Source of the DNA: Sulfitobacter alexandrii
GTDB taxonomy: Bacteria; Pseudomonadota; Alphaproteobacteria; Rhodobacterales; Rhodobacteraceae
Direction: 5' to 3'
Length of the DNA: 64,000 nucleotides
Assembly (NCBI RefSeq): GCF_001886735.1
Contig: NZ_CP018081.1
Location: forward strand, 186,001-250,000
The notes below the pieces were generated by a model. The model was not told the DNA's origin. It made no database searches and saw only the letters and a list, made by a program, of their open reading frames with translations. Below are positions 1 through 64,000 of this stretch, one piece after another (position 1 is the stretch's first letter; every line of letters starts with the position of its first letter). The translations under genes were made by a program, and so were the position numbers.

Positions 1-72
1 GATGCCCGTGTGCAGGCCATCGGCGGCGGGGCGAGCGAAGTCATGTTGGAAGAAGTCGCCAAGCGCATGTGA
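1..72 (+). CDS. acyl-CoA dehydrogenase, C-terminal end (partial)
   Basis: The first 24 codons read as the tail of an open frame cut by the window edge. The sequence IGGGASEVMLEEVAKRM followed by TGA matches the conserved C-terminal signature of acyl-CoA dehydrogenases (the IGGGxSE motif, which lies close to the FAD and substrate site). Only this tail is visible, so substrate class cannot be given. It is followed 50 bases later by bioY on the same strand. Confidence 0.7.
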   Translation, partial: DARVQAIGGGASEVMLEEVAKRM

Positions 73-121
73 GCTTACTATCCAAAAAAAATAACAATCT
101 TCAGAAACAAGGACGAAAAAG

Positions 122-688
122 ATGAATCTGGAAACCACTCAAAGCCAATCAGTCGCAAGACTGACCCGAGAAATCTCGATAATACTCGTCGGCACAATTC
201 TTTTGGCACTATCCGCCAAAATCGTGGTGCCGTTCTACCCGGTTCCCATGTCTACACAAACCCTGGTTGTCTTGGGTCTGGGCCTTTTCCTGGGGCCGGT
301 GCGCAGTAGTCTTGTTGTTGTGGCATACCTTTTTGAAGGTCTGCTTGGCCTGCCGGTCTTCGCAGGCACGCCTCCGGCGCCGGCCGGACTGGCGTATATT
401 GCGGGTCCCACAGGCGGATACCTGGTAGGCTTCGCACTTGCAGCGGCCGCTGCCGGATGGATTGTTCAAGCACTGCAAGGACTTTGGCCTTCATTCAGAG
501 CATCTGTCGCGGTCTTTTTGGGTTCGATAGTCATGTATTGCGCAGGGCTGCTCTGGTTGGGTGGCTTTGTCGGCTATGGCGAAAAGTTGCTGAACGCCGG
601 TCTTTATCCGTTCCTTCTCGGGGATCTGACGAAGGCGACAATTGCTGTAGTTCTGTATACAGCTTACCATAATCGCCGCGCTGTGTGA
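122..688 (+). CDS. bioY: BioY-type biotin transporter (S component)
   Basis: The 188-residue, very hydrophobic protein has about six membrane segments and the length typical of BioY. The N-terminal PFYPVPMSTQTL stretch and the central AGPTGGYLVGF motif are family hallmarks. BioY binds biotin in the inner membrane and works alone or with the BioMN energising module; no bioM or bioN is seen next to it. The ATG at 122 is preceded by AAGGACGAAAAAG, a plausible ribosome site. A palindrome ends the unit 11 bases after the stop. Confidence 0.9.
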   Translation: MNLETTQSQSVARLTREISIILVGTILLALSAKIVVPFYPVPMSTQTLVVLGLGLFLGPVRSSLVVVAYLFEGLLGLPVFAGTPPAPAGLAYIAGPTGGYLVGFALAAAAAGWIVQALQGLWPSFRASVAVFLGSIVMYCAGLLWLGGFVGYGEKLLNAGLYPFLLGDLTKATIAVVLYTAYHNRRAV

Positions 689-698
689 CTGCCAGCCC

Positions 699-735
699 AA
701 GACCGTATCAGACTGTTTCAGTCTGATACGGTCTT
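699..735. terminator. perfect 17-bp inverted repeat after bioY
   Basis: AAGACCGTATCAGACTG (699-715) and its exact reverse complement (719-735) are separated by only three T residues. It lies 11 bases after the bioY stop. No clear U-tract follows on the plus strand, so it may act as a weak terminator, an mRNA end-stabilising hairpin, or a protein-binding palindrome. Confidence 0.6.
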
Positions 736-889
736 AGTCCAATATAAGTTGAAATGGTCCGATGCCAGATTTGGCAGGCACCGGACGCCAGCCTGAGGTT
801 TCCGGCGCCATGCGAGAGCAATGCGCAAAACTGTGCGAACCAAATTGTTCGCAATCAATGCCTGGTCGCACACAATGAAAAGAAGCAGC

Positions 890-1630
890 ATGTTTTTCTC
901 AGAGCCGGAGCCTTGCCGCGCGAAGGGAGTCGAATTGGCCCCTGGAATTCTGAGGATCGTCGCGAACAATCCCGGAAAGATGACCTACCACGGGACAAAT
1001 AGCTACATCATTGATACGCCTGATGGTCGGTTCATAATCGACCCCGGCCCAGCAGAAGACAGTACACATTTCGGGGCAATCATCGAAAATTTGGGGGCCA
1101 AACCATCTGGGATTCTGCTCACACACCACCATTCTGATCATTTTGGAGTCGTCCCAGCCCTGCGAGCACGGACAGACGCACCTGTTTATGCCTCACGGGC
1201 ATTCCCTGACGATGCATTTCGACCTGACCGGTTTCTGGAGGACGGACAGGTCATTGCCGGTCTTACCGTCCTGCACACACCTGGTCACGCGAGCGACCAC
1301 CTTTGTTTCGCGAGACCTGACGGAGTGCTCTTCACGGGCGACCACGTTATGAGTTGGAACAGTTCGATCGTCAGCCCCCCTGACGGAAACATGCACGACT
1401 ACTGCGCGCAGCTACAGCGGCTGATTGAGCGCGACGATAGGATCTACTTTCCGGGGCACGGACCTATACTCCGGGATCCGCAACCTTACGTCAAACGGTT
1501 GCTTTCCAACCGCATGCGTCGCGAGGCGGAGATCCTCGCCCACCTCTCAAACACCCCGGATTCGGTCCAGAATATCGCCGCTTCCGTCTACCAGAAAACC
1601 GACCCACATATCGCAATGGCCGCAGGATGA
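890..1630 (+). CDS. metallo-beta-lactamase-fold hydrolase, C-terminus cut by in-frame TGA
   Basis: The protein belongs to the glyoxalase II/LACTB2-like metallo-beta-lactamase superfamily. The zinc ligands are visible as THHHSDH, TPGHASDH, FTGDH and the late FPGHGP motif. The open frame extends up to 821, but the ATG at 890 (after AAAAGAAG) places the N-terminus where relatives begin. The TGA at 1628-1630 ends the frame. The same frame then continues without a stop to 1705 as NVAAHLEKLLSESRAV, the winged-helix-like tail usual in this family. The gene is therefore probably a recent nonsense allele lacking about 25 residues. The catalytic metal site is intact; substrate is unknown. Confidence 0.75.
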   Translation: MFFSEPEPCRAKGVELAPGILRIVANNPGKMTYHGTNSYIIDTPDGRFIIDPGPAEDSTHFGAIIENLGAKPSGILLTHHHSDHFGVVPALRARTDAPVYASRAFPDDAFRPDRFLEDGQVIAGLTVLHTPGHASDHLCFARPDGVLFTGDHVMSWNSSIVSPPDGNMHDYCAQLQRLIERDDRIYFPGHGPILRDPQPYVKRLLSNRMRREAEILAHLSNTPDSVQNIAASVYQKTDPHIAMAAG

Positions 1631-1786
1631 AACGTTGCGGCGCATCTGGAGAAGCTGTTGTCTGAGTCGCGGGCGGTACAAGATGGCGGAGTCTGTAAAT
1701 TAACATAAGAGTTATTATGCGCAACATGAAATTCCCCTATTTTCAATAGGTTTCGCCCTCTACCACCTCCCTGTGGGCGAACCTCT

Positions 1787-1820
1787 GGCGGCACCGACGC
1801 GGTCGGTGTCGCCCCTTTTT
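1787..1820 (+). terminator. rho-independent terminator-like hairpin
   Basis: A 12-bp stem with one G-U pair (GGCGGCACCGAC, 1787-1798, against GTCGGTGTCGCC, 1802-1813) is followed within two bases by TTTTT at 1816-1820. It sits between the metallo-hydrolase and the next small gene. This also argues that the next gene starts at 1917, not further upstream. Confidence 0.6.
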
Positions 1821-1916
1821 AACGAGCCAGGAATAAGTTCAACCGAGATCAGATCACGGGAACGTCCCAGCCGAATAGGACTGAAGAACCGAAGCAGAAA
1901 AGGCGGACACGAACCG

Positions 1917-2171
1917 GTGAGCATCGAAAAGGAAGAAGCGGTTCCGGTCGCGCGGCTTGTTGACGGTCGCAGTGATCGAACCGTTGGTTGGGTCTATCGC
2001 TGGAATACGTCAGAACTGTCCATCCTCTGGCTCGATCCCAAACGTACGGCACACCATATCGATCCCCCGTTAAGCCGGAACACGATTGCGAATGCAAAGA
2101 CTGTCACCACCGATGAGGTTACTGACCTTTTGGAGGAGCTGTCGCTCAGGGGCTCAGCCGATCTGCTTTAG
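1917..2171 (+). CDS. small conserved hypothetical protein at the edge of the transfer region
   Basis: This is an 84-residue soluble protein starting at GTG 1917 (MSIEKEEAVPVARLVDGR). The longer open frame from 1773 would run through the terminator-like hairpin and is unlikely. It has no signal peptide, membrane segment or recognised motif; the central GWVYRWNTSELSILWL stretch is rich in Trp and may form a small beta fold. I do not recognise the family. It stands alone between a terminator and the first secreted protein of the transfer cluster. Confidence 0.5.
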   Translation: MSIEKEEAVPVARLVDGRSDRTVGWVYRWNTSELSILWLDPKRTAHHIDPPLSRNTIANAKTVTTDEVTDLLEELSLRGSADLL

Positions 2172-2219
2172 CATCAAGGCGCTCCAAGACAGTTACAAAA
2201 ATTCGAATTTGACCGCTCG

Positions 2220-2237
2220 ACGATAGTATATTATCGT
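2220..2237. promoter_or_regulatory. short palindrome in AT-rich leader
   Basis: ACGATA (2220-2225) and TATCGT (2232-2237) are exact inverted copies six bases apart, in an AT-rich patch about 40 bases upstream of the next gene's ATG. The central GTATAT resembles a -10 region. A repressor site over a promoter is possible. Confidence 0.3.
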
Positions 2238-2278
2238 AATCCTCAGATTCTGCATCACAGTCAATCGAGCTCTTGGAT

Positions 2279-3025
2279 ATGCGCAATTTCCTTCGTAATT
2301 TTTTTCTCGCTGTCGTCGCGGGAACGGCCTCGCTGAGCGGAGGTGGAAACAGCGCGTCGGCGCAGACCTACCCGATCGATTGCGCCATCCTGCTCTGCCT
2401 CTCCGGCGGCTGGCCGGCATCAGAGCCCTGTTCGCGGGCACGTGCAGAGTTCATACGACGGATCACGCCATGGCCTGTCGAGCCTCCCCTCCAGATCTGG
2501 CGTTGCCCCATGGGGGCCTCCTTCGAACCTGTAGACGACCCCGGTCGCACTCGGCGTGTCTTTGACATCCTCTTCTCCAACGCTTCTCACCTGCCCCAGA
2601 GCCTCGCAGAATCTGATCCCGAGAACGCTGGCGCCCTCTTGCCAGCCGTCCTGCGGTCGAAAGGTGTCGACCCCCTACCCCAACCTGACGGGTTCGCATT
2701 ACATTTGATCCAGAACCGCGCCGATATCGACATCAGTGGGCCGGAATTCAATTTCGTCCGCTCTATCCGTGTCTTCGATGTTCGGTATGCGCGCCAACAC
2801 GAATCCCGCGACAGCGATTGCAGCCGTTTCGAAACAGTCCTTCTCGGTTCCTATGGAATCCAGGGCGATTTTTACTGGTCTCGTTCGTCCGTCGCCGCGT
2901 TGCCCGAGGCGCATGTCGGCTTGGAACGTTGGGGCGATCATTGTCCCTCCATCTATCACCGCTCGGTCTTCGTCGACTGGCGAGACTACGAGGGCAATTA
3001 CGGGTTCGAGCAGGTGAACTACTAA
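2279..3025 (+). CDS. secreted conserved protein of conjugation clusters (TrbM-like N-terminus)
   Basis: The start is taken at ATG 2279; a TTG two codons earlier is possible. Residues 1-29 form a Sec signal peptide with a hydrophobic core and a GNSASA-Q cleavage site, so the product should be periplasmic. The mature N-terminus, with two close cysteines (CAILLCLSGG) and further conserved Cys, Pro and Trp residues, recalls the TrbM family of conjugation proteins, but the match is weak and the rest is not recognised. Its position before the virB genes suggests an envelope role during mating. Confidence 0.55.
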   Translation: MRNFLRNFFLAVVAGTASLSGGGNSASAQTYPIDCAILLCLSGGWPASEPCSRARAEFIRRITPWPVEPPLQIWRCPMGASFEPVDDPGRTRRVFDILFSNASHLPQSLAESDPENAGALLPAVLRSKGVDPLPQPDGFALHLIQNRADIDISGPEFNFVRSIRVFDVRYARQHESRDSDCSRFETVLLGSYGIQGDFYWSRSSVAALPEAHVGLERWGDHCPSIYHRSVFVDWRDYEGNYGFEQVNY

Positions 3026-3166
3026 GACGTTTTTCTCTCCACCAAACCTGTATTAGAGACAGTGCAGCGCAGCGCCCCATAACAATCCATTGTTATCATT
3101 TCTCTTCCGCCCCACCGGGACTCGATCTCGTCATACCATCCGAGAAGACGAGCCCATCACCTCGCC

Positions 3167-3424
3167 CTAAATACGGTGATCGAGTTCTGTCGCCGCCTCG
3201 GCCGCTGCCAGTAGCATAACCGCATCGATCTGCAGAGCACGCGCGAGCACGATCAACTCAACTACGTCGACCCTGCGCTCTCCGCTCTCGAGACGGGCGA
3301 CGAAGGACTGGTGGCATCTGAGACGCAAAGCGAGCTCGGCCTGCGTTAACCCAGCCGCCTTCCGCGCCGCAATCAAAGCGTCGCGGAGTGCCTCATGTCC
3401 CGAACTCCTGATCGTTTTCGCCAC
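3167..3424 (-). CDS. XRE-family helix-turn-helix regulator
   Basis: The 85-residue protein is little more than an HTH_XRE domain. The pattern [19 protein letters not shown], then [25 protein letters not shown], covers both helices of the motif and the following scaffold helices. The start is GTG at 3424. A perfect 21-bp palindrome begins two bases upstream of the start and contains its ribosome site, so strong autorepression is likely. Divergent placement from the virB operon makes it a candidate controller of transfer genes; that part is inference. Confidence 0.8.
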
Positions 3425-3425
3425 G

Positions 3426-3446
3426 TGTCACAAACCTCTTGTGACA
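3426..3446. promoter_or_regulatory. operator-like palindrome overlapping the RBS of the XRE gene
   Basis: TGTCACAA (3426-3433) and TTGTGACA (3439-3446) are perfect inverted arms with a five-base spacer. Read on the minus strand the spacer is GAGGT, which is the Shine-Dalgarno sequence for the GTG start two bases further on. Bound protein, or an mRNA hairpin, would mask the ribosome site directly. Confidence 0.55.
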
Positions 3447-3451
3447 GGGCT

Positions 3452-3486
3452 AATCTACTTTATAGATTATCTAAAAAGTGGATAAT
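3452..3486. promoter_or_regulatory. AT-rich stacked palindromes (divergent promoter region)
   Basis: Two further small inverted repeats follow the operator: AATCTA/TAGATT (3452-3457, 3463-3468) and ATTATC/GATAAT (3466-3471, 3481-3486). The AT-rich patch contrasts with the GC-rich surroundings and probably holds the promoter of the XRE gene. Confidence 0.35.
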
Positions 3487-3580
3487 GGGCGTTTAGGTGA
3501 TGATAGAGACTCCGAATTGCACGCCGCCGATACGGCCGGATGTCACTAGGCGGCGACCCTTTGGAAAGGTCGCGGTCACA

Positions 3581-3901
3581 TCACTCGTCCACCAGCTCCA
3601 GGAAGCGACCGTAGTCCTGGCTCACCTCGCGCGCCTCTTCGAACGCACGGGCGCGCTCCTCCTCCAAGCACCGAAAGTAGCTCTGGATGTCCCGGATGTA
3701 GAGTTCAAAGTCGCTGCGGATGAGATCTGCATAGTCCCGCGCGGCCTCGGAATCGCTCGGCACGAAGGGCCTGGGCGGCGGCAAACAGGACGCGGCGAAG
3801 GCGTGGCCCGGCAGGCACGTGACCAGAAGTATAGCTTGTGCCACGGTCGATGCGCACAACCTGAGGGCGTCCAACCCCCTTATTTTCTTGATCAAATGCA
3901 T
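3581..3901 (-). CDS. small periplasmic protein of the transfer region
   Basis: The 106-residue protein has a clear signal peptide (hydrophobic core VAQAILLVTCL, cleavage after AFA). The mature part is short, proline-rich at first and then highly charged and helical (RDYADLIRSDFELYIRDI, EEERARAFEEAREV), suggesting a small periplasmic helical hairpin. I do not recognise a named family, but small proteins of this form commonly accompany rhodobacterial T4SS genes. The gene is transcribed in the same direction as the XRE gene, away from virB. The overlapping plus-strand frame at 3497-3925 is considered a shadow. Confidence 0.55.
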   Translation of the reverse strand: MHLIKKIRGLDALRLCASTVAQAILLVTCLPGHAFAASCLPPPRPFVPSDSEAARDYADLIRSDFELYIRDIQSYFRCLEEERARAFEEAREVSQDYGRFLELVDE

Positions 3902-4033
3902 GGGAACCGTCTATTCGTTAGTTGAGCAAGAATCCGCTTGTCGCATCAAAAGTTTATCTTGTGCGTCAATACTATATGATCGTATGACTTGGTTTCAACA
4001 CCTGAAACCTGGTCATTCGCCCTATTGGAGAAC

Positions 4034-4402
4034 GTGATCCGGGTGATGGACCTAGAAAAAGAAGCCCCGAATGTGGTCACCGAACCCAGATTCCGCGATC
4101 TGGTCGCCAGCGGCTATCGCGTCGAAGTTGTCTGCAAAGAGGACGCCTTCAAGAAAGGCCCCAACTGGCATGGGGTCTGGATCATGCGCGCTGTCAGCGA
4201 CGATGGGATCGAGAAACTTCTGGTCACGGCCCGGACCCGAACCTCGCGCAACGACATCAAGATCCGCGAGATCAAGACCGTCACCGGGGTCATCTCCTTC
4301 CTGCAAGGGATCGGTTTCTCGCACGCCGACGTGCCTCTGGAAGAGGGCAAGCGGACGGTTCACAAACTCTCCAGCGAAGAGATGGCTGCCAGCCGGGCTT
4401 AG
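4034..4402 (+). CDS. conserved hypothetical protein heading the virB operon
   Basis: GTG 4034 is preceded by GGAG; ATG 4046 ([20 protein letters not shown]) is an equally reasonable start. The protein of about 120 residues is cytoplasmic, with a mixed alpha/beta look and no motif I can name. The end overlaps the region encoding the signal peptide of the next gene, so the two are probably translationally coupled. Its position as first gene of the T4SS operon suggests a regulatory or assembly role, but nothing in the sequence shows which. Confidence 0.6.
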
Positions 4403-5066
4403 CGCCCTTTTCCTTTCCTACCTGGGCCTCCCGGCATCGGCAGACATGGTCCTGGTGATGGCGGGGGACGGTTCTCTTTCGCCGTCGCGCGCCCAGGAGC
4501 GGTTCGCGCGCAACTACAATGACGGGGTTGGCGTTGGCTCGACCTCAGAAGGGTTGCGCATCTTGGGCGAGGAGCGCCGCACTGAGCGACGTGAAGGGGT
4601 GCGCGTCGCGGCGATGATCCCTCGCGCGCTCACACCACGCCCGGATATCCTCGCCGCGATCGAGGAGACCGGACTGCGCTATGCGAGCCACCCTGGGCTC
4701 CGTGCAGCCGATATCACCGTCACGGACTGGCTCCACCTCTATCGCGCCAATATCGAGATCGAGAGTGCGTACAATCCGCACGCCGTCTCCCATGTCGGGG
4801 CGGTCGGGCTCGGGCAGTTGATGCCCGATACAGCCCGCGCTCTTGCCGTCGACCCCCATGATTGGAAACAGAACCTCGACGGCTCCGCGCGTTACCTCGC
4901 CCTGATGTTGGCCGAGTTTGGCGACGCGCGCCTCGCGCTCGCCGCCTACAATGCCGGACCCGACGCCGTGCGCGAGCATTCCGGCATTCCACCGTTTCGA
5001 GAAACCCAAAACCACGTCCAGCGGGTGCTGGCCGTCTTCAACCGGCTGGAAGGAGCGTCCCCATGA
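4386..5066 (+). CDS. virB1: VirB1-like lytic transglycosylase of the T4SS
   Basis: The C-terminal ~115 residues form an SLT/goose-lysozyme fold: [12 protein letters not shown] carries the catalytic Glu, followed by [16 protein letters not shown] and [16 protein letters not shown], all diagnostic. The enzyme cuts peptidoglycan so the secretion channel can cross the wall. A signal peptide ([16 protein letters not shown]) is encoded, yet the frame has no ATG, GTG or TTG close before it. The candidate starts are CTG 4386 or, without the signal, ATG 4446. Coupling to the overlapping upstream gene may allow the unusual start. The stop overlaps the virB2 start (ATGA). Confidence 0.8.
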
Positions 5067-5353
5067 AGCCATTGACGAACCCCCTGATCACCCTTGCCGC
5101 TCTCCTCATCGTTGCGGCAGAACCGGCCCTGGCCCAGAGCATCGACCTCTCACCGATTCAGAGCTTATTACAGGGCATCGTGGACGCGCTGACCGGACCG
5201 CTTGGCGTCGTCATCGCCACCCTCGCGGTCCTCGGAGTGTTCCTCAGCTGGTTCTTCAACATCATCGATCTGCGCCAAGCCCTCTGGGTGCTGGTGGGAA
5301 TCGCGGGTGTTGCGGCCGCGCCGACCATCGTTGCCGCCGTCTTCGGGTCGTGA
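5063..5353 (+). CDS. virB2: VirB2/TrbC-family major pilin
   Basis: The 96-residue product is a typical prepilin: a signal peptide ending in ALAQ, then two long hydrophobic helices ([20 protein letters not shown] and [20 protein letters not shown]) joined by a short polar loop. VirB2 subunits sit in the inner membrane before assembling into the conjugative pilus. It is encoded between virB1 and virB3, the canonical order. Confidence 0.88.
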
Positions 5354-5365
5354 GAGGAGGCGAAC

Positions 5366-5644
5366 GTGGCCGAACGATCGCCGCTCTTCCTGGGCCTTGT
5401 CCGCCCGCCAAAACTCCTTGGCCTGCCGATCATGTATGCCATGGTCTGGCTCTTCGGCTCGGTGCTACTCTTCGTCTGGGTTCAGCACATGGTGGTGCTG
5501 GCGGTGGCGGCAGTGCTCTATCCGGTCCTCTGGAAGGCGGCGGATTGGGATCCACGCTTCATCGACGTGATGATGACCGCGCTTCAGGAAACCCCGCCGA
5601 CACGGAACCGCTCCATCCACGGGGGCGACAGCTATGCGCCATAG
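5366..5644 (+). CDS. virB3: VirB3/TrbD-family inner-membrane protein
   Basis: The 92-residue protein starts at GTG 5366 after GAGGAGG. It has the VirB3 pattern: a short N-terminal cytoplasmic stretch with RPPKLLGLP, then two membrane segments (residues ~22-40 and ~42-58), then a polar tail. VirB3 helps assemble the inner-membrane complex with VirB4. The end overlaps the virB4 start by 11 bases. Confidence 0.88.
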   Translation: MAERSPLFLGLVRPPKLLGLPIMYAMVWLFGSVLLFVWVQHMVVLAVAAVLYPVLWKAADWDPRFIDVMMTALQETPPTRNRSIHGGDSYAP

Positions 5645-8009
5645 TGAAGCCCTGCACGAGACCGTGGACGAGCGCACCCTCATGCCGGACTGGTATGCCC
5701 GCGAGAAACGCCTCGCGCACATGCTGCCCTATGTCAGCCTCGTCGATGATCAGACAGTCCGCACCCGGGTCAACGAACTCTTCCAATGCATCCGCCTGAG
5801 CGGGGTGAACAGCTACACCACGGACGACGCCTATCTCGACAAGGTGACGGCGCTCTTTGCCCGGATCATCGCGCAGCTGGGCCCCGAGTTCAGCTACTAC
5901 GTGCACAAGGTCTCGAAGTCGATCACGCCGGACCTGCTCCCGGTCAAGGGGGACGGCTTCGCTCACGCCGTGGATGATGCCTGGCGCGCAAAGCTGGCCT
6001 CGGCAGGTCTCCGGGACAAGACCCTCACACTCACCATCATCCACCGCCCGCCGCCCAGGAGTTTTCTTGGCTTCGTGAACCGTTCCGCACCGGAGCGGTT
6101 CAAGGAGGAGACCGCGAAACGGGTCCGGCGGCTCAAAGAGGCAGTCGGGGTTTTCACCTCCGGCCTGGCGGAACTCAAGCCCCGCATCCTTTCAGCAGAC
6201 TCTGGCGAGTTGGTCGGGTTCCTCGGCGCGCTCAACACCGGCCGCGAACTGCCGCTCTATCCGGCAAACCGCTACGGGTTTCTCGCCTACAATGTTGCCA
6301 ATACCCGGGTCACGTTTCTGGAGGATCACTTCGAGCTATCCGATGGCGTCGTCGGTCATCGCTACGGCAAGAGCTTCACCATCGGCGAATATGCCGAAGG
6401 CACCACTTGCACCATGTTCGACATGTTGAACCTGCCGGTCGACATGATCGTCACCCATTCCTTCACACCGATCAATTCGAACCTGATGGCGGGCCGGATC
6501 AAGCGGCAGAAACGCCAGATGCAAGCCTCGCAGGATGCCGCGCTCTCGCTCCTCGAAGCGCTCGACATCGCGCACGATGATCTCGAAGCCAAACGCCAGA
6601 GCTTCGGCGAACACCACATGGTCGTGACCGTCTTTTGTGACAGTCTCGACGAGTTGCAAACCCTCGGGGCCGAGATCGTCAACGCCGCGGCCGCCGAAGG
6701 CGTGAAGATGATCGGCGAGCGGATGGCCGCGAAATCTCACTACTTCAGCCAGCATCCGGGCAACCAGCCAAAACGGGTCCGCGCCAGTGCCGTCACCAAC
6801 CGCAACTTTGCGGACTTCGCAGCACTTCACCGGACGCAACTCGGCAAGGAAAAACACCAGCTTCCCTGGGGCCAGGAGATTACACTCTTCCCGACCCCGG
6901 AGCAGAGCGCCTACCGGTTCTCCTACCACGAGCAGGGCAGCCCCGAGACGGAGCCCACCAGCGGCCACACCCTCATTCTAGGCCGCCCCGGTTCCGGCAA
7001 GTCCGTCCTCTCGGCCTTCCTCATGACGCAAGCCCGGCGGGTCGGCGCGCGCATCTTCGTTTTCGACTACCGGCTCGGGATGGAAATGGCCGTCCGCGCC
7101 AATGGCGGGCGCTACGCCTCGATCAAGGCGGGACAGGCGACCGGCCTCAACCCGCTCTGGACCGAGATCGATGAGCGCGGCACGGCCTGGCTTTCGGATT
7201 GGCTCGCCTCCTTGCTCTACCGCTCCGACAAGCCCCTGACCCCGGCGCAAACGAACCGCATCCAGGAGGTGGTCCGCCAGAACGCCACAGCCACCAACCC
7301 GGCCTTGCGGAACTGGAAGGACTTCGCCTCGCTCTTTGTCTCGACCGACGACAATGGCGATCTTCACCAGCGGCTTCTCGAATGGACCGAGGATGGGCGA
7401 TACGGCTGGATTTTCGGCCAAAGCCTGGAGGACACTTTCTCGCTTGATGGCGACGTCGTGGGGTTCGACCTGACCGGCATTCTCGACAGCGAAAGCGAGA
7501 AGGAGCGCATGGCGGTGCTCTCCTATCTTTTCCGCCGGATTGAGCGAGAGATCGAGGACCGGCGTCCCACCATCATCGTGATCGACGAGGCATGGAAGGC
7601 GCTCGACAACCCATACTTTGCCGAACGGCTCTCGAACTGGCTGGTGACCGCCCGGAAACAGAACACGGTCGCGGTGATGATGACGCAATATGCGAGCCAG
7701 CTCGAACGCACGCGGACCGGCAAGACCATCGTCGAGGCGGTGCCAACCCAGATCCTGCTCCCCAACATCCGGGCGCACGCCTCGGATTACGCGATGCTGA
7801 ACCTCTTCGAGAAGGAACTCGACGTGCTCCTGAACACCGGCAGCGACAGCCGCCTCGCGCTCATCCGTGACGACGGTGGCTCGGTGGTGGTCGATGCCGA
7901 CCTCTCCGCCCTCGGCCCCCTCCTCACCATCCTCGGCGGCATGGAAAAGGGCGAGGCCCTCGTCGGCCCCGACTACCGCGACCGTCCTGATTTCTGGAGG
8001 CTCTCATGA
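5634..8009 (+). CDS. virB4: VirB4/TrbE-family T4SS ATPase
   Basis: The 791-residue length is normal for VirB4. Residues 1-400 are the CagE/TrbE N-terminal domain. Walker A is GRPGSGKS at residues 450-457 and Walker B is IIVIDEAW near 646. A late RAHASDYAMLNLFEKE segment matches the family's C-terminal region. VirB4 energises pilus assembly and substrate translocation at the inner membrane. The stop overlaps the start of the small lipoprotein gene (ATGA at 8006). Confidence 0.95.
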   Translation: MRHSEALHETVDERTLMPDWYAREKRLAHMLPYVSLVDDQTVRTRVNELFQCIRLSGVNSYTTDDAYLDKVTALFARIIAQLGPEFSYYVHKVSKSITPDLLPVKGDGFAHAVDDAWRAKLASAGLRDKTLTLTIIHRPPPRSFLGFVNRSAPERFKEETAKRVRRLKEAVGVFTSGLAELKPRILSADSGELVGFLGALNTGRELPLYPANRYGFLAYNVANTRVTFLEDHFELSDGVVGHRYGKSFTIGEYAEGTTCTMFDMLNLPVDMIVTHSFTPINSNLMAGRIKRQKRQMQASQDAALSLLEALDIAHDDLEAKRQSFGEHHMVVTVFCDSLDELQTLGAEIVNAAAAEGVKMIGERMAAKSHYFSQHPGNQPKRVRASAVTNRNFADFAALHRTQLGKEKHQLPWGQEITLFPTPEQSAYRFSYHEQGSPETEPTSGHTLILGRPGSGKSVLSAFLMTQARRVGARIFVFDYRLGMEMAVRANGGRYASIKAGQATGLNPLWTEIDERGTAWLSDWLASLLYRSDKPLTPAQTNRIQEVVRQNATATNPALRNWKDFASLFVSTDDNGDLHQRLLEWTEDGRYGWIFGQSLEDTFSLDGDVVGFDLTGILDSESEKERMAVLSYLFRRIEREIEDRRPTIIVIDEAWKALDNPYFAERLSNWLVTARKQNTVAVMMTQYASQLERTRTGKTIVEAVPTQILLPNIRAHASDYAMLNLFEKELDVLLNTGSDSRLALIRDDGGSVVVDADLSALGPLLTILGGMEKGEALVGPDYRDRPDFWRLS

Positions 8010-8173
8010 TCCGACCCCTTATCCTCCTCGCCGCGCTCGGCGTTCTCTCTTCCTGCGCCGAATATCGCGAACCCAAGGCCAACTGTTTCGCCTTCCGCGC
8101 CTCGCTCTACCGCGCCGAGCCGGATTGCATCTTCACACCCATCGGAAACGCGGAAGACGGCGTTGAGGTCTAG
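8006..8173 (+). CDS. 55-residue lipoprotein, VirB7-like candidate
   Basis: ATG 8006 overlaps the virB4 stop. The product opens with MIRPLILLAALGVLSSC, a signal peptide with lipobox LSSC, so the mature protein starts at a lipidated Cys and has 39 residues with two more Cys. Agrobacterium VirB7 is likewise a 55-residue lipoprotein that anchors the outer-membrane ring and pairs with VirB9. No other VirB7 candidate is present in this otherwise full set. Location after virB4 instead of after virB6 is unusual. VirB7s have little sequence conservation, so the call rests on size, lipobox and context. Confidence 0.6.
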   Translation: MIRPLILLAALGVLSSCAEYREPKANCFAFRASLYRAEPDCIFTPIGNAEDGVEV

Positions 8174-9317
8174 GGTCGCACATATTCTCCTGGCGGCTCT
8201 CCTGTCGGCAGCCGCGCTCGCCCAGGGCGTTCCCACCAACGATTCCGGGCTGACGGCCCGCGATATCGTCGAGACGGGCGACCGGGACGCCGACCTCGCC
8301 GTCCAGCGTGAGAAACTCATCGTCGAAGAGTTGCTGACCGAGATCGAACGGGAACAGCTCGCCACGCTGCGCGCCATCCTCGACGCGCAGACGAGCTTCG
8401 GTGGCCAGGGGCTGCCGGGCATGGTCGCAGACCTCGAGGGTGGCGGCAGCGATCCGGACCGGTCCGCGGAGGCGGTCTATGGCTCCGGCGATGTCGATCC
8501 CAATCCGGGCGGCGCGGGTATGTTCGGGGATGCGGCCGAAAACATCGAGCAGCTGATCATCCGGGTCGCCCAGGAGACCCACGGGCAACCCGGGGTCGGG
8601 CGGGCCGGTCTTTCCGTCGTGCAATGGCGCGCCCTCCTGCAGGCGCTCATCTGGCAGGAAAGCCGGTTCTCCATCGGCGCACGCTCGCCTGTGGGCGCCT
8701 TCGGCCTCACCCAGATCATGCCGGGCACCGCGAGCGATCTCGGTATCAACCCGGAATACTATGAAAGCCCCTACCTGCAGGTGACAGGCGGCGCGCGCTA
8801 CCTCGCGGCGCAGCTCGCCACCTTTGACGGCAACATCGTCAACGCGCTCGCGGCCTATAACGCCGGTCCGGGCCGGGTGTTCGAATATGGCGGCGTACCG
8901 CCCTTCAAGGAGACCCGGCACTACGTCAGGGTCATCCCCGAACGCTACAATCTCTACCTCGCGCGGATCGGTGGCATCGAGGCGCTCGGCACGATCGACC
9001 CTGCGCTTCTCGCCAATGCCCATCTCTCGCTCAGCGGATTCGGGGCCGCCTTTTACGGCAGCAATTCCCCCACCGCCATCCGGCAAGCCGCCTTGCGCGT
9101 CCAGGACATCGTCACCCGGATCGGCGGCACCGAGGACCTCCAGGAGAGCATGGCGCTCAATACCTATGCCCGCGCCGAACTAGTCCGGCTGATGGCCGCA
9201 CGCATTCGCCTGAAAGCCGCACGGACCCGGCCGCTCAGTGCCGCGCAACTGGCCCAGGCCGCGGCCCGCATGGTCGAGAACGAATTCATGGAGTTCACAT
9301 TGGAGGATCTGGATTGA
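8163..9317 (+). CDS. lytic transglycosylase embedded in a VirB5-like protein
   Basis: The likely start is TTG 8163, overlapping the lipoprotein end. After a signal peptide ending ALAQGVP comes a helical segment (residues ~35-85), then an SLT domain (~150-285) with catalytic Glu in ALIWQESRFS, GAFGLTQIMPGTAS and [13 protein letters not shown]. The last ~70 residues again look like VirB5: ESMALNTYARAELV and ENEFMEFTLEDLD match ESVDLNTRVTAELA and EQRFMEFTLPELN of the next gene. The product seems to be a VirB5 frame with a peptidoglycan hydrolase inserted. It is the second transglycosylase in the operon. Confidence 0.8.
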   Translation: MRSRVAHILLAALLSAAALAQGVPTNDSGLTARDIVETGDRDADLAVQREKLIVEELLTEIEREQLATLRAILDAQTSFGGQGLPGMVADLEGGGSDPDRSAEAVYGSGDVDPNPGGAGMFGDAAENIEQLIIRVAQETHGQPGVGRAGLSVVQWRALLQALIWQESRFSIGARSPVGAFGLTQIMPGTASDLGINPEYYESPYLQVTGGARYLAAQLATFDGNIVNALAAYNAGPGRVFEYGGVPPFKETRHYVRVIPERYNLYLARIGGIEALGTIDPALLANAHLSLSGFGAAFYGSNSPTAIRQAALRVQDIVTRIGGTEDLQESMALNTYARAELVRLMAARIRLKAARTRPLSAAQLAQAAARMVENEFMEFTLEDLD

Positions 9318-10144
9318 TGCCCCGCAGAATGTTCATTTCAGCACCACTTCGCACGTTGACCCTGGCCAGCGTCTTGGCGCTTTGCTCGCCTTTCGTGACC
9401 AATCCCCCCGTCCTGGCCCAGGGCGTGCCGGTCGTGGACACCCAGAACATCGCCCAAAACATCCAGCAGCTCCGGCAGATGATCGAGGACGAGATCCTGC
9501 AAAACGAGCAACTCGTGCAGCTCCGCGAACAGCTTGCCACGCTTACGGAGCAGCTCGCCGAGCTACAACGAACGTATGAGGCGCTGACCCGTCTGGCAGA
9601 GCTGCCCGAGATCATCCGGACACAGATGGAGGACGAATTGAACGGTCTCCTGGACCAGGAGTTCGGCGATATCATCGCCACCATTGAGGCGATCAAGACG
9701 GGGGATTTCTCCGGGCTCACCGGATCCGGTGCCAGCGAGATCGAAACCCAGATGGACCGGGTGCTGGCCGATCTCGGCTTCGACGAGGACACGCTCTCGG
9801 AAATGGCGCGCAGCGGCAATCCCGGGGCCGAGCGCGTGGCGACACAGGCCACGACCGGCGCGCTGGTCTCGGCCGCCGCCCAGAACAGCTACGAGGATGC
9901 CGGGCAATCGCTCGAACGTGTCGACCGGCTCGTCGGGCTTATCGATGACATGGATGAGCTCAAGGAGAGCGTCGATCTCAACACGCGGGTGACGGCAGAG
10001 CTCGCCATCGCGCTCGTCGCCATGTGGCAGCTCGAAGCGATCCAGACCGTAGGAGATGGCACCGGCGGCGTGATCGATGCCGCCACCATCGCCGAAGAAC
10101 AACGCTTCATGGAGTTCACACTCCCGGAACTGAATGCGGATTGA
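9317..10144 (+). CDS. virB5: VirB5-family minor pilin
   Basis: ATG 9317 overlaps the preceding stop. A signal peptide with LAQGVP cleavage is followed by a long coiled-coil region (residues ~45-110, IQQLRQMIEDEIL, LATLTEQLAELQ) and a C-terminal helical part ending FMEFTLPELN. This is the arrangement of VirB5/TrbJ-type pilus-tip proteins. It is a partial paralogue of the transglycosylase gene before it, sharing both ends. VirB5 is thought to cap the pilus and mediate recipient contact. Confidence 0.8.
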   Translation: MPRRMFISAPLRTLTLASVLALCSPFVTNPPVLAQGVPVVDTQNIAQNIQQLRQMIEDEILQNEQLVQLREQLATLTEQLAELQRTYEALTRLAELPEIIRTQMEDELNGLLDQEFGDIIATIEAIKTGDFSGLTGSGASEIETQMDRVLADLGFDEDTLSEMARSGNPGAERVATQATTGALVSAAAQNSYEDAGQSLERVDRLVGLIDDMDELKESVDLNTRVTAELAIALVAMWQLEAIQTVGDGTGGVIDAATIAEEQRFMEFTLPELNAD

Positions 10145-10151
10145 GGACTGA

Positions 10152-10811
10152 TTGTTGGACGAAGAAACCGCCATCATCGAGGAGGAACTGGTCTACGGCG
10201 CGCTGAGACGGGAACGGCTCTGGCAGCGCCTGGGACTTTTCGGCCTCGGCTTTGGCATCCTGGGCTGCCTCAGCGCGGCCGCCGTGTCCATCCTCGATGT
10301 CGATCCGCCCCCTGTAGTGGTACCTTACGATCCCGCCACCGGCTTCGCCCTCCCCGAAGCCACCGTCGGGGCCACCACCGTCACCGAGAACCGCGCCATT
10401 ATCGAGGCGGAGGTCTTCCGCTACGTGACCGACCGCGAGGTTTACAACCAGCTCGACAATGACGTGCGTATCCGCAGCGTGTTGCGCCGTTCGGACCGTG
10501 CCGCAGGGGCCTCACTGCGCCAGATCTGGAATTCGGCCAATGCCGACTATCCCCCGACCGTCTATGGACCCAACGCCCGCCTCGACGTGGAGATTCTCAG
10601 CATCAACCTGATCGGCAACAACCGGGCCACGGTGCGGCTTCGCAAGCGCCTGACGTCGATTCAGGGGGTTCAGGCGGGCCTCTTCACCGCGACGCTCCTC
10701 TTCGAGTTCCGCCCGGAAGAGAGCCGCTCCATCGACCAGGTCTGGACTAACCCGTTTGGCTTCACGGTCGTCGAATACGCGATCCGTTCGGACAGATTGG
10801 AGAACCAGTAA
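10152..10811 (+). CDS. virB8: VirB8-family inner-membrane assembly factor
   Basis: The 219-residue protein begins at TTG 10152 or 10155. A short cytoplasmic tail is followed by one membrane helix (LGLFGLGFGILGCLSAAAVSIL, about residues 27-48) and a periplasmic NTF2-like domain containing ETVFRYV-type and NPFGFTVVEYAIRSD sequences typical of VirB8. VirB8 nucleates the complex by contacting VirB9 and VirB10. It lies in the standard B8-B9-B10-B11 order. Confidence 0.88.
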   Translation: MLDEETAIIEEELVYGALRRERLWQRLGLFGLGFGILGCLSAAAVSILDVDPPPVVVPYDPATGFALPEATVGATTVTENRAIIEAEVFRYVTDREVYNQLDNDVRIRSVLRRSDRAAGASLRQIWNSANADYPPTVYGPNARLDVEILSINLIGNNRATVRLRKRLTSIQGVQAGLFTATLLFEFRPEESRSIDQVWTNPFGFTVVEYAIRSDRLENQ

Positions 10812-11603
10812 GTGCGTTTCACCAAAAAGAATTCAGAGAACGCCTTGCCAGCGTCCCACATACGTCAGAAGCGGCAGGGCAATAACAATGCGAAACACAC
10901 CGCACACGCCCGGGCGTTCGTCGCGGCCTTTTTGATGGTCTCGCTGTTTACGCCCCACGCGTCAGCCGAGGCGATCCCGCGCGGGGGACCCAACGACCAC
11001 CGCGTGCGGGTCGCGTCCTACCAGGAAGGCCAGGTCTACAGGCTGAACGTTTCCCTGACCCATGTCACGACCATCGAGTTCGGGACAGGCGAGAGCATCC
11101 GCTCAATCATCGCCGGCGACACGGAAGGATTTGAGATCGACGGCGTCCCAGGTGGTCGCGCCTTTGCGATCAAACCTGTCGCCCGCGGCGTCCATACCAA
11201 CGTGACCGTCTACACCAACAGACGGAGTTACTATTTCAACGTGAACGAGGTCTCGAGCCCAACCTTCTATGTCGTGCAATTCCGCTACCCGCAAGACAAT
11301 CGCCGCTCGGCCGACGCCATCGCACGCGCCGCGCCAAACACCAATTACGGGGCCAGCGCACGGACGGAGTTCACGCCGACCCGGGTCTGGGACGACGGCA
11401 CCTTCACCTATTTCGCCTTCCCACGGAACGCACCCGTCCCGGCGATCTTCCGTTACACGAACGGGCGCGAGCGCACGGTGAACACAGGCGCGGTCGAAGA
11501 CGGTGTGATCCGTGTCTCGGGCGTGGGGCGCCAATGGGTGCTGCGTCTGGGCGAGGACGTGGTGTGTATCGAGGCGACGCCGCCCGCGGAGGCCGCCTCA
11601 TGA
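10812..11603 (+). CDS. virB9: VirB9-family outer-membrane complex protein
   Basis: GTG 10812 follows virB8 without a gap. A hydrophobic signal segment (ARAFVAAFLMVSLF, cleavage near ASAEA) lies unusually far in, at residues ~33-53, so a later start cannot be excluded. The N-terminal domain holds VRVASYQEGQVYRL and IEFGTGE; the C-terminal part holds TRVWDDGTFTYFAFP and RQWVLRLGEDVVCIE, both hallmarks of VirB9/CagX. The protein forms the outer ring with VirB7 and VirB10. The stop overlaps the virB10 ATG. Confidence 0.9.
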   Translation: MRFTKKNSENALPASHIRQKRQGNNNAKHTAHARAFVAAFLMVSLFTPHASAEAIPRGGPNDHRVRVASYQEGQVYRLNVSLTHVTTIEFGTGESIRSIIAGDTEGFEIDGVPGGRAFAIKPVARGVHTNVTVYTNRRSYYFNVNEVSSPTFYVVQFRYPQDNRRSADAIARAAPNTNYGASARTEFTPTRVWDDGTFTYFAFPRNAPVPAIFRYTNGRERTVNTGAVEDGVIRVSGVGRQWVLRLGEDVVCIEATPPAEAAS

Positions 11604-12982
11604 GTGACAACAACCCGGATCTCGAACAGCGTCTTGCTGCGCTCGAACGGGGCAACCCGCGCCACGGACCCGCCCCGAAACACCGCTTACCGCTCCTCGC
11701 CCTCCTCCTCGCAGGGCTCATCCTGGCGGGCGGCTTGGTCCTCTTGCTGTTTTCGGGCCCGGGGGAAGAGGTCGCCCTGCCGACGGCCACCCCGGACGAG
11801 TTCCAAACCGAGGGTGACGGGTTCGGAGAGATCGAACCCTTCGTGCCGCCGCCCGCCCCGGAACCCGAGATCGTTCTCGTCGAACCAGAACCCAACGCCG
11901 AACTTCTGGCGCAGATCGCCGCACTCCAGGCCCAGATCGAGGAACTGCGCGACGCGCCGGACACCGACGCCGGGGCGGACAGCGCGGCAGCGGAGGCGAT
12001 CGATGCCCTGACCGCACGGATCGCAGCCCTACAGGACGCCTCCGAGAATGCTCAGGAACAATTCCAGACCGAACTCGCCGCACGAGATCGGGAGCTGCAA
12101 CAGCTGCGTATGGACCTGGACCTCGCGCGGTTGGAGGCCAACAAGCCGGCACCCGCCCCGCTCGGACCCACCGACGAAGAGTTGCGCGCCCGCGAAGATG
12201 AGCGGATGCGACGTGAGGAAGAGGCGCGGCGGCTGGCCGAGCTGCAACGCCGGGCCGAGGAGGAGCGTGCCTTCCAGGAACGGCGGATTTCCTCCCCCGT
12301 TATCGCCTTCGGCGGAACGGGCGGCGCCAATGCGGGCGAGACAGAACTTACCGAACGCACCTTCGGCGAGGTGACAGACTTCGTGCTGAACGGCGCGTTG
12401 CCGAGCGCCATCACACAAGCCGAAGTCATCGCAAATCCCTCGAACACGGTCATTCAGGGCACGATGATCCAGGCCGTGATGGAGACCGCACTCGACAGCT
12501 CGCTCCCCGGACAGACCCGTGCCATCATCTCCGAAGACGTCTTCAGCTATGACGGCTCACGGCTCCTGATCCCGCGCGGCTCGCGCCTTATTGGACGCTA
12601 CCGCTCCGGCATCGAGATAGCCCAGAAGCGCGTCACCATCGCCTGGGACCGGATTGTCCTGCCAAACAACCAGACCGTCCAGATAAGCTCCTTCGGGGGA
12701 GACGAGTTGGGCCGTTCGGGTGTCACTGGCTTCGTCGATACCCGCTTTGACGAGCGGTTCGGCTCAGCCGCGCTGATTTCGATCATTTCGGCCGCCCCGA
12801 GTGTGGCCGCCGCCCAGGTCGAGGATGAGACCACCGCGGACGTACTTGAAGATGTGGGCGATGACTTGGCCGATGCCACCGACAGCGTGATCGGTGAATA
12901 TCTCTCCATTGGCCCGGTCATCTATGTCGATCAGGGTGCCCGCGTCACCGTCATGGTCGACCGGGATCTGGAGATTTTCTGA
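11600..12982 (+). CDS. virB10: VirB10-family channel scaffold
   Basis: ATG 11600 overlaps the virB9 stop and gives 460 residues. Residues ~33-52 form the inner-membrane helix, followed by a proline- and glutamate-rich periplasmic arm (PPPAPEPEIVLVEPEP) and a long coiled coil rich in Glu/Arg. The C-terminal beta-barrel domain contains IQGTMIQAVMETALDS, LLIPRGSRLIGRY and RVTIAWDRI, the TrbI/VirB10 signatures. It spans both membranes and senses ATPase energy. Confidence 0.93.
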   Translation: MSDNNPDLEQRLAALERGNPRHGPAPKHRLPLLALLLAGLILAGGLVLLLFSGPGEEVALPTATPDEFQTEGDGFGEIEPFVPPPAPEPEIVLVEPEPNAELLAQIAALQAQIEELRDAPDTDAGADSAAAEAIDALTARIAALQDASENAQEQFQTELAARDRELQQLRMDLDLARLEANKPAPAPLGPTDEELRAREDERMRREEEARRLAELQRRAEEERAFQERRISSPVIAFGGTGGANAGETELTERTFGEVTDFVLNGALPSAITQAEVIANPSNTVIQGTMIQAVMETALDSSLPGQTRAIISEDVFSYDGSRLLIPRGSRLIGRYRSGIEIAQKRVTIAWDRIVLPNNQTVQISSFGGDELGRSGVTGFVDTRFDERFGSAALISIISAAPSVAAAQVEDETTADVLEDVGDDLADATDSVIGEYLSIGPVIYVDQGARVTVMVDRDLEIF

Positions 12983-12983
12983 G

Positions 12984-13973
12984 ATGACGCTCTCCTATCT
13001 GCAGACCTCACTCGACAAGCTCGCGGACGCCGGTCGCGACGACGTCATCGAGATATGCATCAACCCCGACGGCTCTTGCTGGGGTGAGTTCCAAGGGGAT
13101 CACTTCATGCGCGCGCTGGACCAGCGCCTGAGCGTCACCGAGCTGCGCGATCTCGGCAACCAGATCGCGTCGTCGGCCAATACGACGATGAGCAAGGACA
13201 AGCCCATCGTCTCGGTCTCTATCACCTATCGGGGCCGACCGATCCGTGCCCAGGTCGTGACCCCGCCCGCCGTCCTCGCGGGCATGTCGATCTCGCTGCG
13301 ATTCTTCTCCAACCTGCCGCTCGACCGGATCGAACTCAGCTTCCTCTACGGCGAAGAACGCAAGCTCGAGGAACTGCGCCAGGAGAAGAACCGCGCGCTG
13401 CGCGAGGTCGTCGCCTCCGGTGACATCTACGCGGCCATCCGCTTCTGCGTCGAAAACAAGCTCAACATGATCGTCTCCGGCGGCACCTCGACCGGCAAGA
13501 CCGTCGCGGCGCGCAAGATCCTCTCCTACGTTCCCGACGAGGAACGTATCGTCACCATCGAAGAGGCGGCGGAACTGCTGCCCGCCCAGCCCAATGCCGT
13601 AACGCTCATCGCCAACCGCGACGCGGAGTTCCAGTCCGCCGACGTGCTCCTGACCGCGACGCTGCGCATGCGGCCCGACCGCATCATCCTCGGCGAGGTG
13701 CGCGGCAAAGAGGCCATGACCTTCCTCGAGGCGATCAACACCGGCCATGGCGGCTCGATGACAACACTCCACGCCGAGACCCCACAACTCGCCGTCCAGC
13801 GGCTGGCCATCGCAGCGCTCAAGACCGAGATCCCAATGACCTACCAGGACATGATCCAATACATCGAGAGCTCGATCGACGTGATTATCCAGGCCGGCCG
13901 CGAGGACGGCGAACGCGGCATCACCGAATTCTATCTCCCTGGAACCGAATTGCAGGAAAGGCACAATGCATGA
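12984..13973 (+). CDS. virB11: VirB11-family hexameric traffic ATPase
   Basis: ATG 12984 gives 329 residues. Walker A is GGTSTGKT at residues 166-173. The Asp box reads IVTIEEAAELL, Walker B lies in RPDRIILGEVRG, and the His box is TGHGGSMTTLHA, the full set for VirB11/GspE-like ATPases. The N-terminal ~120 residues are the family's substrate or membrane-contact domain. VirB11 switches VirB4 between pilus building and DNA transfer. Confidence 0.95.
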   Translation: MTLSYLQTSLDKLADAGRDDVIEICINPDGSCWGEFQGDHFMRALDQRLSVTELRDLGNQIASSANTTMSKDKPIVSVSITYRGRPIRAQVVTPPAVLAGMSISLRFFSNLPLDRIELSFLYGEERKLEELRQEKNRALREVVASGDIYAAIRFCVENKLNMIVSGGTSTGKTVAARKILSYVPDEERIVTIEEAAELLPAQPNAVTLIANRDAEFQSADVLLTATLRMRPDRIILGEVRGKEAMTFLEAINTGHGGSMTTLHAETPQLAVQRLAIAALKTEIPMTYQDMIQYIESSIDVIIQAGREDGERGITEFYLPGTELQERHNA

Positions 13974-14161
13974 AGCAGTTTGAGTACGACATCCTGTTCT
14001 GCAAGGTGAAGAAGCAGAAGGACTATGAAGAGATGCGGCGCGCCCTGAACGAACGGGGCGCCGAAGGCTGGGAGGTGATCTCGGCCGAGGCGGGCGATTA
14101 CGGCTATACCGCGTTCCTCAAGCGTGAGGTCGCGGACCGGCTGACGGAGACTGCGACATGA
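13970..14161 (+). CDS. DUF4177-family small protein
   Basis: The 63-residue protein matches the DUF4177 pattern: FEYDILFCKV at the start, then ALNERGAEGWEVIS and GYTAFLKRE, a small alpha/beta fold. It overlaps virB11 by four bases and the next gene by four bases, so it is part of the operon. No biochemical role is known for the family. Its retention between virB11 and virB6 suggests a cytoplasmic accessory or regulatory role in transfer. Confidence 0.75.
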   Translation: MKQFEYDILFCKVKKQKDYEEMRRALNERGAEGWEVISAEAGDYGYTAFLKREVADRLTETAT

Positions 14162-14562
14162 CACGCGTCACCATTCTCGTCTGCTCATTCCTTCTTTTTT
14201 CGGGCAGTATCGCATCGGCCGAGCGCGACCTAGTCCCGACGCTCGACAATCAACCCGATGTCTGCCCCGATCAGCCGCCCGAGCCGGAGTGGATGCGAAA
14301 CACAGAGGCGCGCGACGCCTACAAGCGGCTCCTGGTCCAGCAAATCTACCGGTTTCAGAGCATGGAACGCATCGTCGACGCGCAGAGCTGCACCTGCGCC
14401 ACCCGGTATCCGCCTTGGGAGGCAACTGAGGCGGTCTATTTTGATCTCTATTCCTCAACTGACTATTGGAGCGTGGTCGAGGCGACGTCAGACTATCGCC
14501 GACGGGCGAACGATCTCCGAAAGCAGGCCATGCCGATCTGCGACGCGGCCGGCAACTGGTAG
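14158..14562 (+). CDS. secreted cysteine-containing T4SS accessory protein
   Basis: The 134-residue protein has a signal peptide (ILVCSFLLFSGSIASA-E). The mature part contains five cysteines, including a CTC motif, so disulphide bonding in the periplasm is likely. The helical part (RDAYKRLLVQQIYRFQSM) resembles in style the small secreted protein at 3581-3901, but no clear homology is visible. It sits between DUF4177 and virB6, where a periplasmic partner for the channel would fit. Confidence 0.6.
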   Translation: MTRVTILVCSFLLFSGSIASAERDLVPTLDNQPDVCPDQPPEPEWMRNTEARDAYKRLLVQQIYRFQSMERIVDAQSCTCATRYPPWEATEAVYFDLYSSTDYWSVVEATSDYRRRANDLRKQAMPICDAAGNW

Positions 14563-14568
14563 CGGGTC

Positions 14569-15648
14569 ATGAGCGTCGTCGCGTATTTCGTGGAAACGGC
14601 CGAAGGCTATCTGGACTCAGCGGCGGAAACCCAGTTCGGGGCCGTGGCCGCCACGGTCGGAACGATGCTGGTCCTCGGGACGACGCTCGTGGTCATCCTC
14701 GTCTGTCTCAACATGATCTACCAATACCGTTCCATGGACGGCCGGACCGCCTTCTGGCTCGCCGTGAAGATCGGCCTGATTGGCATATTCGCGACCAACT
14801 GGGTCCAGTTCAACGCACTCGCATCCGCGATCCTGAACGGGATAGACAGCATCGCCGGATCGCTGGTCGCGTCGGTCGGCGGCGGGATGCCAGGTCCGTC
14901 TGGAACCTTCGCCGAGGAGTTCGATCAGCTCATCGCGGCGCTTGGGGATTACCTGAACGCAGCAGGCTCCGAGTTGAACTGGATGGCCGGCGCGCTTCTC
15001 GACACGCTCGGCGTTCTCCTGCTCTCGATCCTCGGAGGGCTGGCGGCCTTCATTGTCGTCGCCTCCAGGCTCATGATCACGCTGTTGATCGGGATCGCGC
15101 CGGTGATGATCTTCCTGACCCTCTTCGAGGTGACCAAGGACTATTTCGCGCGATGGCTCTCGGCGCTGATTTCCTTCGCGATCTACCCCATCGTCATCGC
15201 CGGCGTTTTCGCGACCATCACCGGGGTCTCGCGCGCATTGCTCGCCGAACTTGGTGATCCGGAGGGGGCTTCGAACATCGGCGCCCTCCTGCCCTTCTTC
15301 ATGATGGTCCTCATGGCCAAGGGGTTCATCATCGCCACGCCCTTCATCGTCCGGTCGGTCTCCGGAAACATCATGATGCCGGCGCTTTCGGCGGGCTTTG
15401 GCGGAAGCTACGCCTTCGCCCGAGGCTTGGCAGGAAGTCAGCAAGTCTATAACCGATACGCCATCGGAGGCGCGACAGGCGCCGAATATGCCGCGCTTCG
15501 GGCCAGGCAGTTTCTCGGCGTACAGGCGCTCCCGACCCGCCCTAATGCCGCGGGTGGTGCGCCGGCTGCACCTTCAGGCGACTCATCTAGCACCGGTGCC
15601 CGCATGCTTGCGCAACTGGCACGGCTGAACAGGCTGGGCCGACGGTAG
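14569..15648 (+). CDS. virB6: VirB6/TrbL-family polytopic channel protein
   Basis: The 359-residue protein has six or more membrane segments. The central cluster LMITLLIGIAPVMIFLTLFEVTKDYFARWLSALISF carries the conserved Trp and the Pro-containing helix of TrbL/VirB6 (pieces quoted: LLIGIAPVMIF and FARWLSAL). The tail after residue ~310 is polar and Ala/Pro-rich. VirB6 forms the inner-membrane passage for the DNA-protein substrate. It is last in the operon, separated from virB5 and virB8 where it is often found. Confidence 0.9.
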   Translation: MSVVAYFVETAEGYLDSAAETQFGAVAATVGTMLVLGTTLVVILVCLNMIYQYRSMDGRTAFWLAVKIGLIGIFATNWVQFNALASAILNGIDSIAGSLVASVGGGMPGPSGTFAEEFDQLIAALGDYLNAAGSELNWMAGALLDTLGVLLLSILGGLAAFIVVASRLMITLLIGIAPVMIFLTLFEVTKDYFARWLSALISFAIYPIVIAGVFATITGVSRALLAELGDPEGASNIGALLPFFMMVLMAKGFIIATPFIVRSVSGNIMMPALSAGFGGSYAFARGLAGSQQVYNRYAIGGATGAEYAALRARQFLGVQALPTRPNAAGGAPAAPSGDSSSTGARMLAQLARLNRLGRR

Positions 15649-15979
15649 AGTTGACCGGAGGTGGCACGACTAGCCGGAACAGGCTGTTCGCAGGTCAAAC
15701 CTTTGCTGCCTGCTGGGATCATGACAGACAGCATGAATGGTTTTGCGTTGGTGGCATCGTGCCGCGTCTGGGGACGGCACACTGCTACAGGATCAGACGC
15801 AACGGCATCCGCGCCGGTGTTTCTGTCTGGGACGTCCGTCCTGTATCCCGTTCTCACATCAAAGCATTTGACGGCAAGCTTCCTATGGGAAATTGCCGGT
15901 AGCGGACAGTAAATTGCAGCGACGTTTTGCTGAGCTATTAACTTGTCACTTGACAATTTAAGAAAGTGGGGTATCTAGG
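15649..15979. other. 330-base stretch with no convincing gene
   Basis: Both strands are partly open here (for example 15661-15912 on plus and the left part of a minus frame ending at 15956), but neither has a recognisable protein, a good ribosome site or a link to its neighbours. An AT-rich patch at 15930-15975 (TTAACTTGTCACTTGACAATTTAAG) broken here as TTGTCACTTGACAA is a likely promoter for the two-gene module starting at 15980. The rest may be a remnant of a former insertion. Confidence 0.4.
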
Positions 15980-16249
15980 GTGCCAAGGAAGAAGCACACG
16001 TCAAAGGAAATCGAGGCCGTCATCCAGGAGCTCGAAGAGCTGGGATGGGACCTTATTGAGGGCAAGGGGCACGCGTGGGGGATCCTCCGATGCCCGGCCA
16101 ACGATAAGGATTGCCGCTGTGGCGAGTTTTGTCAGATGTCTGTCTGGTCGACCCCGAAGAATCCACAGCAGTTCGCGAAAAAGATCCGACAGAAGGCCCT
16201 GGCCTGCGTGAAGCTTCAGAAGAACGACGAAGGTAATGCCAATGGCTGA
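15980..16249 (+). CDS. HicA-like/dsRBD-fold putative toxin
   Basis: The 89-residue basic protein has the order KEIEAVIQELEELGWDL, then KGHAWGILRCP, CRCGEFCQMSVWSTPKN and a C-terminal basic helix. A His next to a Trp-Gly core and a Cys-rich loop occur in a family of small predicted mRNA-interferase-like proteins found beside a larger DNA-binding partner. The ORF overlaps its partner by eight bases. RNase activity is inferred from the fold resemblance and gene pairing only. Confidence 0.6.
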   Translation: MPRKKHTSKEIEAVIQELEELGWDLIEGKGHAWGILRCPANDKDCRCGEFCQMSVWSTPKNPQQFAKKIRQKALACVKLQKNDEGNANG

Positions 16250-16805
16250 AGAATTCGAATTCGAACTGGTCTTTGCACTCCCCGACGGAGAGCACGATGC
16301 GTTTTCGCTCTCTGACGCGATCTTCGAGGCGGGTTTTGAAGATGCGCTCGTGGGCACCGGTCACGCCGGTCTTCTGGGTGTAGAACTGGAACTTGAAGGG
16401 GATGAGGCCGAGAGCGCGATCCTTGAAGCGGCGCGGGCTCTGATCAAGGCGCTGCCGCAAGGCACAGTCCTGCGCGAGGTCCGTCCCGACCTGGTGTCTC
16501 TCGCGGATGTCGCCGAGAAGCTCGAGATAAAGCGACAGGCGCTCCAGCAGCGCAAGATGCCCCTCCCCGTTGCGGGTGGCCTCTACCGCATCGATGAAAT
16601 GATCGAGGTTCTGATGGAGGCCGCAAACCCGGCAAAGGGGCAGCGTCGTCCGCGCTTTAACCTGGCTTCCGCCGCGAAGTGGTTTCGTGCGGGCCCCGCG
16701 GCCCGCAGGGTGAACGCCCAGTTGACGATGCGTGAGATCGACCCTGCGACGATTGAGCGAGCCCCTCGACCAGAGCGCGACGACCCTGGCTTTCTTCACC
16801 CGTGA
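16242..16805 (+). CDS. DNA-binding partner protein (putative antitoxin)
   Basis: ATG 16242 lies inside the end of the previous gene (ATG 16236 is an alternative). The N-terminal ~80 residues form an acidic domain (FALPDGEHDAFSLSDAIF, VGTGHAGLLGVELE). Residues ~85-130 contain a helix-turn-helix-like segment, PDLVSLADVAEKLEIKRQA followed by LPVAGGLYRIDEM, resembling MerR/excisionase-type binding. An acidic protein with a DNA-binding domain, overlapping a small basic one, is the usual antitoxin arrangement. It lies between the T4SS and the transfer operon and could stabilise the element. Confidence 0.6.
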   Translation: MAEEFEFELVFALPDGEHDAFSLSDAIFEAGFEDALVGTGHAGLLGVELELEGDEAESAILEAARALIKALPQGTVLREVRPDLVSLADVAEKLEIKRQALQQRKMPLPVAGGLYRIDEMIEVLMEAANPAKGQRRPRFNLASAAKWFRAGPAARRVNAQLTMREIDPATIERAPRPERDDPGFLHP

Positions 16806-16875
16806 CAATGGTCGGCTCAAGGCCGTGGCCACAAGACACCATCGCGACATTCTTTCGTGTCGCCCGCATGGCGGC

Positions 16876-18900
16876 TCAGCCAAGCCCGAATTTCTCGCCC
16901 GTCTCGCTGACGTTTGCTTCCGAACCGGACATCTCCGCCTCCAACCGCTCGAGATCACTCACGGCGTCCTGAACTCGGGCGACGTCGTTTTCGGACGCAG
17001 CCTCCACCTCCAGATCTGCCTGCCGCCCGAACTCCATCTCCATCTGCCGCTGATCATCCGCAAGAACAGCGGCGCGGCCGCGCCGAGGCGCTTGAGCCGG
17101 ACCGGACTCAAGGGGTGCAATCCCTCCGCCTTCTGTTAGCCCCATCCTGGCCTCGAAATCACGTTCCGTGAGACCTGACCCCCGCGGCGCCGTGGGCATC
17201 GCCCTGACGCTCAGGGGCAATTCCCCCATCGGAGGGACCGGCCCCGTCGGGAAGGGTAGCTCCCCCTCCTGGGCGGCATGGATGCCCTTGAAGAATGGGT
17301 CCTCGAAATACACCACGCGCTTGGCCCGGACCGGCATCTGGGCGTCCACGACGACGACGATCTCGTCGAGCGGCAGGCGCCGCGCCTCATCCTCGGGCAG
17401 GAGCGACACCTCCTCCGTCCGCTCCGATTGGCTGCGGCCCTCGAACGGGTTCTTCCCGACCGCGCGGGACCGCGTGACGACGGTTTTCGTGGTCTTGCCG
17501 ACCGCCTTGCTCAGCTCCTCGACGGTCTTCTCGTCGGAGGGCGTCAGGTAGAGCTTGATCCCGGCGTTGCCCTGCAAGGCGCGCCGCGTGTTCTCGCCGT
17601 AGATCTCGTCGATGGCCGGGATGGTCTGGGTCACCACCGCGAGATGCCCGCGATAGGCGCGCAGCACCTCGATGCTCTCGGCCACGATCGGCATCTTTCC
17701 GAGCCGGTTGAACTCGTCGAGCATGATCATAACCGGCCAGGGCTCGTCCGGACCCGGTTCCTTGTCCTGAAGCGCCGACAGCAGGTCCGAGAAGAAGAGC
17801 CGGATCAGAGGTGCGAGGGGTTTCACCATGAGGGGCTGGACGACGAGGTAGACGCTGAAGGGTTTCTTGCGGATCGTCCGGAAGTCGAAGTCCGAGGTCG
17901 CCGTCGCATCGTCGATCGCCGGGTTCTGCCATTGATCGAGGCCCGAGGTCATCAGGAGCGAGACATAGGATGTCAGCGTATCGTTGTTGGTGGACGCCAG
18001 CCGTGTGAAGATCAGCCGCGCCGCGGCGTTTTGGACCTCATGGGCGCGCGCGAGATATTCCTTCTGCTTCTGCCCGCCCGAGGCGGCGATGCGGTATATC
18101 TCGCCGAGCGTCGGCCTGCGGCGTTGGAACGCGAGTAGCCCGGCCGCGACGAAGAGATCGATCCCCCCTTTGAGAAGCCCCTGAACACGGTCGTTGTCGT
18201 TCTGCAGGAAGAGTGTGGCCAGGAGCTGCAACTCCATCTGCTGGCGGGCCGGGTCTTTGAGCTCATAGATGCGCAGAAGTGGGTTGTAGCGATGCGTCCG
18301 CCTGTCCTCCCAATCCGTGGGCGCGAAGCGGAACACTTCGTCACCCTGCGCCGCCCGGTGGCGGGCCGAGGCCTCGAAGCATTCTCCCTTTACGTCGAGC
18401 ACCACCGCTGAGCCCTGCCAGGTCAGGAGGTTCGGAATGACGAAGCCGGTGGTCTTGCCGCGCCCGGTCGGCGCTACGATCAACGCATGGGGAAAGGTCT
18501 TGGAACACAGGAACGGCGCACGCGAGCTTGGCTTTCCAAGCTTGCCGATCACAAAGCCCGTGCCCGGCGCGCCGAAGAAGCCGTTCCGCTTCATCTCGCG
18601 GCGGGTCTGCCAATGGGTATAGCCGAACCGGGTGAGCGCCGAGCCCGACATCGCAAGGCTCATCATGAGGCCCGCCACCCCGGCCCCGCCCATGATCAGG
18701 TTGATCAGGCGGAAGTCGTCGGGACGGGCGGCCCCGATGGCGCGGTAGTTCTGCACGATATAGAAGAAGTCGATCTCGGCCCGGAAACCCAGGTCCCGGA
18801 AACTGATCACGGCCGAGGCGATGACATAGCCGATCGCGATAGCGACCAGTGTGACCAGCGCGACGCCGAGGGCGAGGCGGCCCTTCCCTACCCCTCCCAT
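16876..18900 (-). CDS. virD4: VirD4/TraG-family coupling protein
   Basis: The 674-residue protein has two N-terminal membrane helices (~8-33 and ~66-90), then the T4SS-DNA coupling ATPase domain. Walker A is APTGRGKT (143-150), Walker B VMIMLDEF (390-397), and the VVTQTIPAIDEIYGE region follows. The acidic C-terminal 60 residues may contact the relaxosome. It recruits the relaxase-DNA complex to the VirB channel. The start shares one base with the relaxase stop (TGATG), so the two are co-translated. Confidence 0.94.
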   Translation of the reverse strand: MGGVGKGRLALGVALVTLVAIAIGYVIASAVISFRDLGFRAEIDFFYIVQNYRAIGAARPDDFRLINLIMGGAGVAGLMMSLAMSGSALTRFGYTHWQTRREMKRNGFFGAPGTGFVIGKLGKPSSRAPFLCSKTFPHALIVAPTGRGKTTGFVIPNLLTWQGSAVVLDVKGECFEASARHRAAQGDEVFRFAPTDWEDRRTHRYNPLLRIYELKDPARQQMELQLLATLFLQNDNDRVQGLLKGGIDLFVAAGLLAFQRRRPTLGEIYRIAASGGQKQKEYLARAHEVQNAAARLIFTRLASTNNDTLTSYVSLLMTSGLDQWQNPAIDDATATSDFDFRTIRKKPFSVYLVVQPLMVKPLAPLIRLFFSDLLSALQDKEPGPDEPWPVMIMLDEFNRLGKMPIVAESIEVLRAYRGHLAVVTQTIPAIDEIYGENTRRALQGNAGIKLYLTPSDEKTVEELSKAVGKTTKTVVTRSRAVGKNPFEGRSQSERTEEVSLLPEDEARRLPLDEIVVVVDAQMPVRAKRVVYFEDPFFKGIHAAQEGELPFPTGPVPPMGELPLSVRAMPTAPRGSGLTERDFEARMGLTEGGGIAPLESGPAQAPRRGRAAVLADDQRQMEMEFGRQADLEVEAASENDVARVQDAVSDLERLEAEMSGSEANVSETGEKFGLG

Positions 18901-21227
18901 CAGTGCGTCTCCCCGCGCTCGGTCTCGCCATCGACAAGATCGGCGCGGTGGAGCTCGAACTCGCGGTCGGCGATCTCCTCGACCACGGCGCGGGTCGCCT
19001 CGCTGTTGGCGGTGGCCGCGTCCGACTGCAGGTAGGTCTTCGCGGCGTAGAGCCGATCGAGACGGTCTTCGATCTGGGTCTTCAGCACGTCGACATCCCC
19101 GTCCCGCAGCCGGTCGATCTGCGCCGCGTCGAGCTCGCGCTCGACGGCGTCGCGGTAGGTCAGTCGCTGACCGTCGTCCTGGAACGGCGACTGCAGATTG
19201 CCGGCCCGTTCATGGTCGACGACCCGCCGGATGTCCGGATCGGCGATCGGTGCCCCCTCGACAGCGTCCCCCTCGCGCGCGTCCGAAAGCCGCCCGTCGC
19301 GCAGGTCGAGCGCCACCTCCCGCAACTCGTTGTCGCGGCGGACCTGGTTGAGGGCCTCGGTGTCGCGCAGATCGGTGACGGAAGCATAGGTCGCGCCAAG
19401 CCCGCGGGCGAGATGCGACGGCATATCGGGATAGCGCGCGCGGAACTCGTCCGTGACGGCATCCGCAACGGGGGTCCGCGCGTCGCGACCTTCCATGATC
19501 CGGTCGACTTCGCGGGTGATCTCGCGGGCCCGGGCCTCGTCGGTGATGCGCTCCCGGTAGGGCTCGGACCGGTCGATCACGTCGCCCGGGCGCGCGAGCA
19601 GTTCGGGATGCGCATCGAGGTAGCTGCGTTGCTCTTCTTCGATACGCCGCTCCGCGCGGGAGACGATCTCCCACTCCCGCGCCTCGATCTGGTCTTCGGT
19701 CAGACCTTCCGAACGCATGTCCTGGCGGATGGCGCGCTCCATGTCCTCAGTGGCGTCCCGATGATAATGGACCCTCTCCGTCACGGTGCGATCTTCCACG
19801 ACACCGTCCTCACGCAAGACCCCTGCCCGCTCCAGCGCGACGCCGAGCTGGACATGGGCCCGGTTGAGGGTCTCGCGCGCCGTCTCCAGATCCGCGCGGC
19901 GCTCGAGGTTGAGACCGTCCCTCTCGGCCACCCGCGCCAGATCGTCAGCGATCCATTGCCGCTCGAGCGCGGCGTTCTGCGCGCCGGTTTCCATCCGGGC
20001 GACCACCACGGACGAACTGATCCCGGTCCCGCGCAGCGCGGTGTCGACCTGCGCCCGCACCTCGGGGTCTCGCAACCGGTCGAGCCGGGCCGCATCGATA
20101 TTGGTCTCGGAATAGACCCCGCCCTCCGAGGGCTTTTCGGTCAATGTCACGGATCTGAGCCCTAGCGGCTGCATATGCGCGAGCCGCGACTGGATCTCGT
20201 TGAGGCTGCGCTCGAGCCGCGGCCGTTCGGCCTCCGGCTTCGCATCGATCATGCCCTGGACGCGCGCGACCTGATCGGCATAACGGGTCCTCAGATCCTC
20301 GAACGATTGCTCCTCTGCCATGTAGACGCCTCCTTCCAAAGTCAGCTTGCCGCCCTTGGCCAGAAGCTCTCCCGAGCGGAACAGGGCATCGGCGATGTCC
20401 TCGCGGTTGTCCGCAGAGGCCTCAGCGGCAAGCGAGTGATAGATGATCCGGGTGTTTGCGATCTCTTCGAGGGCGCGATCAAGATCGGCCCCGACCCGTG
20501 GCCGTGGCTCCGCGGCCCGCCCCTCAACCTTGGCCGCATAGACCTCGCGGGTGCGCGGCGGGTAGTGCACGACACCCCGATCGAGCCGCCGCGTGGCCTC
20601 CAGACGCACGCCGAACCGCTCGGCCTCTTCCACCATGGCGAGGCGGAAATCGTCGTAGTTGAACCGGTGATCGCGACCCAGGAAGAAGAACTCACCCTCC
20701 TGCGACCGGCGATTCAAAACTATATGTGCGTGGGGGTGATCGCGATCCTCATGCACCGCGATGATGTAGTCGAAATGTCCCTCTTCGGACTGAAAGAACC
20801 GCTCGGCGACATTGGCGGTGATGTCGCGCACGTCCTCGCCCCGGGTGCCGATCGGATAGGACATCAGCATATGCGTCGTCTGTCCGAGCTTGGGCTTGAA
20901 CCCCGCACTCCAGCGCTTGGCGAACCGCTCCGTCAGGTCCTTGATCTCCGATCCCTCAAGCCTCGTCTTCCCATCCAGGAACCCGCTGCTGTCCACGATA
21001 TGCGAGGACTTGGTGGTGAGGTAATCAAGCTGGTTCATGAGCTGGGATTTGGAATGCGTGCCCCCGCCCCGGATCGCCTTGAAGACCGCCGCACGATGCC
21101 CCGCAGCGGCGCGCACGAGCTGCCTCTGCCGGGACGCCTGCAGCCCTTGCATCGAGCCCCGTATCCGGCTCCAGCCATCCCGGAAGATCTCTCCGGTGAC
21201 GTCATGGACGGCATCATTCAGCCGCAT
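18900..21227 (-). CDS. VirD2-like relaxase
   Basis: The 775-residue protein carries a relaxase domain in its first ~260 residues. Motif III is HEDRDHPHAHIVLNRR, with metal-ligand His at about 159, 164, 166 and 168, very like Agrobacterium VirD2. Tyr 69 in the QLDYLT segment is a candidate nicking residue. The rest is long, acidic/basic helical sequence without a recognised domain, probably for relaxosome and secretion contacts. It nicks oriT, stays attached to the 5' end and leads the strand through the T4SS. The start overlaps the mobC end by 14 bases. Confidence 0.92.
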   Translation of the reverse strand: MRLNDAVHDVTGEIFRDGWSRIRGSMQGLQASRQRQLVRAAAGHRAAVFKAIRGGGTHSKSQLMNQLDYLTTKSSHIVDSSGFLDGKTRLEGSEIKDLTERFAKRWSAGFKPKLGQTTHMLMSYPIGTRGEDVRDITANVAERFFQSEEGHFDYIIAVHEDRDHPHAHIVLNRRSQEGEFFFLGRDHRFNYDDFRLAMVEEAERFGVRLEATRRLDRGVVHYPPRTREVYAAKVEGRAAEPRPRVGADLDRALEEIANTRIIYHSLAAEASADNREDIADALFRSGELLAKGGKLTLEGGVYMAEEQSFEDLRTRYADQVARVQGMIDAKPEAERPRLERSLNEIQSRLAHMQPLGLRSVTLTEKPSEGGVYSETNIDAARLDRLRDPEVRAQVDTALRGTGISSSVVVARMETGAQNAALERQWIADDLARVAERDGLNLERRADLETARETLNRAHVQLGVALERAGVLREDGVVEDRTVTERVHYHRDATEDMERAIRQDMRSEGLTEDQIEAREWEIVSRAERRIEEEQRSYLDAHPELLARPGDVIDRSEPYRERITDEARAREITREVDRIMEGRDARTPVADAVTDEFRARYPDMPSHLARGLGATYASVTDLRDTEALNQVRRDNELREVALDLRDGRLSDAREGDAVEGAPIADPDIRRVVDHERAGNLQSPFQDDGQRLTYRDAVERELDAAQIDRLRDGDVDVLKTQIEDRLDRLYAAKTYLQSDAATANSEATRAVVEEIADREFELHRADLVDGETERGETH

Positions 21228-21807
21228 GGGCGAACTCCCTCAGAGCGGCAGTGGCGGAGAGCCGCATCCCATCCCGACGACGGCGCAAAAGCAGGTCGAT
21301 CTCGTCAGCGGAATCGAGGATGAACCGCGCCAGCGCACGCATCTGCACGAGGCGCAGTTCGGACAACTCTGCGTTCGGCGCGGAGCCTTCCCCCTGCCCC
21401 TCCCGGCTGGCTTTCATCATCTGCTTGGCGACCTGCACGACGCCGTTGCCGACCTCGTGCAAGGAGGCCCGGTAGCGCGCCATCTCAGCCGCCAGATTCG
21501 CGTCCGGAACGAACGTTCCCCCCGCCGCCTGGATCAGCCGCCGGACCCCCTCCGTGCGGGTCTCGATCCCCGCCGCGGACAGCACCTCATCCAGCGCAGC
21601 AAGCTCTTCTGGTGTCAGCTTCACCGTCACCGCGGCCGTCGCCACGGCCGCATCCTTCTGGCGTTCTTCGTCCGCCTTCAACGTGTACTGGATGGCCCGC
21701 GGCGTGACCCCGAACCGCTCCGCGAGCGCGGAAGTCCCCACACCTGCTGCGGCCTCACGGATAATCTCCGCCCGCTCCGTCTGTGTCAGTCTCTTGGTCC
21801 GGCTCAT
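21214..21807 (-). CDS. MobC/VirD1-like relaxosome accessory protein
   Basis: The 197-residue protein starts with a homeodomain-like helix-turn-helix (TQTERAEIIREAAAGVGTSA, then ALAERFGVTPRAIQYTL), followed by a ribbon-helix-helix-like part (VTVKLTPEELAALDEVL, RTEGVRRLI) and a helical C-terminus. Such proteins bind oriT and help the relaxase. It is first in the mobC-relaxase-virD4 operon. The predicted nick lies 25 bases upstream of its start codon, so binding there would also regulate its own promoter. Confidence 0.75.
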   Translation of the reverse strand: MSRTKRLTQTERAEIIREAAAGVGTSALAERFGVTPRAIQYTLKADEERQKDAAVATAAVTVKLTPEELAALDEVLSAAGIETRTEGVRRLIQAAGGTFVPDANLAAEMARYRASLHEVGNGVVQVAKQMMKASREGQGEGSAPNAELSELRLVQMRALARFILDSADEIDLLLRRRRDGMRLSATAALREFAHAAE

Positions 21808-21823
21808 ACGAAGAAAGCCCCCC

Positions 21824-21923
21824 TATTTCCTGCCACCTTCATTCAAGGTCGCCTTCATCATACGAAACTATATTTACCGGTCAATACAATATTATTGCAG
21901 ATTGCCCCCAGGCGACCTTGAAT
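21824..21923 (+). other. oriT: candidate origin of transfer (oriT)
   Basis: TATTTCCTGCCA at 21824-21835 differs by one base from the nick core of Agrobacterium T-DNA borders (TATATCCTG^CCA), and the adjacent relaxase is VirD2-like. The predicted cut is between 21832 and 21833 on the plus strand. Eight bases further lies a perfect 13-bp inverted repeat, ATTCAAGGTCGCC (21841-21853) and GGCGACCTTGAAT (21911-21923), flanking an AT-rich 57-base spacer, a typical oriT feature. Cutting here would send the region to the right first and the tra genes last, as expected. Confidence 0.6.
21857..21884 (-). promoter_or_regulatory. sigma70-type promoter of the mobC-relaxase-virD4 operon
   Basis: On the minus strand TTGACC (21884-21879) and TATGAT (21862-21857) are 16 bases apart, close to the -35/-10 consensus. 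Transcription would begin near 21850, inside one arm of the 13-bp inverted repeat, about 45 bases before the mobC start. Relaxosome proteins binding the arms would therefore repress the operon. Confidence 0.6.
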
Positions 21924-22337
21924 TCCGCTTCGAGCCGAGCACCGCAGGTGCGAGGCCCGGCCCGAAGGGCCCAGAAAACCCGACCATCTCCAACCGCACC
22001 TCGGCCGCCCGTTGTCATGCCCGCGCCCGAGGGTCTGGCCGAACACGGACCCGTGTTCGGACGGAAGCGAGGGGCGGCGCATCCCTCCACCGACGGGGCT
22101 GACGGACAGGGTCAAGGGCGGCCAGATTTGGCTCGGCCCAAATCTCTGCCGGAAAAACCGGCGGGCGTAGCCCGACTGTTATTCCGGATGGCCCCCTTGA
22201 GGCTGGCCGGCAGACCTGTTCCAGGCGATCTCTGATATCCCCCGTCAGGACCGCTTGCGGTCCTGACGCCTTCCCGGGGACGCCGGCCGAAGGCAGGGGT
22301 TCCCGGGTACAGCGCAGCCTTCCCTGAAACAGGGAAA
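21924..22337. other. non-coding, hairpin-rich stretch right of oriT
   Basis: No gene is supported here. The sequence is GC-rich and crowded with short inverted repeats, including CCCTG-AAA-CAGGG at 22323-22334 and the perfect hairpin at 22243-22268. As the first DNA to enter a recipient in the proposed transfer direction, a structured single strand could serve as a priming or early-expression site; that is inference. Confidence 0.35.
22243..22268. repeat. perfect 12-bp hairpin
   Basis: CGTCAGGACCGC (22243-22254) and its exact complement GCGGTCCTGACG (22257-22268) are two bases apart. No U-tract follows on either strand, so a structural or protein-binding role is more likely than termination. 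Confidence 0.5.
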
Positions 22338-22358
22338 GGGCCGCCCCTAGGGCGGCCC
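22338..22358 (-). terminator. terminator of the small gene at 22373
   Basis: GGGCCGCCC and GGGCGGCCC form a perfect 9-bp stem with a three-base loop. On the minus strand it lies 14 bases after the stop codon and is followed by TTTCCC. Confidence 0.6.
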
Positions 22359-22372
22359 ATCTTTGAGGCGGA

Positions 22373-22579
22373 CTATTCCTGCGGTTCCTTCGCGCTCGGC
22401 GGGAACATCACCAGCTCCTGGACCGCGACGGGGAAGTCGAGTTTGAGGCTGAAGAACTCCGAGCCGTCCCCGTTGCGAGTGTTGCGGAACATCGCGCCGA
22501 CGCGCTGGAAGCGGGTGCGCTCCTGACCTTCGTTGTCGGTGAACTTGACGGGAACGGTGGCGACGTAGTGGTTGGTCAT
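22373..22579 (-). CDS. small conserved plasmid protein
   Basis: The 68-residue protein starts MTNHYVATVPVKFTDNEG after GGAGAGACCCAA. Its middle, RTRFQRVGAMFRNT and FFSLKLDFPVAV, suggests a compact all-beta fold. I know no function. It is the gene nearest the candidate oriT in the leading direction. A decayed inverted copy, with its own copy of the leader, lies just to the right at 22769. Confidence 0.7.
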   Translation of the reverse strand: MTNHYVATVPVKFTDNEGQERTRFQRVGAMFRNTRNGDGSEFFSLKLDFPVAVQELVMFPPSAKEPQE

Positions 22580-22771
22580 TTGGGTCTCTCCTTTTTGCGA
22601 TGGGGATCACCCGGCACGGGGGGCAAGGGAGGTCCGCAAACACAAATGCGGAGGGTCCGCGCGCCCCGCGCGTGGAAACCGTATTTGTGTTTGCCGGAGC
22701 GTGAGCGGAGGGCACGGACCGCCCGACCCCGTGCGATCCACATCTATGAGCAAAGAGGGGAGACCCAAATG
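22569..22771. repeat. inverted duplication of a gene leader
   Basis: The leader of the 68-residue gene is present twice in opposite orientation. Outer arms: ATTTGGGTCTCTCCTTTTTGC from 22578 inward pairs with GCAAAGAGGGGAGACCCAAAT ending at 22770, with two mismatches (each quoted arm is described by its first 20 bases or so: ATTTGGGTCTCTCCTTTTTG and CAAAGAGGGGAGACCCAAAT). Inner arms GCAAACACAAATGCGG (22636-22651) and CCGTATTTGTGTTTGC (22679-22694) pair with one mismatch. The centre is near 22665. Confidence 0.65.
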
Positions 22772-22935
22772 TGCACCCCGCTCCTCAGCCGCCATCGGTC
22801 CTGTCGAGTTATGTCAGACGTGACCAGGTCCGCCCCCGCTTCCAACGCGTCGGCGCGATGGTTCGCGTGCGCCCGATCGGCACGACCGCGATCGTCTGCC
22901 TCAAGCTCGGCTTCCCCGTCGCCTGTGTGGCGATC
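22769..22935 (+). pseudogene. frameshifted inverted copy of the 68-residue gene
   Basis: After a copied ribosome site (GGGGAGACCCAAATG) the DNA aligns with the gene at 22373-22579. From the ATG to the shared GCGATG the intact gene has 90 bases and this copy 92, so the frame is lost. After the shift the frame reads RPRFQRVGAMVRV and CLKLGFPVA, matching RTRFQRVGAMFRN and SLKLDFPVA of the intact gene. The frame downstream of 22935 no longer matches and is probably not translated. Confidence 0.6.
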
Positions 22936-23306
22936 CGGGGCGGTGATACAGCCGCAGGTCTGGCAGCAGAGTTGTCGGCCCGGACGGGTCGCCGTCATCG
23001 GGCGGCGCGGTCGATGCGCTGCGCCCGCCCCAGCGATCTGCACCCGGACGGGCGGATCGCGGGGTTTCTGGCGCGCATGAGGGCAACCCCGCCGGCTGGC
23101 TCCGTCAGGAGACCGCCGCCGGGGTATGCCACTCAGCACGTCCAGGGGCCTCGTGTTCCGGGTGGAGGCCGGCACGGCCGGAACCTGCGAGCGCGGTGAC
23201 GGCGGTGCAACCGCCGGCAGGGGCCCGGCATGACCGACGATCGATCACCACCGACCTTCATGTTATTTGCGTCTGACTGAGGGGCCACAGACAGTTGAGG
23301 AGCGCA

Positions 23307-23340
23307 GCAGCCCCGCCCGGCCTTAGCCGGGCGGGGCTGC
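23307..23340. terminator. strong 15-bp hairpin in a gene-free stretch
   Basis: GCAGCCCCGCCCGGC (23307-23321) and GCCGGGCGGGGCTGC (23326-23340) pair perfectly around CTTA. It lies about 90 bases downstream of the minus-strand gene ending at 23431. There is no U-tract, so it may be a transcript-end stabiliser. The surrounding 22936-23430 holds no gene I can support. Confidence 0.45.
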
Positions 23341-23430
23341 ACTTATGGATGGTGTCGCAGTCGTCGAGAGCGTGGAAGGGTTAGAGAGAGGGATCACCGG
23401 GCGACGGGGCCGCCCGATGAAAGGTACTGT

Positions 23431-23676
23431 TCAGGCGAAGAGAGACTCGCTGAGGTGCGAACAATGCGCACAGGCCTCCCGCCAGTGGAAATTGACGCTC
23501 CCGCCATCGATAGTCTCCCAATCGGTCCGCAACGCGTCTTTCCCGCAGGCGACGCAGGGGACGACATGGCCGCCAATATCGTGATGGTCTTTCCCGGTGG
23601 AAGTTCCGCGCTGCGACGTGCCTGTGCGGTCGCAGTGTCGGCAAAGGTCGTCCTCGGTCTTGTTCTCGTCGGTCAT
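23431..23676 (-). CDS. small zinc-ribbon-like protein
   Basis: The start is ATG 23676 (MTDENKTEDDLC) after CTGGAGATGAGATC. The 81-residue protein has three CxxC pairs (CRHC, CVAC, CAHC) and several His residues (KDHHDIGGH), so one or two zinc sites are expected. Similar small zinc proteins are common in alphaproteobacterial plasmid accessory regions; no function is known to me. Its upstream region is repeat copy 1, the same sequence that precedes the DUF2493 gene. Confidence 0.65.
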   Translation of the reverse strand: MTDENKTEDDLCRHCDRTGTSQRGTSTGKDHHDIGGHVVPCVACGKDALRTDWETIDGGSVNFHWREACAHCSHLSESLFA

Positions 23677-23685
23677 GATCTCATC

Positions 23686-24183
23686 TCCAGATGTTCGTGG
23701 ACCACCACGTGAGTGTGGTGGCATGGCCGAATGCCTGGTTGCCGAAACTGTCCGGGTCAGGGACGGCGCAGCCGCCGGCGTGCCGGGCGCAAAAGTTTTC
23801 CGGGCGCATCGCCCACCACGGGGGCGTCATCGAACACTGGACCGCCCTCTCCTCCCCGGCCCCCCTAGCCGAAAAGTTTTGCGATCCTTGACGCGGACGG
23901 GTTCGGGGGCCATCCGGAGGATATGCTTCCGCACTCATGTGTGTGTGATTAACGACAGGTTTGCCCGACGCGAGCAGGCAAAGGGTGCTGCCCGGACGCG
24001 GGACACGAATGGAGCGGCGGGATCGTTTTGCCCCGCAAAACAGACCGGAGCGTAATCCGGTGGAGCGGCCGGGGCGCGACGTGCTCGCGAGACGGGCAAA
24101 CCGGGACGCCGGGTGCTGCGCCGTGGTGAGGCCGCATGGCCGAATGCGCGATCGGCCTCAGGCCGATACCTCCACCGCGACTT
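23686..24183. repeat. ~500-bp direct repeat, copy 1
   Basis: From AGATGTTCG at 23689 to GCGATCGGCC near 24150-24160 the DNA aligns along its whole length with 25211-25690, with scattered substitutions and small indels. Shared landmarks include CCACCACGTGAGTGTGGTGG, CGGGCGCAAAAGTTTTCCGG, GAAAAGTTTTGCGATCCTTG and GTGCTCGCGAGACGGGCAAA. It ends a few bases before the ATG of the zinc-ribbon gene. No reading frame is convincing in both copies. It looks like a duplicated, structured regulatory region. Confidence 0.75.
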
Positions 24184-24268
24184 GGCTTACTGTGCGGAGG
24201 AGACCGCCAGTTTACGGGCAGGCAGATGAAAACGACGAAAGGGCCGCCCAAAGGCGACCCTCTCTCAT

Positions 24269-25198
24269 TCACGCGTCTGCCGTCTTCTTCGCCGGATCGG
24301 CGACCCGCATCACCGTCAGGCCTTTGGCTTCCGCCTTCTGCCCGAGGTTCAGTGCGACCCCGTTGCCGCCGAAGAGCACGACCCCGGTCGCGGCGAACTT
24401 GTCGTCCAGCATCTCGTCGTTGCATTTGAAGGGTGCTGCCCGCCCATGCGCGGACCAGCGCGGATCGAAGCGCGCCTGCGCGACGCCACGCGCCCGAGCC
24501 CACCGGGCGGCGATCATCTCGGCCCCGTGCTTGCCACCCTTGTGGCAGAGGAAGATCTCCTGGTTGCGGTTCTGCCGGATGCGCTCGCGAACCTTGTCGA
24601 GTGTCGTGAAGATGACGTCGATATCGGTCCAGTCGGTCGCCCCCGAGACGATCAGGGGAACCCCCTCGACCTTCGACTTCGCGGCTGTCTCGCGATCGTG
24701 CTGTTCCAGCAGCTGCCGGGCCTCGAAGACCGCTCCGGTCTCCTGAGCGCGAGCACTGGCGCGCGATCCCGCGGCCGGGATGAAGGCGTGGCCGGTCTCG
24801 ACCTCGTAGCATTCCGCCGCCGCCTCGCTCATCACCTCGATGGCCCCGACGATCTCGCGGACCTGCAGGAAGCGGGCCTGCGCCTCTTCGAGCGCGGTCT
24901 CGGCGATCTCCGACCCGTCATGGGATTTTGCCAGGGCGCCGATCTTGTCAGCGGTGCGGTCAAGCTCCTTGCCCAGAGCGATCTTGCGGCGCTGCAGAAT
25001 CGTGGCGAGCCCGTGCGCGAGCGGTTCGATCTCGGTCTCGAGACCGGTGCCGCGCAGCTGGCCAAGCAGGGCCTCGAAAGTCTCGCGGACGATGCTATCG
25101 GTCAGGACGTGATCCTCGGGGATGGGCAGCTCCGCGTCTTTCTCCGTCAGGCCGAAAAGTTCGATGGTCTCGTAGGCATTCGCGTTCTCGTATGTCAT
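24269..25198 (-). CDS. DUF2493 (SLOG-fold) protein
   Basis: The start is ATG 25198 (MTYENANAYETIELFGL) after GGAGACACCAAC. The N-terminal ~170 residues are helical. The last ~130 residues contain VPLIVSGATDWTDIDVIFTT, FLCHKGGKHGAEMIAARWA and VVLFGGNGVALNLGQKAEA, the DUF2493/YspA-like SLOG nucleotide-binding fold with its GG(K/R)-type loop. The family is widespread in rhodobacterial conjugative plasmids without a proven role. SLOG domains elsewhere sense or process nucleotide signals, so a link to defence or its inhibition is possible but unproven. Confidence 0.75.
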   Translation of the reverse strand: MTYENANAYETIELFGLTEKDAELPIPEDHVLTDSIVRETFEALLGQLRGTGLETEIEPLAHGLATILQRRKIALGKELDRTADKIGALAKSHDGSEIAETALEEAQARFLQVREIVGAIEVMSEAAAECYEVETGHAFIPAAGSRASARAQETGAVFEARQLLEQHDRETAAKSKVEGVPLIVSGATDWTDIDVIFTTLDKVRERIRQNRNQEIFLCHKGGKHGAEMIAARWARARGVAQARFDPRWSAHGRAAPFKCNDEMLDDKFAATGVVLFGGNGVALNLGQKAEAKGLTVMRVADPAKKTADA

Positions 25199-25207
25199 GT
25201 TGGTGTC

Positions 25208-25705
25208 TCCAGATGTTCGGGGAACCACCACGTGAGTGTGGTGGCATGGCCGTACGTCTGGTTCACCGAATCTGTCCGGGTCAGGGACGGCGAAGCCGCC
25301 GGCGCGCCGGGCGCAAAAGTTTTCCGGGCGCATCGCTCACCACAGGCGCGTCATCGAGCACTGGACTGCCTTCTCCACACCCGCCGGCCTCGCCGAAAAG
25401 TTTTGCGATCCTTGAGGCGGGCTGATTCGGGGGCCATCCGGAGGATATGCTTCCACGCTCATGTGTGTGTGTTTTGACGGCAGGTTTGCCCGACGCGAGC
25501 AGGCAAACGGCGCGACCGGACGCGGGAGACGGATGGAGCGGCGGGATCGTTTTGGCCTCTGGCCGAAACAGACCAGAGTGCAATCCGGCGGAGTGGCCGG
25601 GGAGCGACGTGCTCGCGAGACGGGCAAACCGGGGGCCTGGGTGCAACGCCGCGGTGAGGCCGCATGGCCGAATGCGCGATCGGCCGACGGCCGATATCTC
25701 CCCTG
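25208..25705. repeat. ~500-bp direct repeat, copy 2
   Basis: This copy is in the same orientation as copy 1, about 1,522 bases away, and ends ten bases before the DUF2493 start codon. It keeps the same hairpins: CCACCAC/GTGGTGG near 25227-25246, and GGTTTGCCCG paired at distance with CGGGCAAACC. Both copies thus lie directly upstream of a minus-strand gene. Confidence 0.75.
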
Positions 25706-25825
25706 CGACACGCGCAGCCGAGCAGGGGAGGCCGTCAGGCATGGGTCGGTTCCCTCGGTCGGGGCTGACCGGCTTGCCAGATGCCGCGGATTTCAGTACT
25801 CTATTGGAGCACCAAGGAGTCCGCC

Positions 25826-26101
25826 ATGAGCGTTCAAAAGCAATCCGTCAGCTTTACCGATACCGCCTACGCGTTCGCCAGGGAGCTGGTCGAAGCCGGA
25901 GAATATCCCAATGTGAGCGCGGCGGTTTCGGGGGAACTGGCGAAGGCCAAGGCAGAACGTGAGCGCGAACGGGCGGTGCTAGAAGCAGAACTTGAACGGC
26001 GTCTGGCTCTGCCGCTCGACCAATGGGAACCGGTCGGCGACGCCTCCGACGTCACCGCTGGCGCGCGGGCGCATCTGACCGCAATGACCCGCAAGGCCTG
26101 A
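25826..26101 (+). CDS. parD: ParD-family antitoxin
   Basis: The ATG at 25826 gives 91 residues. The N-terminus, SVSFTDTAYAFARELVEAG, with EYPNVSAAVSGELAKAKAE, is the ribbon-helix-helix DNA-binding part; the C-terminal charged helix would wrap the toxin. The stop shares a base with the toxin start (TGATG), the standard coupled arrangement. This pair runs opposite to all nearby genes. Confidence 0.82.
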   Translation: MSVQKQSVSFTDTAYAFARELVEAGEYPNVSAAVSGELAKAKAERERERAVLEAELERRLALPLDQWEPVGDASDVTAGARAHLTAMTRKA

Positions 26102-26436
26102 TGCAGTTCGTCCGGCATCCGTTCTTCGAGCGGGATCTCATCGGCATCGTCGATCACATCATCGAAGTCACCCAGGGCGACTCGGGAGCAGCTCTTCGGC
26201 GCCTGGATGAGGTCGATGCCTTGCTGCGATCCATTGCAGACAACCCGACATCTGGCGTGCGGCTTGAAGGAAAGCTCGAAGGCTGGCTCGTGCGACATGG
26301 CGGGTCCGGCCATCGTCTGACCATCGTCTTCAGGCCGGGTGTCGAGGCGGGTATCATCTACCTCACACTTGTTGCCTTTGGTGGACGGAACTGGATGAGG
26401 CTGGCGTCCACCCGGCACATGTTCCCGGATTTCTAG
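26101..26436 (+). CDS. parE: ParE/RelE-family toxin
   Basis: The 111-residue protein has the ParE/RelE fold pattern: MQFVRHPFFERDLIGIVDHI, then ALRRLDEVDALLRSIADNP, GVRLEGKLEGWLVRHGGSGHR and LTIVFRPG. ParE-type toxins poison gyrase; RelE types cut mRNA, and the sequence alone does not decide. With parD it forms an addiction module that would stabilise the element. Its 3' end overlaps the convergent radC-like gene by four bases. Confidence 0.82.
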   Translation: MQFVRHPFFERDLIGIVDHIIEVTQGDSGAALRRLDEVDALLRSIADNPTSGVRLEGKLEGWLVRHGGSGHRLTIVFRPGVEAGIIYLTLVAFGGRNWMRLASTRHMFPDF

Positions 26437-26939
26437 TCACCCATCATCCCGGCCGCCCGCATGCTGAACGCGTTCTTCTCCCGTCCGAAACCGACGATGA
26501 TGTGATCGTGGATGACAATCTCCATCACCTTGCAGGCTTCAACGATCTTCCGGGTGAGATCGATGTCGGCCTGGCTCGGATGCGGATCGCCGGACGGATG
26601 GTTGTGGCACATGATGATGGCTGAGGCATCAAGAACGAGAGCCGAGCGGAGCACCTCGCTGACATAGACCGGAACGTGATCGATGCTGCCGCGGGTCATG
26701 ACCCTGTCGCGGATCAGCTTGTTCTTCCGGTCCAACAGCAGCACCCGAAACACTTCGACGCGCTCGCGAACGGCGTTGAGCGCCAGGTAGTCGGTCAGCA
26801 TGGTCCAGGACTGCAAGGCGGCGGTGGACCGGGCATGCCTGCGCAGGATGTCCCGCGCGGCGTCGATGGTGGCGATCTCGGCCTCGGAGAAGCCGGACCC
26901 CGGACGTTCGACGATTTCTTGGGGGTCATGCACGGTCAT
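26433..26939 (-). CDS. radC: RadC/JAB-domain protein
   Basis: The start is ATG 26939 (MTVHDPQEIVERPGSGF), giving 168 residues. The MPN/JAB metal site is complete: the late HNHPSGDPHPSQAD (HxHPSGxxxPSxxD) and an upstream Glu in SEVLRSALVLDA. Chromosomal RadC has an N-terminal helix-hairpin-helix that is missing here, as in plasmid and phage YsaA/YkfG-like forms often found near anti-defence genes. Function is unknown despite the name. The ATG overlaps the stop of the PAPS-reductase-like gene. Confidence 0.85.
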   Translation of the reverse strand: MTVHDPQEIVERPGSGFSEAEIATIDAARDILRRHARSTAALQSWTMLTDYLALNAVRERVEVFRVLLLDRKNKLIRDRVMTRGSIDHVPVYVSEVLRSALVLDASAIIMCHNHPSGDPHPSQADIDLTRKIVEACKVMEIVIHDHIIVGFGREKNAFSMRAAGMMGD

Positions 26940-27688
26940 GCGGCATCCAATCGGTTGAGGGTTTCGCGGAGGTTCGTCCCGTCGGGACGCAGGGTGTGGC
27001 CGATCTCGTCTTCGAGAGCCATGTAGGCGGAAAGTAGGTCCGGTCGCAGCCGCGCCGCGCATCGCAGATCGGCCAGCGAGGACATGATGCAGAAGCTGCA
27101 GGACAGCCGCGTCATGCCGCGGCCATAGGCCCAATGTGGCTCCTGCCCCGCCGCGGCGATGGCGTCGAACACCTCGCGCCGGGATAGCTCATGAATTGGC
27201 AGCCAGTCGATCCAGGTTCGACCCGCCACGCTGTTGCGGTTGTTCAGCCTGACGACGTGACGGCTCCAACGCGCGGCGCTTTCCTCGGCGCGCATGCCCA
27301 TCGCACTGACGATGCGTCCGGCGAAGCGGGGATTGGCCGCGAGATAGCGACGCAACTCCCGCTCGATCGGGCCGCGCTTCTGGTCGGAGGTGCATTGGCG
27401 GTATCGCGGGGAGGGGAACATGCCCCGTGCCCGGACCATCTCGAAGAACGACCGGCGCGGTCGTGCGATCACCGGCGGCAGCCCGAACGTGGTCTTCCGG
27501 ATATGGCTGATCGTTCCCGGCCATTCCACGTCGCCGAGGGTGGCATGGACGATGAGCAGCTGGTCGCGCGGGATGCCAGCCTCAACCAGCCTGATCGACA
27601 TGGCCTGACTGTCCTTGCCGCCGGAATGGTTGATCGCCACAAGGGCGCCGCGCTCGATCAGGTCGGTGATGTCAGCCGGAATGCGCAT
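26936..27688 (-). CDS. PAPS-reductase-family (PP-loop) protein
   Basis: ATG 27688 (MRIPADITDLIERGALVAIN) gives 250 residues. The PP-loop SGGKDSQAM binds ATP pyrophosphate; QCTSDQKRGPIERELRRYL and GMRAEESAAR match the phosphoadenosine-phosphosulfate reductase family. A C-terminal CSFC pair may bind metal or a cluster. There is no sulfate-assimilation partner nearby. Related genes occur in phages, plasmids and DNA-phosphorothioation (dndC) loci, so a nucleic-acid or nucleotide sulfur role is possible. It is co-transcribed with radC and the gene before it. Confidence 0.78.
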   Translation of the reverse strand: MRIPADITDLIERGALVAINHSGGKDSQAMSIRLVEAGIPRDQLLIVHATLGDVEWPGTISHIRKTTFGLPPVIARPRRSFFEMVRARGMFPSPRYRQCTSDQKRGPIERELRRYLAANPRFAGRIVSAMGMRAEESAARWSRHVVRLNNRNSVAGRTWIDWLPIHELSRREVFDAIAAAGQEPHWAYGRGMTRLSCSFCIMSSLADLRCAARLRPDLLSAYMALEDEIGHTLRPDGTNLRETLNRLDAA

Positions 27689-28055
27689 CGGAACCTCCGA
27701 ACATGGCGGTCCAGTTGTTCCCGGCGGGTATCTCATCCCGGCGTTTCAGGACGGCGAGACGGTTCATCAGATCCATGATGACCGGCGTGGTCGGGTGATC
27801 CGCCCGATGGCCTCTCTGCGGCCGGGCGAGACTGGGATGTCCGTGTTTTAGGAGGTGAATCGCCGCCTCCAGCGATGGCATATGCGTCTCGCGGTTGGTG
27901 AGGTCGCGGGGCAATGCCGCCGCATGGGCGGCAAAGGCCCGGTTGCGCGCCGCACCGGGCCGGCGCCTGCCGATCCGGTGGGCCGCATCGACCCATTCGC
28001 CGACGTCGGACCAGGTAAGCCGCGTGCCGGGCGTCGTGTATTGATTATGTGTCAT
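27672..28055 (-). CDS. hypothetical protein before the PP-loop gene
   Basis: ATG 28055 gives 127 residues (MTHNQYTTPGTRLTWSDVGE). The protein is basic and His/Arg-rich, with helical segments (AAIHLLKHGHPSLARP, PVIMDLMNRLAVLKRRDEI) and no recognised motif. Its end overlaps the start of the PAPS-reductase-like gene by 17 bases, so they are coupled. I do not recognise a family. Confidence 0.6.
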   Translation of the reverse strand: MTHNQYTTPGTRLTWSDVGEWVDAAHRIGRRRPGAARNRAFAAHAAALPRDLTNRETHMPSLEAAIHLLKHGHPSLARPQRGHRADHPTTPVIMDLMNRLAVLKRRDEIPAGNNWTAMFGGSDAHSG

Positions 28056-28078
28056 GGGAAGCCCCTCATCCTTGCCGC

Positions 28079-28309
28079 TCAAATCAAGCCAGCGATGACG
28101 AGGCCGGATTTCATGGTGGGACGACCGCAGGCCTCGCAGAAGCCGGCGCGCTGATCCGGTTCGAGATCAGCGGTGTGATCGCAATTGGGCGCCATGCAGA
28201 TCGCGGGCACGATGCTGTCGAGCGCATAGTCCTCCAGGAAGTCCGCGACCTCGGCGTAACCTTCGGTCTCAGCGAGCGTGACCAGTTTGGGATGGGAGAG
28301 ATTGAACAT
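28079..28309 (-). CDS. small zinc-binding-like protein
   Basis: ATG 28309 (MFNLSHPKLVTLAETEGY) follows AGAAGGACGACAGCC. The 76-residue protein has a short helical part and a C-terminal CMAPNC...CEACGRP region with four Cys that could bind one zinc. Proteins of this form are common in plasmid accessory regions; the function is unknown. Confidence 0.65.
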   Translation of the reverse strand: MFNLSHPKLVTLAETEGYAEVADFLEDYALDSIVPAICMAPNCDHTADLEPDQRAGFCEACGRPTMKSGLVIAGLI

Positions 28310-28342
28310 GGCTGTCGTCCTTCTGATGGGGTGAAACGAGAA

Positions 28343-28372
28343 GAGGGGAGCCGCGCTGCCGCGGCTCCCCTC
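28343..28372 (-). terminator. terminator-like hairpin after the DUF736 gene
   Basis: GAGGGGAGCCGCG (28343-28355) and CGCGGCTCCCCTC (28360-28372) pair perfectly around a four-base loop. On the minus strand it lies downstream of the DUF736 gene and is followed by TTCTCGTTT. It precedes the leader of the next minus-strand gene. Confidence 0.6.
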
Positions 28373-28526
28373 ACGGGACCTGCCTTTCGGGGACAGGAGG
28401 CGCGGGCCGGTCGGAGACAGGACCGGCACCGCCCCGTCAGGCCTGGTTTCGGAGGAGGATCAGGCCTGCACGGGTGAAAGGCGCCCAGGTTGCCCGGGAC
28501 GCCCGTTCGGTGGAAGTCGTCGCGCG

Positions 28527-29255
28527 TCAGCCCACCAAAGCGAGGCCGGTGTTGTCAGACCGCTCCTGGCCGGCGCTCTCGACGAAGGGAATGATCGAGA
28601 AGGTCTGGCCGCCCCGCTGCTCCTCGTTCTGAACAGCGTTCACCCGCAGATCGCCATCGGGCGTGTTGATGAGGAGCGAGACGTAGTCGTTGCCGGTCCG
28701 GTTGCTCTTCGCCATCCAGGCCGAGCCCACGCGGATCGGGTGGCCCTTGGGCGAGCTGACCTCGATGCGGTAGTCGGGATGGGTCTCCTCGGTCTTGAAC
28801 GCGTTCTCGACGAGGATGAAATCGAGGTCGAACATCATGTTGGCGATGTAACCGGCGAAGGCGTTGTCGGCATCCATTGCGGTCAACTCGCCCGAGATCG
28901 AGCCGGACTTCATGGCACCGTTCGACACCAGCGGGATGATCTCGAATTCACCGGTCATCGCTTCGCGCGCTTCCTTCGTCTGCACGGCGTTGACCCGAAA
29001 CGGCCCGAGGCCGACATCGATCTGCATCGAGATGTAGGGATTGCCGGTGGTATTGCCGGTCTCGTTCCAGGCCGTGCCGATGCGCACCTTGCGGCCGGAT
29101 TTGTTCACCGCGGTCACGTCATAGTCCGGGCTCCGCTCGGACATCTTCGTCCGGGTTTCGAGTTGGATGGCAACATCGAACCGGGTCGAATGGATTATGC
29201 CGGAATAGGCGGTGGCTGCGGTCTCGGCGTTTTTCGTCAGGGTTCCTGCGAACAT
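28527..29255 (-). CDS. tandem DUF736 protein
   Basis: ATG 29255 (MFAGTLTKNAETAATAY) follows CAAGGAGAAGACCC. The 242-residue protein carries two DUF736-like units. The first holds SPDYDVTAVNKSGRKVRIG, then AWNETGNTTGNPYISMQIDV; the second holds HPDYRIEVSSPKGHPIRVG, then AWMAKSNRTGNDYVSLLINT. Each unit ends with a RVNAVQ segment. Single-unit DUF736 proteins are common on rhizobial and rhodobacterial plasmids; the fused form is less usual. No biochemical role is established. Confidence 0.8.
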   Translation of the reverse strand: MFAGTLTKNAETAATAYSGIIHSTRFDVAIQLETRTKMSERSPDYDVTAVNKSGRKVRIGTAWNETGNTTGNPYISMQIDVGLGPFRVNAVQTKEAREAMTGEFEIIPLVSNGAMKSGSISGELTAMDADNAFAGYIANMMFDLDFILVENAFKTEETHPDYRIEVSSPKGHPIRVGSAWMAKSNRTGNDYVSLLINTPDGDLRVNAVQNEEQRGGQTFSIIPFVESAGQERSDNTGLALVG

Positions 29256-29336
29256 GGGTCTTCTCCTTGGGTTTGCCGCTGCCCGGCTTTTTGCCAGAGC
29301 ACGCGGGATTGCTTTTCGACCCCTCATGGGATCGCA

Positions 29337-29360
29337 AAACCGAAAGCCCTCTTTCCTTTC
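29337..29360 (-). promoter_or_regulatory. repeated leader motif, instance 1
   Basis: On the minus strand the sequence reads GAAAGGAAAGAGGGCTTTCG then GTTT, 82 bases before the DUF736 start. The same core, GAAAGGAAA, a short spacer, then GGCTTT, recurs at 30942, 38794 and 40743. Confidence 0.45.
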
Positions 29361-29371
29361 TCTCCTGACCG

Positions 29372-29650
29372 TCAGCCCGGCCCGGCGCTGGACGAGGTGT
29401 CCCACGTCGCCACGTGCGCGTCCCTCCCCTGCTCTGCCGCTGCACAGTGCATCGGCTCAGATATGAAGAAATCGGCCTCGGCTCCGTTCAGCCGTCGGCC
29501 GCTCCGGTCGGTCAGACCGATGGTGCTGCCGTTTGGCACAAAGGTGATGAGGTATTGGCCGAGACCATCCCGGTGAACCCGGTAGCCCTCGTTCGCCCAG
29601 TGGACGGATTTGCCGGCACCCACGGCGGCCTTGATCTCCGCAATGTTCAT
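29372..29650 (-). CDS. small conserved plasmid protein
   Basis: ATG 29650 (MNIAEIKAAVGAGKSVHW) gives 92 residues. The conserved-looking core GKSVHWANEGYRVHRDGLGQ followed by YLITFVPNGSTIGLTDRSG suggests a compact beta-rich domain. It is a recurrent protein of alphaproteobacterial accessory regions with no known role. Confidence 0.65.
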   Translation of the reverse strand: MNIAEIKAAVGAGKSVHWANEGYRVHRDGLGQYLITFVPNGSTIGLTDRSGRRLNGAEADFFISEPMHCAAAEQGRDAHVATWDTSSSAGPG

Positions 29651-29687
29651 CTGGATCTCCATTTCAGTGTTGGCGGCAGAAACAAGA

Positions 29688-29713
29688 GAGGCCCGATCCG
29701 CGGATCGGGCCTC
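29688..29713 (-). terminator. terminator after the DUF5983-like gene
   Basis: A perfect 26-base palindrome, GAGGCCCGATCCG joined to its complement. On the minus strand it lies 18 bases after the stop and is followed by TTGTTTCTG. Confidence 0.6.
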
Positions 29714-29731
29714 AGTGCAACTGCGATTGAT

Positions 29732-30010
29732 CTACCAGTCAAAGGCCTCGAGATAGGGGACCGGCGGGACGTCCCGATCGAAGAGGACGCAGTCGCAGCC
29801 TGCATCCATCGCCAACGCCATGACCCTCTTGAAGGCGTCACAGTTGACGCCTTCCGGTAAGTCGGCGAGCGTTTCCGGGACGGAGAACAGCCAGCCATAT
29901 TCGCTGAGCATGGTTGGCGATTTGGCGAAGAGCCCGTCTTCGATGGCCTGAGCGGTCTCCTCGGGCAAATGTGCGGTGCTGCAATCGTAGAACCTGCGGA
30001 CATTGCGCAT
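29732..30010 (-). CDS. DUF5983-like protein
   Basis: The 92-residue protein has the pattern YDCSTAHLPEETAQAI, then EYGWLFSVPE, and a C-terminal CVLFDRDVPPVPYLEAFDW, which I associate with the DUF5983 family. It is acidic and presumably cytoplasmic. It lies three bases after the next upstream gene (DUF6915-like), so the two are co-transcribed. Confidence 0.65.
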   Translation of the reverse strand: MRNVRRFYDCSTAHLPEETAQAIEDGLFAKSPTMLSEYGWLFSVPETLADLPEGVNCDAFKRVMALAMDAGCDCVLFDRDVPPVPYLEAFDW

Positions 30011-30012
30011 GA

Positions 30013-30450
30013 TCAGCCCCTCCCTTCCATCCAGTCCTTGAGACCGAGGATCGTCCTGCCCGCTGCCACCTCTGCCATCCAGGCGACCCGCGGATCGCCG
30101 ACGATATCTGGAGGATCAAAGTCGATCCGGCCATTGGCCATCCATGGCTCGGGCCGGATGCGGATAAGCCAGTCGGCGAGCGACGGGATGCGGCCCTGGC
30201 AATCCTCGCGGACATGCTGCTCGCCGATCCAGCGGGTCGGAATGACCCGGCCCGCACTGTTGGTCAGCGTTCTGCCGAACTGGCGCTCCAATTCGAAGAT
30301 GCCGAGCGTGTTGTGCCTGTAGGCTCGGTGGACGAAGAGCGCGAGGTGCTCCTTGGAGACATCAAAAAACTCGTGCAGCGCCTGGTAGTCCGAAGGCTTG
30401 CCGCCGTACTTCCGGGCGGAGCTTTCGGCATGATGCAGGGGATGGGCCAT
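30013..30450 (-). CDS. DUF6915-like protein
   Basis: ATG 30450 (MAHPLHHAESSARKYGGK) gives 145 residues. PSDYQALHEFFDVSKEHLAL, then RHNTLGIFELERQFG and RWIGEQHVREDCQGRIPSL, match a conserved plasmid family (DUF6915). The many His residues and the GEQHVxED motif could bind metal, but no activity is known. It overlaps nothing but is packed two bases from the DUF6878-like gene. Confidence 0.68.
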   Translation of the reverse strand: MAHPLHHAESSARKYGGKPSDYQALHEFFDVSKEHLALFVHRAYRHNTLGIFELERQFGRTLTNSAGRVIPTRWIGEQHVREDCQGRIPSLADWLIRIRPEPWMANGRIDFDPPDIVGDPRVAWMAEVAAGRTILGLKDWMEGRG

Positions 30451-30451
30451 A

Positions 30452-30838
30452 TCAGAGCCCCTCGTCAAAGCTGTGGGAGCATTCGACATATCGGTCGGCG
30501 TGATCCAGCGTGATGCTGTCGGCGGTGACATCCCAGGTCAGCGTGCCATAGCCGCCCTCGTTGTTCTCGAAGCCCGGATGCTGGTGATAGGCGACGGACC
30601 AGGCGAAATCCTCGACTTTCGTGCGGAGGTCGTCGGGGAGTTCGATGCCCGCGGGCTGCACCGTCACGTCTTCGACATTGCCGGAATCGCCGTAGCCTTC
30701 GTATTCGGCGGCCACCTCGGTAACGCCGAGGGCACGCAACTGCGGGAGCAGTTCGCCCCTGGCAGCCTTGTTCGCGGCTTCGCGCTCGGCCTGCCATTTC
30801 GCCATCGTCTCGGCGAAGTCGATCTGGGGATCGGTCAT
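30452..30838 (-). CDS. DUF6878-like protein
   Basis: ATG 30838 (MTDPQIDFAETMAKWQAE) follows AAGGACGAGACCC. The 128-residue acidic protein has LRALGVTEVAAEYEGYGDSG and PAGIELPDDLRTKVEDFAWS, typical of DUF6878. It heads a three-gene unit (DUF6878-DUF6915-DUF5983) whose leader has motif instance 2. Confidence 0.68.
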   Translation of the reverse strand: MTDPQIDFAETMAKWQAEREAANKAARGELLPQLRALGVTEVAAEYEGYGDSGNVEDVTVQPAGIELPDDLRTKVEDFAWSVAYHQHPGFENNEGGYGTLTWDVTADSITLDHADRYVECSHSFDEGL

Positions 30839-30941
30839 GGGTCTCGTCCTTGTGTCTGGGATTTAGGGATGCGCCGAGGCGGTCGGAGACCGGCCACGGC
30901 GCCGGAACGCGGACGGGCTAGACCCCCTCCTCGTTCCCCCG

Positions 30942-30964
30942 ACCCAAAGCCCACTTTTCCTTTC
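30942..30964 (-). promoter_or_regulatory. repeated leader motif, instance 2
   Basis: Minus strand: GAAAGGAAAAGTGGGCTTTG then GGT, 104 bases before the DUF6878 start. It overlaps the stop codon of the large helicase gene. Confidence 0.45.
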
Positions 30965-33900
30965 AGGCGGCGCGATCTGCCGCCGTTGGAGACCCTTCCC
31001 CCACGATCCGGGCCAGGATCGCGGCGGTATCAACACCCTCCCCGTGGGGCACGAAGACCCGGAGCTGGAAGGCGATGATCTCCGTGAAACACCCCATGGC
31101 CTTCAGCCCGTCGATCGTGCCCCGGTCGGCCCCGTCGATCTCGAGGCGGGCCGCGCCCGCGACCCGGCGGCGGGTGAGCGTGAGGCCCCGGCCCAGATCG
31201 ACCGGCGCGGTGGACCCGAGCGCCGCCGTTAGCATCTCCTGCGGGGTTTTCGGGGTGCCGACCATAAAACGGGCTCTGAGCGCGGCCGCACCGTCCTCGC
31301 TGACTGTGCGGCCGATCATGCTCCCCTGCCCCTCGGGCGTGACCCGGTAGATGCGTTCGTTGCCCGAGGGGATGTCCTTCCAGATCGGCAGTAGCAGCCC
31401 GGTCAGCAGATAGAGCTTCGTCGTGGTCACCTTCGGCAGGCTATCGGCCTCCTCGTCCCAGAGGCGGCGGAACTCGGACGGCTCGATCTCTTCCCAGGCG
31501 GAAGCCTGGAACTTCCCTTCCTCGACATAGGTGGACCCGCTCGGCCGGGTCACCTTGCGCATGAGCGTGACAATCTCCTCGTCGTACATCTGCATCGGAC
31601 GGGCTGAGATGAACGCCGCGCGACCCGACGCGCGGTTGATCATCGGCAACCTGTCGGGGTTCCGATCCAGCACCTCTTCTGCGGAGAGGATATGGACGGG
31701 GTCCGTCACCTCAAGTCCGATTATGCGCGTCACTGCTCTGGAGCGCGGACAGGTCCAGAGGTCTTCGGTCGAGACCTGCTCTATCCGCTCGCCACGCAGT
31801 GTCTCGACGCCGAGATCGAGCGTGCCAGCCGCCCGCGCCCGCTCGGTCTGATCGGCGATCCGGCTCATGAACTCGGCGAAGAGCGCGTTCTGCATGTGGA
31901 TGGGCAGCGCCAGCACCCGGTTCAGGAAGCGTTGGATTGGTGGAAGCTCTTCGAGCAGCACGCCGTCCTGGTCGATCAGCCGCAAGGCGGTCCAATCGCA
32001 GAACTTCTCATAGCTCATGGCCCCGGCACGCCCGGCGGCCAGGTCGGCGTAATAGCCGCGCAGCGCACCCCTTGCGATCGGGCTCTCGAGATTGTCCTCC
32101 TCGCGGAACATGCCCTGCGAGCCGGTCTCGCGCTGGCCCTTGGTGAGCGCCCCCAGCTGATCGAGCCGCCGGGCGATGGTGGAGGTGAAGCGCTTCTCGC
32201 CATGCACATCCGAGGTGCAGACCCGGAAGAAGGGTGCTGACACTTGAGCCGAACGATGCGTGCGTCCTAGCCCCTGGATTGCCGCATCGGCCCGCCAGCC
32301 GGGCTCCAGCAGATAGTGGCGCCGCCGCTTCTGGTTCTTCGCCGTCTTTGCGGCATGATAGGACCGGCCCGTCCCGCCCGCATCGGAGAAGATGAGGATG
32401 TCCTTCTCGCCATCCATGAAGGCGCGGGTTTCCGAGGAATTGCTGTTGGCGCTGCGCTTTTCGATAAACAGGGCCCCGTCGCTGGATTTCAGGGATCGAA
32501 TGGAGCGCCCGGTTACTTCGGCCACGGCCTCATCGCCGAAGGCCCAAAGGATCTGGTCGAGCGCGGCGGGAATAGGCGCAAGCGCCATCAGCTCCATCAT
32601 CGCCGCATCGCGCAAGGCCTCGGCCTCGCGGGAGACGACCAGGGCACCGTTCGCATCCCGCAGCGGCTCGGCCACCATGTTTCCGTCGATCTCCACGAGC
32701 TTCTGGGCGTGGATCGGGAAAGCCTGTTCAAGATAGGACAGCACATAGTCGCGGGGCGTGAGCGCACCTTCCACCAGCTCGTCTTCGGGATCCATCGCCT
32801 CGAGGCGTCGTTTCAACAGGCTCTCGCCAGTCGAGACCACCTGGATGACGCAAGCATAGCCGTCCGCAACATCCTCTTCGATGGCGCGGATGACGGTCGG
32901 GGCTTTCATGCCCATCAGGAGGTGATTGAAGAAGCGCTGCTTGGTGCTCTCGAAGCGCGACTTCGCCGAGGCTTTCGCGGCAGAGGCGTTCGTCTGACCG
33001 GAGGCATCATTGACGCCTGTCGCGGTCAGCGCCGCTTCGAGGTTGTGGTGGATGGTCCGGAAAGCCCCGGCATAGGCATCGTAGATCTCGATCTGGGCGG
33101 GTGTGAGCGCATGTTCGAGCACGTCGTACTCAACACCGTCGAAGCTGAGCACCCGCGCGGTGTAGAACCCGAGCGTCTTCAGGTCGCGCGCCACGACTTC
33201 CATCGCAGCAACGCCCCCGGCTTCCATCGCCGAGACGAAGCTTTCGCGGCTCGGGAAGGGATATTCGGGCCCCTGGCCCCAGAGCCCGAGGCGGGAGGCA
33301 TAGGCCAGGTTCTGCACGCTGGTGGCTCCCGTCGCCGAGACATAGAAGACCCGGGCCCGGGGAGCCGCGAGCTGCAGACGCAGCCCGGCGAGGCCCTGCT
33401 GGGAGGGTTTGACCCCCCTGCCCTCGTCGGACCCGGCGGCGTTCTGCATGGCATGGGCCTCGTCGAAGGCCAGCACGCCGTCGAACCCGTCGCCCATCCA
33501 GTCGAGAACTTGGCTGAGCCGGGTCCTCCCGCATTTGCCCGCCGACCGCAGCGTCGCATAGGTCACGAAAAGGATGCCGTCGCCCATCGGAATGGGTTGA
33601 TCTGGCTTCCATTTGGAGAGCGGCTGGATGTCGGCGGGCGAGCCGCCGAGATCGGTCCAGTCGCGGATCGCGTCCTCGATGAGCGTGGTGGACTTCGAAA
33701 TCCAGACCGCCTTGCGACGACCTGCGAGCCAGTTCACCAGGATGAGACCGGCGCATTCCCGGCCCTTGCCGCAGCCGGTACCGTCGCCAAGGAAATAGCC
33801 GAGGCGGTAGGCACACGCTTCCGGATCATCGTCGGCGCGGGTCATCCGGGTCTGGTCCTGGTCAATGGTAAACCGCCCCGGCAGGTCGCGCGCGTGGGCA

Positions 33901-35222
33901 TCGTTCGCCATGAGGATGGTCTCGAGCTGGGCCTCGGAGAGATGGCCCTCCTCGATCAGACGGCCGGGCAGGCGCAGATCAGCGGCGGCTTCGCCGTTGG
34001 GTGCCGGAGGGGCAACCGAGGCCATGGCTATACTCTCGACCAGGGGGGTCGGATGTTCCCGGGCACCCTCAATCTCGATCCGCTGCGGACGATAGCGGGC
34101 ATAGATGTCGGAGACGGGCGTGTTCTCGCGGGGGGTGTCGAGGCAGGTGAAGGCCAGCGGGATGGCGGCATGCGATTTGGGTTTGGCAGACGCCGCTTGG
34201 GCGATTGGGCGCTGACGTGCAACAGGGACACCGACCCGGCGCGACCCAGTCCGAAACTGCGCACCGGTTTGGATCGAGGGAGTGGCAGTGCGGGTTGCGG
34301 CGATATCATCGATGATTTGGCGCGCCGCGTCCAGATCGTCGACCATGGCGCGGACGATCTCGATCTCCTCCTGCACCTTGTCGAAGACCATGAGCTGGGT
34401 TTCGACGGTGGTGCCGAGTTTGCGGTAAACGTGGCCCGGAATAGTGAGCGCGAGACGGGGCTTTGCGATGGCCGAGGCCCGTGCCCAATGGGCCGCGTCT
34501 CGTTTTGGCGAAAATCCCATCGGCATGATCGCCGCGAGACGTCCGCCGGGTGCCAGCCGTTTGGCAGCGCCGATCAGATGTTTCGCCGCAATGTGCTTGT
34601 CGCGCGACCGATCGACCGATGAGGCGAAGGGCGGATTCATCACGATGACACCGGGAAGCTCGGGCACCGTCAGGAGATCATCAATATGTTCGGCGTCAAA
34701 GCCGGACACCTCGCCCCCGAACACCGCCTCGAGAAGCGCCCGACGGAAGGGATCGATCTCGTTCAGCATCGGTTTGCCACCCGCGCAAACTGCAAAACCA
34801 GCCAGCGCGCCGGTCCCGGCGGAAGGTTCGAGGACGGTTTCGCCGGGGCGGATGGCGGCAGCACGGATAGCCAGCGCCGCATAGGGCAGCGGCGTCGAGA
34901 ATTGCTGGAGCCGGATTTGCTCTTCGGAGCGCCGGGTCTCCGTCAGGAGCCGTGAGGCGAGCAATCTGGCCGTCGCGAGCGCGTCCGAACCGCTGTCCCG
35001 CATGATCGCCGTCACCGTGGCGGCCTGCATCAGGTCATAGGCCATGCGCCACGACCACGCGCCGCCGGCATCGCTACCGCCGAAACTCTCGCGCATGATC
35101 CGAGCGAGCGATGAGCTCTTGAGCGGTTGCTTCTCAATCTCGCTGCCGATCAGGCGAATGGCCTGCAGAAGCTGTGGTTTCGATGGGAAATCGCGTGCGA
35201 GTGCCGGGCTTCGGTTGTCCAT
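30963..35222 (-). CDS. giant N6-adenine methyltransferase / strawberry-notch helicase fusion
   Basis: The 1419-residue protein has two enzymatic halves. Residues ~100-300 are a gamma-type N6-adenine methyltransferase: motif I EPSAGTGALAGF at ~132 and catalytic NPPF at 196-199. Residues ~415-1380 are the strawberry-notch SF2 helicase: Walker A GDGTGCGKG at 479-487, DEAH box FDEAHAMQN near 587, and motif VI-like GLGRTHRSAQ. Such proteins are frequent on alphaproteobacterial conjugative plasmids and resemble phage P1 DarB, which protects incoming DNA from restriction. A role in protecting or processing transferred DNA is inferred. GGACAGACGAT precedes the ATG. Confidence 0.88.
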   Translation of the reverse strand: MDNRSPALARDFPSKPQLLQAIRLIGSEIEKQPLKSSSLARIMRESFGGSDAGGAWSWRMAYDLMQAATVTAIMRDSGSDALATARLLASRLLTETRRSEEQIRLQQFSTPLPYAALAIRAAAIRPGETVLEPSAGTGALAGFAVCAGGKPMLNEIDPFRRALLEAVFGGEVSGFDAEHIDDLLTVPELPGVIVMNPPFASSVDRSRDKHIAAKHLIGAAKRLAPGGRLAAIMPMGFSPKRDAAHWARASAIAKPRLALTIPGHVYRKLGTTVETQLMVFDKVQEEIEIVRAMVDDLDAARQIIDDIAATRTATPSIQTGAQFRTGSRRVGVPVARQRPIAQAASAKPKSHAAIPLAFTCLDTPRENTPVSDIYARYRPQRIEIEGAREHPTPLVESIAMASVAPPAPNGEAAADLRLPGRLIEEGHLSEAQLETILMANDAHARDLPGRFTIDQDQTRMTRADDDPEACAYRLGYFLGDGTGCGKGRECAGLILVNWLAGRRKAVWISKSTTLIEDAIRDWTDLGGSPADIQPLSKWKPDQPIPMGDGILFVTYATLRSAGKCGRTRLSQVLDWMGDGFDGVLAFDEAHAMQNAAGSDEGRGVKPSQQGLAGLRLQLAAPRARVFYVSATGATSVQNLAYASRLGLWGQGPEYPFPSRESFVSAMEAGGVAAMEVVARDLKTLGFYTARVLSFDGVEYDVLEHALTPAQIEIYDAYAGAFRTIHHNLEAALTATGVNDASGQTNASAAKASAKSRFESTKQRFFNHLLMGMKAPTVIRAIEEDVADGYACVIQVVSTGESLLKRRLEAMDPEDELVEGALTPRDYVLSYLEQAFPIHAQKLVEIDGNMVAEPLRDANGALVVSREAEALRDAAMMELMALAPIPAALDQILWAFGDEAVAEVTGRSIRSLKSSDGALFIEKRSANSNSSETRAFMDGEKDILIFSDAGGTGRSYHAAKTAKNQKRRRHYLLEPGWRADAAIQGLGRTHRSAQVSAPFFRVCTSDVHGEKRFTSTIARRLDQLGALTKGQRETGSQGMFREEDNLESPIARGALRGYYADLAAGRAGAMSYEKFCDWTALRLIDQDGVLLEELPPIQRFLNRVLALPIHMQNALFAEFMSRIADQTERARAAGTLDLGVETLRGERIEQVSTEDLWTCPRSRAVTRIIGLEVTDPVHILSAEEVLDRNPDRLPMINRASGRAAFISARPMQMYDEEIVTLMRKVTRPSGSTYVEEGKFQASAWEEIEPSEFRRLWDEEADSLPKVTTTKLYLLTGLLLPIWKDIPSGNERIYRVTPEGQGSMIGRTVSEDGAAALRARFMVGTPKTPQEMLTAALGSTAPVDLGRGLTLTRRRVAGAARLEIDGADRGTIDGLKAMGCFTEIIAFQLRVFVPHGEGVDTAAILARIVGEGSPTAADRAA

Positions 35223-35266
35223 ATCGTCTGTCCTTTGAGTCAGGTTGTGGGTCCGACAGGACAGAA

Positions 35267-35302
35267 AGCCGCCTCAGCGCTTTCAAACGCGCGGAGGCGG
35301 CT
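35267..35302 (-). terminator. terminator after the DUF6927 gene
   Basis: AGCCGCCTC (35267-35275) pairs with GAGGCGGCT (35294-35302). On the minus strand it follows the DUF6927 stop and ends in TTTCTGTCC. It lies within the leader of the large helicase gene. Confidence 0.55.
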
Positions 35303-35334
35303 CAAGGCTGAACAGATAGCGATGTTGCCGGCGG

Positions 35335-35991
35335 TCAGGAATCGTTCCCGGCGAAAAACTCGGCCAGAACCGGACTCGCCTCACTCTTCGCCGAGCCGAG
35401 GAGCTCGGACCCGGCGAGCGAGGCTTTCGACAGGCGCACGAGGCCGCCTGTCTCCTCGATGCGGTAGCAGCGACGCTTTTGCCCTCCGCGCCGGTAATGG
35501 GTGGCGGTCACGATCTGGCAGGTGCTGCCATCGGTCAGCGTTACCGGTGCGGCCAGTTTGATCTTGTCACCCTCGTCGTAGTCCGGGATCGCCGCCCAGT
35601 CGCGGCAGCGCTGACGCCAGGCATGGGCATAGCTGTCGGGATCCTTCAACTCGGAGAGCAATGCCAGAAGGCTGAGCGGCGCGCGCGACTCCACGGGCCC
35701 GGCGCTCTCCTCCATGTCCTTGTAGCCCCAGCAGCCCTCGTCATAGCGGGTGAGGAACACGGCGCCGAAGGTGATCGACCCGTCGGCATCGGTCACGTAG
35801 GTTCTGTCTTCAACCGGCGCGCCATCGATGTTGGTGAGCCTCAAAGCTGCATACCAGGTCGACCCGAGTTTGGAGGCCTTGAGCAGCACTGTCTTGCGCG
35901 TATCCGTTTCGAACGTGCAAAGCCGGGCGATTTCTGCCTTCTCGTCCGCGTAGGTTTTGACGCGGCGGTCGGTGTAGAAGAGCCAACCCAC
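35335..35991 (-). CDS. DUF6927-like protein
   Basis: GTG 35991 gives 218 residues beginning MGWLFYTDRRVKTYADEKAE, the conserved opening of DUF6927 proteins. Middle motifs ITFGAVFLTRYDEGCWGYKD and AHAWRQRCRDW are also typical; the last third (KLAAPVTLTDGSTCQIVT) looks like a small beta domain. The function is unknown. It shares one base with the stop of the gene before it. Confidence 0.7.
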   Translation of the reverse strand: MGWLFYTDRRVKTYADEKAEIARLCTFETDTRKTVLLKASKLGSTWYAALRLTNIDGAPVEDRTYVTDADGSITFGAVFLTRYDEGCWGYKDMEESAGPVESRAPLSLLALLSELKDPDSYAHAWRQRCRDWAAIPDYDEGDKIKLAAPVTLTDGSTCQIVTATHYRRGGQKRRCYRIEETGGLVRLSKASLAGSELLGSAKSEASPVLAEFFAGNDS

Positions 35992-36584
35992 TATGCCGCC
36001 CTCCGGTCATCGATTTCGATGAGCGCATCGAGCGGCACGCGGTAAGGCAGCATCTCGTCGAAATCCTCGCAATTGCCGCTATTCTGCACGAGGGCGTGGG
36101 TGTCGGTGGCGTCCTTCAGGATCACCCGGAACGTCCCGCCGAGACCGGAGGGCACGTCGTAGGTCCCGCCGATCAGATAGTCGGCGGCGCGACGCAGGAA
36201 GACGCGGATCGTGTGGCCATCGGTCGCCAGCCGAATCGTGTCATGACCACGGTCGATGAGCATTTGCACATCATCGAGAATGTCGGTGTAGAACTGGCCG
36301 GTCAGATCGCGGAACGCCGCCTGCCGCGCCGCCATCCAGCCCGGATCGCGGAACGGGTTGATGCCCTCGGCGAAGGCATGGGTGGGATCGGCGCGTTCGG
36401 TGGTGACGATCCGCGTCGTCGTGCCATCGATGCCGTTCGAGCGCAGATGGACGCCATTGCCGACGATCAGGATCAGGGCGGGTTTGCCCACCGGCCCGTT
36501 CCAGTTGGGAAGGAAGGTGGAGCAGCCGCGCGCATGCGCGATCTGCGCCGCGACGCTCGCCGCGGTGAAGCTAAGAAGTGCCAT
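35991..36584 (-). CDS. hypothetical protein coupled to DUF6927
   Basis: ATG 36584 (MALLSFTAASVAAQIAHA) gives 197 residues; an earlier in-frame start would overlap the leader. There is no signal peptide despite a moderately hydrophobic start. The segments ALILIVGNGVHLRSNG and DTIRLATDGHTIRVFLRRAA suggest an alpha/beta fold. I do not recognise a family. It is transcribed with the DUF6927 gene. Confidence 0.6.
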   Translation of the reverse strand: MALLSFTAASVAAQIAHARGCSTFLPNWNGPVGKPALILIVGNGVHLRSNGIDGTTTRIVTTERADPTHAFAEGINPFRDPGWMAARQAAFRDLTGQFYTDILDDVQMLIDRGHDTIRLATDGHTIRVFLRRAADYLIGGTYDVPSGLGGTFRVILKDATDTHALVQNSGNCEDFDEMLPYRVPLDALIEIDDRRAA

Positions 36585-36654
36585 GGGTTTTACCTGTAAG
36601 ATGGAGGGAGGGGTGCGACCCGCGCCTACGTTTCGGAGCGGGCCGCCTGTAGGG

Positions 36655-38613
36655 TCAGGCCGCTTCTGCGACTTCGGTTTCGTCTTCGGGTTTCTCGGCT
36701 GGCTCGACACCTGCCGTCTGCATCATCGGCGGGCACCAGGCCGCGACCGCCGCCCGCTGTGCATCCGTCAGCGTGGCGAAGGGCTCGGCGAAGAGCTTGT
36801 CGCAGAATTCGACGACTTGCTTCTTGGTCGAGGAGGCCAATGTCACCGCCTCCTGCGCGAGCCCCAGTTCCTCACCGAGGATCTTCAGAAGCCAGGCCTT
36901 CTTGAAGCGATTGAAGAGCGCCGCATTCGGTGTCCAATGCGCTCGGATGTCCGACATGATCTCGACTTCGAAGTCATGCATCAAGCTATCCCGCTGCCGG
37001 TCCCGTGAGAAGCAGGATTGTGTGGTTGCCGCCGTGGCATAGGCCACGAGTTTGGCCTTCTCGCCCGCATCGAGCGCCCGGAAGAGCGCGAACTGGTCTG
37101 CAGGGGATTTCGCGTCATCGGCCCAGGAGAGGTCGAGTGCGTCATGGGCCTCGGCCACCTGTTCAAGCGAGGTGCCGTCGATCTCGTCCATCTTGGCGTG
37201 GGTACGATACTCCTGGCGCGCATCGACCTTGATCGCTTGGGTGACGCCCAAACCGCTGGTCAGCACATCCGTGACCAATTTGAAGAGCGTGAGGTCGAGC
37301 GTCGCCTCTGGATGCATCGCCATGGCCGCGCCGAGCGCCATCGCCCGCTCGGTCTTCAGGTCCTCGGTGAGCGAGGCGGGATAGGTGATCTGATCGCCGT
37401 CTACGGCGCCCCTGTCGCTCGGTGCGCCGGTGCCTTTGCCAGACCGCTCCGCCTTGTCTTCAGGGCGCACCATCCCGACATGCAGGGAGATCTTGCCATG
37501 CGACCAGGAGGCGATCACGCCGGAGCGCGAAAGATCCTCGGTGCCATAGGCCTCCTGTAGGTCCCGCGCCTCAGCTTCCAGCGCGTCCACGCGTTCGTAG
37601 AGTTCATTGTACGCCTCTTCCTCGAGCTCTTCGTTCTCCATCTCGTGTTCGAGTTTCTCGAGTTCGGCGGCAATCTCATCGACACGCTTCTGGCCCTTCT
37701 CATCGGGCTCGACTGGACCCGGATAGACACGGCCATAGTCCGCCATGGCGGCATAGTCGTACTGGATGACCGCATCGGCCCAGGCAAAGCCGATCTCTGC
37801 CCGCGCCTCTTCGGCGGCGGCGGCGAGTTTTTCGAGCAGGATCGTTTCGACCAGCGCGGAATCCTCCAGCACGGAATGCTCGTCCAGGAGATCGGCCGCG
37901 ATGGCGCCGCCACGCGCCTCGTAGTCCTTCCGCACGAAGGCGCCGATATCGTCGCTGACCTGCACACCGCGGGACTTCAGCGCGTTGCGGACGGTATGGG
38001 CCTGGACATAGTTGTCCTCCCTGGTGAGCGCCTCGAAGACCTCGCGTTGCACCTCCTGGCTCGGGTGATCGGCGAAGGCTTTCATCGTGTCGAGGGTGAT
38101 CGATTTGGCGCGGGCCGCGGCACGGATGTCGGGATGGATGAGCCCGTAGCGCAGCCTGCCTTTGACGGCGGCGACGGTTGTGCCGAAGGTCTTGGCAATC
38201 GTCTCGGGAGTCTGGCCGTCGACCTCCATCATCCGCGCGAAGGCCTCGAACTCGTCGATGGCGTTCATCGGCGCCTGGGTGATGTTCTCGGCGAGCGACA
38301 GCGCGGTGGTCACATCGCAATCGTCAGGGACCAAACGGCAGTCGATCTTGGTGCGGTTCGTGAACCCTTTGGCGGTTTTGTCGGCGACCAGCTCCAGAAG
38401 CGCCGCATGGCGCCGGCCACCGGCGAGCACCCCGAACTTGCCACCGATCTTCTGAACGAGCAGCGGCTGAAGAAGGCCCAGAACGGCGATGCTGGCCTTG
38501 AGATGCGCGATATTCTCCGAGGCATAGGTCTCGGGGGAATTGGTCCGTACGTTCGCGGGATGCGGGCAGAGGTCGCCGATGGCGACGGTGGTAGTTTTGA
38601 ATGTGTGAGTCAT
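36655..38613 (-). CDS. ParB/Srx-domain protein, plasmid leading-region type
   Basis: ATG 38613 (MTHTFKTTTVAIGDLCPH) follows GAAGGACATGTC. Residues ~8-110 form the ParB N-terminal domain with GVLAGGRRHAAL and LSLAENITQAPMNAIDEF; a helix-turn-helix follows (ETIAKTFGTTVAAVKGRLRY). The remaining ~430 residues are acidic and helical, with a coiled coil near 330-375. Long ParB-like proteins without a ParA partner are typical of plasmid accessory regions and need not act in partition. The leader is long (about 180 bases to the repeated motif) and contains a hairpin. Confidence 0.82.
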   Translation of the reverse strand: MTHTFKTTTVAIGDLCPHPANVRTNSPETYASENIAHLKASIAVLGLLQPLLVQKIGGKFGVLAGGRRHAALLELVADKTAKGFTNRTKIDCRLVPDDCDVTTALSLAENITQAPMNAIDEFEAFARMMEVDGQTPETIAKTFGTTVAAVKGRLRYGLIHPDIRAAARAKSITLDTMKAFADHPSQEVQREVFEALTREDNYVQAHTVRNALKSRGVQVSDDIGAFVRKDYEARGGAIAADLLDEHSVLEDSALVETILLEKLAAAAEEARAEIGFAWADAVIQYDYAAMADYGRVYPGPVEPDEKGQKRVDEIAAELEKLEHEMENEELEEEAYNELYERVDALEAEARDLQEAYGTEDLSRSGVIASWSHGKISLHVGMVRPEDKAERSGKGTGAPSDRGAVDGDQITYPASLTEDLKTERAMALGAAMAMHPEATLDLTLFKLVTDVLTSGLGVTQAIKVDARQEYRTHAKMDEIDGTSLEQVAEAHDALDLSWADDAKSPADQFALFRALDAGEKAKLVAYATAATTQSCFSRDRQRDSLMHDFEVEIMSDIRAHWTPNAALFNRFKKAWLLKILGEELGLAQEAVTLASSTKKQVVEFCDKLFAEPFATLTDAQRAAVAAWCPPMMQTAGVEPAEKPEDETEVAEAA

Positions 38614-38694
38614 GACATGTCCTTCTCGACGTGTTTGAGAGGGCCGCGCGGGTCTTCGCGCAACCAATCCCCGGATCCGGGAACCAACAGGACA

Positions 38695-38726
38695 AGAGGC
38701 CCACTTCCGTAATGGGGCGGGCCTCT
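38695..38726 (-). promoter_or_regulatory. attenuator-like hairpin in the ParB leader
   Basis: AGAGGCCC (38695-38702) pairs with GGGCCTCT (38719-38726). On the minus strand it is followed by TGTCCTG and lies 82 bases before the start codon. It resembles the terminator at 29688. Its loop contains one arm of the 12-bp repeat that flanks the IS element. Confidence 0.45.
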
Positions 38727-38793
38727 GTCAAGGGTATCGGGCAAGTCAAGAACTCCGGCGAAGAACTCATTCTTCACCGGTTGTAAGACACAG

Positions 38794-38819
38794 ATTCAAA
38801 AGCCTACTTTTTCTTTTTC
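38794..38819 (-). promoter_or_regulatory. repeated leader motif, instance 4 (diverged)
   Basis: Minus strand: GAAAAAGAAAAAGTAGGCTT then TTGAAT, 181 bases before the ParB-like start. It keeps the A-rich part and GGCTTT but lacks the GG of the other copies. Confidence 0.3.
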
Positions 38820-39077
38820 ACTGCAACCGCACGTCAGTACTTAAGGGTACCCCCTGTCCGGGCTTCGCTCTTCCGTCCGTAGTCAGCCATCGGCCGCCAC
38901 TCTATGCCTGGTTCAATTCTGCTCCCTGGGTGCCCATCTTTCCCGCGTATTCAGCGCTAGCTGATAACCAGCGGGCCTGCGGCATCTCCAGGAACCTCGT
39001 CCCGGCAAGGGACCTCGACGTACCTGTAGTCAGGTGCAGCTCATACCTCCGTCTCGAAAAGCCTTGGAACGTCTCGC
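38820..39077 (-). ncRNA. candidate IS guide (bridge/seek) RNA region
   Basis: About 260 bases after the transposase stop contain no gene but several small hairpins, such as GTCCC-GGCAA-GGGAC (38999-39013) and ACCTG-TAGT-CAGGT (39022-39034). In IS1111-type elements the RNA that guides the transposase is encoded downstream of the gene. The match is by position and structure only. Confidence 0.3.
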
Positions 39078-40109
39078 TCAGGCTATTGCGCCGGAGCTCT
39101 GCGTGTAGCGAAACGGCGTTCCGTCGATCCACATGCGGTGCAATACAACTCCAATTCGTCGAGCGAGAGCAATCAGGGCTCTCTTCGATCCGCGCCTGTG
39201 TGCCACTCTACGTCCCCAGGCCTGGAGCCAGTTCGGAGCGCCTCGATGCATCAGGATCATCGCCGCCTGATACAGAGCCGTGCGTAGGCCGCGATCGCCG
39301 GTTTTGGTGATCTGTCCGACGATATCCATTTCCCCCGATTGAGTGCGCCTCGGCGTCAAACCCGCCCACGGACCGACGTCTTTCGATCGCGCGAAGCGGG
39401 TCGGGTCATCGATCGCGGATCTTACGGTCAGAGCAACGATTGGGCCGACACCCGGCATCGTCGTCATCAGGCGGCATACATCGTCGTGCTTTGCCAACCC
39501 AGTGATCATCGTGTCCAACGCCGCCAGCTCGGCCCGCAATTGCTCCCGTGCACGCAGAAGCGTCGACGCCGAGGCGGACAGGATTTTGTTCTCGGCAACC
39601 AGTTCTCTCACCCGGTCATCGTATCTGATTCGGGTGACGTGTCCGAGCTTCAGGCCAAAGTTCCTGAGAACACCTCTCATTGAGAGTTCGATGTTGATGA
39701 TCGCCTGCTGAAGAGACTTTCGCGCCGTCAGCAGAGCGCGGATTTCCTGGGAGGACACAGATTTGCGGTGCACCGGCCGGTACCAACCCATTTGCAATAA
39801 TCGAGCAATCCCCTGGGCATCGCGCCTGTCGGTCTTGATCGGCATTGCTTTCAAGGCGGCTTTTACCAACCGCGTTTCCATCAGGATCACGTCAAATCCG
39901 GCGTCTTCGATCCCTTTGCTCAGCCATTGGGAAAGCGGTCCGGCTTCAAGCCCGATGGCATCAATCGTGTACGGCAGCGAGCCGATTGCAAGCACCAAGG
40001 CTTCAGGCTCGCTGGCCGCTTGGAATTCTTTAACAACTTTACCCTGCGGTCCCAGCACACAAATCGCAGTGCTTGCCAGTGAAACGTCCAATCCGATAAA
40101 TACATTCAT
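39078..40109 (-). CDS. IS110-family DEDD transposase
   Basis: The 343-residue length fits the family. The N-terminal RuvC-like DEDD domain begins MNVFIGLDVSLASTAICVLG, with further acidic residues in AIGLEAGPLSQWL and KTDRRDAQGIARLL. The C-terminal transposase_20 domain has MTTMPGVGPIVALTVRSAI and VGPWAGLTPRRTQSG with the catalytic Ser in the RTQSG region. The frame looks intact, so the element may be active. Confidence 0.93.
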   Translation of the reverse strand: MNVFIGLDVSLASTAICVLGPQGKVVKEFQAASEPEALVLAIGSLPYTIDAIGLEAGPLSQWLSKGIEDAGFDVILMETRLVKAALKAMPIKTDRRDAQGIARLLQMGWYRPVHRKSVSSQEIRALLTARKSLQQAIINIELSMRGVLRNFGLKLGHVTRIRYDDRVRELVAENKILSASASTLLRAREQLRAELAALDTMITGLAKHDDVCRLMTTMPGVGPIVALTVRSAIDDPTRFARSKDVGPWAGLTPRRTQSGEMDIVGQITKTGDRGLRTALYQAAMILMHRGAPNWLQAWGRRVAHRRGSKRALIALARRIGVVLHRMWIDGTPFRYTQSSGAIA

Positions 40110-40319
40110 GTCGTTGCCCTTCTATTCTCAGGAATTGAGGCGCATGGAGACATACGACCTCGTAGACGCGCTGCAGGCGCATCAAGGGCAACGGCACTTC
40201 AAGTCATCCTGACAGACAAGCGAAACGTGTTCGATTCGCCGACAGCCCCATTACGGCATCTTTCCCTTTCGGAGGGTCAGCGGGCCTGTCGGTGATGGAA
40301 GGTTGGGGTGCGGCCCGCC

Positions 40320-40709
40320 CTACCAGTCGCGCGCCATCATGACGGTCAGCACGCGCATGGTCGTCTCGGGATTGTCGGGTGCCTCGGCGCCATAGCGGAA
40401 GTCAGAGCTGGCCTCGTAGTGATCCAGCTTCCAGAATACGGTTTCGCCCCGGATCGTCACGGCCCCGAAGTCGTGCCAGCCTTCCGGATCATTGTCCGGC
40501 TCGAATGTATCGAACGCACCGGTGGCCTGGACGGCCTCTGTGACGAAGCCATCGCCTGCCTCGATCAGGGACTGGGTCACGACGAGGCGGCCCTGGATCT
40601 GCTGATCCGGGGTGATGCCAAGGCAGGCAAACCTGCGGAAAGCGTCGTTCTGGGATGCGATGACAGCCGCGTTCGGACGCGAATAGTCTGCGGGTTCAGG
40701 ATGGCTCAT
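40320..40709 (-). CDS. DUF3768-family protein
   Basis: ATG 40709 (MSHPEPADYSRPNAAVIA) follows GAAAGGACAGACCC. The 129-residue protein has the DUF3768 pattern: ASQNDAFRRFACLGITPDQQ, then GRLVVTQSLIEAGDGFV and FDTFEPDNDPEGWHDFGAV. The family is found mainly on alphaproteobacterial plasmids next to ArdC and DUF736 genes. No activity is known. Motif instance 3 lies 34 bases upstream. Confidence 0.75.
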   Translation of the reverse strand: MSHPEPADYSRPNAAVIASQNDAFRRFACLGITPDQQIQGRLVVTQSLIEAGDGFVTEAVQATGAFDTFEPDNDPEGWHDFGAVTIRGETVFWKLDHYEASSDFRYGAEAPDNPETTMRVLTVMMARDW

Positions 40710-40742
40710 GGGTCTGTCCTTTCGGGATGGGTTGAAACCACC

Positions 40743-40767
40743 AAACCCAAAGCCAGTTTTTCCTTTC
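40743..40767 (-). promoter_or_regulatory. repeated leader motif, instance 3
   Basis: Minus strand: GAAAGGAAAAACTGGCTTTG then GGTTT, 34 bases before the DUF3768 start codon and 33 bases after the ArdC stop. Confidence 0.45.
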
Positions 40768-40799
40768 ACCACGCCCTACCAGCCCGGACAGCCCCGGCC

Positions 40800-41723
40800 T
40801 CAAGCGGCCTGTTCCCCCTGCCCCGCCTCCGACGCGGCGACGAGATAGTCACAGGCACGCTGCGCGTCCGCCGCATGTTTGAAGATCGCCCGCTTGTCAG
40901 ACCGGAGCACGCGGACCCAGTTGTCGAGATAGGCCGCGTTCAGCTCCAGCGTATGCGCGGAGAACCCCAGCTTCTGACCCAAGAACACCGTGCAGAGCTC
41001 GGCCACAATCTCTTCCCGTGCGTAGGCGGTGTTGCCGAACCGCGCATCGCCATAGCTGCGGTTTAACCGATGCCGGGGTTTCGTCCAGTGGCCCAGCTCA
41101 TGACCCCAGACGGCGTAGAAATTCCGCGGGTTCTCGAAGAGCTCGATCGGGGGCATGTAAATCTTGTCGAGATTCGGGACGTAACATGCTTCCCGACCAG
41201 AGAAGCTGACATTGGCACCGATTGCCTCGAAGAAGCTCTGCATATGCGGGATCGGTGCGCGTTCGGGATGAACTTCCGGTTCGGCCGCAGCGGGATGGAA
41301 GCGAGGGTCCAACCCCTCGATCTGATCGGCGTTGAAGACGCGGTAGGATTTCATGAAGGGGATGGTTTTGGGATCTTCGGTTTCCGCCTGGTCGCCGTGG
41401 GCGCTTTCGGCCTGCTCGCGCTCGGCCGTCCCGTAGTAGACGACCACCGACGATTTCGAGCCCTTGATGACTTTCGCATCGAGCTCGTTCGCCTGCCTCA
41501 ACGTCATCCAGTAAGGCGAGGCGTATCCGGCCATCATGGTGCGCATAGTCAACAGGAAGTTATTGACGCCCTGGTAGGGTTCGCCGTTCAGGCGGAGCGG
41601 CACGGAACTGCCGCCGACCGTCCATGGCTTGCGCCAGGGCAGCACGCCCCGGTCAATGATGTCGATGAGTTCGTTGGTGATCGACGCTGCAGCGTCGAAC
41701 TTGCGTTTGCTAGACTTGGACAT
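40800..41723 (-). CDS. ardC: ArdC-family antirestriction protein
   Basis: The 307-residue protein has the two ArdC parts. The N-terminal ssDNA-binding domain (residues ~10-135) contains GVLPWRKPW, YQGVNNFLLTM and KGSKSSVVVYYG. The C-terminal zincin-like domain has HELGHW at 208-213 and a downstream Glu in YAREEIVAELC. ArdC of pSa protects incoming single-stranded DNA from restriction. Its place far from the tra genes but on the leading side of oriT fits early expression in recipients. Confidence 0.9.
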   Translation of the reverse strand: MSKSSKRKFDAAASITNELIDIIDRGVLPWRKPWTVGGSSVPLRLNGEPYQGVNNFLLTMRTMMAGYASPYWMTLRQANELDAKVIKGSKSSVVVYYGTAEREQAESAHGDQAETEDPKTIPFMKSYRVFNADQIEGLDPRFHPAAAEPEVHPERAPIPHMQSFFEAIGANVSFSGREACYVPNLDKIYMPPIELFENPRNFYAVWGHELGHWTKPRHRLNRSYGDARFGNTAYAREEIVAELCTVFLGQKLGFSAHTLELNAAYLDNWVRVLRSDKRAIFKHAADAQRACDYLVAASEAGQGEQAA

Positions 41724-42150
41724 GAAATATCTCCGATGTTTGGGGAGCGCGCGGCAGCCGCGCGCGGATCGGACAAGGGTGGTGAGCGACGCCGCGCGGG
41801 GGTACGGGTGCTGTCCGCATTCCCGCCAGACCCATCACTCCACCTCCGGATCCGACTTTCTCAAGGCCTGCTTTGACTTTCCGGAACCCGGTCATCCCGT
41901 GGTTGGATCGACCGTCAGAACGCGGACCGCCCGCCAGGAACCCGTCCTGATGCACCAACAGGAAGCCTTTCAGTGCGACGTAAGCGCTTCCCGCACACTT
42001 CGGCGGTGTCTCAGGGCAAAACCTGCTGATGGCGGGCAGATCGGGTTGCGGTGTCGGGCCGAAACCTTAGAAGGGCAGACGCGCGGGGCGCGTGCTATCT
42101 CGCGTGCGGCCCGGAACCGCTTCCCACCCTTAAACTCCCGGAGTATTTCA
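41724..42150. other. gene-free stretch between ardC and the Dabb gene
   Basis: The ardC leader lies on the right of its start: a perfect hairpin GCGCGCGGC/GCCGCGCGC at 41747-41765, and GGAAAGTCAAAGCAGGCCTT (minus strand, near 41872-41891), which faintly resembles the repeated leader motif. Open frames on both strands are unsupported. Somewhere in this interval the element gives way to metabolic genes, but I see no attachment-site repeat. Confidence 0.35.
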
Positions 42151-42468
42151 ATGATCCGCCATGTAGTATTCTTCACTGTCCCAATCGACGGCAACCTCGA
42201 CGCGGTTCGGAAGGGATTGCAGATCCTGACGCGGATTCCCCATGCGAAGCACCTCGAGATCGCTCTGAACCGAAAGACGGATCCGGCCAGCAAGGAAGTC
42301 GATGTTGTCGTCTACGGAGAGTTCGTGGATGACGCGGCGCTGGCCGCCTACAAGGCGCACGAGATCTACGCCGAATCCATCCGGCGCGTGAAACCCCTCC
42401 GCGAGATGCGCTTCGCGGTGGACTACGACACCTCTCAGGCCTTCGTAACGGCCGATGAAGAGGCCTGA
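42151..42468 (+). CDS. Dabb-domain (stress-responsive A/B barrel) protein
   Basis: ATG 42151 gives 105 residues. MIRHVVFFTVP at the start, the HLEIALNRKTDPASKEVDVV stretch and a C-terminal VKPLREMRFAVDYD are typical of the Dabb ferredoxin-like dimeric barrel. Substrate or role is unknown. The last 14 bases overlap the remains of pabB, with which Dabb genes are often paired in Rhodobacterales. Confidence 0.82.
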   Translation: MIRHVVFFTVPIDGNLDAVRKGLQILTRIPHAKHLEIALNRKTDPASKEVDVVVYGEFVDDAALAAYKAHEIYAESIRRVKPLREMRFAVDYDTSQAFVTADEEA

Positions 42469-42958
42469 CCCCTCGAGGGTACCAGTAGAGGCCAAATCGG
42501 ACGCTCACCGCCTCCTGCTGCGCGACGATTGGGCAGGCACCGAGATGCGGTTCACCGCACCTCGCGAGTTTATCTACGCCGACCATGTTGACGAGATGCC
42601 ACGGGCCTTGGACCGCATGGAACGCGTGCGGACCGCGGGCCAATGGTGCGCGGGCTACGTGAGCTACGAGACAGGCTGTGGCCTTGATCCGCGCAATACA
42701 GTCCCTGCGCGCTGGAGGGACGTCCGCGTGACATCGACTGCGGGGCCATCGAATTCATAGATCCTTCTGGCCTGGTGCGCGGCAATGTCTCCATCCGTCC
42801 GCAACCTCGCCTTCCAAAAGGGCGATGAGGCCATTTTCAAAGTGTGAGGCGGCATCCTGTTCGATTCCGAGGTTCGCTCGGAATACGACGAATGCCTGCT
42901 GAAAGCCCGCTTCGCCTCTGGACCGGATCCAAAGTCTTGCCTGCGCACCGACGTCTGA
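42455..42958 (+). pseudogene. pabB: decayed pabB (aminodeoxychorismate synthase component I)
   Basis: The start reads MRFTAPREFIYADHVDEMPR and AGQWCAGYVSYETGCGLDP, the PabB N-terminus. A frame change near 42730 leads to GAIEFIDPSGLVRGNVSIR and, after an in-frame TGA at 42845-42847, GGILFDSEVRSEYDECLLKA, which is the extreme C-terminus of PabB/TrpE-like enzymes. Roughly the central two thirds, including the chorismate site, is missing. The gene cannot make an active enzyme; folate p-aminobenzoate synthesis must rely on another copy. Confidence 0.75.
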
Positions 42959-43131
42959 GCCCATAATCGTATGACGGTGGCTTTCGGCACATGTTAGCGT
43001 GCGTCATTCAAATAAGACACCCCGCACACTTGCCCTTAGGTAAGTCGACCCGTAAACACCTCCCAGCCGACACCACCCGCGTGCGGTCGCGCCCTCCGCG
43101 GCGGCCCGAAATAACCTCAGGAACTCCGCTC

Positions 43132-44184
43132 TTGCTCGACCAGATCGCGCTGCGCGCCGAACTCGCCGATCACTACGATCTCTCTCCCTCCACCGACATC
43201 GCCCAGGCAAATGCTGACATTTTCGCCCGGATGGACCGTGTCGTGACGCCCCCAGACTGGGCGATCTACGCGCCCTATGTCGCGGCGATCAACAAGCTGA
43301 AAAAGGAACGCAACGCGGTTATCCTGGCGCATAACTACATGACGCCCGAGATCTACCACGGCATCGCGGACGTGGTTGGCGACAGCCTTCAGCTGGCGAT
43401 CGAGGCGACCAAGGTAAAGGCAGACGTCATCGTCCAGTGCGGCGTGCATTTCATGGCCGAGACCTCGAAGATCCTGAATCCCTCCAAGACGGTGCTGATC
43501 CCCGACATAGAGGCCGGCTGTTCCCTGGCCGAAAGCATCACCGCCGAAGGCATCGCCGAAATGCGCGCCAAGTATCCCGGCGCGCCGGTGGTCACTTATG
43601 TGAACACCACGGCCGAGGTGAAGGCGGCATCCGACATCTGCTGCACGTCCTCCAACGCGGTGCAGATCGTGCGCGGGCTGGACGCGGACACCGTCATCAT
43701 GACGCCGGACAAGTACCTGGCGCAGAACATCGCCAACCTGGTGCCCGAGAAGAACATCGTGTGGTGGGACGGTGCCTGCATCGTGCACGAACAATACACC
43801 GCGCAGGACCTGAAGGACTTTCGCGAATGGAACCCGGGCACGCGGATCATCGCGCATCCCGAATGCCCGCCGGATGTCGTGGCCGAGGCCGATTTCTCCG
43901 GCTCGACCAGCGGGATCATCGACTATGTGACGCAGCAGCGGCCGGAAAAGGCGATGCTTGTGACGGAATGTTCGATGGCCTCCAACATCTCGGACGCGCT
44001 GCCGGATGTGGATTTCGTCGGGCCCTGCAACATGTGCCCCTACATGAAGAAAATCACGCTGGAAAAGGTGCTGTGGTCGCTGCACACGATGGAAGGCGCG
44101 GTCGAGGTCGACCCGGAGATCGCCGACAAGGCCCGCGTTGCCGTTCAGCGCATGATCGATCTGTCCGCAAAAATGGCCGGCTAG
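43132..44184 (+). CDS. nadA: quinolinate synthase
   Basis: NadA condenses iminoaspartate with dihydroxyacetone phosphate to quinolinate using a [4Fe-4S] cluster. TTG 43132, preceded by AGGAA, gives 350 residues, the usual length; the frame is open up to ATG 42991 but that would add an atypical 47-residue leader. The family signatures ILAHNYMTPEIYHGIADVVG, VQCGVHFMAETSKIL, EADFSGSTSGI and PCNMCPYMKKITLE are present, including cluster cysteines. It is the first gene of nadA-nadB-nadC. Confidence 0.93.
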   Translation: MLDQIALRAELADHYDLSPSTDIAQANADIFARMDRVVTPPDWAIYAPYVAAINKLKKERNAVILAHNYMTPEIYHGIADVVGDSLQLAIEATKVKADVIVQCGVHFMAETSKILNPSKTVLIPDIEAGCSLAESITAEGIAEMRAKYPGAPVVTYVNTTAEVKAASDICCTSSNAVQIVRGLDADTVIMTPDKYLAQNIANLVPEKNIVWWDGACIVHEQYTAQDLKDFREWNPGTRIIAHPECPPDVVAEADFSGSTSGIIDYVTQQRPEKAMLVTECSMASNISDALPDVDFVGPCNMCPYMKKITLEKVLWSLHTMEGAVEVDPEIADKARVAVQRMIDLSAKMAG

Positions 44185-44188
44185 GGCG

Positions 44189-45772
44189 ATGACCCCGATC
44201 GAAACGCCGATCGAAACGGGCCGCGTGATCATCGTCGGCGCGGGACTGGCGGCGCAATATGCGGCGCTGAAACTGGCCCCGCGTCCCGTGCTGATGATCT
44301 CTCCCGAGGCTTTGGGGACGGGCGCGTCCTCGGCCTGGGCGCAGGGTGGCGTGGCGGCAGCGATGGACCCGGCGGACAGCGCCGATGCCCATGCCCGCGA
44401 TACCGTCACCGCCGGCGCGGGTACCGTCGATCCAGGCGTGGCCTCTTCCGTCACCGCCGAGGCGCGCGATCACATCCTTGACCTGACCGGGCTGGGCACG
44501 CCCTTCGACCGCACCGCCGACGGATCCTATGTTCTGTCGCGCGAGGCGGCGCATAGCTTCGCCCGCGTCGTGCGGGTGCAGGGCGATCAGGCCGGGGCGG
44601 AAATCATGCGCGCCCTGACCGTCCAAGTGCGCGAGGCGGACCATATCCAGGTGCTCGAAGGCGTCATGGCCACGGCGCTTGAGGTATCGGGCGGCCGCGT
44701 CACCGGCGTAGCCGTCGTCCGCTGCGATCAGGGGCAAAGCGCCAGCGTCACCCTGCGCGGCACCGCCGTGCTGCTGGCGGGGGGCGGTTCGGGCGGGCTT
44801 TATGCCCTTACCACCAACCCGCCGCGCATCCGGGGTCAGGTGATCGGCATGGCCGCCCGCGCCGGTGCACAGATCGCCGATGCGGAATTCGTGCAGTTCC
44901 ACCCGACGGCCATGGCCTGCGGCCTTGATCCCGCCCCCCTGGCGACCGAGGCACTGCGCGGCGAAGGGGCCGTTCTGGTCAACCGCCACGGCGACCGCTT
45001 CATGGTGGAGGCGCATCCGGATGCCGAACTGGCCCCGCGCGACATCGTGGCCCGCGCCGTCTATGCCCAGACACAGGACGGGCTGGCCCCCGCGCTGGAC
45101 ACCCGCGCGGCATTGGGCGCGAAGATCCTGACAGATTTCCCCGCCGTCGCCGCCGCCTGCCAGCAGGCCGGGCTGGACCCGGTGACGCAGGTGATCCCCG
45201 TGGCCGCCGCCGCGCATTACCACATGGGCGGCGTGGCGACGGATGCCGACGGGGCCAGCACCCTGCCCGGCCTCTGGGCCTGTGGAGAGGTCGCCTCGAC
45301 CGGGTTGCATGGCGCGAACCGTCTGGCCTCGAACGGGCTGCTTGAGGCGCTGGTCTATGGCCGCCGCTGTGCGCTGGCGATCGACGCCGCCCTGCCCGCG
45401 CCCAGGGCGGCCGCGCCCGTCACCCTGCCCGATCTTCCCGCCGCCGAAACGCCCGACCCTGCGCTGGTCACCCGGCTGCGGCAGGCGATGACCGATGGTG
45501 CCGGCGTGATCCGCACGGCCGGCGGGCTGACCCGCACGCTGACCGACATCGCCGCGATCGAAGCCGCCCAACCCGGGTGCGAGACGCTGGCCAACATGAC
45601 CGCCACCGCCACCCTGATCGCCGCCGCCGCGCTGTTGCGCCGCGAAAGCCGGGGCGCGCATTTCCGGTCGGACTTTCCCCACCCCGATGGCGCAACCGGC
45701 ATACGGTCGCTGATGACCCTGACCGACGCGTTGGCGATCCGCGCGACCATGACCCGAAAGGAACCGGCATGA
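44189..45772 (+). CDS. nadB: L-aspartate oxidase
   Basis: The 527-residue flavoprotein oxidises L-aspartate to iminoaspartate for NadA. The FAD-binding VIIVGAGLAAQYAALKL lies at ~12-28; SSAWAQGGVAAAMDPADS, ADAEFVQFHPTAM and HYHMGGVATDADGASTL are fumarate reductase/NadB signatures. The gene starts four bases after nadA and overlaps nadC by four bases (ATGA). Confidence 0.94.
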   Translation: MTPIETPIETGRVIIVGAGLAAQYAALKLAPRPVLMISPEALGTGASSAWAQGGVAAAMDPADSADAHARDTVTAGAGTVDPGVASSVTAEARDHILDLTGLGTPFDRTADGSYVLSREAAHSFARVVRVQGDQAGAEIMRALTVQVREADHIQVLEGVMATALEVSGGRVTGVAVVRCDQGQSASVTLRGTAVLLAGGGSGGLYALTTNPPRIRGQVIGMAARAGAQIADAEFVQFHPTAMACGLDPAPLATEALRGEGAVLVNRHGDRFMVEAHPDAELAPRDIVARAVYAQTQDGLAPALDTRAALGAKILTDFPAVAAACQQAGLDPVTQVIPVAAAAHYHMGGVATDADGASTLPGLWACGEVASTGLHGANRLASNGLLEALVYGRRCALAIDAALPAPRAAAPVTLPDLPAAETPDPALVTRLRQAMTDGAGVIRTAGGLTRTLTDIAAIEAAQPGCETLANMTATATLIAAAALLRRESRGAHFRSDFPHPDGATGIRSLMTLTDALAIRATMTRKEPA

Positions 45773-46629
45773 ACCAGAGCGCAACAATGCCCCCCCTGCC
45801 CGACCTGATCCTTGAACCGCTGGTCCGCGCCGCGCTGATCGAGGATCTGGGCACCTACGGCGACATCACCACCCGCACCGTCATTCCTGCCGGCACCACC
45901 TATGCCGCGCGGCTGAATGCCCGCGAACCGGGCGTGGTTTCGGGTCTGCAAATGGCCGCGCTTGCGTTCCGGCTGGTCGATCCCGCGCTGCAGATCACCA
46001 CGCACAAGGTCGATGGCGACGTGATCGCGCCGGGCGACCTGCTGATGGAGATCACGGGCGACGCGGGTTCGATCCTGTCGGGCGAACGGGTCGCGCTGAA
46101 CTTTGCCGGGCGCATGTCCGGCATCGCCACGCTGACCGCCGCCTTCGTGGCCGAAACGCGCGGCACCGACGCCCGCGTGACCTGCACCCGAAAGACGACC
46201 CCCGGCCTGCGTATCGTGGAAAAACAGGCCGTTCTGCATGGCGGCGGGTTCAACCATCGCTTCGGCCTGTCCGACGCGATCCTGATCAAGGACAACCACA
46301 TCGCGGCCGCCGGTGGCATCCGCCCCGTGCTGCAATCGGTCAAGGCGCGGGCATCCCACATGATCCGCTGCGAGATCGAGGTCGACCGCCTGGACCAGCT
46401 GGCCGAGGTCCTGGACGAGGGTGGCGCAGACGTTGTTCTGCTGGACAACATGGACACGTCAATGCTGGCGAAGGCGGTGGACATGACCGCCCGTCAGGTG
46501 GTGCTGGAGGCCTCGGGCAACATGAAGCTGGACCGCATCGCCGAGGTCGCGGCGACGGGCGTGGACTATATTTCATCCGGTGCGCTGACCCATTCGGCGC
46601 AGGTGCTGGACTTGGGACTGGACTTCTGA
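45769..46629 (+). CDS. nadC: nicotinate-nucleotide pyrophosphorylase (carboxylating)
   Basis: NadC converts quinolinate and PRPP to nicotinate mononucleotide. ATG 45769 gives 286 residues. [53 protein letters not shown] and [17 protein letters not shown] match the family, including the phosphoribosyl-binding residues. It is the last gene of the NAD operon. Confidence 0.95.
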
Positions 46630-46753
46630 GTCCACAACCCATCACGCACATATATGGCTTTTTCTTATATTGAATCGCAATAATATTACGCTGCACTTGC
46701 GAAATAATGTCGAACCGGGTAACCCCACGGAAGCCTGTCTGAGGAGGACCGAC

Positions 46754-47581
46754 ATGAGCCAATCCGCCCCGCAACGCAGCCTCACCGCGTCCGACATCCG
46801 TGCGCGCAAGGGGGCCGATCCGCTGGTCTGCCTGACCGCCTATACGACCCCCGTGGCACAGCTGGCGGACGCGGACTGCGATCTGGTTCTGGTCGGTGAC
46901 AGCGTCGGCATGGTGCTGCACGGGCTGCCCTCGACCCTCGGCGTGACGATGGAGATGATGGTGCTGCACGGCCGCGCCGTCGCCCGTGGCCTCAGCCGCG
47001 CGCTGATGGTCGTCGACATGCCCTTCGGCAGCTATGAGGAAAGCCCGGCCCAAGCCTTTCGCAATGCCGCCCACTTGATGGCGGAAACCGGTGCCGGCGC
47101 AGTCAAGCTGGAAGGCGGCGCGCATATGGAGGACACGATCCGCTTTATCGTCGATCGCGGCATCCCCGTCATGGCCCATATCGGCCTGACGCCGCAGGCA
47201 GTAAACGCGCTTGGCGGCTACAAGGTGCAGGGGCGCGGCGCAGATGCGGACCGGATCCTGGAAGACGCCCGTGCGGTGACCCGCGCCGGGGCCTTCTCGG
47301 TCGTGCTGGAAAAGGTGCCCGCCGCTCTGGCGGATCAGATCACCGCGGGTATCGACATTCCCACGGTCGGCATCGGGGCGTCCGCGGGCTGTGACGGGCA
47401 GATCCTGGTGATCGACGACATGCTGGGCCTTTTCGACGCCTTCAAGCCGAAGTTCGTGAAACGCTATGGCGACCTGGCCAGCGAGGCGCGTACCGCCATC
47501 CGCACCTACGCGGAAGAGGTCCGCGCCCGCAGCTTCCCCGCCCCCGAACATGTCTTTTCCCAGGAGGAACCAGGCACATGA
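46754..47581 (+). CDS. panB: 3-methyl-2-oxobutanoate hydroxymethyltransferase
   Basis: PanB makes ketopantoate from 2-oxoisovalerate and methylene-THF. ATG 46754 follows GAGGAGGACCGAC and gives 275 residues. [44 protein letters not shown] and [17 protein letters not shown] are hallmark segments with metal-binding Asp and Glu. The AT-rich 46655-46700 upstream is the likely promoter region. The end overlaps panC (ATGA). Confidence 0.95.
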
Positions 47582-48465
47582 AGATAATCCGCACCAAGGC
47601 CGAGCTGCGCGCCCTCACGCAAAGCTGGCGTCGCGCCGGGGACAGCATCGGTGTGGTGCCGACCATGGGCGCGCTGCATGCCGGTCATCTGAGCCTGGTC
47701 GACCGCGCCTGCGACGAGAATGACCGGGTGATCGTGACACTGTTCGTGAACCCCAAGCAGTTCAACAACCCCGAGGATCTGGCCAAATACCCCAGGACCG
47801 AGGACAGCGATGCCGAAAAGCTGACGCCCTATGGCGCGGATGTCCTCTATGTGCCCGACGGCCCGCAGATGTATCCCGACGGCTTTGCCACGACGATTTC
47901 GGTGACCGGTGTCAGCGCGGGCCTGTGCGGCGGGGCGCGGCCGGGGCATTTCGACGGCGTGGCCACGGTGGTGACCAAGCTTTTCCTGCAGTGCGATGCC
48001 GACCGGGCATATTTCGGGGAAAAGGATTACCAGCAGCTGCAGGTGGTGACCCGCCTGGCCGAGGATCTGGACCTGAAGACCGAGATTGTCGGCTGTCCGA
48101 CCATCCGCGAGGAAGACGGCCTCGCCATGTCGTCGCGCAACCTCCGGCTCGGGCCCGGGCCACGCGAAATTGCGCCGGTGATCGCCCAGGTCCTGGACGA
48201 CGCCGCGCGTGTCATCTCCCGCGGCGGACAAGTTGCGCAGGCCCTCGATAACGCCAGGGCGGCGCTGCTCTCTGCCGGGTTCGACACGATCGACTACCTG
48301 GAGTTGCGCAGCGATCCCGACCTCAAGCTGATGACCAGGGCAGACCGCCCCGGTCGCCTTTTCCTGGCCGCCTGGCTCGATGGCGTGCGCCTGATCGACA
48401 ATGTCCCTGTCGCGGGTCTCGCAAGCGTCCCGACTCCCGAAGATCACCCGCTCGAACCGGCCTGA
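47578..48465 (+). CDS. panC: pantothenate synthetase
   Basis: PanC ligates pantoate and beta-alanine using ATP. The 295-residue protein has [18 protein letters not shown] (HIGH-like motif), [33 protein letters not shown] and [13 protein letters not shown] (KMSKS-like). It is co-transcribed with panB, so both pantoate-branch steps are made together. Confidence 0.95.
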
Positions 48466-48480
48466 CCGGGCCGCCGCCTC

Positions 48481-49632
48481 TCAGCCCTGTGCCCGCAGCC
48501 CGGACCGCGCGAGGGCGGCGATCAGATCCGTCCTGGTGACGATGCCGACGATCCGGCCCTTTTCAAGGACCGGCACCGCATCGACATCACCATCGGCCAT
48601 CATCGGCAGGAGCACCCCGACCGGAGTCGCCGGTACCGCCCGAGGCCCGGCGACGCTCATGATGTCCTTGGCTCGGACCGGCTGCGTGCGACCCTGGTCG
48701 ATCAGGCGCCGAAACGCCGCGAGATATCCACGGTCGAGCCGAAGCGCATCCTCGCGCGCTCGGTCGATCAGGTGCATCTGGAAGATCACGCCAAGATAAC
48801 GCCCCTCGACCCCGGTCACCGGAAGCGAGGTAAAGCGATGATGTCTGAACAGGTCCGCAATCTTTGACAGCGGAGTGTCCGGGCCAATGGTCACCAGATC
48901 ACGCGACATGACGTCGGTCGCCAGAAGCGGACCTGTCCGGTGCGCGGCGGCCTGCAACTCGGCCGCGCCGATCAATCGCGCCAGATCCTCGACACCCGAG
49001 TTGAACGACTGGCGATAGCGATCCAGAAGCTCCGTCAGTTCTTCTCGGGACAGCCCGATGCGCTTGGCGGGATCGGGATCTTCGGTGCGGTGGCGACTTG
49101 GCTCATCGAACTGGCGGAATGGATATCTGCGCCCCGTGAGCCGGGCGTAGATCGCAGCACAGACGAACAGCGCGAGGGTGCCCGTGGCGACGGGCGCGAT
49201 CGCGAACCAGAGTCCAAGTCGCTCGACCGCCTCCGGGCTCATCGTCGCTGTCATGGCGACCGCACCCGCCGGGGGATGGATCGCGCGACACAGGATGCCG
49301 ACCGTAATCGTCAGCCCGACCGCAAGGGCGATCCGCAGGACAGGGTCAGCGACCACGGAACAGACCACCACACCGACCAGTGCCGCGAGAGTGTTGCCCA
49401 CCACCGCCGACCACGGCTGCGCCAACGGGCTGTTGGGCACTGCGAACAGCAGGACCGACGTCGCACCGAACGGGGCAATCAGGTAAAGGCCAAGCGTCAG
49501 GTCGACCACGGGCGACAACAGGAATGCGCCCGTCACCCCAAGCCCGATCAGGGCGCCGATCCCGGCGCGAAGGGCTCCGGCTGGCGAGGGGCGGCCAATA
49601 ACCGGGCCAAGCGAACGGAACAGGGACTCCAT
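48481..49632 (-). CDS. HPP-family membrane protein with CBS pair
   Basis: ATG 49632 (MESLFRSLGPVIGRPSPA) gives 383 residues. The N-terminal ~165 residues form four membrane helices of the HPP family, with FGATSVLLFAVPNSPLAQPW and RAIHPPAGAVAMTA. Residues ~245-383 are two CBS domains (MSRDLVTIGPDTPLSKIADL; KDIMSVAGPRAVPATPVGVL) that usually sense adenine nucleotides. HPP proteins have been linked to nitrite transport in plastids, but the bacterial substrate is uncertain. Confidence 0.82.
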   Translation of the reverse strand: MESLFRSLGPVIGRPSPAGALRAGIGALIGLGVTGAFLLSPVVDLTLGLYLIAPFGATSVLLFAVPNSPLAQPWSAVVGNTLAALVGVVVCSVVADPVLRIALAVGLTITVGILCRAIHPPAGAVAMTATMSPEAVERLGLWFAIAPVATGTLALFVCAAIYARLTGRRYPFRQFDEPSRHRTEDPDPAKRIGLSREELTELLDRYRQSFNSGVEDLARLIGAAELQAAAHRTGPLLATDVMSRDLVTIGPDTPLSKIADLFRHHRFTSLPVTGVEGRYLGVIFQMHLIDRAREDALRLDRGYLAAFRRLIDQGRTQPVRAKDIMSVAGPRAVPATPVGVLLPMMADGDVDAVPVLEKGRIVGIVTRTDLIAALARSGLRAQG

Positions 49633-49738
49633 GACTGCTGCCTTGTCTGTTTTGCCTAAAGTTTCAGCAAGCGACGGCAGTCGCAAGCACATCCGCACGG
49701 CATTGAACCGGGCGCTCAGCCTGATAAGCTGCCGCTCA

Positions 49739-49834
49739 CCTAGGGGTGTCCCGACAAGGGGCTGAGATATCGCTGGCGATTGCAGCGCGGTGACCCTTTG
49801 AACCTGATCCGGATCATGCCGGCGAAGGGACAGG
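49739..49834 (+). ncRNA. TPP riboswitch upstream of nudix-thiD
   Basis: The conserved THI-box pieces occur in order: GGGGTGTCCC, GGGGCTGAGAT, GCGGTGACCC, TTGAACCTGATCCGGATCAT and GCCGGCGAAGGGACAGG. Thiamine pyrophosphate binding would reduce expression of the two genes that follow. Confidence 0.92.
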
Positions 49835-49858
49835 ATCGCAGCGCTCTCTTGCCCTTGC

Positions 49859-49880
49859 CGGCCTCAGAATGACGAGGCCG
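49859..49880 (+). promoter_or_regulatory. RBS-sequestering hairpin of the TPP riboswitch
   Basis: CGGCCTC (49859-49865) pairs with GAGGCCG (49874-49880). The GAGG in the second arm is the Shine-Dalgarno site of the TTG start at 49883, so the hairpin can block translation. Confidence 0.55.
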
Positions 49881-49882
49881 CC

Positions 49883-50332
49883 TTGCCATATCAACCGACA
49901 GACCCGCGCCCGATCCCGGCGGCCATCGCCGTAGTCGTGCGCGACACCCAGGTCCTTCTCGTGCGTCGCGCCAATCCGCCCGATGCGGGCCTTTGGGGAT
50001 TTCCCGGCGGCAAGATTGACCAGGGCGAACCCCTGTTCGACGCAGCCATCCGCGAACTGGCCGAGGAGACCGGCGTTTCCGCAGACCCGCTGCGGGTGAT
50101 CACGGCGCTCGACGCCTTTGATCACGACGGCACCGGCACCTTGCGCCGCCATTTCATCCTGATCGCCGTTCTGTTCCGCTGGATCGCCGGGGTTCCGGTT
50201 GCCGCAGATGACGCGCTCGAGGCGCGCTGGATCGACCTTGCCGCGCTGACGGATGGCAGCCTCGCGCTCAGCCGCGATGTCGGCGCAGTTGCGGACCAGG
50301 CCGCAGCCCTGATGGCGGGGGCACCGACATGA
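49883..50332 (+). CDS. NUDIX hydrolase in the thiamine unit
   Basis: TTG 49883 gives 149 residues. The Nudix box [23 protein letters not shown] is complete, with the catalytic [25 protein letters not shown] and GLWGFPGG precede it. The gene is directly under a TPP riboswitch and overlaps thiD by four bases, so a thiamine-related substrate is likely, such as hydrolysis of toxic or oxidised pyrimidine/thiamine diphosphates; that is inference. Confidence 0.85.
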
Positions 50333-50481
50333 TCGCCAACGTCCTGACCATTGCGGGCACGGACCCGTCCGGCGGCGCCGGCATCCAGGCCGACATCAAG
50401 ACCATGTCGGCGCTTGGCGCCTATGCCTGTTCGGTCGTCACGGCCGTGGTGGCGCAAAACACCTGCGGCGTTCGGTCCTTC
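50329..50481 (+). pseudogene. thiD: thiD, N-terminal fragment (interrupted by IS66)
   Basis: The frame starts [20 protein letters not shown] and reaches CGVRSF, the first ~51 residues of hydroxymethylpyrimidine (phosphate) kinase with its [13 protein letters not shown] substrate motif. It then enters the IS66 element and stops at 50526. Removing the element and one 8-bp duplication joins it exactly in frame with 52969. Confidence 0.9.
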
Positions 50482-50509
50482 GTAAGCGGCGTCTACGCCC
50501 CACCGGAGT

Positions 50510-52066
50510 TCAGCTGGACGGCTTGAAGTTCCAGGGTAGCAGCTCGTCGATCCGGTGCGCAGGATGGCCTGCCGCGATCGCCTCGAGCGTCGCCTTGAGG
50601 TAGGCGAAGGGCTCGATCCCGTTGATCTTTGCCGTGGCGATGAGCGAGGCGATGCGCCCCCAGGTGCGTCCGCCTTCATCGTGCCCAGCAAAGAGTGCGT
50701 TCTTCCGTGTCAGGGCGATCGGCCTGATGAGGTTCTCCACGGCATTGGAGTCGATCTCGACGCGGCCGTCCTGCAGGAAGGTCTGCAGCCCGTCCCACTG
50801 CCGGTGGATGTAGGCGAGTTTCTCTCCGAGGCGGGACTTGGCGGAGACCCGGCGGCGCTGGAGTTGCAACCATTCGCCGAACTCGGCCACCAGCGGCGCG
50901 GTGCGTGTCTGTCTCGCCGACAGGCGCTGTCCCGGTCCCATGCCGCGGATCTCGGTTTCGATCCGGTAGAACTCGGCGATCCGGCGCAGCCCCTCGGCGG
51001 CGATCTCCGATCCATCACGGTCGAAGACTTCCTTCAGCTTCCGGCGGGCATGTGCCCAGCAGTGCGCAACCGTGATCGGCGCGCCGCCCTTGCGCGAGGG
51101 GCGCGTCAGCCGATCGTAGCCGGGATAGCCGTCCAGCTGCAGGATGCCGTCGAAGCCCTGCAGGATCTGCTCCGCGTTCACGCCGGCGCGGCTCGGGCGG
51201 TAAGTGAAGACCACGCCGGGCGGGTCATCGCCGCCCCAGCCCCGATCATCTCGGGCCAGCGCCCAGAGGAAGCCAGTCTTCGTCCTGCCTCGCCCGGGCT
51301 CCAGAACCGGCGCCGTCGTTTCGTCCATGAAGAGTTTGCCCGAGCCCTTCAGGTGCTCGGCGAGCCGGTCGACCACCGGGGCAAGGTGGAAGGCCGCGGT
51401 GCCGACCCAATCGGCGGGCGTGCTGCGCCGAAGGTCGATCCCGGAACGCGCGAGGATCTGGCTCTGGCGATAGAGAGGCAAATGGTCGGCGAACTTGGCG
51501 ACGAGCACATACGCAATGGCGCCCTCGGTCGGCAGCCCGCCCTCGATCAGGAAGGCAGGGGCTGGCGCCTGGGTGACCCCTTCGGCGTAGGCACGGCAGG
51601 CATACTTGGGTCGAACCGTCACGATGACGCGGAGCTGGGCCGGCACGATGTCCAGCCGCTCGCTGCGGTCCTCGCCGATCCGGTGCATCGTGCCGCAGCC
51701 GCAGGGACACTCCAGGCTGGCCGGCTCGATCATCTGCTCGATCCGGGGGAGGCTCTCAGGCAGATTGCCCCGATTGCGGCGGGCGACCTTGGATCGCCGC
51801 GGACCGGACGAGGCCGTGGCGTCTTCATCCTGCTGGGCCTCTGCCTCGACGACGGCAGTTTCCAGATCTTCGAAGGCCAGCTGCCGCTCGTCCTCACTCA
51901 GTTTCTCGGACCTTTTGCCATGCACGACCTGGTTCAGTTCGGCGACGAGGTGCTCGAGGCGCTTGTTGGCTTCCCTGAGTGCATCACGCTCGCGCAGGAC
52001 GGCCAGAACAGCGTCACGCTGGTCTTCCGGAATGGCCGACAGGTCGAGGGATAGGGCGCTGGACAT
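50510..52066 (-). CDS. tnpC: IS66 transposase TnpC
   Basis: The 518-residue protein has an N-terminal leucine-zipper-like region ([20 protein letters not shown]), a zinc-finger segment ([20 protein letters not shown]), and the DDE domain with [36 protein letters not shown] and [20 protein letters not shown]. The C-terminal IS66 tail follows. It catalyses transposition with the two small accessory proteins. Confidence 0.95.
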
Positions 52067-52120
52067 GGGGGGATCATACCCCGCTCCTGCGTTCGTCAGA
52101 CCGGCTTTCCCCGCCCTGAG

Positions 52121-52468
52121 TCACTCTGCCACAGCGGGGGCGCGCGTCTCCAGAGACCGCACCCGCCGCCAGTCCAGCCCGGCGAACAGCGCCTCGAACT
52201 GGGCGCGATTCAGGGTCATCGCACCATCCCGGATCGCGGGCCAGGTGAAGGTGCTCTCCTCCAGCCGTTTGTAGGCCATGACGAGACCGCTGCCGTCCCA
52301 GAACAGGATCTTCATCCGGTCTGCGCGCTTCGCCCGAAAGATAAAGACCGTCCCGGTGAACGGATCTTCGGTCAAGGTCGACTGCACCAAGGCTGCCAGT
52401 CCATCATGCCCCTTGCGGAAGTCTACCGGCTTCGTCGCCACCAGGATGCGGACCCCTTGGGACGGCAT
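52121..52468 (-). CDS. tnpB: IS66 accessory protein TnpB
   Basis: ATG 52468 gives 115 residues; a start two codons earlier is possible. VRILVATKPVDFRKGHDGLA, GTVFIFRAKRADRMKILFWD and GLVMAYKRLEESTFTWP are the IS66 Orf2 signatures. The start overlaps the tnpA stop (TGATG). Confidence 0.95.
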   Translation of the reverse strand: MPSQGVRILVATKPVDFRKGHDGLAALVQSTLTEDPFTGTVFIFRAKRADRMKILFWDGSGLVMAYKRLEESTFTWPAIRDGAMTLNRAQFEALFAGLDWRRVRSLETRAPAVAE

Positions 52469-52887
52469 CAGCATGTGGGCGCTTCCAGAGCACGCACGAT
52501 CGCGGCGATCCGATCTGCCGACGTGTCGGGCGACAGCTCTATCCGGGTCGTTCCCTTGACGATCCGGATCACCTGCTGGGGCTTCGCGTCGGAAGGCTCG
52601 GGCGTCTCCGTCGGATCGCAAATGACCAGAGGCGCGAAGGCCGGCTCTCCGAGCTCCGCCGGAGGGAGAACCAGCTGCCCCTGCTTTGCCAGACGCCGCC
52701 AAGCCGAGAGCTGGTTCGGGCGGATGCCATACTGACCGGCAACCGCATTCACAGTCGCACCCGGCTCCAGGGTCTCTGCCACAGCACGAGCCTTCACGTC
52801 GTCCGGCCAGCGCCGATGACCTGACCCGTAGATCTCGACGCCCAGAGATCTGAGAAACGAATTTGTCGCGCACATTGCGAAACGCAC
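52468..52887 (-). CDS. tnpA: IS66 accessory protein TnpA
   Basis: The 139-residue protein carries an N-terminal helix-turn-helix (RWPDDVKARAVAETLEPGAT, then NAVAGQYGIRPNQLSAWRR) and a C-terminal part rich in charged residues, typical of IS66 Orf1. It overlaps tnpB and probably binds the element ends. Confidence 0.92.
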   Translation of the reverse strand: MRFAMCATNSFLRSLGVEIYGSGHRRWPDDVKARAVAETLEPGATVNAVAGQYGIRPNQLSAWRRLAKQGQLVLPPAELGEPAFAPLVICDPTETPEPSDAKPQQVIRIVKGTTRIELSPDTSADRIAAIVRALEAPTC

Positions 52888-52960
52888 TCCACATCATGAG
52901 ATGGGTATCACCTCGCAGTGCCGGAGCTCATCTACAACGTGGGGTGCAGCCGCCGCTTAC

Positions 52961-53622
52961 GGTCCTTCCAGGCGCTTGACCCAGATTTCGTCGCCAACCA
53001 GATCGACTCTGTGCTCGAGGACGTGCGCATCGACGCGGTGAAGATCGGCATGATCGCCAACGCCGGGATCGCCCGCGCGGTGTCCGACCGGCTGCGCCAT
53101 CACGCGGCGCGCAACATCGTGCTGGACCCGGTGATGGTGGCGAAAAGCGGTCACGCGCTGCTGGATCCCGAAGCGGTTTCGGCGCTGCGCGAGGCGCTGG
53201 TGCCTCTGGCCACGGTCATCACGCCGAACCTGCCCGAGGCCGCCGTCCTGCTGAACCGTCCCGACGACTGGACCGCCGCGACCATGACCGCCGCCCTGCC
53301 CGAACTCCTGTCTCTCGGCTCCGAGTACGTCCTGCTTAAAGGCGGGCATCTGGAGGGCGCGCACAGCACCGACCTGCTGGCCGGTCCCGAGGGTATCCAG
53401 ACCCTGCGCGCGCCCCGCATCACCACGACCAACGATCACGGCACGGGCTGCACCTTGTCCTCGGCCATTTCCGCGCTCCTGCCGCATCACGACATGGCCG
53501 AGGCCGTGACCCGCGCCAAGGCCTACCTGCATGCGGCGCTGGCCCAAAGCGATGCGCTGGACGTGGGCCACGGGCACGGGCCGGTGCATCATTTCCACGC
53601 GCTCTGGGCGTCAGACGGTTAG
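52961..53622 (+). pseudogene. thiD: thiD, C-terminal fragment
   Basis: From the second target duplication the frame continues [52 protein letters not shown] and [20 protein letters not shown], the ribokinase-fold ThiD core with the catalytic GTGC. A spurious start inside the element (52918) could yield a fragment lacking the substrate-binding N-terminus. The end overlaps convergent thiE by 12 bases. Confidence 0.9.
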
Positions 53623-54245
53623 CGCGTCGATCCTGTCCCTGAGGGCGCGGGCGGCGGCCTCGGGGTCGGGCTGGCCGCAGATGGCGGAAACCACGGCGAC
53701 GCCCTGCGCGCCGGCCTTCAGGACCTGCGCCACGTGCTCGGCCTTCAGCCCGCCGATCGCCACGGCGGGCACCGGGCTGGCAGCAACCTGCGCCGCCAGC
53801 CCTTCGAAACCCACAGGCGCCTTGTGATCCAGCTTGGAAGGCGTGGCAAAGACCGGCCCCGCACCGATGTAGTCGACCAGCGCCGGATCGACGGCGGCGG
53901 CCAGCGCGGGTGTCTCGACCGACAGGCCCAGCACCATCGCCGGACCGATCCGGGCGCGGGCCTCGGTCACGGCCATGTCGCCCTGCCCGATGTGCAGCCC
54001 GTCCGCACCAATCGCAACGGCGGCCTCCACGTCGTCGTTCACGATCAGCACCACGCCGGTTCCGGCCAGCGCCGCCTTCAGTGCCCGGCCAGTCTCGATC
54101 ATCCGCGCGGTGCCTGCCGCCTTGTCGCGCAGTTGCACAACCGTCGCCCCGCCCGCGACGGCAGCGCGGGCGGTTTCGACCAAGCCGACCCCGGCGCACA
54201 GGCCGGGATCAAGCACGAGGTAAAGCGAGAGGTCAGGGCAGCGCC

Positions 54246-54249
<4 letters not shown>
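53611..54249 (-). CDS. thiE: thiamine-phosphate synthase
   Basis: ThiE joins hydroxymethylpyrimidine diphosphate and thiazole phosphate. The 212-residue TIM barrel has VVQLRDKAAGTARMIETGRA, GVVLIVNDDVEAAVAIGADG, LHIGQGDM, IGAGPVFATPSKLDHKAP and VPAVAIGGLKAEHVAQVLKA. It is third in thiC-thiM-thiE and overlaps thiM by four bases. Its substrate HMP-PP requires ThiD, which is broken here. Confidence 0.93.
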
Positions 54250-57066
<2,817 letters not shown>

Positions 57067-57134
57067 GGGTGAGTGCCCGCAGGCTGTTCTGGGCGCGCGC
57101 AAATGTCAACGCATGATAAGAGGGGCCATTATCG

Positions 57135-57407
57135 TTACCACTCGGGCGGGTGATTTGAGACTGTCCGGAATCCGCGCGCCTCGGTATATTGCTCAGACTT
57201 GTGCCACGCCCGGGCGGTTTCGATATCGGGGAATTCCACGACGACGGTGCGCAGACTGTCATCCTCGCCTTCCAACTTTTCTGGCGTTGCCCCCCGAACA
57301 ACGAACCGGCCCCCGAAGGCCTGCACCGCCGGACTGGAACGGGCTGCGTATTCCTTGTAGGCTTCGGCGTCACTTATCTTCACTCTTGCAAGAACCAGTG
57401 CCGGCAT
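57135..57407 (-). CDS. DUF1330-family protein
   Basis: The 90-residue ferredoxin-like protein has MPALVLARVKISDAEAYKEY, FGGRFVVRGATPEKLEG and FPDIETARAWHKSEQYTEAR, all typical of DUF1330. ATG 57407 follows GGAGAAGGCGAA. The family is a dimeric alpha/beta barrel found near catabolic genes; a role in substrate binding or a minor step is possible. It is last in the minus-strand catabolic cluster. Confidence 0.88.
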   Translation of the reverse strand: MPALVLARVKISDAEAYKEYAARSSPAVQAFGGRFVVRGATPEKLEGEDDSLRTVVVEFPDIETARAWHKSEQYTEARGFRTVSNHPPEW

Positions 57408-57432
57408 TTCGCCTTCTCCGTGTTTTTGTTGT

Positions 57433-58200
57433 CTAGTTCGCGGTCACCAGCGCCCCATCATACAGGATCTGCTGACCAGAAATATAGTCGTTGTCGTCCG
57501 ACAACAAAAACGCGGCCATCCGCGCGTAGCCTTCGGGCGTTCCATACCGGCGCAATGGAACCGTCGCCAAGGTCTGCGCGCGCACGTCATCGACACCGAT
57601 ATTGCGCTGCTTCGCGTAGGAGTCGTTCCACTCGCGAATACGGCCTGTTTCAACATATCCCGGCGCCAGGGCGTTGAGCATGATCCCTTCCGGCCCGAGT
57701 TCAAGTGCCGCCGTCTTGAGCGCATTGACCAGCGCGGCGCGGAGACTGTTTGACAGGCCAATACCGGCATAGGGCGACTTGACGGTAAAAGACGACACCG
57801 CCACAACCCGTCCGCTTTCGGCTTCCTGCATTTGCGGCACCAACGCCCGCAGCACACGCAAAGGGCCATTCACCATGATTTCGACCGATTGTGACCAATC
57901 CTCATCCGTGATGGCCATCAACGGCTTGACCGGCGGTCCGCCGTGGTTGAGCAGCAAGGCACTGGCCCCGCCCAGACCGCTGGCGGTTTCTGCCAATGCA
58001 GCCGCGACCGCGGGTTCGGCAACACTGCCGGGCACAATTTCGATCCGCACGTCATGGCGAGCGCGCAGCGTATCGGCGGCCTCTTTGGGATTGCGCGATG
58101 AAAGCACCAGATCATACCCGCGTTTTGCCATTTCCTCGGCCACGGCGAATCCCAGCCCGGAACGGGCGCCGACAACAACGCAAACCTGATTTCTGCTCAT
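57433..58200 (-). CDS. SDR-family oxidoreductase
   Basis: The 255-residue short-chain dehydrogenase has the cofactor motif GARSGLGFAVAEEMA near residue 12 and NHGG at ~85. The usual Tyr-x-x-x-Lys is replaced or shifted: after VVAVSSFTVKSPYAGIGLSN the place of YxxxK is taken by PYAGIGLSNSLRA without a Lys at +4, so catalysis may be altered. A similar layout is seen in the second SDR of this cluster. The substrate is unknown. Confidence 0.82.
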   Translation of the reverse strand: MSRNQVCVVVGARSGLGFAVAEEMAKRGYDLVLSSRNPKEAADTLRARHDVRIEIVPGSVAEPAVAAALAETASGLGGASALLLNHGGPPVKPLMAITDEDWSQSVEIMVNGPLRVLRALVPQMQEAESGRVVAVSSFTVKSPYAGIGLSNSLRAALVNALKTAALELGPEGIMLNALAPGYVETGRIREWNDSYAKQRNIGVDDVRAQTLATVPLRRYGTPEGYARMAAFLLSDDNDYISGQQILYDGALVTAN

Positions 58201-58260
58201 ATCAAATCCTCAGTTCGTGGCTGGCTCAGGGCCTCAGGCCGTGCACACAGTCCCGCCAGG

Positions 58261-58962
58261 TCAGGACGGTGTGTTTCCGATTTCGGATTCCCTGTCGTTC
58301 ACCCGGCGCCAAGCGATAAGATCCTCAATCGAGATCAACTTGAGCCCATAACGGCGGGAAAAGGCCGCCAGGTCGGGGAGTCGAGCCATTTCGCCGTCGG
58401 CCAGCGCAATCTCGCAGAGCACGCCGCCGGAGTAGCGCCCAGCCAAACGCGACAGGTCCAGCGATGCCTCGGTGTGTCCGGGACGTCCAAGCACCCCTTC
58501 GGGGTGTGCGCGCAGCGGAAAGACATGGCCGGGACGGTTGAAATCGCCCGGCACGCGGTTGGCGTCGGTCAGCGCACGGATGGTTTTTGCCCGGTCAGAC
58601 GCCGAAATTCCCGTGGTTGTCCCTTCGCGCAGATCACAGGTGATTGTGAACCCGGTGCTGAGAAACTCGGTGTTGTTCCCCACCATCTGCGGCAGGTCCA
58701 ACTGCTCCAGGCGCTCGGCGGACAGTGACACACAAATCAGCCCCCGCCCCTCGGTCGCCATGAAGTTGATGTCGGCAGGGGTGACCGCGTCAGCGGCCAT
58801 GATCAGATCGCCCTCGTTCTCGCGGTCAGCGTCATCAACGACGATCACCATCTCGCCGCGCGCAATCGCGGTGATCGCATCCTCCACCCTATCCAGCACA
58901 ATCGGCGAAACGATCTCGCCTTCCAGCAGATTCAGGCTGACTACATTCGCCATCGTGTTCAT
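58261..58962 (-). CDS. ribB: 3,4-dihydroxy-2-butanone 4-phosphate synthase
   Basis: RibB turns ribulose 5-phosphate into the four-carbon riboflavin precursor. The 233-residue protein carries only this domain (no GTP cyclohydrolase II): VVDDADRENEGDLIMAADAV, TEGRGLICVSLSAERLEQL, STGFTITCDLREGTTTGISA, SDRAKTIRAL and GRPGHTEASLDLSRLAG. Lying in a cluster with a flavin monooxygenase and an FMN reductase, it is probably an extra copy that raises flavin supply during catabolism. Confidence 0.93.
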   Translation of the reverse strand: MNTMANVVSLNLLEGEIVSPIVLDRVEDAITAIARGEMVIVVDDADRENEGDLIMAADAVTPADINFMATEGRGLICVSLSAERLEQLDLPQMVGNNTEFLSTGFTITCDLREGTTTGISASDRAKTIRALTDANRVPGDFNRPGHVFPLRAHPEGVLGRPGHTEASLDLSRLAGRYSGGVLCEIALADGEMARLPDLAAFSRRYGLKLISIEDLIAWRRVNDRESEIGNTPS

Positions 58963-59039
58963 TGGGTTACCTCGGCAGTTCCAGTACAGTAGCTTTGGAT
59001 CGTCTTTCCTGCGATTTGGGTCATTCGCTTTCCTTCCCT

Positions 59040-59777
59040 TTAGATCGCCCGGACTAGCCCGCCATCCACAAGCAGGCCCTGGCCGGTGATGTATCCGGAG
59101 TCCTCGGAAAGCAGGAAGGCAATCGTCGCACCCATTTCATATTCGACTGCCGCATATCGCCCCATCGGGATCTTCGCCAGCGCCTCGGGTTTGCTGGGAT
59201 AATTGTCGACGAAGCCGGGCAGCACGGCATTGATCCGCCAGCCTTCGCCGCCGTGGCGGGCGACGCAGAGCTTGAGAAAGCCTGACAACGCGGCCCGGAA
59301 GACCGCCGATAACGGATAGGTCAGTTCCGGTTCACGTGCGGCATAGGTCGAGACCGATACCGCCGCTCCCGACTTTTGCCGCGCAAAAATCGGGGCCAGG
59401 TGCCGCATCGCGCGGACCGTCGGCATCAGGATGATTTCCATCGCAGTGTGCCAGTCGTCGTCGGTGAGCTCCAGGATTTCTCCCTTGGGCGGATGGCCGG
59501 TATTGATGACGGCGCCATCAATCCGTCCGTGAAGATCCATCGCGGTCGAAATGAGCCGGGCGATGTCGTCATCGTTGGTCACGTCTCCGCGCAGGGCCGT
59601 TGCGCCCAGTTCCGCGGCCGCGGCTTCGATCTTTTCCGAACGCGACATCAGCACGAGTGACCAGCCGCGCGCCGCCAATGCGCGGGCCGCGCCCAGCCCG
59701 ATGCCCGAGCTCGCCGCCGTCACCACGGCGACCTTGGCCCGCTGCGTTTCCCCGCCATTGGTTACATCGCCCTGCAT
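59040..59777 (-). CDS. SDR-family oxidoreductase
   Basis: ATG 59777 follows AAGGAGGCGGCG; a longer frame to 59849 is less likely. The 245-residue protein has VVTAASSGIGLGAARALAA near residue 18, INTGHPP in the place of NNAG, and VSVSTYAAREPELTYPLSAV, where the active-site Tyr pattern is again not YxxxK (PLSAVFRAAL follows). It ends YITGQGLLVDGG, the SDR C-terminal motif. It is paralogous in layout to the SDR at 57433. Confidence 0.82.
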   Translation of the reverse strand: MQGDVTNGGETQRAKVAVVTAASSGIGLGAARALAARGWSLVLMSRSEKIEAAAAELGATALRGDVTNDDDIARLISTAMDLHGRIDGAVINTGHPPKGEILELTDDDWHTAMEIILMPTVRAMRHLAPIFARQKSGAAVSVSTYAAREPELTYPLSAVFRAALSGFLKLCVARHGGEGWRINAVLPGFVDNYPSKPEALAKIPMGRYAAVEYEMGATIAFLLSEDSGYITGQGLLVDGGLVRAI

Positions 59778-59830
59778 CGCCGCCTCCTTGGTTGGCGCGG
59801 CAACACCAGCCGCGCCGGTCACATGTTTTC

Positions 59831-60709
59831 TCAGATGTCGGGCATCCACAAATCTGGCACGTATTCGTACCCCGATCCATTGCGCACCACATGACCAAAG
59901 CCCGGGAACTCCAGGTGCATCCCGCCGATGGCCAGACGGTCCGCAGAAATACGATCCAGGATACGATGCCGCGTTTTGCGGGCAAGGTCGACGTCCACGT
60001 CAAAAGCCAGACCGACGTCGGGACGGGCAATCTGCACCACCGGCACGTGGGTAATATCACCCCAGATCAGCAGTTCTTCGTCACCGCTGGACAGGTGATA
60101 ACCGCTGTGGCCAGGGGTGTGGCCCGGCAAGGCTTCGCGGCGCATGCCGGGAATGATCTCTTCCTCGCCGATTGCGTGCCAGCGGTCGCCATAGGCCTTG
60201 CGCAGCTGTGGCGCGTAGGAGTTGACCTGTTCGGATACGCCCACTTCGTCGGTCGGCGGCTCACCCCCAAGCCAATGTTTCTCTTCGTCTACCGACAGAA
60301 AGACTTCGGCCCGCGGGAAGATCGCAGCCCCGTCGTCGTCCAGCATACCGCCGGCATGGTCAGCGTGGATATGGGTCAAGGCAATGCGGTCGATCTGGTC
60401 AGGTGTCACCCCAACCACCGCCAGATTGTCCACCACCTTTCCGAGCGTCGGTCCCATCAGATTGCGTGCACCGGTGTCCACCAACGTGCGCGAACCGCCC
60501 TTCTCAATCAGATAGGCACCGATGGTAATATGCGGATCGCCGGGGCGAAAGCGGCCTTCCAGGGTTTTCTTCACCTCGTCGGGCGCCATGCCGACCATTA
60601 CCTCGGCCGGCACCGGAACGATACCGTCGTTGATCGCCGTGACCACAAAGTCGCCCACGCGCCTGCGGTAAATGCCCGGCGCTTGCCGGATCGATTGGTC
60701 GTCAGTCAT
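59831..60709 (-). CDS. metallo-beta-lactamase-fold hydrolase
   Basis: ATG 60709 (MTDDQSIRQAPGIYRRRVGD) follows AGGAGACGCAA; 292 residues. The zinc site is ALTHIHADHAGG, LPGHTPGHSGYH, IWGDITHV and the late LAIGGMHLEFPG. This variant resembles quorum-quenching lactonases and related hydrolases of the MBL superfamily. In a catabolic cluster it may open a lactone or ester produced by the luciferase-like monooxygenase (Baeyer-Villiger-type chemistry); this is inference. Confidence 0.85.
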   Translation of the reverse strand: MTDDQSIRQAPGIYRRRVGDFVVTAINDGIVPVPAEVMVGMAPDEVKKTLEGRFRPGDPHITIGAYLIEKGGSRTLVDTGARNLMGPTLGKVVDNLAVVGVTPDQIDRIALTHIHADHAGGMLDDDGAAIFPRAEVFLSVDEEKHWLGGEPPTDEVGVSEQVNSYAPQLRKAYGDRWHAIGEEEIIPGMRREALPGHTPGHSGYHLSSGDEELLIWGDITHVPVVQIARPDVGLAFDVDVDLARKTRHRILDRISADRLAIGGMHLEFPGFGHVVRNGSGYEYVPDLWMPDI

Positions 60710-60893
60710 TTGCGTCTCCTCCGCGTTGTGTCTCTTATTAGTTTGCGAAGACGCCAAGCCCCCGCGTCCGCGCGATCAGGACAATTCGGCCGTCCGGTTC
60801 AAGACCGTTATGATACGGCTGAAGCACTATTCTGCATCGCCATCGGGTCCGAATATACCCATGAAATACCTGACGGGAGTCAGCATCCGATCT

Positions 60894-60940
60894 CCTCGCG
60901 CCCCTGCGCCGCTCATCGCAGTGGCGCGAGGGACTTTTTT
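60894..60940 (+). terminator. plus-strand terminator without an assigned gene
   Basis: CCTCGCGCC (60894-60902) pairs with GGCGCGAGG (60923-60931), followed three bases later by TTTTTT (60935-60940). All neighbouring genes are on the minus strand; here the A-tract would precede the hairpin. It may end an unannotated plus-strand transcript or act weakly in the other direction. Confidence 0.5.
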
Positions 60941-60962
60941 CATTGCCTGAAGCCGGAGGGTA

Positions 60963-62234
60963 TCAGAGCGGCTGATCGCGCCAAGTGCCCTCGCGCAGTT
61001 CTTTGCGGAAGGTCGGCTTGCGCTGTTCCAGCTTGATGCCGAGCTTCGGCAGAACTTTCTCTACCAGCAACTCGTTCGAACGCAGCAGTTTGTCGACCGG
61101 GCCCGGTCCAACGCCGATCCAGGGCACGATCATTTCCATGCCGTAGGTCTCGATCATCTTCTCCATCTTGGCGGCCACGGTATCTACCGAGCCGGCAATC
61201 GCGAAGCCGCGATCCACCATCGATTCATAGGTGTTGGGGATCGGCCCCTCTTCGCCCGGGCGCCGCAGCGCCTCGTTGAAGCCAAAGTGATCGTGCCAGC
61301 CGGTCCAGATATAGCCAAGCGCGTCCTTGCCGATATTGAAGGCCTCTTCGTCGGTATCGGCGACAACGATGTCGCGAAAGTGACCCACGTTCTGACCCCA
61401 TTTGACGTTGGGGTCGCGGCCCACTGCCTCGGAATGGTAGGCATCGAGGCACATCCGCAGGGTCTCGTCGATGGGCGTGAAGACGATCGGCCAGGCCCCT
61501 TCCTGCGCCGCCCATTTCATGGTGTTGGGGCTGAGCGTGAAGGGCACCATCATTTCGATTGTCGAGGGATCCTGAAGGGTGTTCGGCGCGATGCCGATCT
61601 TTTTCAGGATATCGCCATCAACCATGTCCGGCGCCATTTTTTTGGTCTTCGGGTGATCCCACTTCACGTTTTCGGGCGGAATCTGCCAATGCTTGCCTTG
61701 ATACGAGAAGGTCCTGTTGTTCAGGAGTCCTTTGATCACGTCATAGGATTCCTGGAAGAGTTCCCGATTGCGCGCATCGTTGGTGGCGTAGTCGGGATCG
61801 GTCGCAAAGGTCGCCACGGCGCCGTTCTTCTGGCCGATCGTAGTGACGTGACGTGCCTGATAGCCCCGCGCAAAGCCGGTGAACATGCGGCCTTCGGAGA
61901 AATGATCCAGCATCGCCAAATCCTCGGCCACGAGGATCGGATTGCGCGCCGGAAGCACGGTGGCCATCTGGCCGATGCGGATGCGTTTGGTGAAGCCGGC
62001 GGCCCAGGAACCCAGCAGGATCGGATTGTTTGAAATCTCCAAGCCTTCCAGATGAAAATGGTGCTCCGAAAAGGCGACGAAGTCAAAGCCGAGGTCTTCG
62101 AGCTGCTTGATCACGCGGGCGTGTTCGTTCAGCGACCGCTGGTAGTAAGTCGGGTTGGCTCCTGGGTACTGCTCTGATTGTAACTCATCGTGTTTCGCGG
62201 CCGCAGCCGGTAGCAGAAACGCTCCAAATCGCAT
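60963..62234 (-). CDS. luciferase-like (LLM-class) flavin monooxygenase
   Basis: The 423-residue protein is of the bacterial luciferase superfamily: GFDFVAFSEHHFHLEG near residue 50, WAAGFTKRIRIGQMATVLPA, NPILVAEDLAMLDHFSEGR and a C-terminal GMEMIVPWIGVGPG. Such enzymes use reduced FMN from a partner reductase to oxygenate a substrate. The flavin reductase gene just upstream and RibB in the cluster supply the cofactor. AAAGGAGAAAACAC precedes ATG 62234. The substrate is unknown. Confidence 0.9.
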   Translation of the reverse strand: MRFGAFLLPAAAAKHDELQSEQYPGANPTYYQRSLNEHARVIKQLEDLGFDFVAFSEHHFHLEGLEISNNPILLGSWAAGFTKRIRIGQMATVLPARNPILVAEDLAMLDHFSEGRMFTGFARGYQARHVTTIGQKNGAVATFATDPDYATNDARNRELFQESYDVIKGLLNNRTFSYQGKHWQIPPENVKWDHPKTKKMAPDMVDGDILKKIGIAPNTLQDPSTIEMMVPFTLSPNTMKWAAQEGAWPIVFTPIDETLRMCLDAYHSEAVGRDPNVKWGQNVGHFRDIVVADTDEEAFNIGKDALGYIWTGWHDHFGFNEALRRPGEEGPIPNTYESMVDRGFAIAGSVDTVAAKMEKMIETYGMEMIVPWIGVGPGPVDKLLRSNELLVEKVLPKLGIKLEQRKPTFRKELREGTWRDQPL

Positions 62235-62328
62235 GTGTTTTCTCCTTTCTTGATTTACGTATCAACGCCGGGGCGATGTCTTTCCGATGTTCCCGCCCTC
62301 CACCTCCAAAGCGAATCGGGCGGGTCAT

Positions 62329-62901
62329 TCAACTCTTGCGAATGGCAAACTCCGTGACCTGATCGGCGATTGTGTCGAGTTGGAAGCGCACGGCGGCATC
62401 CACACAGACACCCGCGTCATCGAAGACTTTTTGGGTGGAATTGATCATCCCGCCCATTGGCGTCGGCCAGCCGCGCAGCGCATGGACAATGGCGCGAAGC
62501 GCGGACAGCGTTTGACCAGCGGCCTGCCAACCTGCGCCGCAAGCGATCGAGCCCACCGGCAGCCCATCGAAATACACGCGGGCATCGCGGTTCATGTCTT
62601 CGGTATAATCGAGCGCATTCTTCACTAGCCCGGAGACCGAGCCGTGAAAGGCGGGAGAGCACAAGACCAGCCCATCGCATTCGCGCATCAGCGCGATCAT
62701 CTCCTGGGCGGCCGCGCTGCGCTCGGCAGACTCGGGCGAATAAAGCGGTAGGTTCAGCGCCTGCCCGGAAATCAGTTTTGTGCGGGCACCGCGCTCCTCG
62801 GCTCGTGCAAGCACATGGTGCAGGGCTTTTTGCCCGGTGGACTGATTCCGCAAAGTTCCACCGACCCCCAGAATCAGGGGGCGGTTCTTTTCTCTCATCA
62901 T
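62329..62901 (-). CDS. NAD(P)H-dependent FMN reductase
   Basis: The 190-residue flavodoxin-fold protein has LILGVGGTLRNQSTGQKALH for the FMN phosphate, CDGLVLCSPAFHGSVSGLVK and NALDYTEDMNR for the isoalloxazine site, typical of SsuE/MsuE-like reductases. It lies just upstream of the LLM oxygenase on the same strand and probably feeds it reduced FMN. GGGAGGACATCTTCA precedes the ATG pair. Confidence 0.9.
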   Translation of the reverse strand: MMREKNRPLILGVGGTLRNQSTGQKALHHVLARAEERGARTKLISGQALNLPLYSPESAERSAAAQEMIALMRECDGLVLCSPAFHGSVSGLVKNALDYTEDMNRDARVYFDGLPVGSIACGAGWQAAGQTLSALRAIVHALRGWPTPMGGMINSTQKVFDDAGVCVDAAVRFQLDTIADQVTEFAIRKS

Positions 62902-63039
62902 TGAAGATGTCCTCCCTAGGCCTTCAGTCGAGCCGCCGCCTCACTCTCTCTGGCGTTTCGCAGCATCGACAAGAATGAGGTTATTACTCATCCCGACAAC
63001 ATCGCAAAACTAACTGTCTTCTGTTCACTCAGCGAACGC

Positions 63040-64000
63040 TCATTCGGTGCCCTGCCCTGCCCGCAGCAGATCCAGGGCCACGTCGACGATCATGTCTTCC
63101 TGACCGCCGACCATTTTGCGCTCGCCCAACTCGACCAGGATTTCGCGCGAATCGAGACCGTAGGTCTTGGCGGCGGTTTCGGCATGACGCAGGAAGCTCG
63201 AATAGACCCCGGCATACCCCAGCGCGATAGTTTCGCGGTCCACCTGCACCGGCCTGTCCTGGATCGGGCGCACCAGCCGGTCAGCCGCGTCCATAAGCGC
63301 GAAAAGATCGCAGCCGTGGTCCCAACCGGACCGCTCGGCGACAGCCACGAAGGCTTCGATCGGCGTATTGCCGGCTCCTGCGCCCATCCCGGCCAAAGAG
63401 CCGTCCACCCGGAACGCGCCCTGTTCCACCGCAACAACCGAATTGGCCACCGCAAGCGACAGATTCTGATGCGCGTGGATACCCACCTGGGTTTCCGGAT
63501 TCAGTACATCGCGATAGGCGCGGATACGGTCCCGTGCGCCATCCATCAGCAGCGCGCCGGCCGAGTCGGTGACATAGACGCAATGGGCGCCATAGCTTTC
63601 CATCAACAACGCCTGTTCGGCCAACTCCTTTGGCCCCAACATGTGCGCCATCATCAAAAAGCCCGACACATCCATGCCGATCTTGCGGGCATGGGCGATA
63701 TGCTGGGCGGCGACATCGGCCTCGGTGCAATGGGTGGCCACACGGACTGAGCGCACCCCCGCATCATAGGCGGCCTGAAGGTCGTGAATGGTGCCGATCC
63801 CCGGCACCAGAAGAGCTGTCAGTTTGGCGGTTTCAAGCTTGTCGGCGACGGCGGCGATCCATTCAAGATCGGTGTGGCGCCCAAAACCATAGGCAAAGCT
63901 CGACCCGGCCAGCCCGTCGCCGTGGCTCAGTTCGATCGCGGCCACGCCGGCGCGGTCCAGCGCCGTGGCGATGTCGATGCACTGATCCAAAGTGTACCGG
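63040..64000 (-). CDS. 4-hydroxy-2-oxovalerate aldolase-like (partial, start outside window)
   Basis: The frame continues to the right edge as [19 protein letters not shown], the usual position ~20 of DmpG/MhpE-type aldolases; the N-terminal catalytic segment is beyond the window. [56 protein letters not shown] and [13 protein letters not shown] are diagnostic for the HMG-CoA lyase-like barrel and its C-terminal communication domain. It cleaves 4-hydroxy-2-oxoacids to pyruvate and an aldehyde at the end of meta-cleavage routes, normally with an acylating aldehyde dehydrogenase. Confidence 0.92.

Follow-up and report, generated by a model that had tools for sequence, protein, structure and literature searches.

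Conserved hairpins on the transferred strand as candidate single-strand start sites in the leading region of a Rhodobacterales plasmid

Gene expression before the incoming DNA becomes double-stranded has been documented for the F-like and ColIb-P9 plasmids of enterobacteria. F-like plasmids carry Frpo, a stem-loop single-strand promoter on the transferred strand (T-strand) that is located before the leading genes (PMC9849209), and which both starts transcription and primes the second strand (PMC9849209, PMC11541004). In the search described in PMC11541004, Frpo was sought by BLAST with five known sequences, and new candidates were looked for within the islands of its Figure 2. Here we compare these systems with a plasmid locus of Sulfitobacter alexandrii, contained in a stretch of 64,000 nucleotides that was analyzed as a whole (the window). 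We consider it probable, though by a fair distance not certain, that the locus is the leading region of a Rhodobacterales MOBP/MPF_T plasmid in which the elements el2, el3a and el3b (Table 1) are Frpo-like single-strand start sites.

Gene order and polarity next to oriT

The original prediction described the block as a leading region whose genes are transcribed toward oriT. The comparison of loci gives good support to this, and likewise to the T-strand as the template for these genes. As in a MOBP leading region, a MobA/VirD2-type relaxase gene stands beside oriT and is accompanied by a T4SS gene set; a VirB10-family gene is located ~8 kb away on the same contig, and a near-identical plasmid is typed MOBP, MPF_T. 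According to gene calls, with limits taken partly from annotated relatives, 22373-41723 contains 19 minus-strand and 2 plus-strand genes (parD, parE). All called genes from 22.4 to 41.7 kb are transcribed toward oriT, with the exceptions already foreseen, parDE and a decayed gene; the latter is an inverted copy of g68 on the plus strand. Matches above the Pfam cut-off identify ArdcN and MPTase-PolyVal domains (ArdC), YAcAr SLOG, RadC, a PAPS reductase PP-loop protein and a ParB HTH, as well as DUF736, DUF5983, DUF6915, DUF6878, DUF6927 and DUF3768, while a ParB_N match is slightly under the cut-off and DUF3085 far under it. The protein first called 'DarB-like' bears the name strawberry notch in annotated relatives, and a previously overlooked IS110 transposase gene separates ParB from DUF3768, where a Mameliella relative (L004) has none.

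Table 1. Features of the locus, in window coordinates; a slash within a sequence marks the predicted nick.
Feature	Position	Strand	Basis
MobA/VirD2-type relaxase (PF03432)	18900..21227	-	Pfam match
mobC, HTH accessory protein	21214..21807	-	domain match, locus comparison
nic block CCCCCCTATTTCCTG/CCACCTTC, predicted nick 21832/21833	21818..21840	+	near-invariance
oriT inverted repeat, arms 21841-21853 and 21911-21923	21841..21923	.	conservation
el1, conserved covarying T-strand structure	22005..22225	+	alignment, fold test
conserved stem-loop 3' of g68, terminator-like	22338..22358	-	alignment; absent from terminator/promoter scan list
g68, 68-aa protein without assigned function, gene nearest oriT in the block	22373..22579	-	gene call, relatives
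el2, T-strand hairpin before g68, core 22604-22739	22575..22774	+	fold, covariation, z
decayed inverted g68 copy, in 19/86 loci	about 22825..22922	+	sequence comparison
g82, 81-aa protein without assigned function	23431..23676	-	annotated relatives
el3a, T-strand hairpin before g82	23702..23950	+	alignment, z
terminator-like site 3' of SLOG gene	24237..24264	-	terminator/promoter scan
SLOG protein (YAcAr, DUF2493)	24269..25198	-	Pfam
el3b, T-strand hairpin before SLOG gene	25223..25475	+	alignment, z
parD-parE toxin-antitoxin pair	25826..26436	+	gene calls, annotated relatives
variable slot: RadC, PP-loop protein, 127-aa and 76-aa unknowns	26433..28309	-	Pfam, relatives
DUF736, 92-aa unknown (29372-29650), DUF5983, DUF6915, DUF6878	28527..30838	-	Pfam
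strawberry notch protein, DUF6927, regulator, ParB-like	30963..38667	-	relatives, Pfam
IS110 transposase, insertion	39078..40109	-	Pfam, absence in relative
DUF3768 protein and ArdC	40320..41723	-	Pfam

Gene order relative to oriT was compared across 86 loci, a set that was collected through g68 and includes the window and near-identical plasmids; since g68 was the means of collection, its linkage and high identity are partly selected. The core genes keep their strand and side. The genes for the relaxase (82/82), mobC (81/81), SLOG (78/78), DUF736 (53/53), DUF6915 (38/38) and DUF6878 (37/37) are always on the strand of g68, parD (14/14) and parE (13/13) are always on the opposite one, and single exceptions occur in just two genes, those of the 92-aa protein (44/45) and strawberry notch (42/43). 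The mobC gene follows downstream of g68, on its strand and 504-590 bp away, in 82 of 87 loci, and in three loci (L040, L057 and L066) g68 and el2 adjoin a relaxase gene on the same strand whose product is only ~30% identical. The 191-kb and 126-kb plasmids of D. shibae match 94% of the segment from oriT to el2 at ~76% identity. The g68 protein itself gave a probability of 3.9% (E 0.011) when compared with the DUF736 profile, and its assignment to SSB or another known fold was rejected (best Foldseek E 0.26, model mean pLDDT 80).

Next to mobC, the block CCCCCTATTTCCTG/CCACCTTC hardly varies among the 75 sequences, out of 82, that are distinct. The polarity of the nick predicted within it is assumed by us to be that of VirD2/RP4 nic sites, the consensus of which is TATCCTG. 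As in VirD2/RP4-type oriTs (MOBP), the relaxase is of the PF03432 family and the TATTTCCTG/CC block adjoins the accessory gene, but TATTTCCTG stands here in place of TATCCTG, and the large inverted repeat is located on that side of the predicted nick where the leading region begins. For H135 and H136, an exchange of modules where el1 meets oriT was considered and rejected, as both have the same oriT block.

Structured elements on the transferred strand

The T-strand (plus strand) carries three conserved structured elements, el1, el2 and el3, which are described here for the first time, and el3 is present in duplicate (el3a and el3b). They were absent from the original prediction, and we judge them to be the most informative feature of the region. 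Alignment A2 drops 3 of 44 non-redundant loci (L049, L079 and L085) in which the element is rearranged or deleted, and alignment A3 consists of 26 of A2's 41 rows. With profiles that were built mainly from such pre-gene sites, el2 has a T-strand match in 83 of the 86 loci, every one before g68, and el3 has 86 T-strand matches in 76 of the 86 loci, of which 76 precede the SLOG gene and 10 precede g82; el1 is structured yet has no gene start directly beyond it. No further copies of el2 were found in its own genome. All three elements covary, as the observed number of two-sided pair changes is reached by 1 of 300 shuffles for el1 and by 0 of 300 for both el2 and el3, as compared to 53 of 300 for the oriT repeat that served as a control. 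Counting against our reading, RNAalifold applied to the other strand yields two-sided changes in only 3 of 43 el2 pairs.

The strand on which the elements fold was determined with 14 sampled sequences per element and composition-controlled z-scores. The T-strand folds better than its complement in 41 of 42 sequences (el1 14/14, el2 14/14 and el3 13/14), with z-scores for T-strand and complement of -7.0/-2.8 for el1, -8.3/-5.3 for el2 and -3.1/-1.2 for el3, whereas this is true of 12 of 29 controls (8/14 for the oriT repeat and 4/15 for other windows of the block). This T-strand bias, obtained in a test that is independent of the assumed nick, also gives good support to the leading region, its polarity and the use of this strand as template. 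A strong asymmetry of G-T over A-C mismatches (250:20) was discarded, as G-T pairs had been permitted when that fold was selected; counted strand-symmetrically, these mismatches favor the T-strand weakly (el2 18:11, el1 27:16, el3 27:17 and distant set 8:5), and the strand argument therefore rests on the z-scores. The strongest window of the whole scan, at 57401-57600 with a z-score of -5.5, falls outside the block, which counts against our reading. The strand bias also bears on whether the elements instead act in the duplex, as cruciforms or as palindromes bound by protein, and regulate these genes once the plasmid is established in a cell. Long palindromes do sit at promoter positions, and the oriT repeat is a conserved site of just this type, but duplex sites are expected to have no strand preference, as is the case for the oriT repeat and not for el1-el3, and we regard this explanation as highly improbable.

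The same T-strand bias would be expected from a plus-strand RNA. The structures could thus act as RNA, either as long 5' leaders of the g68, g82 and SLOG mRNAs that hide the ribosome site or as plus-strand antisense RNA. In favor of this, the fold of el2 pairs the ribosome site of g68 with its mirror copy. A role as leaders is opposed by the sense-strand folds, which are weaker in 41 of 42 samples; moreover, no plus-strand promoter was found in 21800-26500, and Rfam contains no match above its cut-off, the two chance-level matches far below it being outside all elements. We consider an action as RNA to be improbable. In favor of our preferred reading, the ribosome site and start of g68 are mirrored in el2's outer arm, which has no conserved reading frame. 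A divergent gene in the plus-strand arm of el2 was accordingly rejected: where a ribosome site and start are present, the frames range from 5 to 143 aa and are unconserved, and many loci lack such a start.

Comparison with Frpo and proposed course of entry

Like Frpo1 and Frpo2, el2 and el3 are non-coding elements of the leading region, sited immediately ahead of genes there, and prediction and covariation indicate that they form a stable T-strand stem-loop. In both systems a duplicated element is found within a single leading region, a toxin-antitoxin pair is close by, and the apical AAAANTTTTGCG is common to Frpo and el3. The 12-mer AAAAGTTTTGCG of el3 recurs in Frpo1 on the same strand and in the same arm, at the stem's apical end; this match was first spotted by eye, and its length of 12 is reached by 1 of 400 shuffles. 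However, there is no overall sequence homology, as el1 and el2 have only 7-9 nt words in common with known Frpo sequences; no -35/-10 boxes were recognized, the plasmid is an alphaproteobacterial MOBP rather than a MOBF plasmid, and el2 is more stable (z -10.1). As only the 12-mer of el3 and short words are shared, we class the elements as Frpo-like in their working and not as homologues. In F itself, where we inferred the Frpo stretches from their duplication (548 bp, 90%) and place before ssb, the T-strand is slightly better than the complement (Frpo1/Frpo2: -5.6/-4.7, -5.5/-4.9), and z-scores alone fail to single out Frpo (best window -8.4 at 15201, Frpo2 -4.7). Two findings among distant hairpins count against our reading: the el2 apical module also occurs in hairpins without g68, and among 14 distant copies whose contig also has a PF03432 match, 8 precede a gene on the same strand as the relaxase gene and 6 precede a gene on the opposite strand (G425a, G276a, G345, G222, G256 and G048a).

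In a scan limited to the E. coli consensus, none of the hairpins contained a sigma-70-like match, which weighs against our reading; the single E. coli-type promoter match in 21800-26500 is within oriT and faces mobC. The absence of such boxes, the T-biased structure close to oriT and the position of el1 away from any gene start would all suit ssi/sso-type single-strand initiation sites, which prime second-strand synthesis and are not promoters of the adjoining genes. Priming does not need the placement of el2 and el3 directly before gene starts, however, and Frpo itself performs both functions (PMC9849209, PMC11541004), so we view a role confined to priming as unlikely.

In the Frpo-like mechanism that we prefer, the relaxase would nick the plus strand at the predicted site, and this strand would enter the recipient with the 22.4-41.7 kb block first. 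On the entering single strand, el2, el3a and el3b would fold into long imperfect hairpins at which RNA polymerase, as at Frpo of the F plasmid, would begin transcription of single-stranded DNA; g68, g82 and the SLOG gene would then yield the first mRNAs before the second strand is made. In addition, second-strand synthesis may be primed by these hairpins or by el1. The data show where the elements lie, that they are conserved, covary and are more stable on the T-strand, that el3 is duplicated, and that polarity is fixed within the main family; we infer the nick, polymerase binding, transcription inside the recipient and what g68 and its neighbors do.

Anti-defence genes and biological significance

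The original prediction also assigned an anti-defence gene set to the block, which finds support for two members only: ArdC, whose family and domains are those of a known anti-defence gene, and the ParB-like protein, for which such a role is supported by analogy to the leading-region ParB-like protein of F (27% identity). The small unknowns have no anti-defence link in Pfam, PHROGs or NCBIfam. As in the leading-region anti-defence islands presented in PMC11541004, ArdC, a ParB-like protein, a methyltransferase/helicase-type protein and a toxin-antitoxin pair are present, and the genes are oriented so as to use the T-strand as template. In contrast to those islands, the core here consists mostly of unassigned DUFs, and the variable RadC/PP-loop slot holds defence-system proteins, in mixed orientation, in several relatives.

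More broadly, we tentatively propose, as possible rather than probable, that conjugative plasmids in general make use of start sites on single-stranded DNA, of which Rhodobacterales plasmids would have two unrelated kinds (el2 and el3) in addition to el1 as a third T-strand structure. The apical element common to el3 and Frpo would be read by RNA polymerase, and the apical module of el2 would represent a signal that also occurs outside plasmids. The recipient would make the strongly conserved g68 protein before any other, and this protein would be a main establishment factor. Conjugation of Dinoroseobacter shibae into Phaeobacter has been published (PMC4886583), and the plasmids of D. shibae make the idea of single-strand start sites directly testable. 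The conserved hairpins before genes suggest a way to turn on early genes while the DNA is still single-stranded; if this is true, the same logic would operate in another bacterial class and with another relaxase type, and single-strand transcription would be a general stage of conjugation.

Gene block and its polarity relative to oriT

The window comes from contig C6 of a genome of 4.69 Mb. Over 21790-23300 it shares 99.9% identity with a Sagittula plasmid typed as conjugative, MOBP and MPF_T, and some part of the block is matched by 232 plasmid records. The relaxase is a PF03432 member, with a VirB10-family gene ~8 kb from it on the same contig. Across the genome there are four VirB10-family genes (G000:C6 276688 and 288893, C3 36064, C5 41036), and C6 holds a second strong relaxase match.

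Features of the window (strand of elements is that on which they were folded)
Feature	Coordinates	Strand
Relaxase gene	18900-21227	
mobC (HTH accessory gene)	21214-21807	-
Predicted nick	21832/21833	+
Sole E. coli-type promoter match	21857-21884	
el1	22005-22225	+
Gene block	22373-41723	
g68 (68-aa protein)	22373-22579	-
el2	22575-22774	+
g82 (81-aa protein)	23431-23676	-
el3, before g82	23702-23950	+
SLOG gene	24269-25198	-
el3, before SLOG gene	25223-25475	+
Variable slot	26433-28526	
24-nt motif	29339-29362; 30942-30965; 38795-38818; 40745-40768	

Nearly every gene of the block was predicted to run toward oriT, with parDE and a decayed gene as exceptions. This is borne out: the minus strand carries 19 called genes and the plus strand just parD and parE, and the decayed gene is an inverted copy of g68, the first gene after oriT, found on the plus strand in 19 of 86 loci (window included). 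The predicted gene content needs one addition, an IS110 transposase among the 19 minus-strand genes, which a Mameliella locus (L004) lacks.

The polarity extends to relatives, for which we used the best 80 of 202 g68-encoding loci from other genomes, plus five plasmids. Comparison of gene order shows that strand is kept by the SLOG gene (78/78), DUF736 (53/53), DUF6915 (38/38), DUF6878 (37/37), the gene for a 92-aa protein (44/45) and strawberry notch (42/43), and that the opposite strand is used by parD (14/14) and parE (13/13). In 82 of 87 loci mobC follows g68 in the same orientation at a distance of 504-590 bp; the 87 include the window itself as well as one further copy of it. The sequence CCCCCTATTTCCTG|CCACCTTC adjoining mobC is near-invariant across 75 distinct sequences of 82. 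From the VirD2 and RP4 nic sites, we take the plus strand to be cut after CCTG, with the portion 3' of the cut, the gene block, entering first; given this predicted nick, the transferred strand (T-strand) would therefore be the template of the block genes.

Selection acts on g68 at the protein level: across 12 loci whose DNA identity is below 90%, it averages 94% identity of residues versus 72% at fourfold sites. A conserved stem-loop 3' of g68 and a terminator-like site 3' of the SLOG gene make the transcription units closest to oriT look short. Copies of a 24-nt motif built around AAAGCC and TTTTCCTTTC, 71-88% alike, sit upstream of minus-strand block genes and are possibly a shared regulatory site.

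Structured elements on the predicted transferred strand

Self-comparison of the window revealed a large inverted repeat spanning g68, and plus strand 22373-22980 folds far more strongly than shuffles (z -15.1). In relatives ~75% identical, the repeat is kept only to ~22800, leaving the inner 200 nt, el2, whose outer arm mirrors the ribosome site and start of g68; no conserved reading frame was found in this arm. el2 is single-copy in its own genome. A second hairpin, el3, has two copies, one preceding g82 and the other the SLOG gene, within a ~550-bp duplicate, and a third element, el1, lies between oriT and the g68 stem-loop. Profile searches place el2 on the T-strand in 83 of 86 loci, always before g68. 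For el3 they give 86 T-strand matches distributed over 76 of the 86 loci, with 76 of the matches preceding the SLOG gene and 10 preceding g82; these counts express constancy and are not an unbiased survey, because the profiles were mainly built from those same places.

Folding used DNA parameters, dinucleotide shuffles and 14 sampled sequences per element.

Folding, pair changes and mismatches (strand-symmetric folding) of elements and controls
Element	Mean z, T-strand	Mean z, complement	T-strand better	Pairs with two-sided changes	Shuffles of 300 reaching this	G-T:A-C mismatches
el1	-7.0	-2.8	14/14	16/71	1	27:16
el2	-8.3	-5.3	14/14	9/74	0	18:11
el3	-3.1	-1.2	13/14	13/91	0	27:17
oriT repeat (control)	-2.8	-2.6	8/14		53	9:11
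15 other block windows (control)	-0.4	-1.0	4/15			
Distant set						8:5

The covariation shuffles ignore relatedness among sequences; sliding one side by 1-3 columns lowers the number of two-sided-change pairs. A first consensus fold of el2, on the sense strand, had such changes in only 3 of 43 pairs. The mismatch counts weakly favour the T-strand; for the stem-loop after g68, where the acting molecule would be a minus-strand RNA, the count is 1:4. The strand bias says that the folded molecule is a plus-strand nucleic acid, and alone does not tell DNA from plus-strand RNA. Stability alone is not diagnostic, since the minimum z (-5.5) of a 488-window scan (200 nt each) falls outside the block at 57401-57600, followed by three windows over el1, and the single-strand promoters of F, Frpo1 and Frpo2, likewise do not occupy the lowest-z windows of its leading region. 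The argument is carried by position, conservation and strand bias.

Our best reading is that el2 and el3 work like Frpo (its biology is described in PMC9849209 and PMC11541004). As a control, the F leading region contains a 548-bp duplicate (90% identity). The copy preceding ssb we take as Frpo2 (z -5.5 on the T-strand versus -4.9 on the complement) and the one ahead of a second gene group as Frpo1 (-5.6 versus -4.7). Within the 64-kb window CGCAAAANTTTT has four occurrences, one in each arm of both el3 copies and none elsewhere (0.02 expected); 18 kb of F contain two, one per Frpo (0.01 expected). The longest word common to el3 and Frpo1, AAAAGTTTTGCG, is on the same strand and in the same arm; a length of 12 is reached by 1 of 400 el3 shuffles, but the word is only a lead, because it was noticed by eye before the test. 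el1 and el2 share words of only 7-9 nt with Frpo. Between the ParB-like proteins of the F leading region and of the block, identity is 27%. In the parts of the literature covered by our search, no single-strand promoter was found in alphaproteobacterial leading regions; a term search of PMC5513947 returned no relaxase, oriT or similar terms.

Spread of the hairpins and evidence against a promoter role

The g68-el2 pair appears beside other putative relaxases: in L040, L057 and L066 it adjoins a protein only ~30% identical to the window relaxase, on the same strand. A loose pattern locates TATCCTGC on the T-strand of L066, 535 nt from g68 (weaker matches lie at greater distances), and 1116 nt from g68 in L057; L040 has only TGATCCTGT. 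By eye, el1 is kept in L040 and L066 and not in L057. Two further loci lack mobC: L060, and L074, which is cut by a contig end and retains the nic block. A covariance model finds el2 in 24 of 198 family, 67 of 390 order and 2 of 385 class genomes, each count including the window's genome and some matches being distant or g68-less kinds; both class matches are in the window's own family. el2 is also present in one Nitratireductor locus (L016). Of the 198 family genomes, 20 contain the el3 core pattern, every one of them belonging to the 24 with an el2 match, and none contains the reversed control pattern.

Several results count against a T-strand promoter. Distant el2 copies precede either a DUF736 gene or genes for proteins sharing ~50-56% identity with g68 (as much as 69% with other members), and among the 14 on contigs with a PF03432 match (strand taken from the model match for G256, several weak matches left out) the served gene is on the relaxase strand in 8 and the other strand in 6. 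The relaxase is 17-31 kb away for five of these six, and three (G276a, G425a, G345) adjoin a DUF3768 gene; the G163 and G492 copies are on contigs without a relaxase. The apical internal-loop module of el2 also occurs in hairpins without g68, several on contigs >0.5 Mb, whose outer stems vary strongly yet stay complementary; the two checked both lie between convergent genes. Such hairpins are seen in other Rhodobacterales (L105 6438-6546, L107 5841-5917, L117-L122, L124-L126). A scan of 21800-26500 for E. coli-type matches recognised no promoter boxes in the hairpins. The sole match in that interval lies within oriT, oriented toward mobC and the relaxase. Separately, truncated el2 hairpins have an IS110-like transposase gene no more than ~300 nt away in L104 (6507-7732) and L128 (3532-4885) and, by eye, in L085, as if an IS110-like element targeted them.

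A variable slot within the leading region

Of the predicted anti-defence gene set, ArdC is confirmed, by its domains alone. In 53 loci the SLOG gene and DUF736 are separated by a slot of 1.4-11.7 kb; the 219 frames of 120 aa or more that were called mechanically in it are of mixed orientation (129:90). These form 85 clusters, with 73 representatives of at least 160 aa, 64 of which were scanned with PADLOC models. Matches among those listed, which rest on 25 of 195 matching families, include type IIG and other restriction-modification, Lamassu (LmuB), CBASS (cyclase, capP), pAgo, Thoeris (ThsB1), IetS and a DruM-type methylase. Relatives with defence-system proteins in the slot include L008 (23895-26025), L037, L070 and L086. 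Because of these matches and the resemblance of the window's PP-loop protein, within the slot, to BrxP and SspD, a section of the region resembles a defence hotspot, and the slot is likely one inside the leading region.
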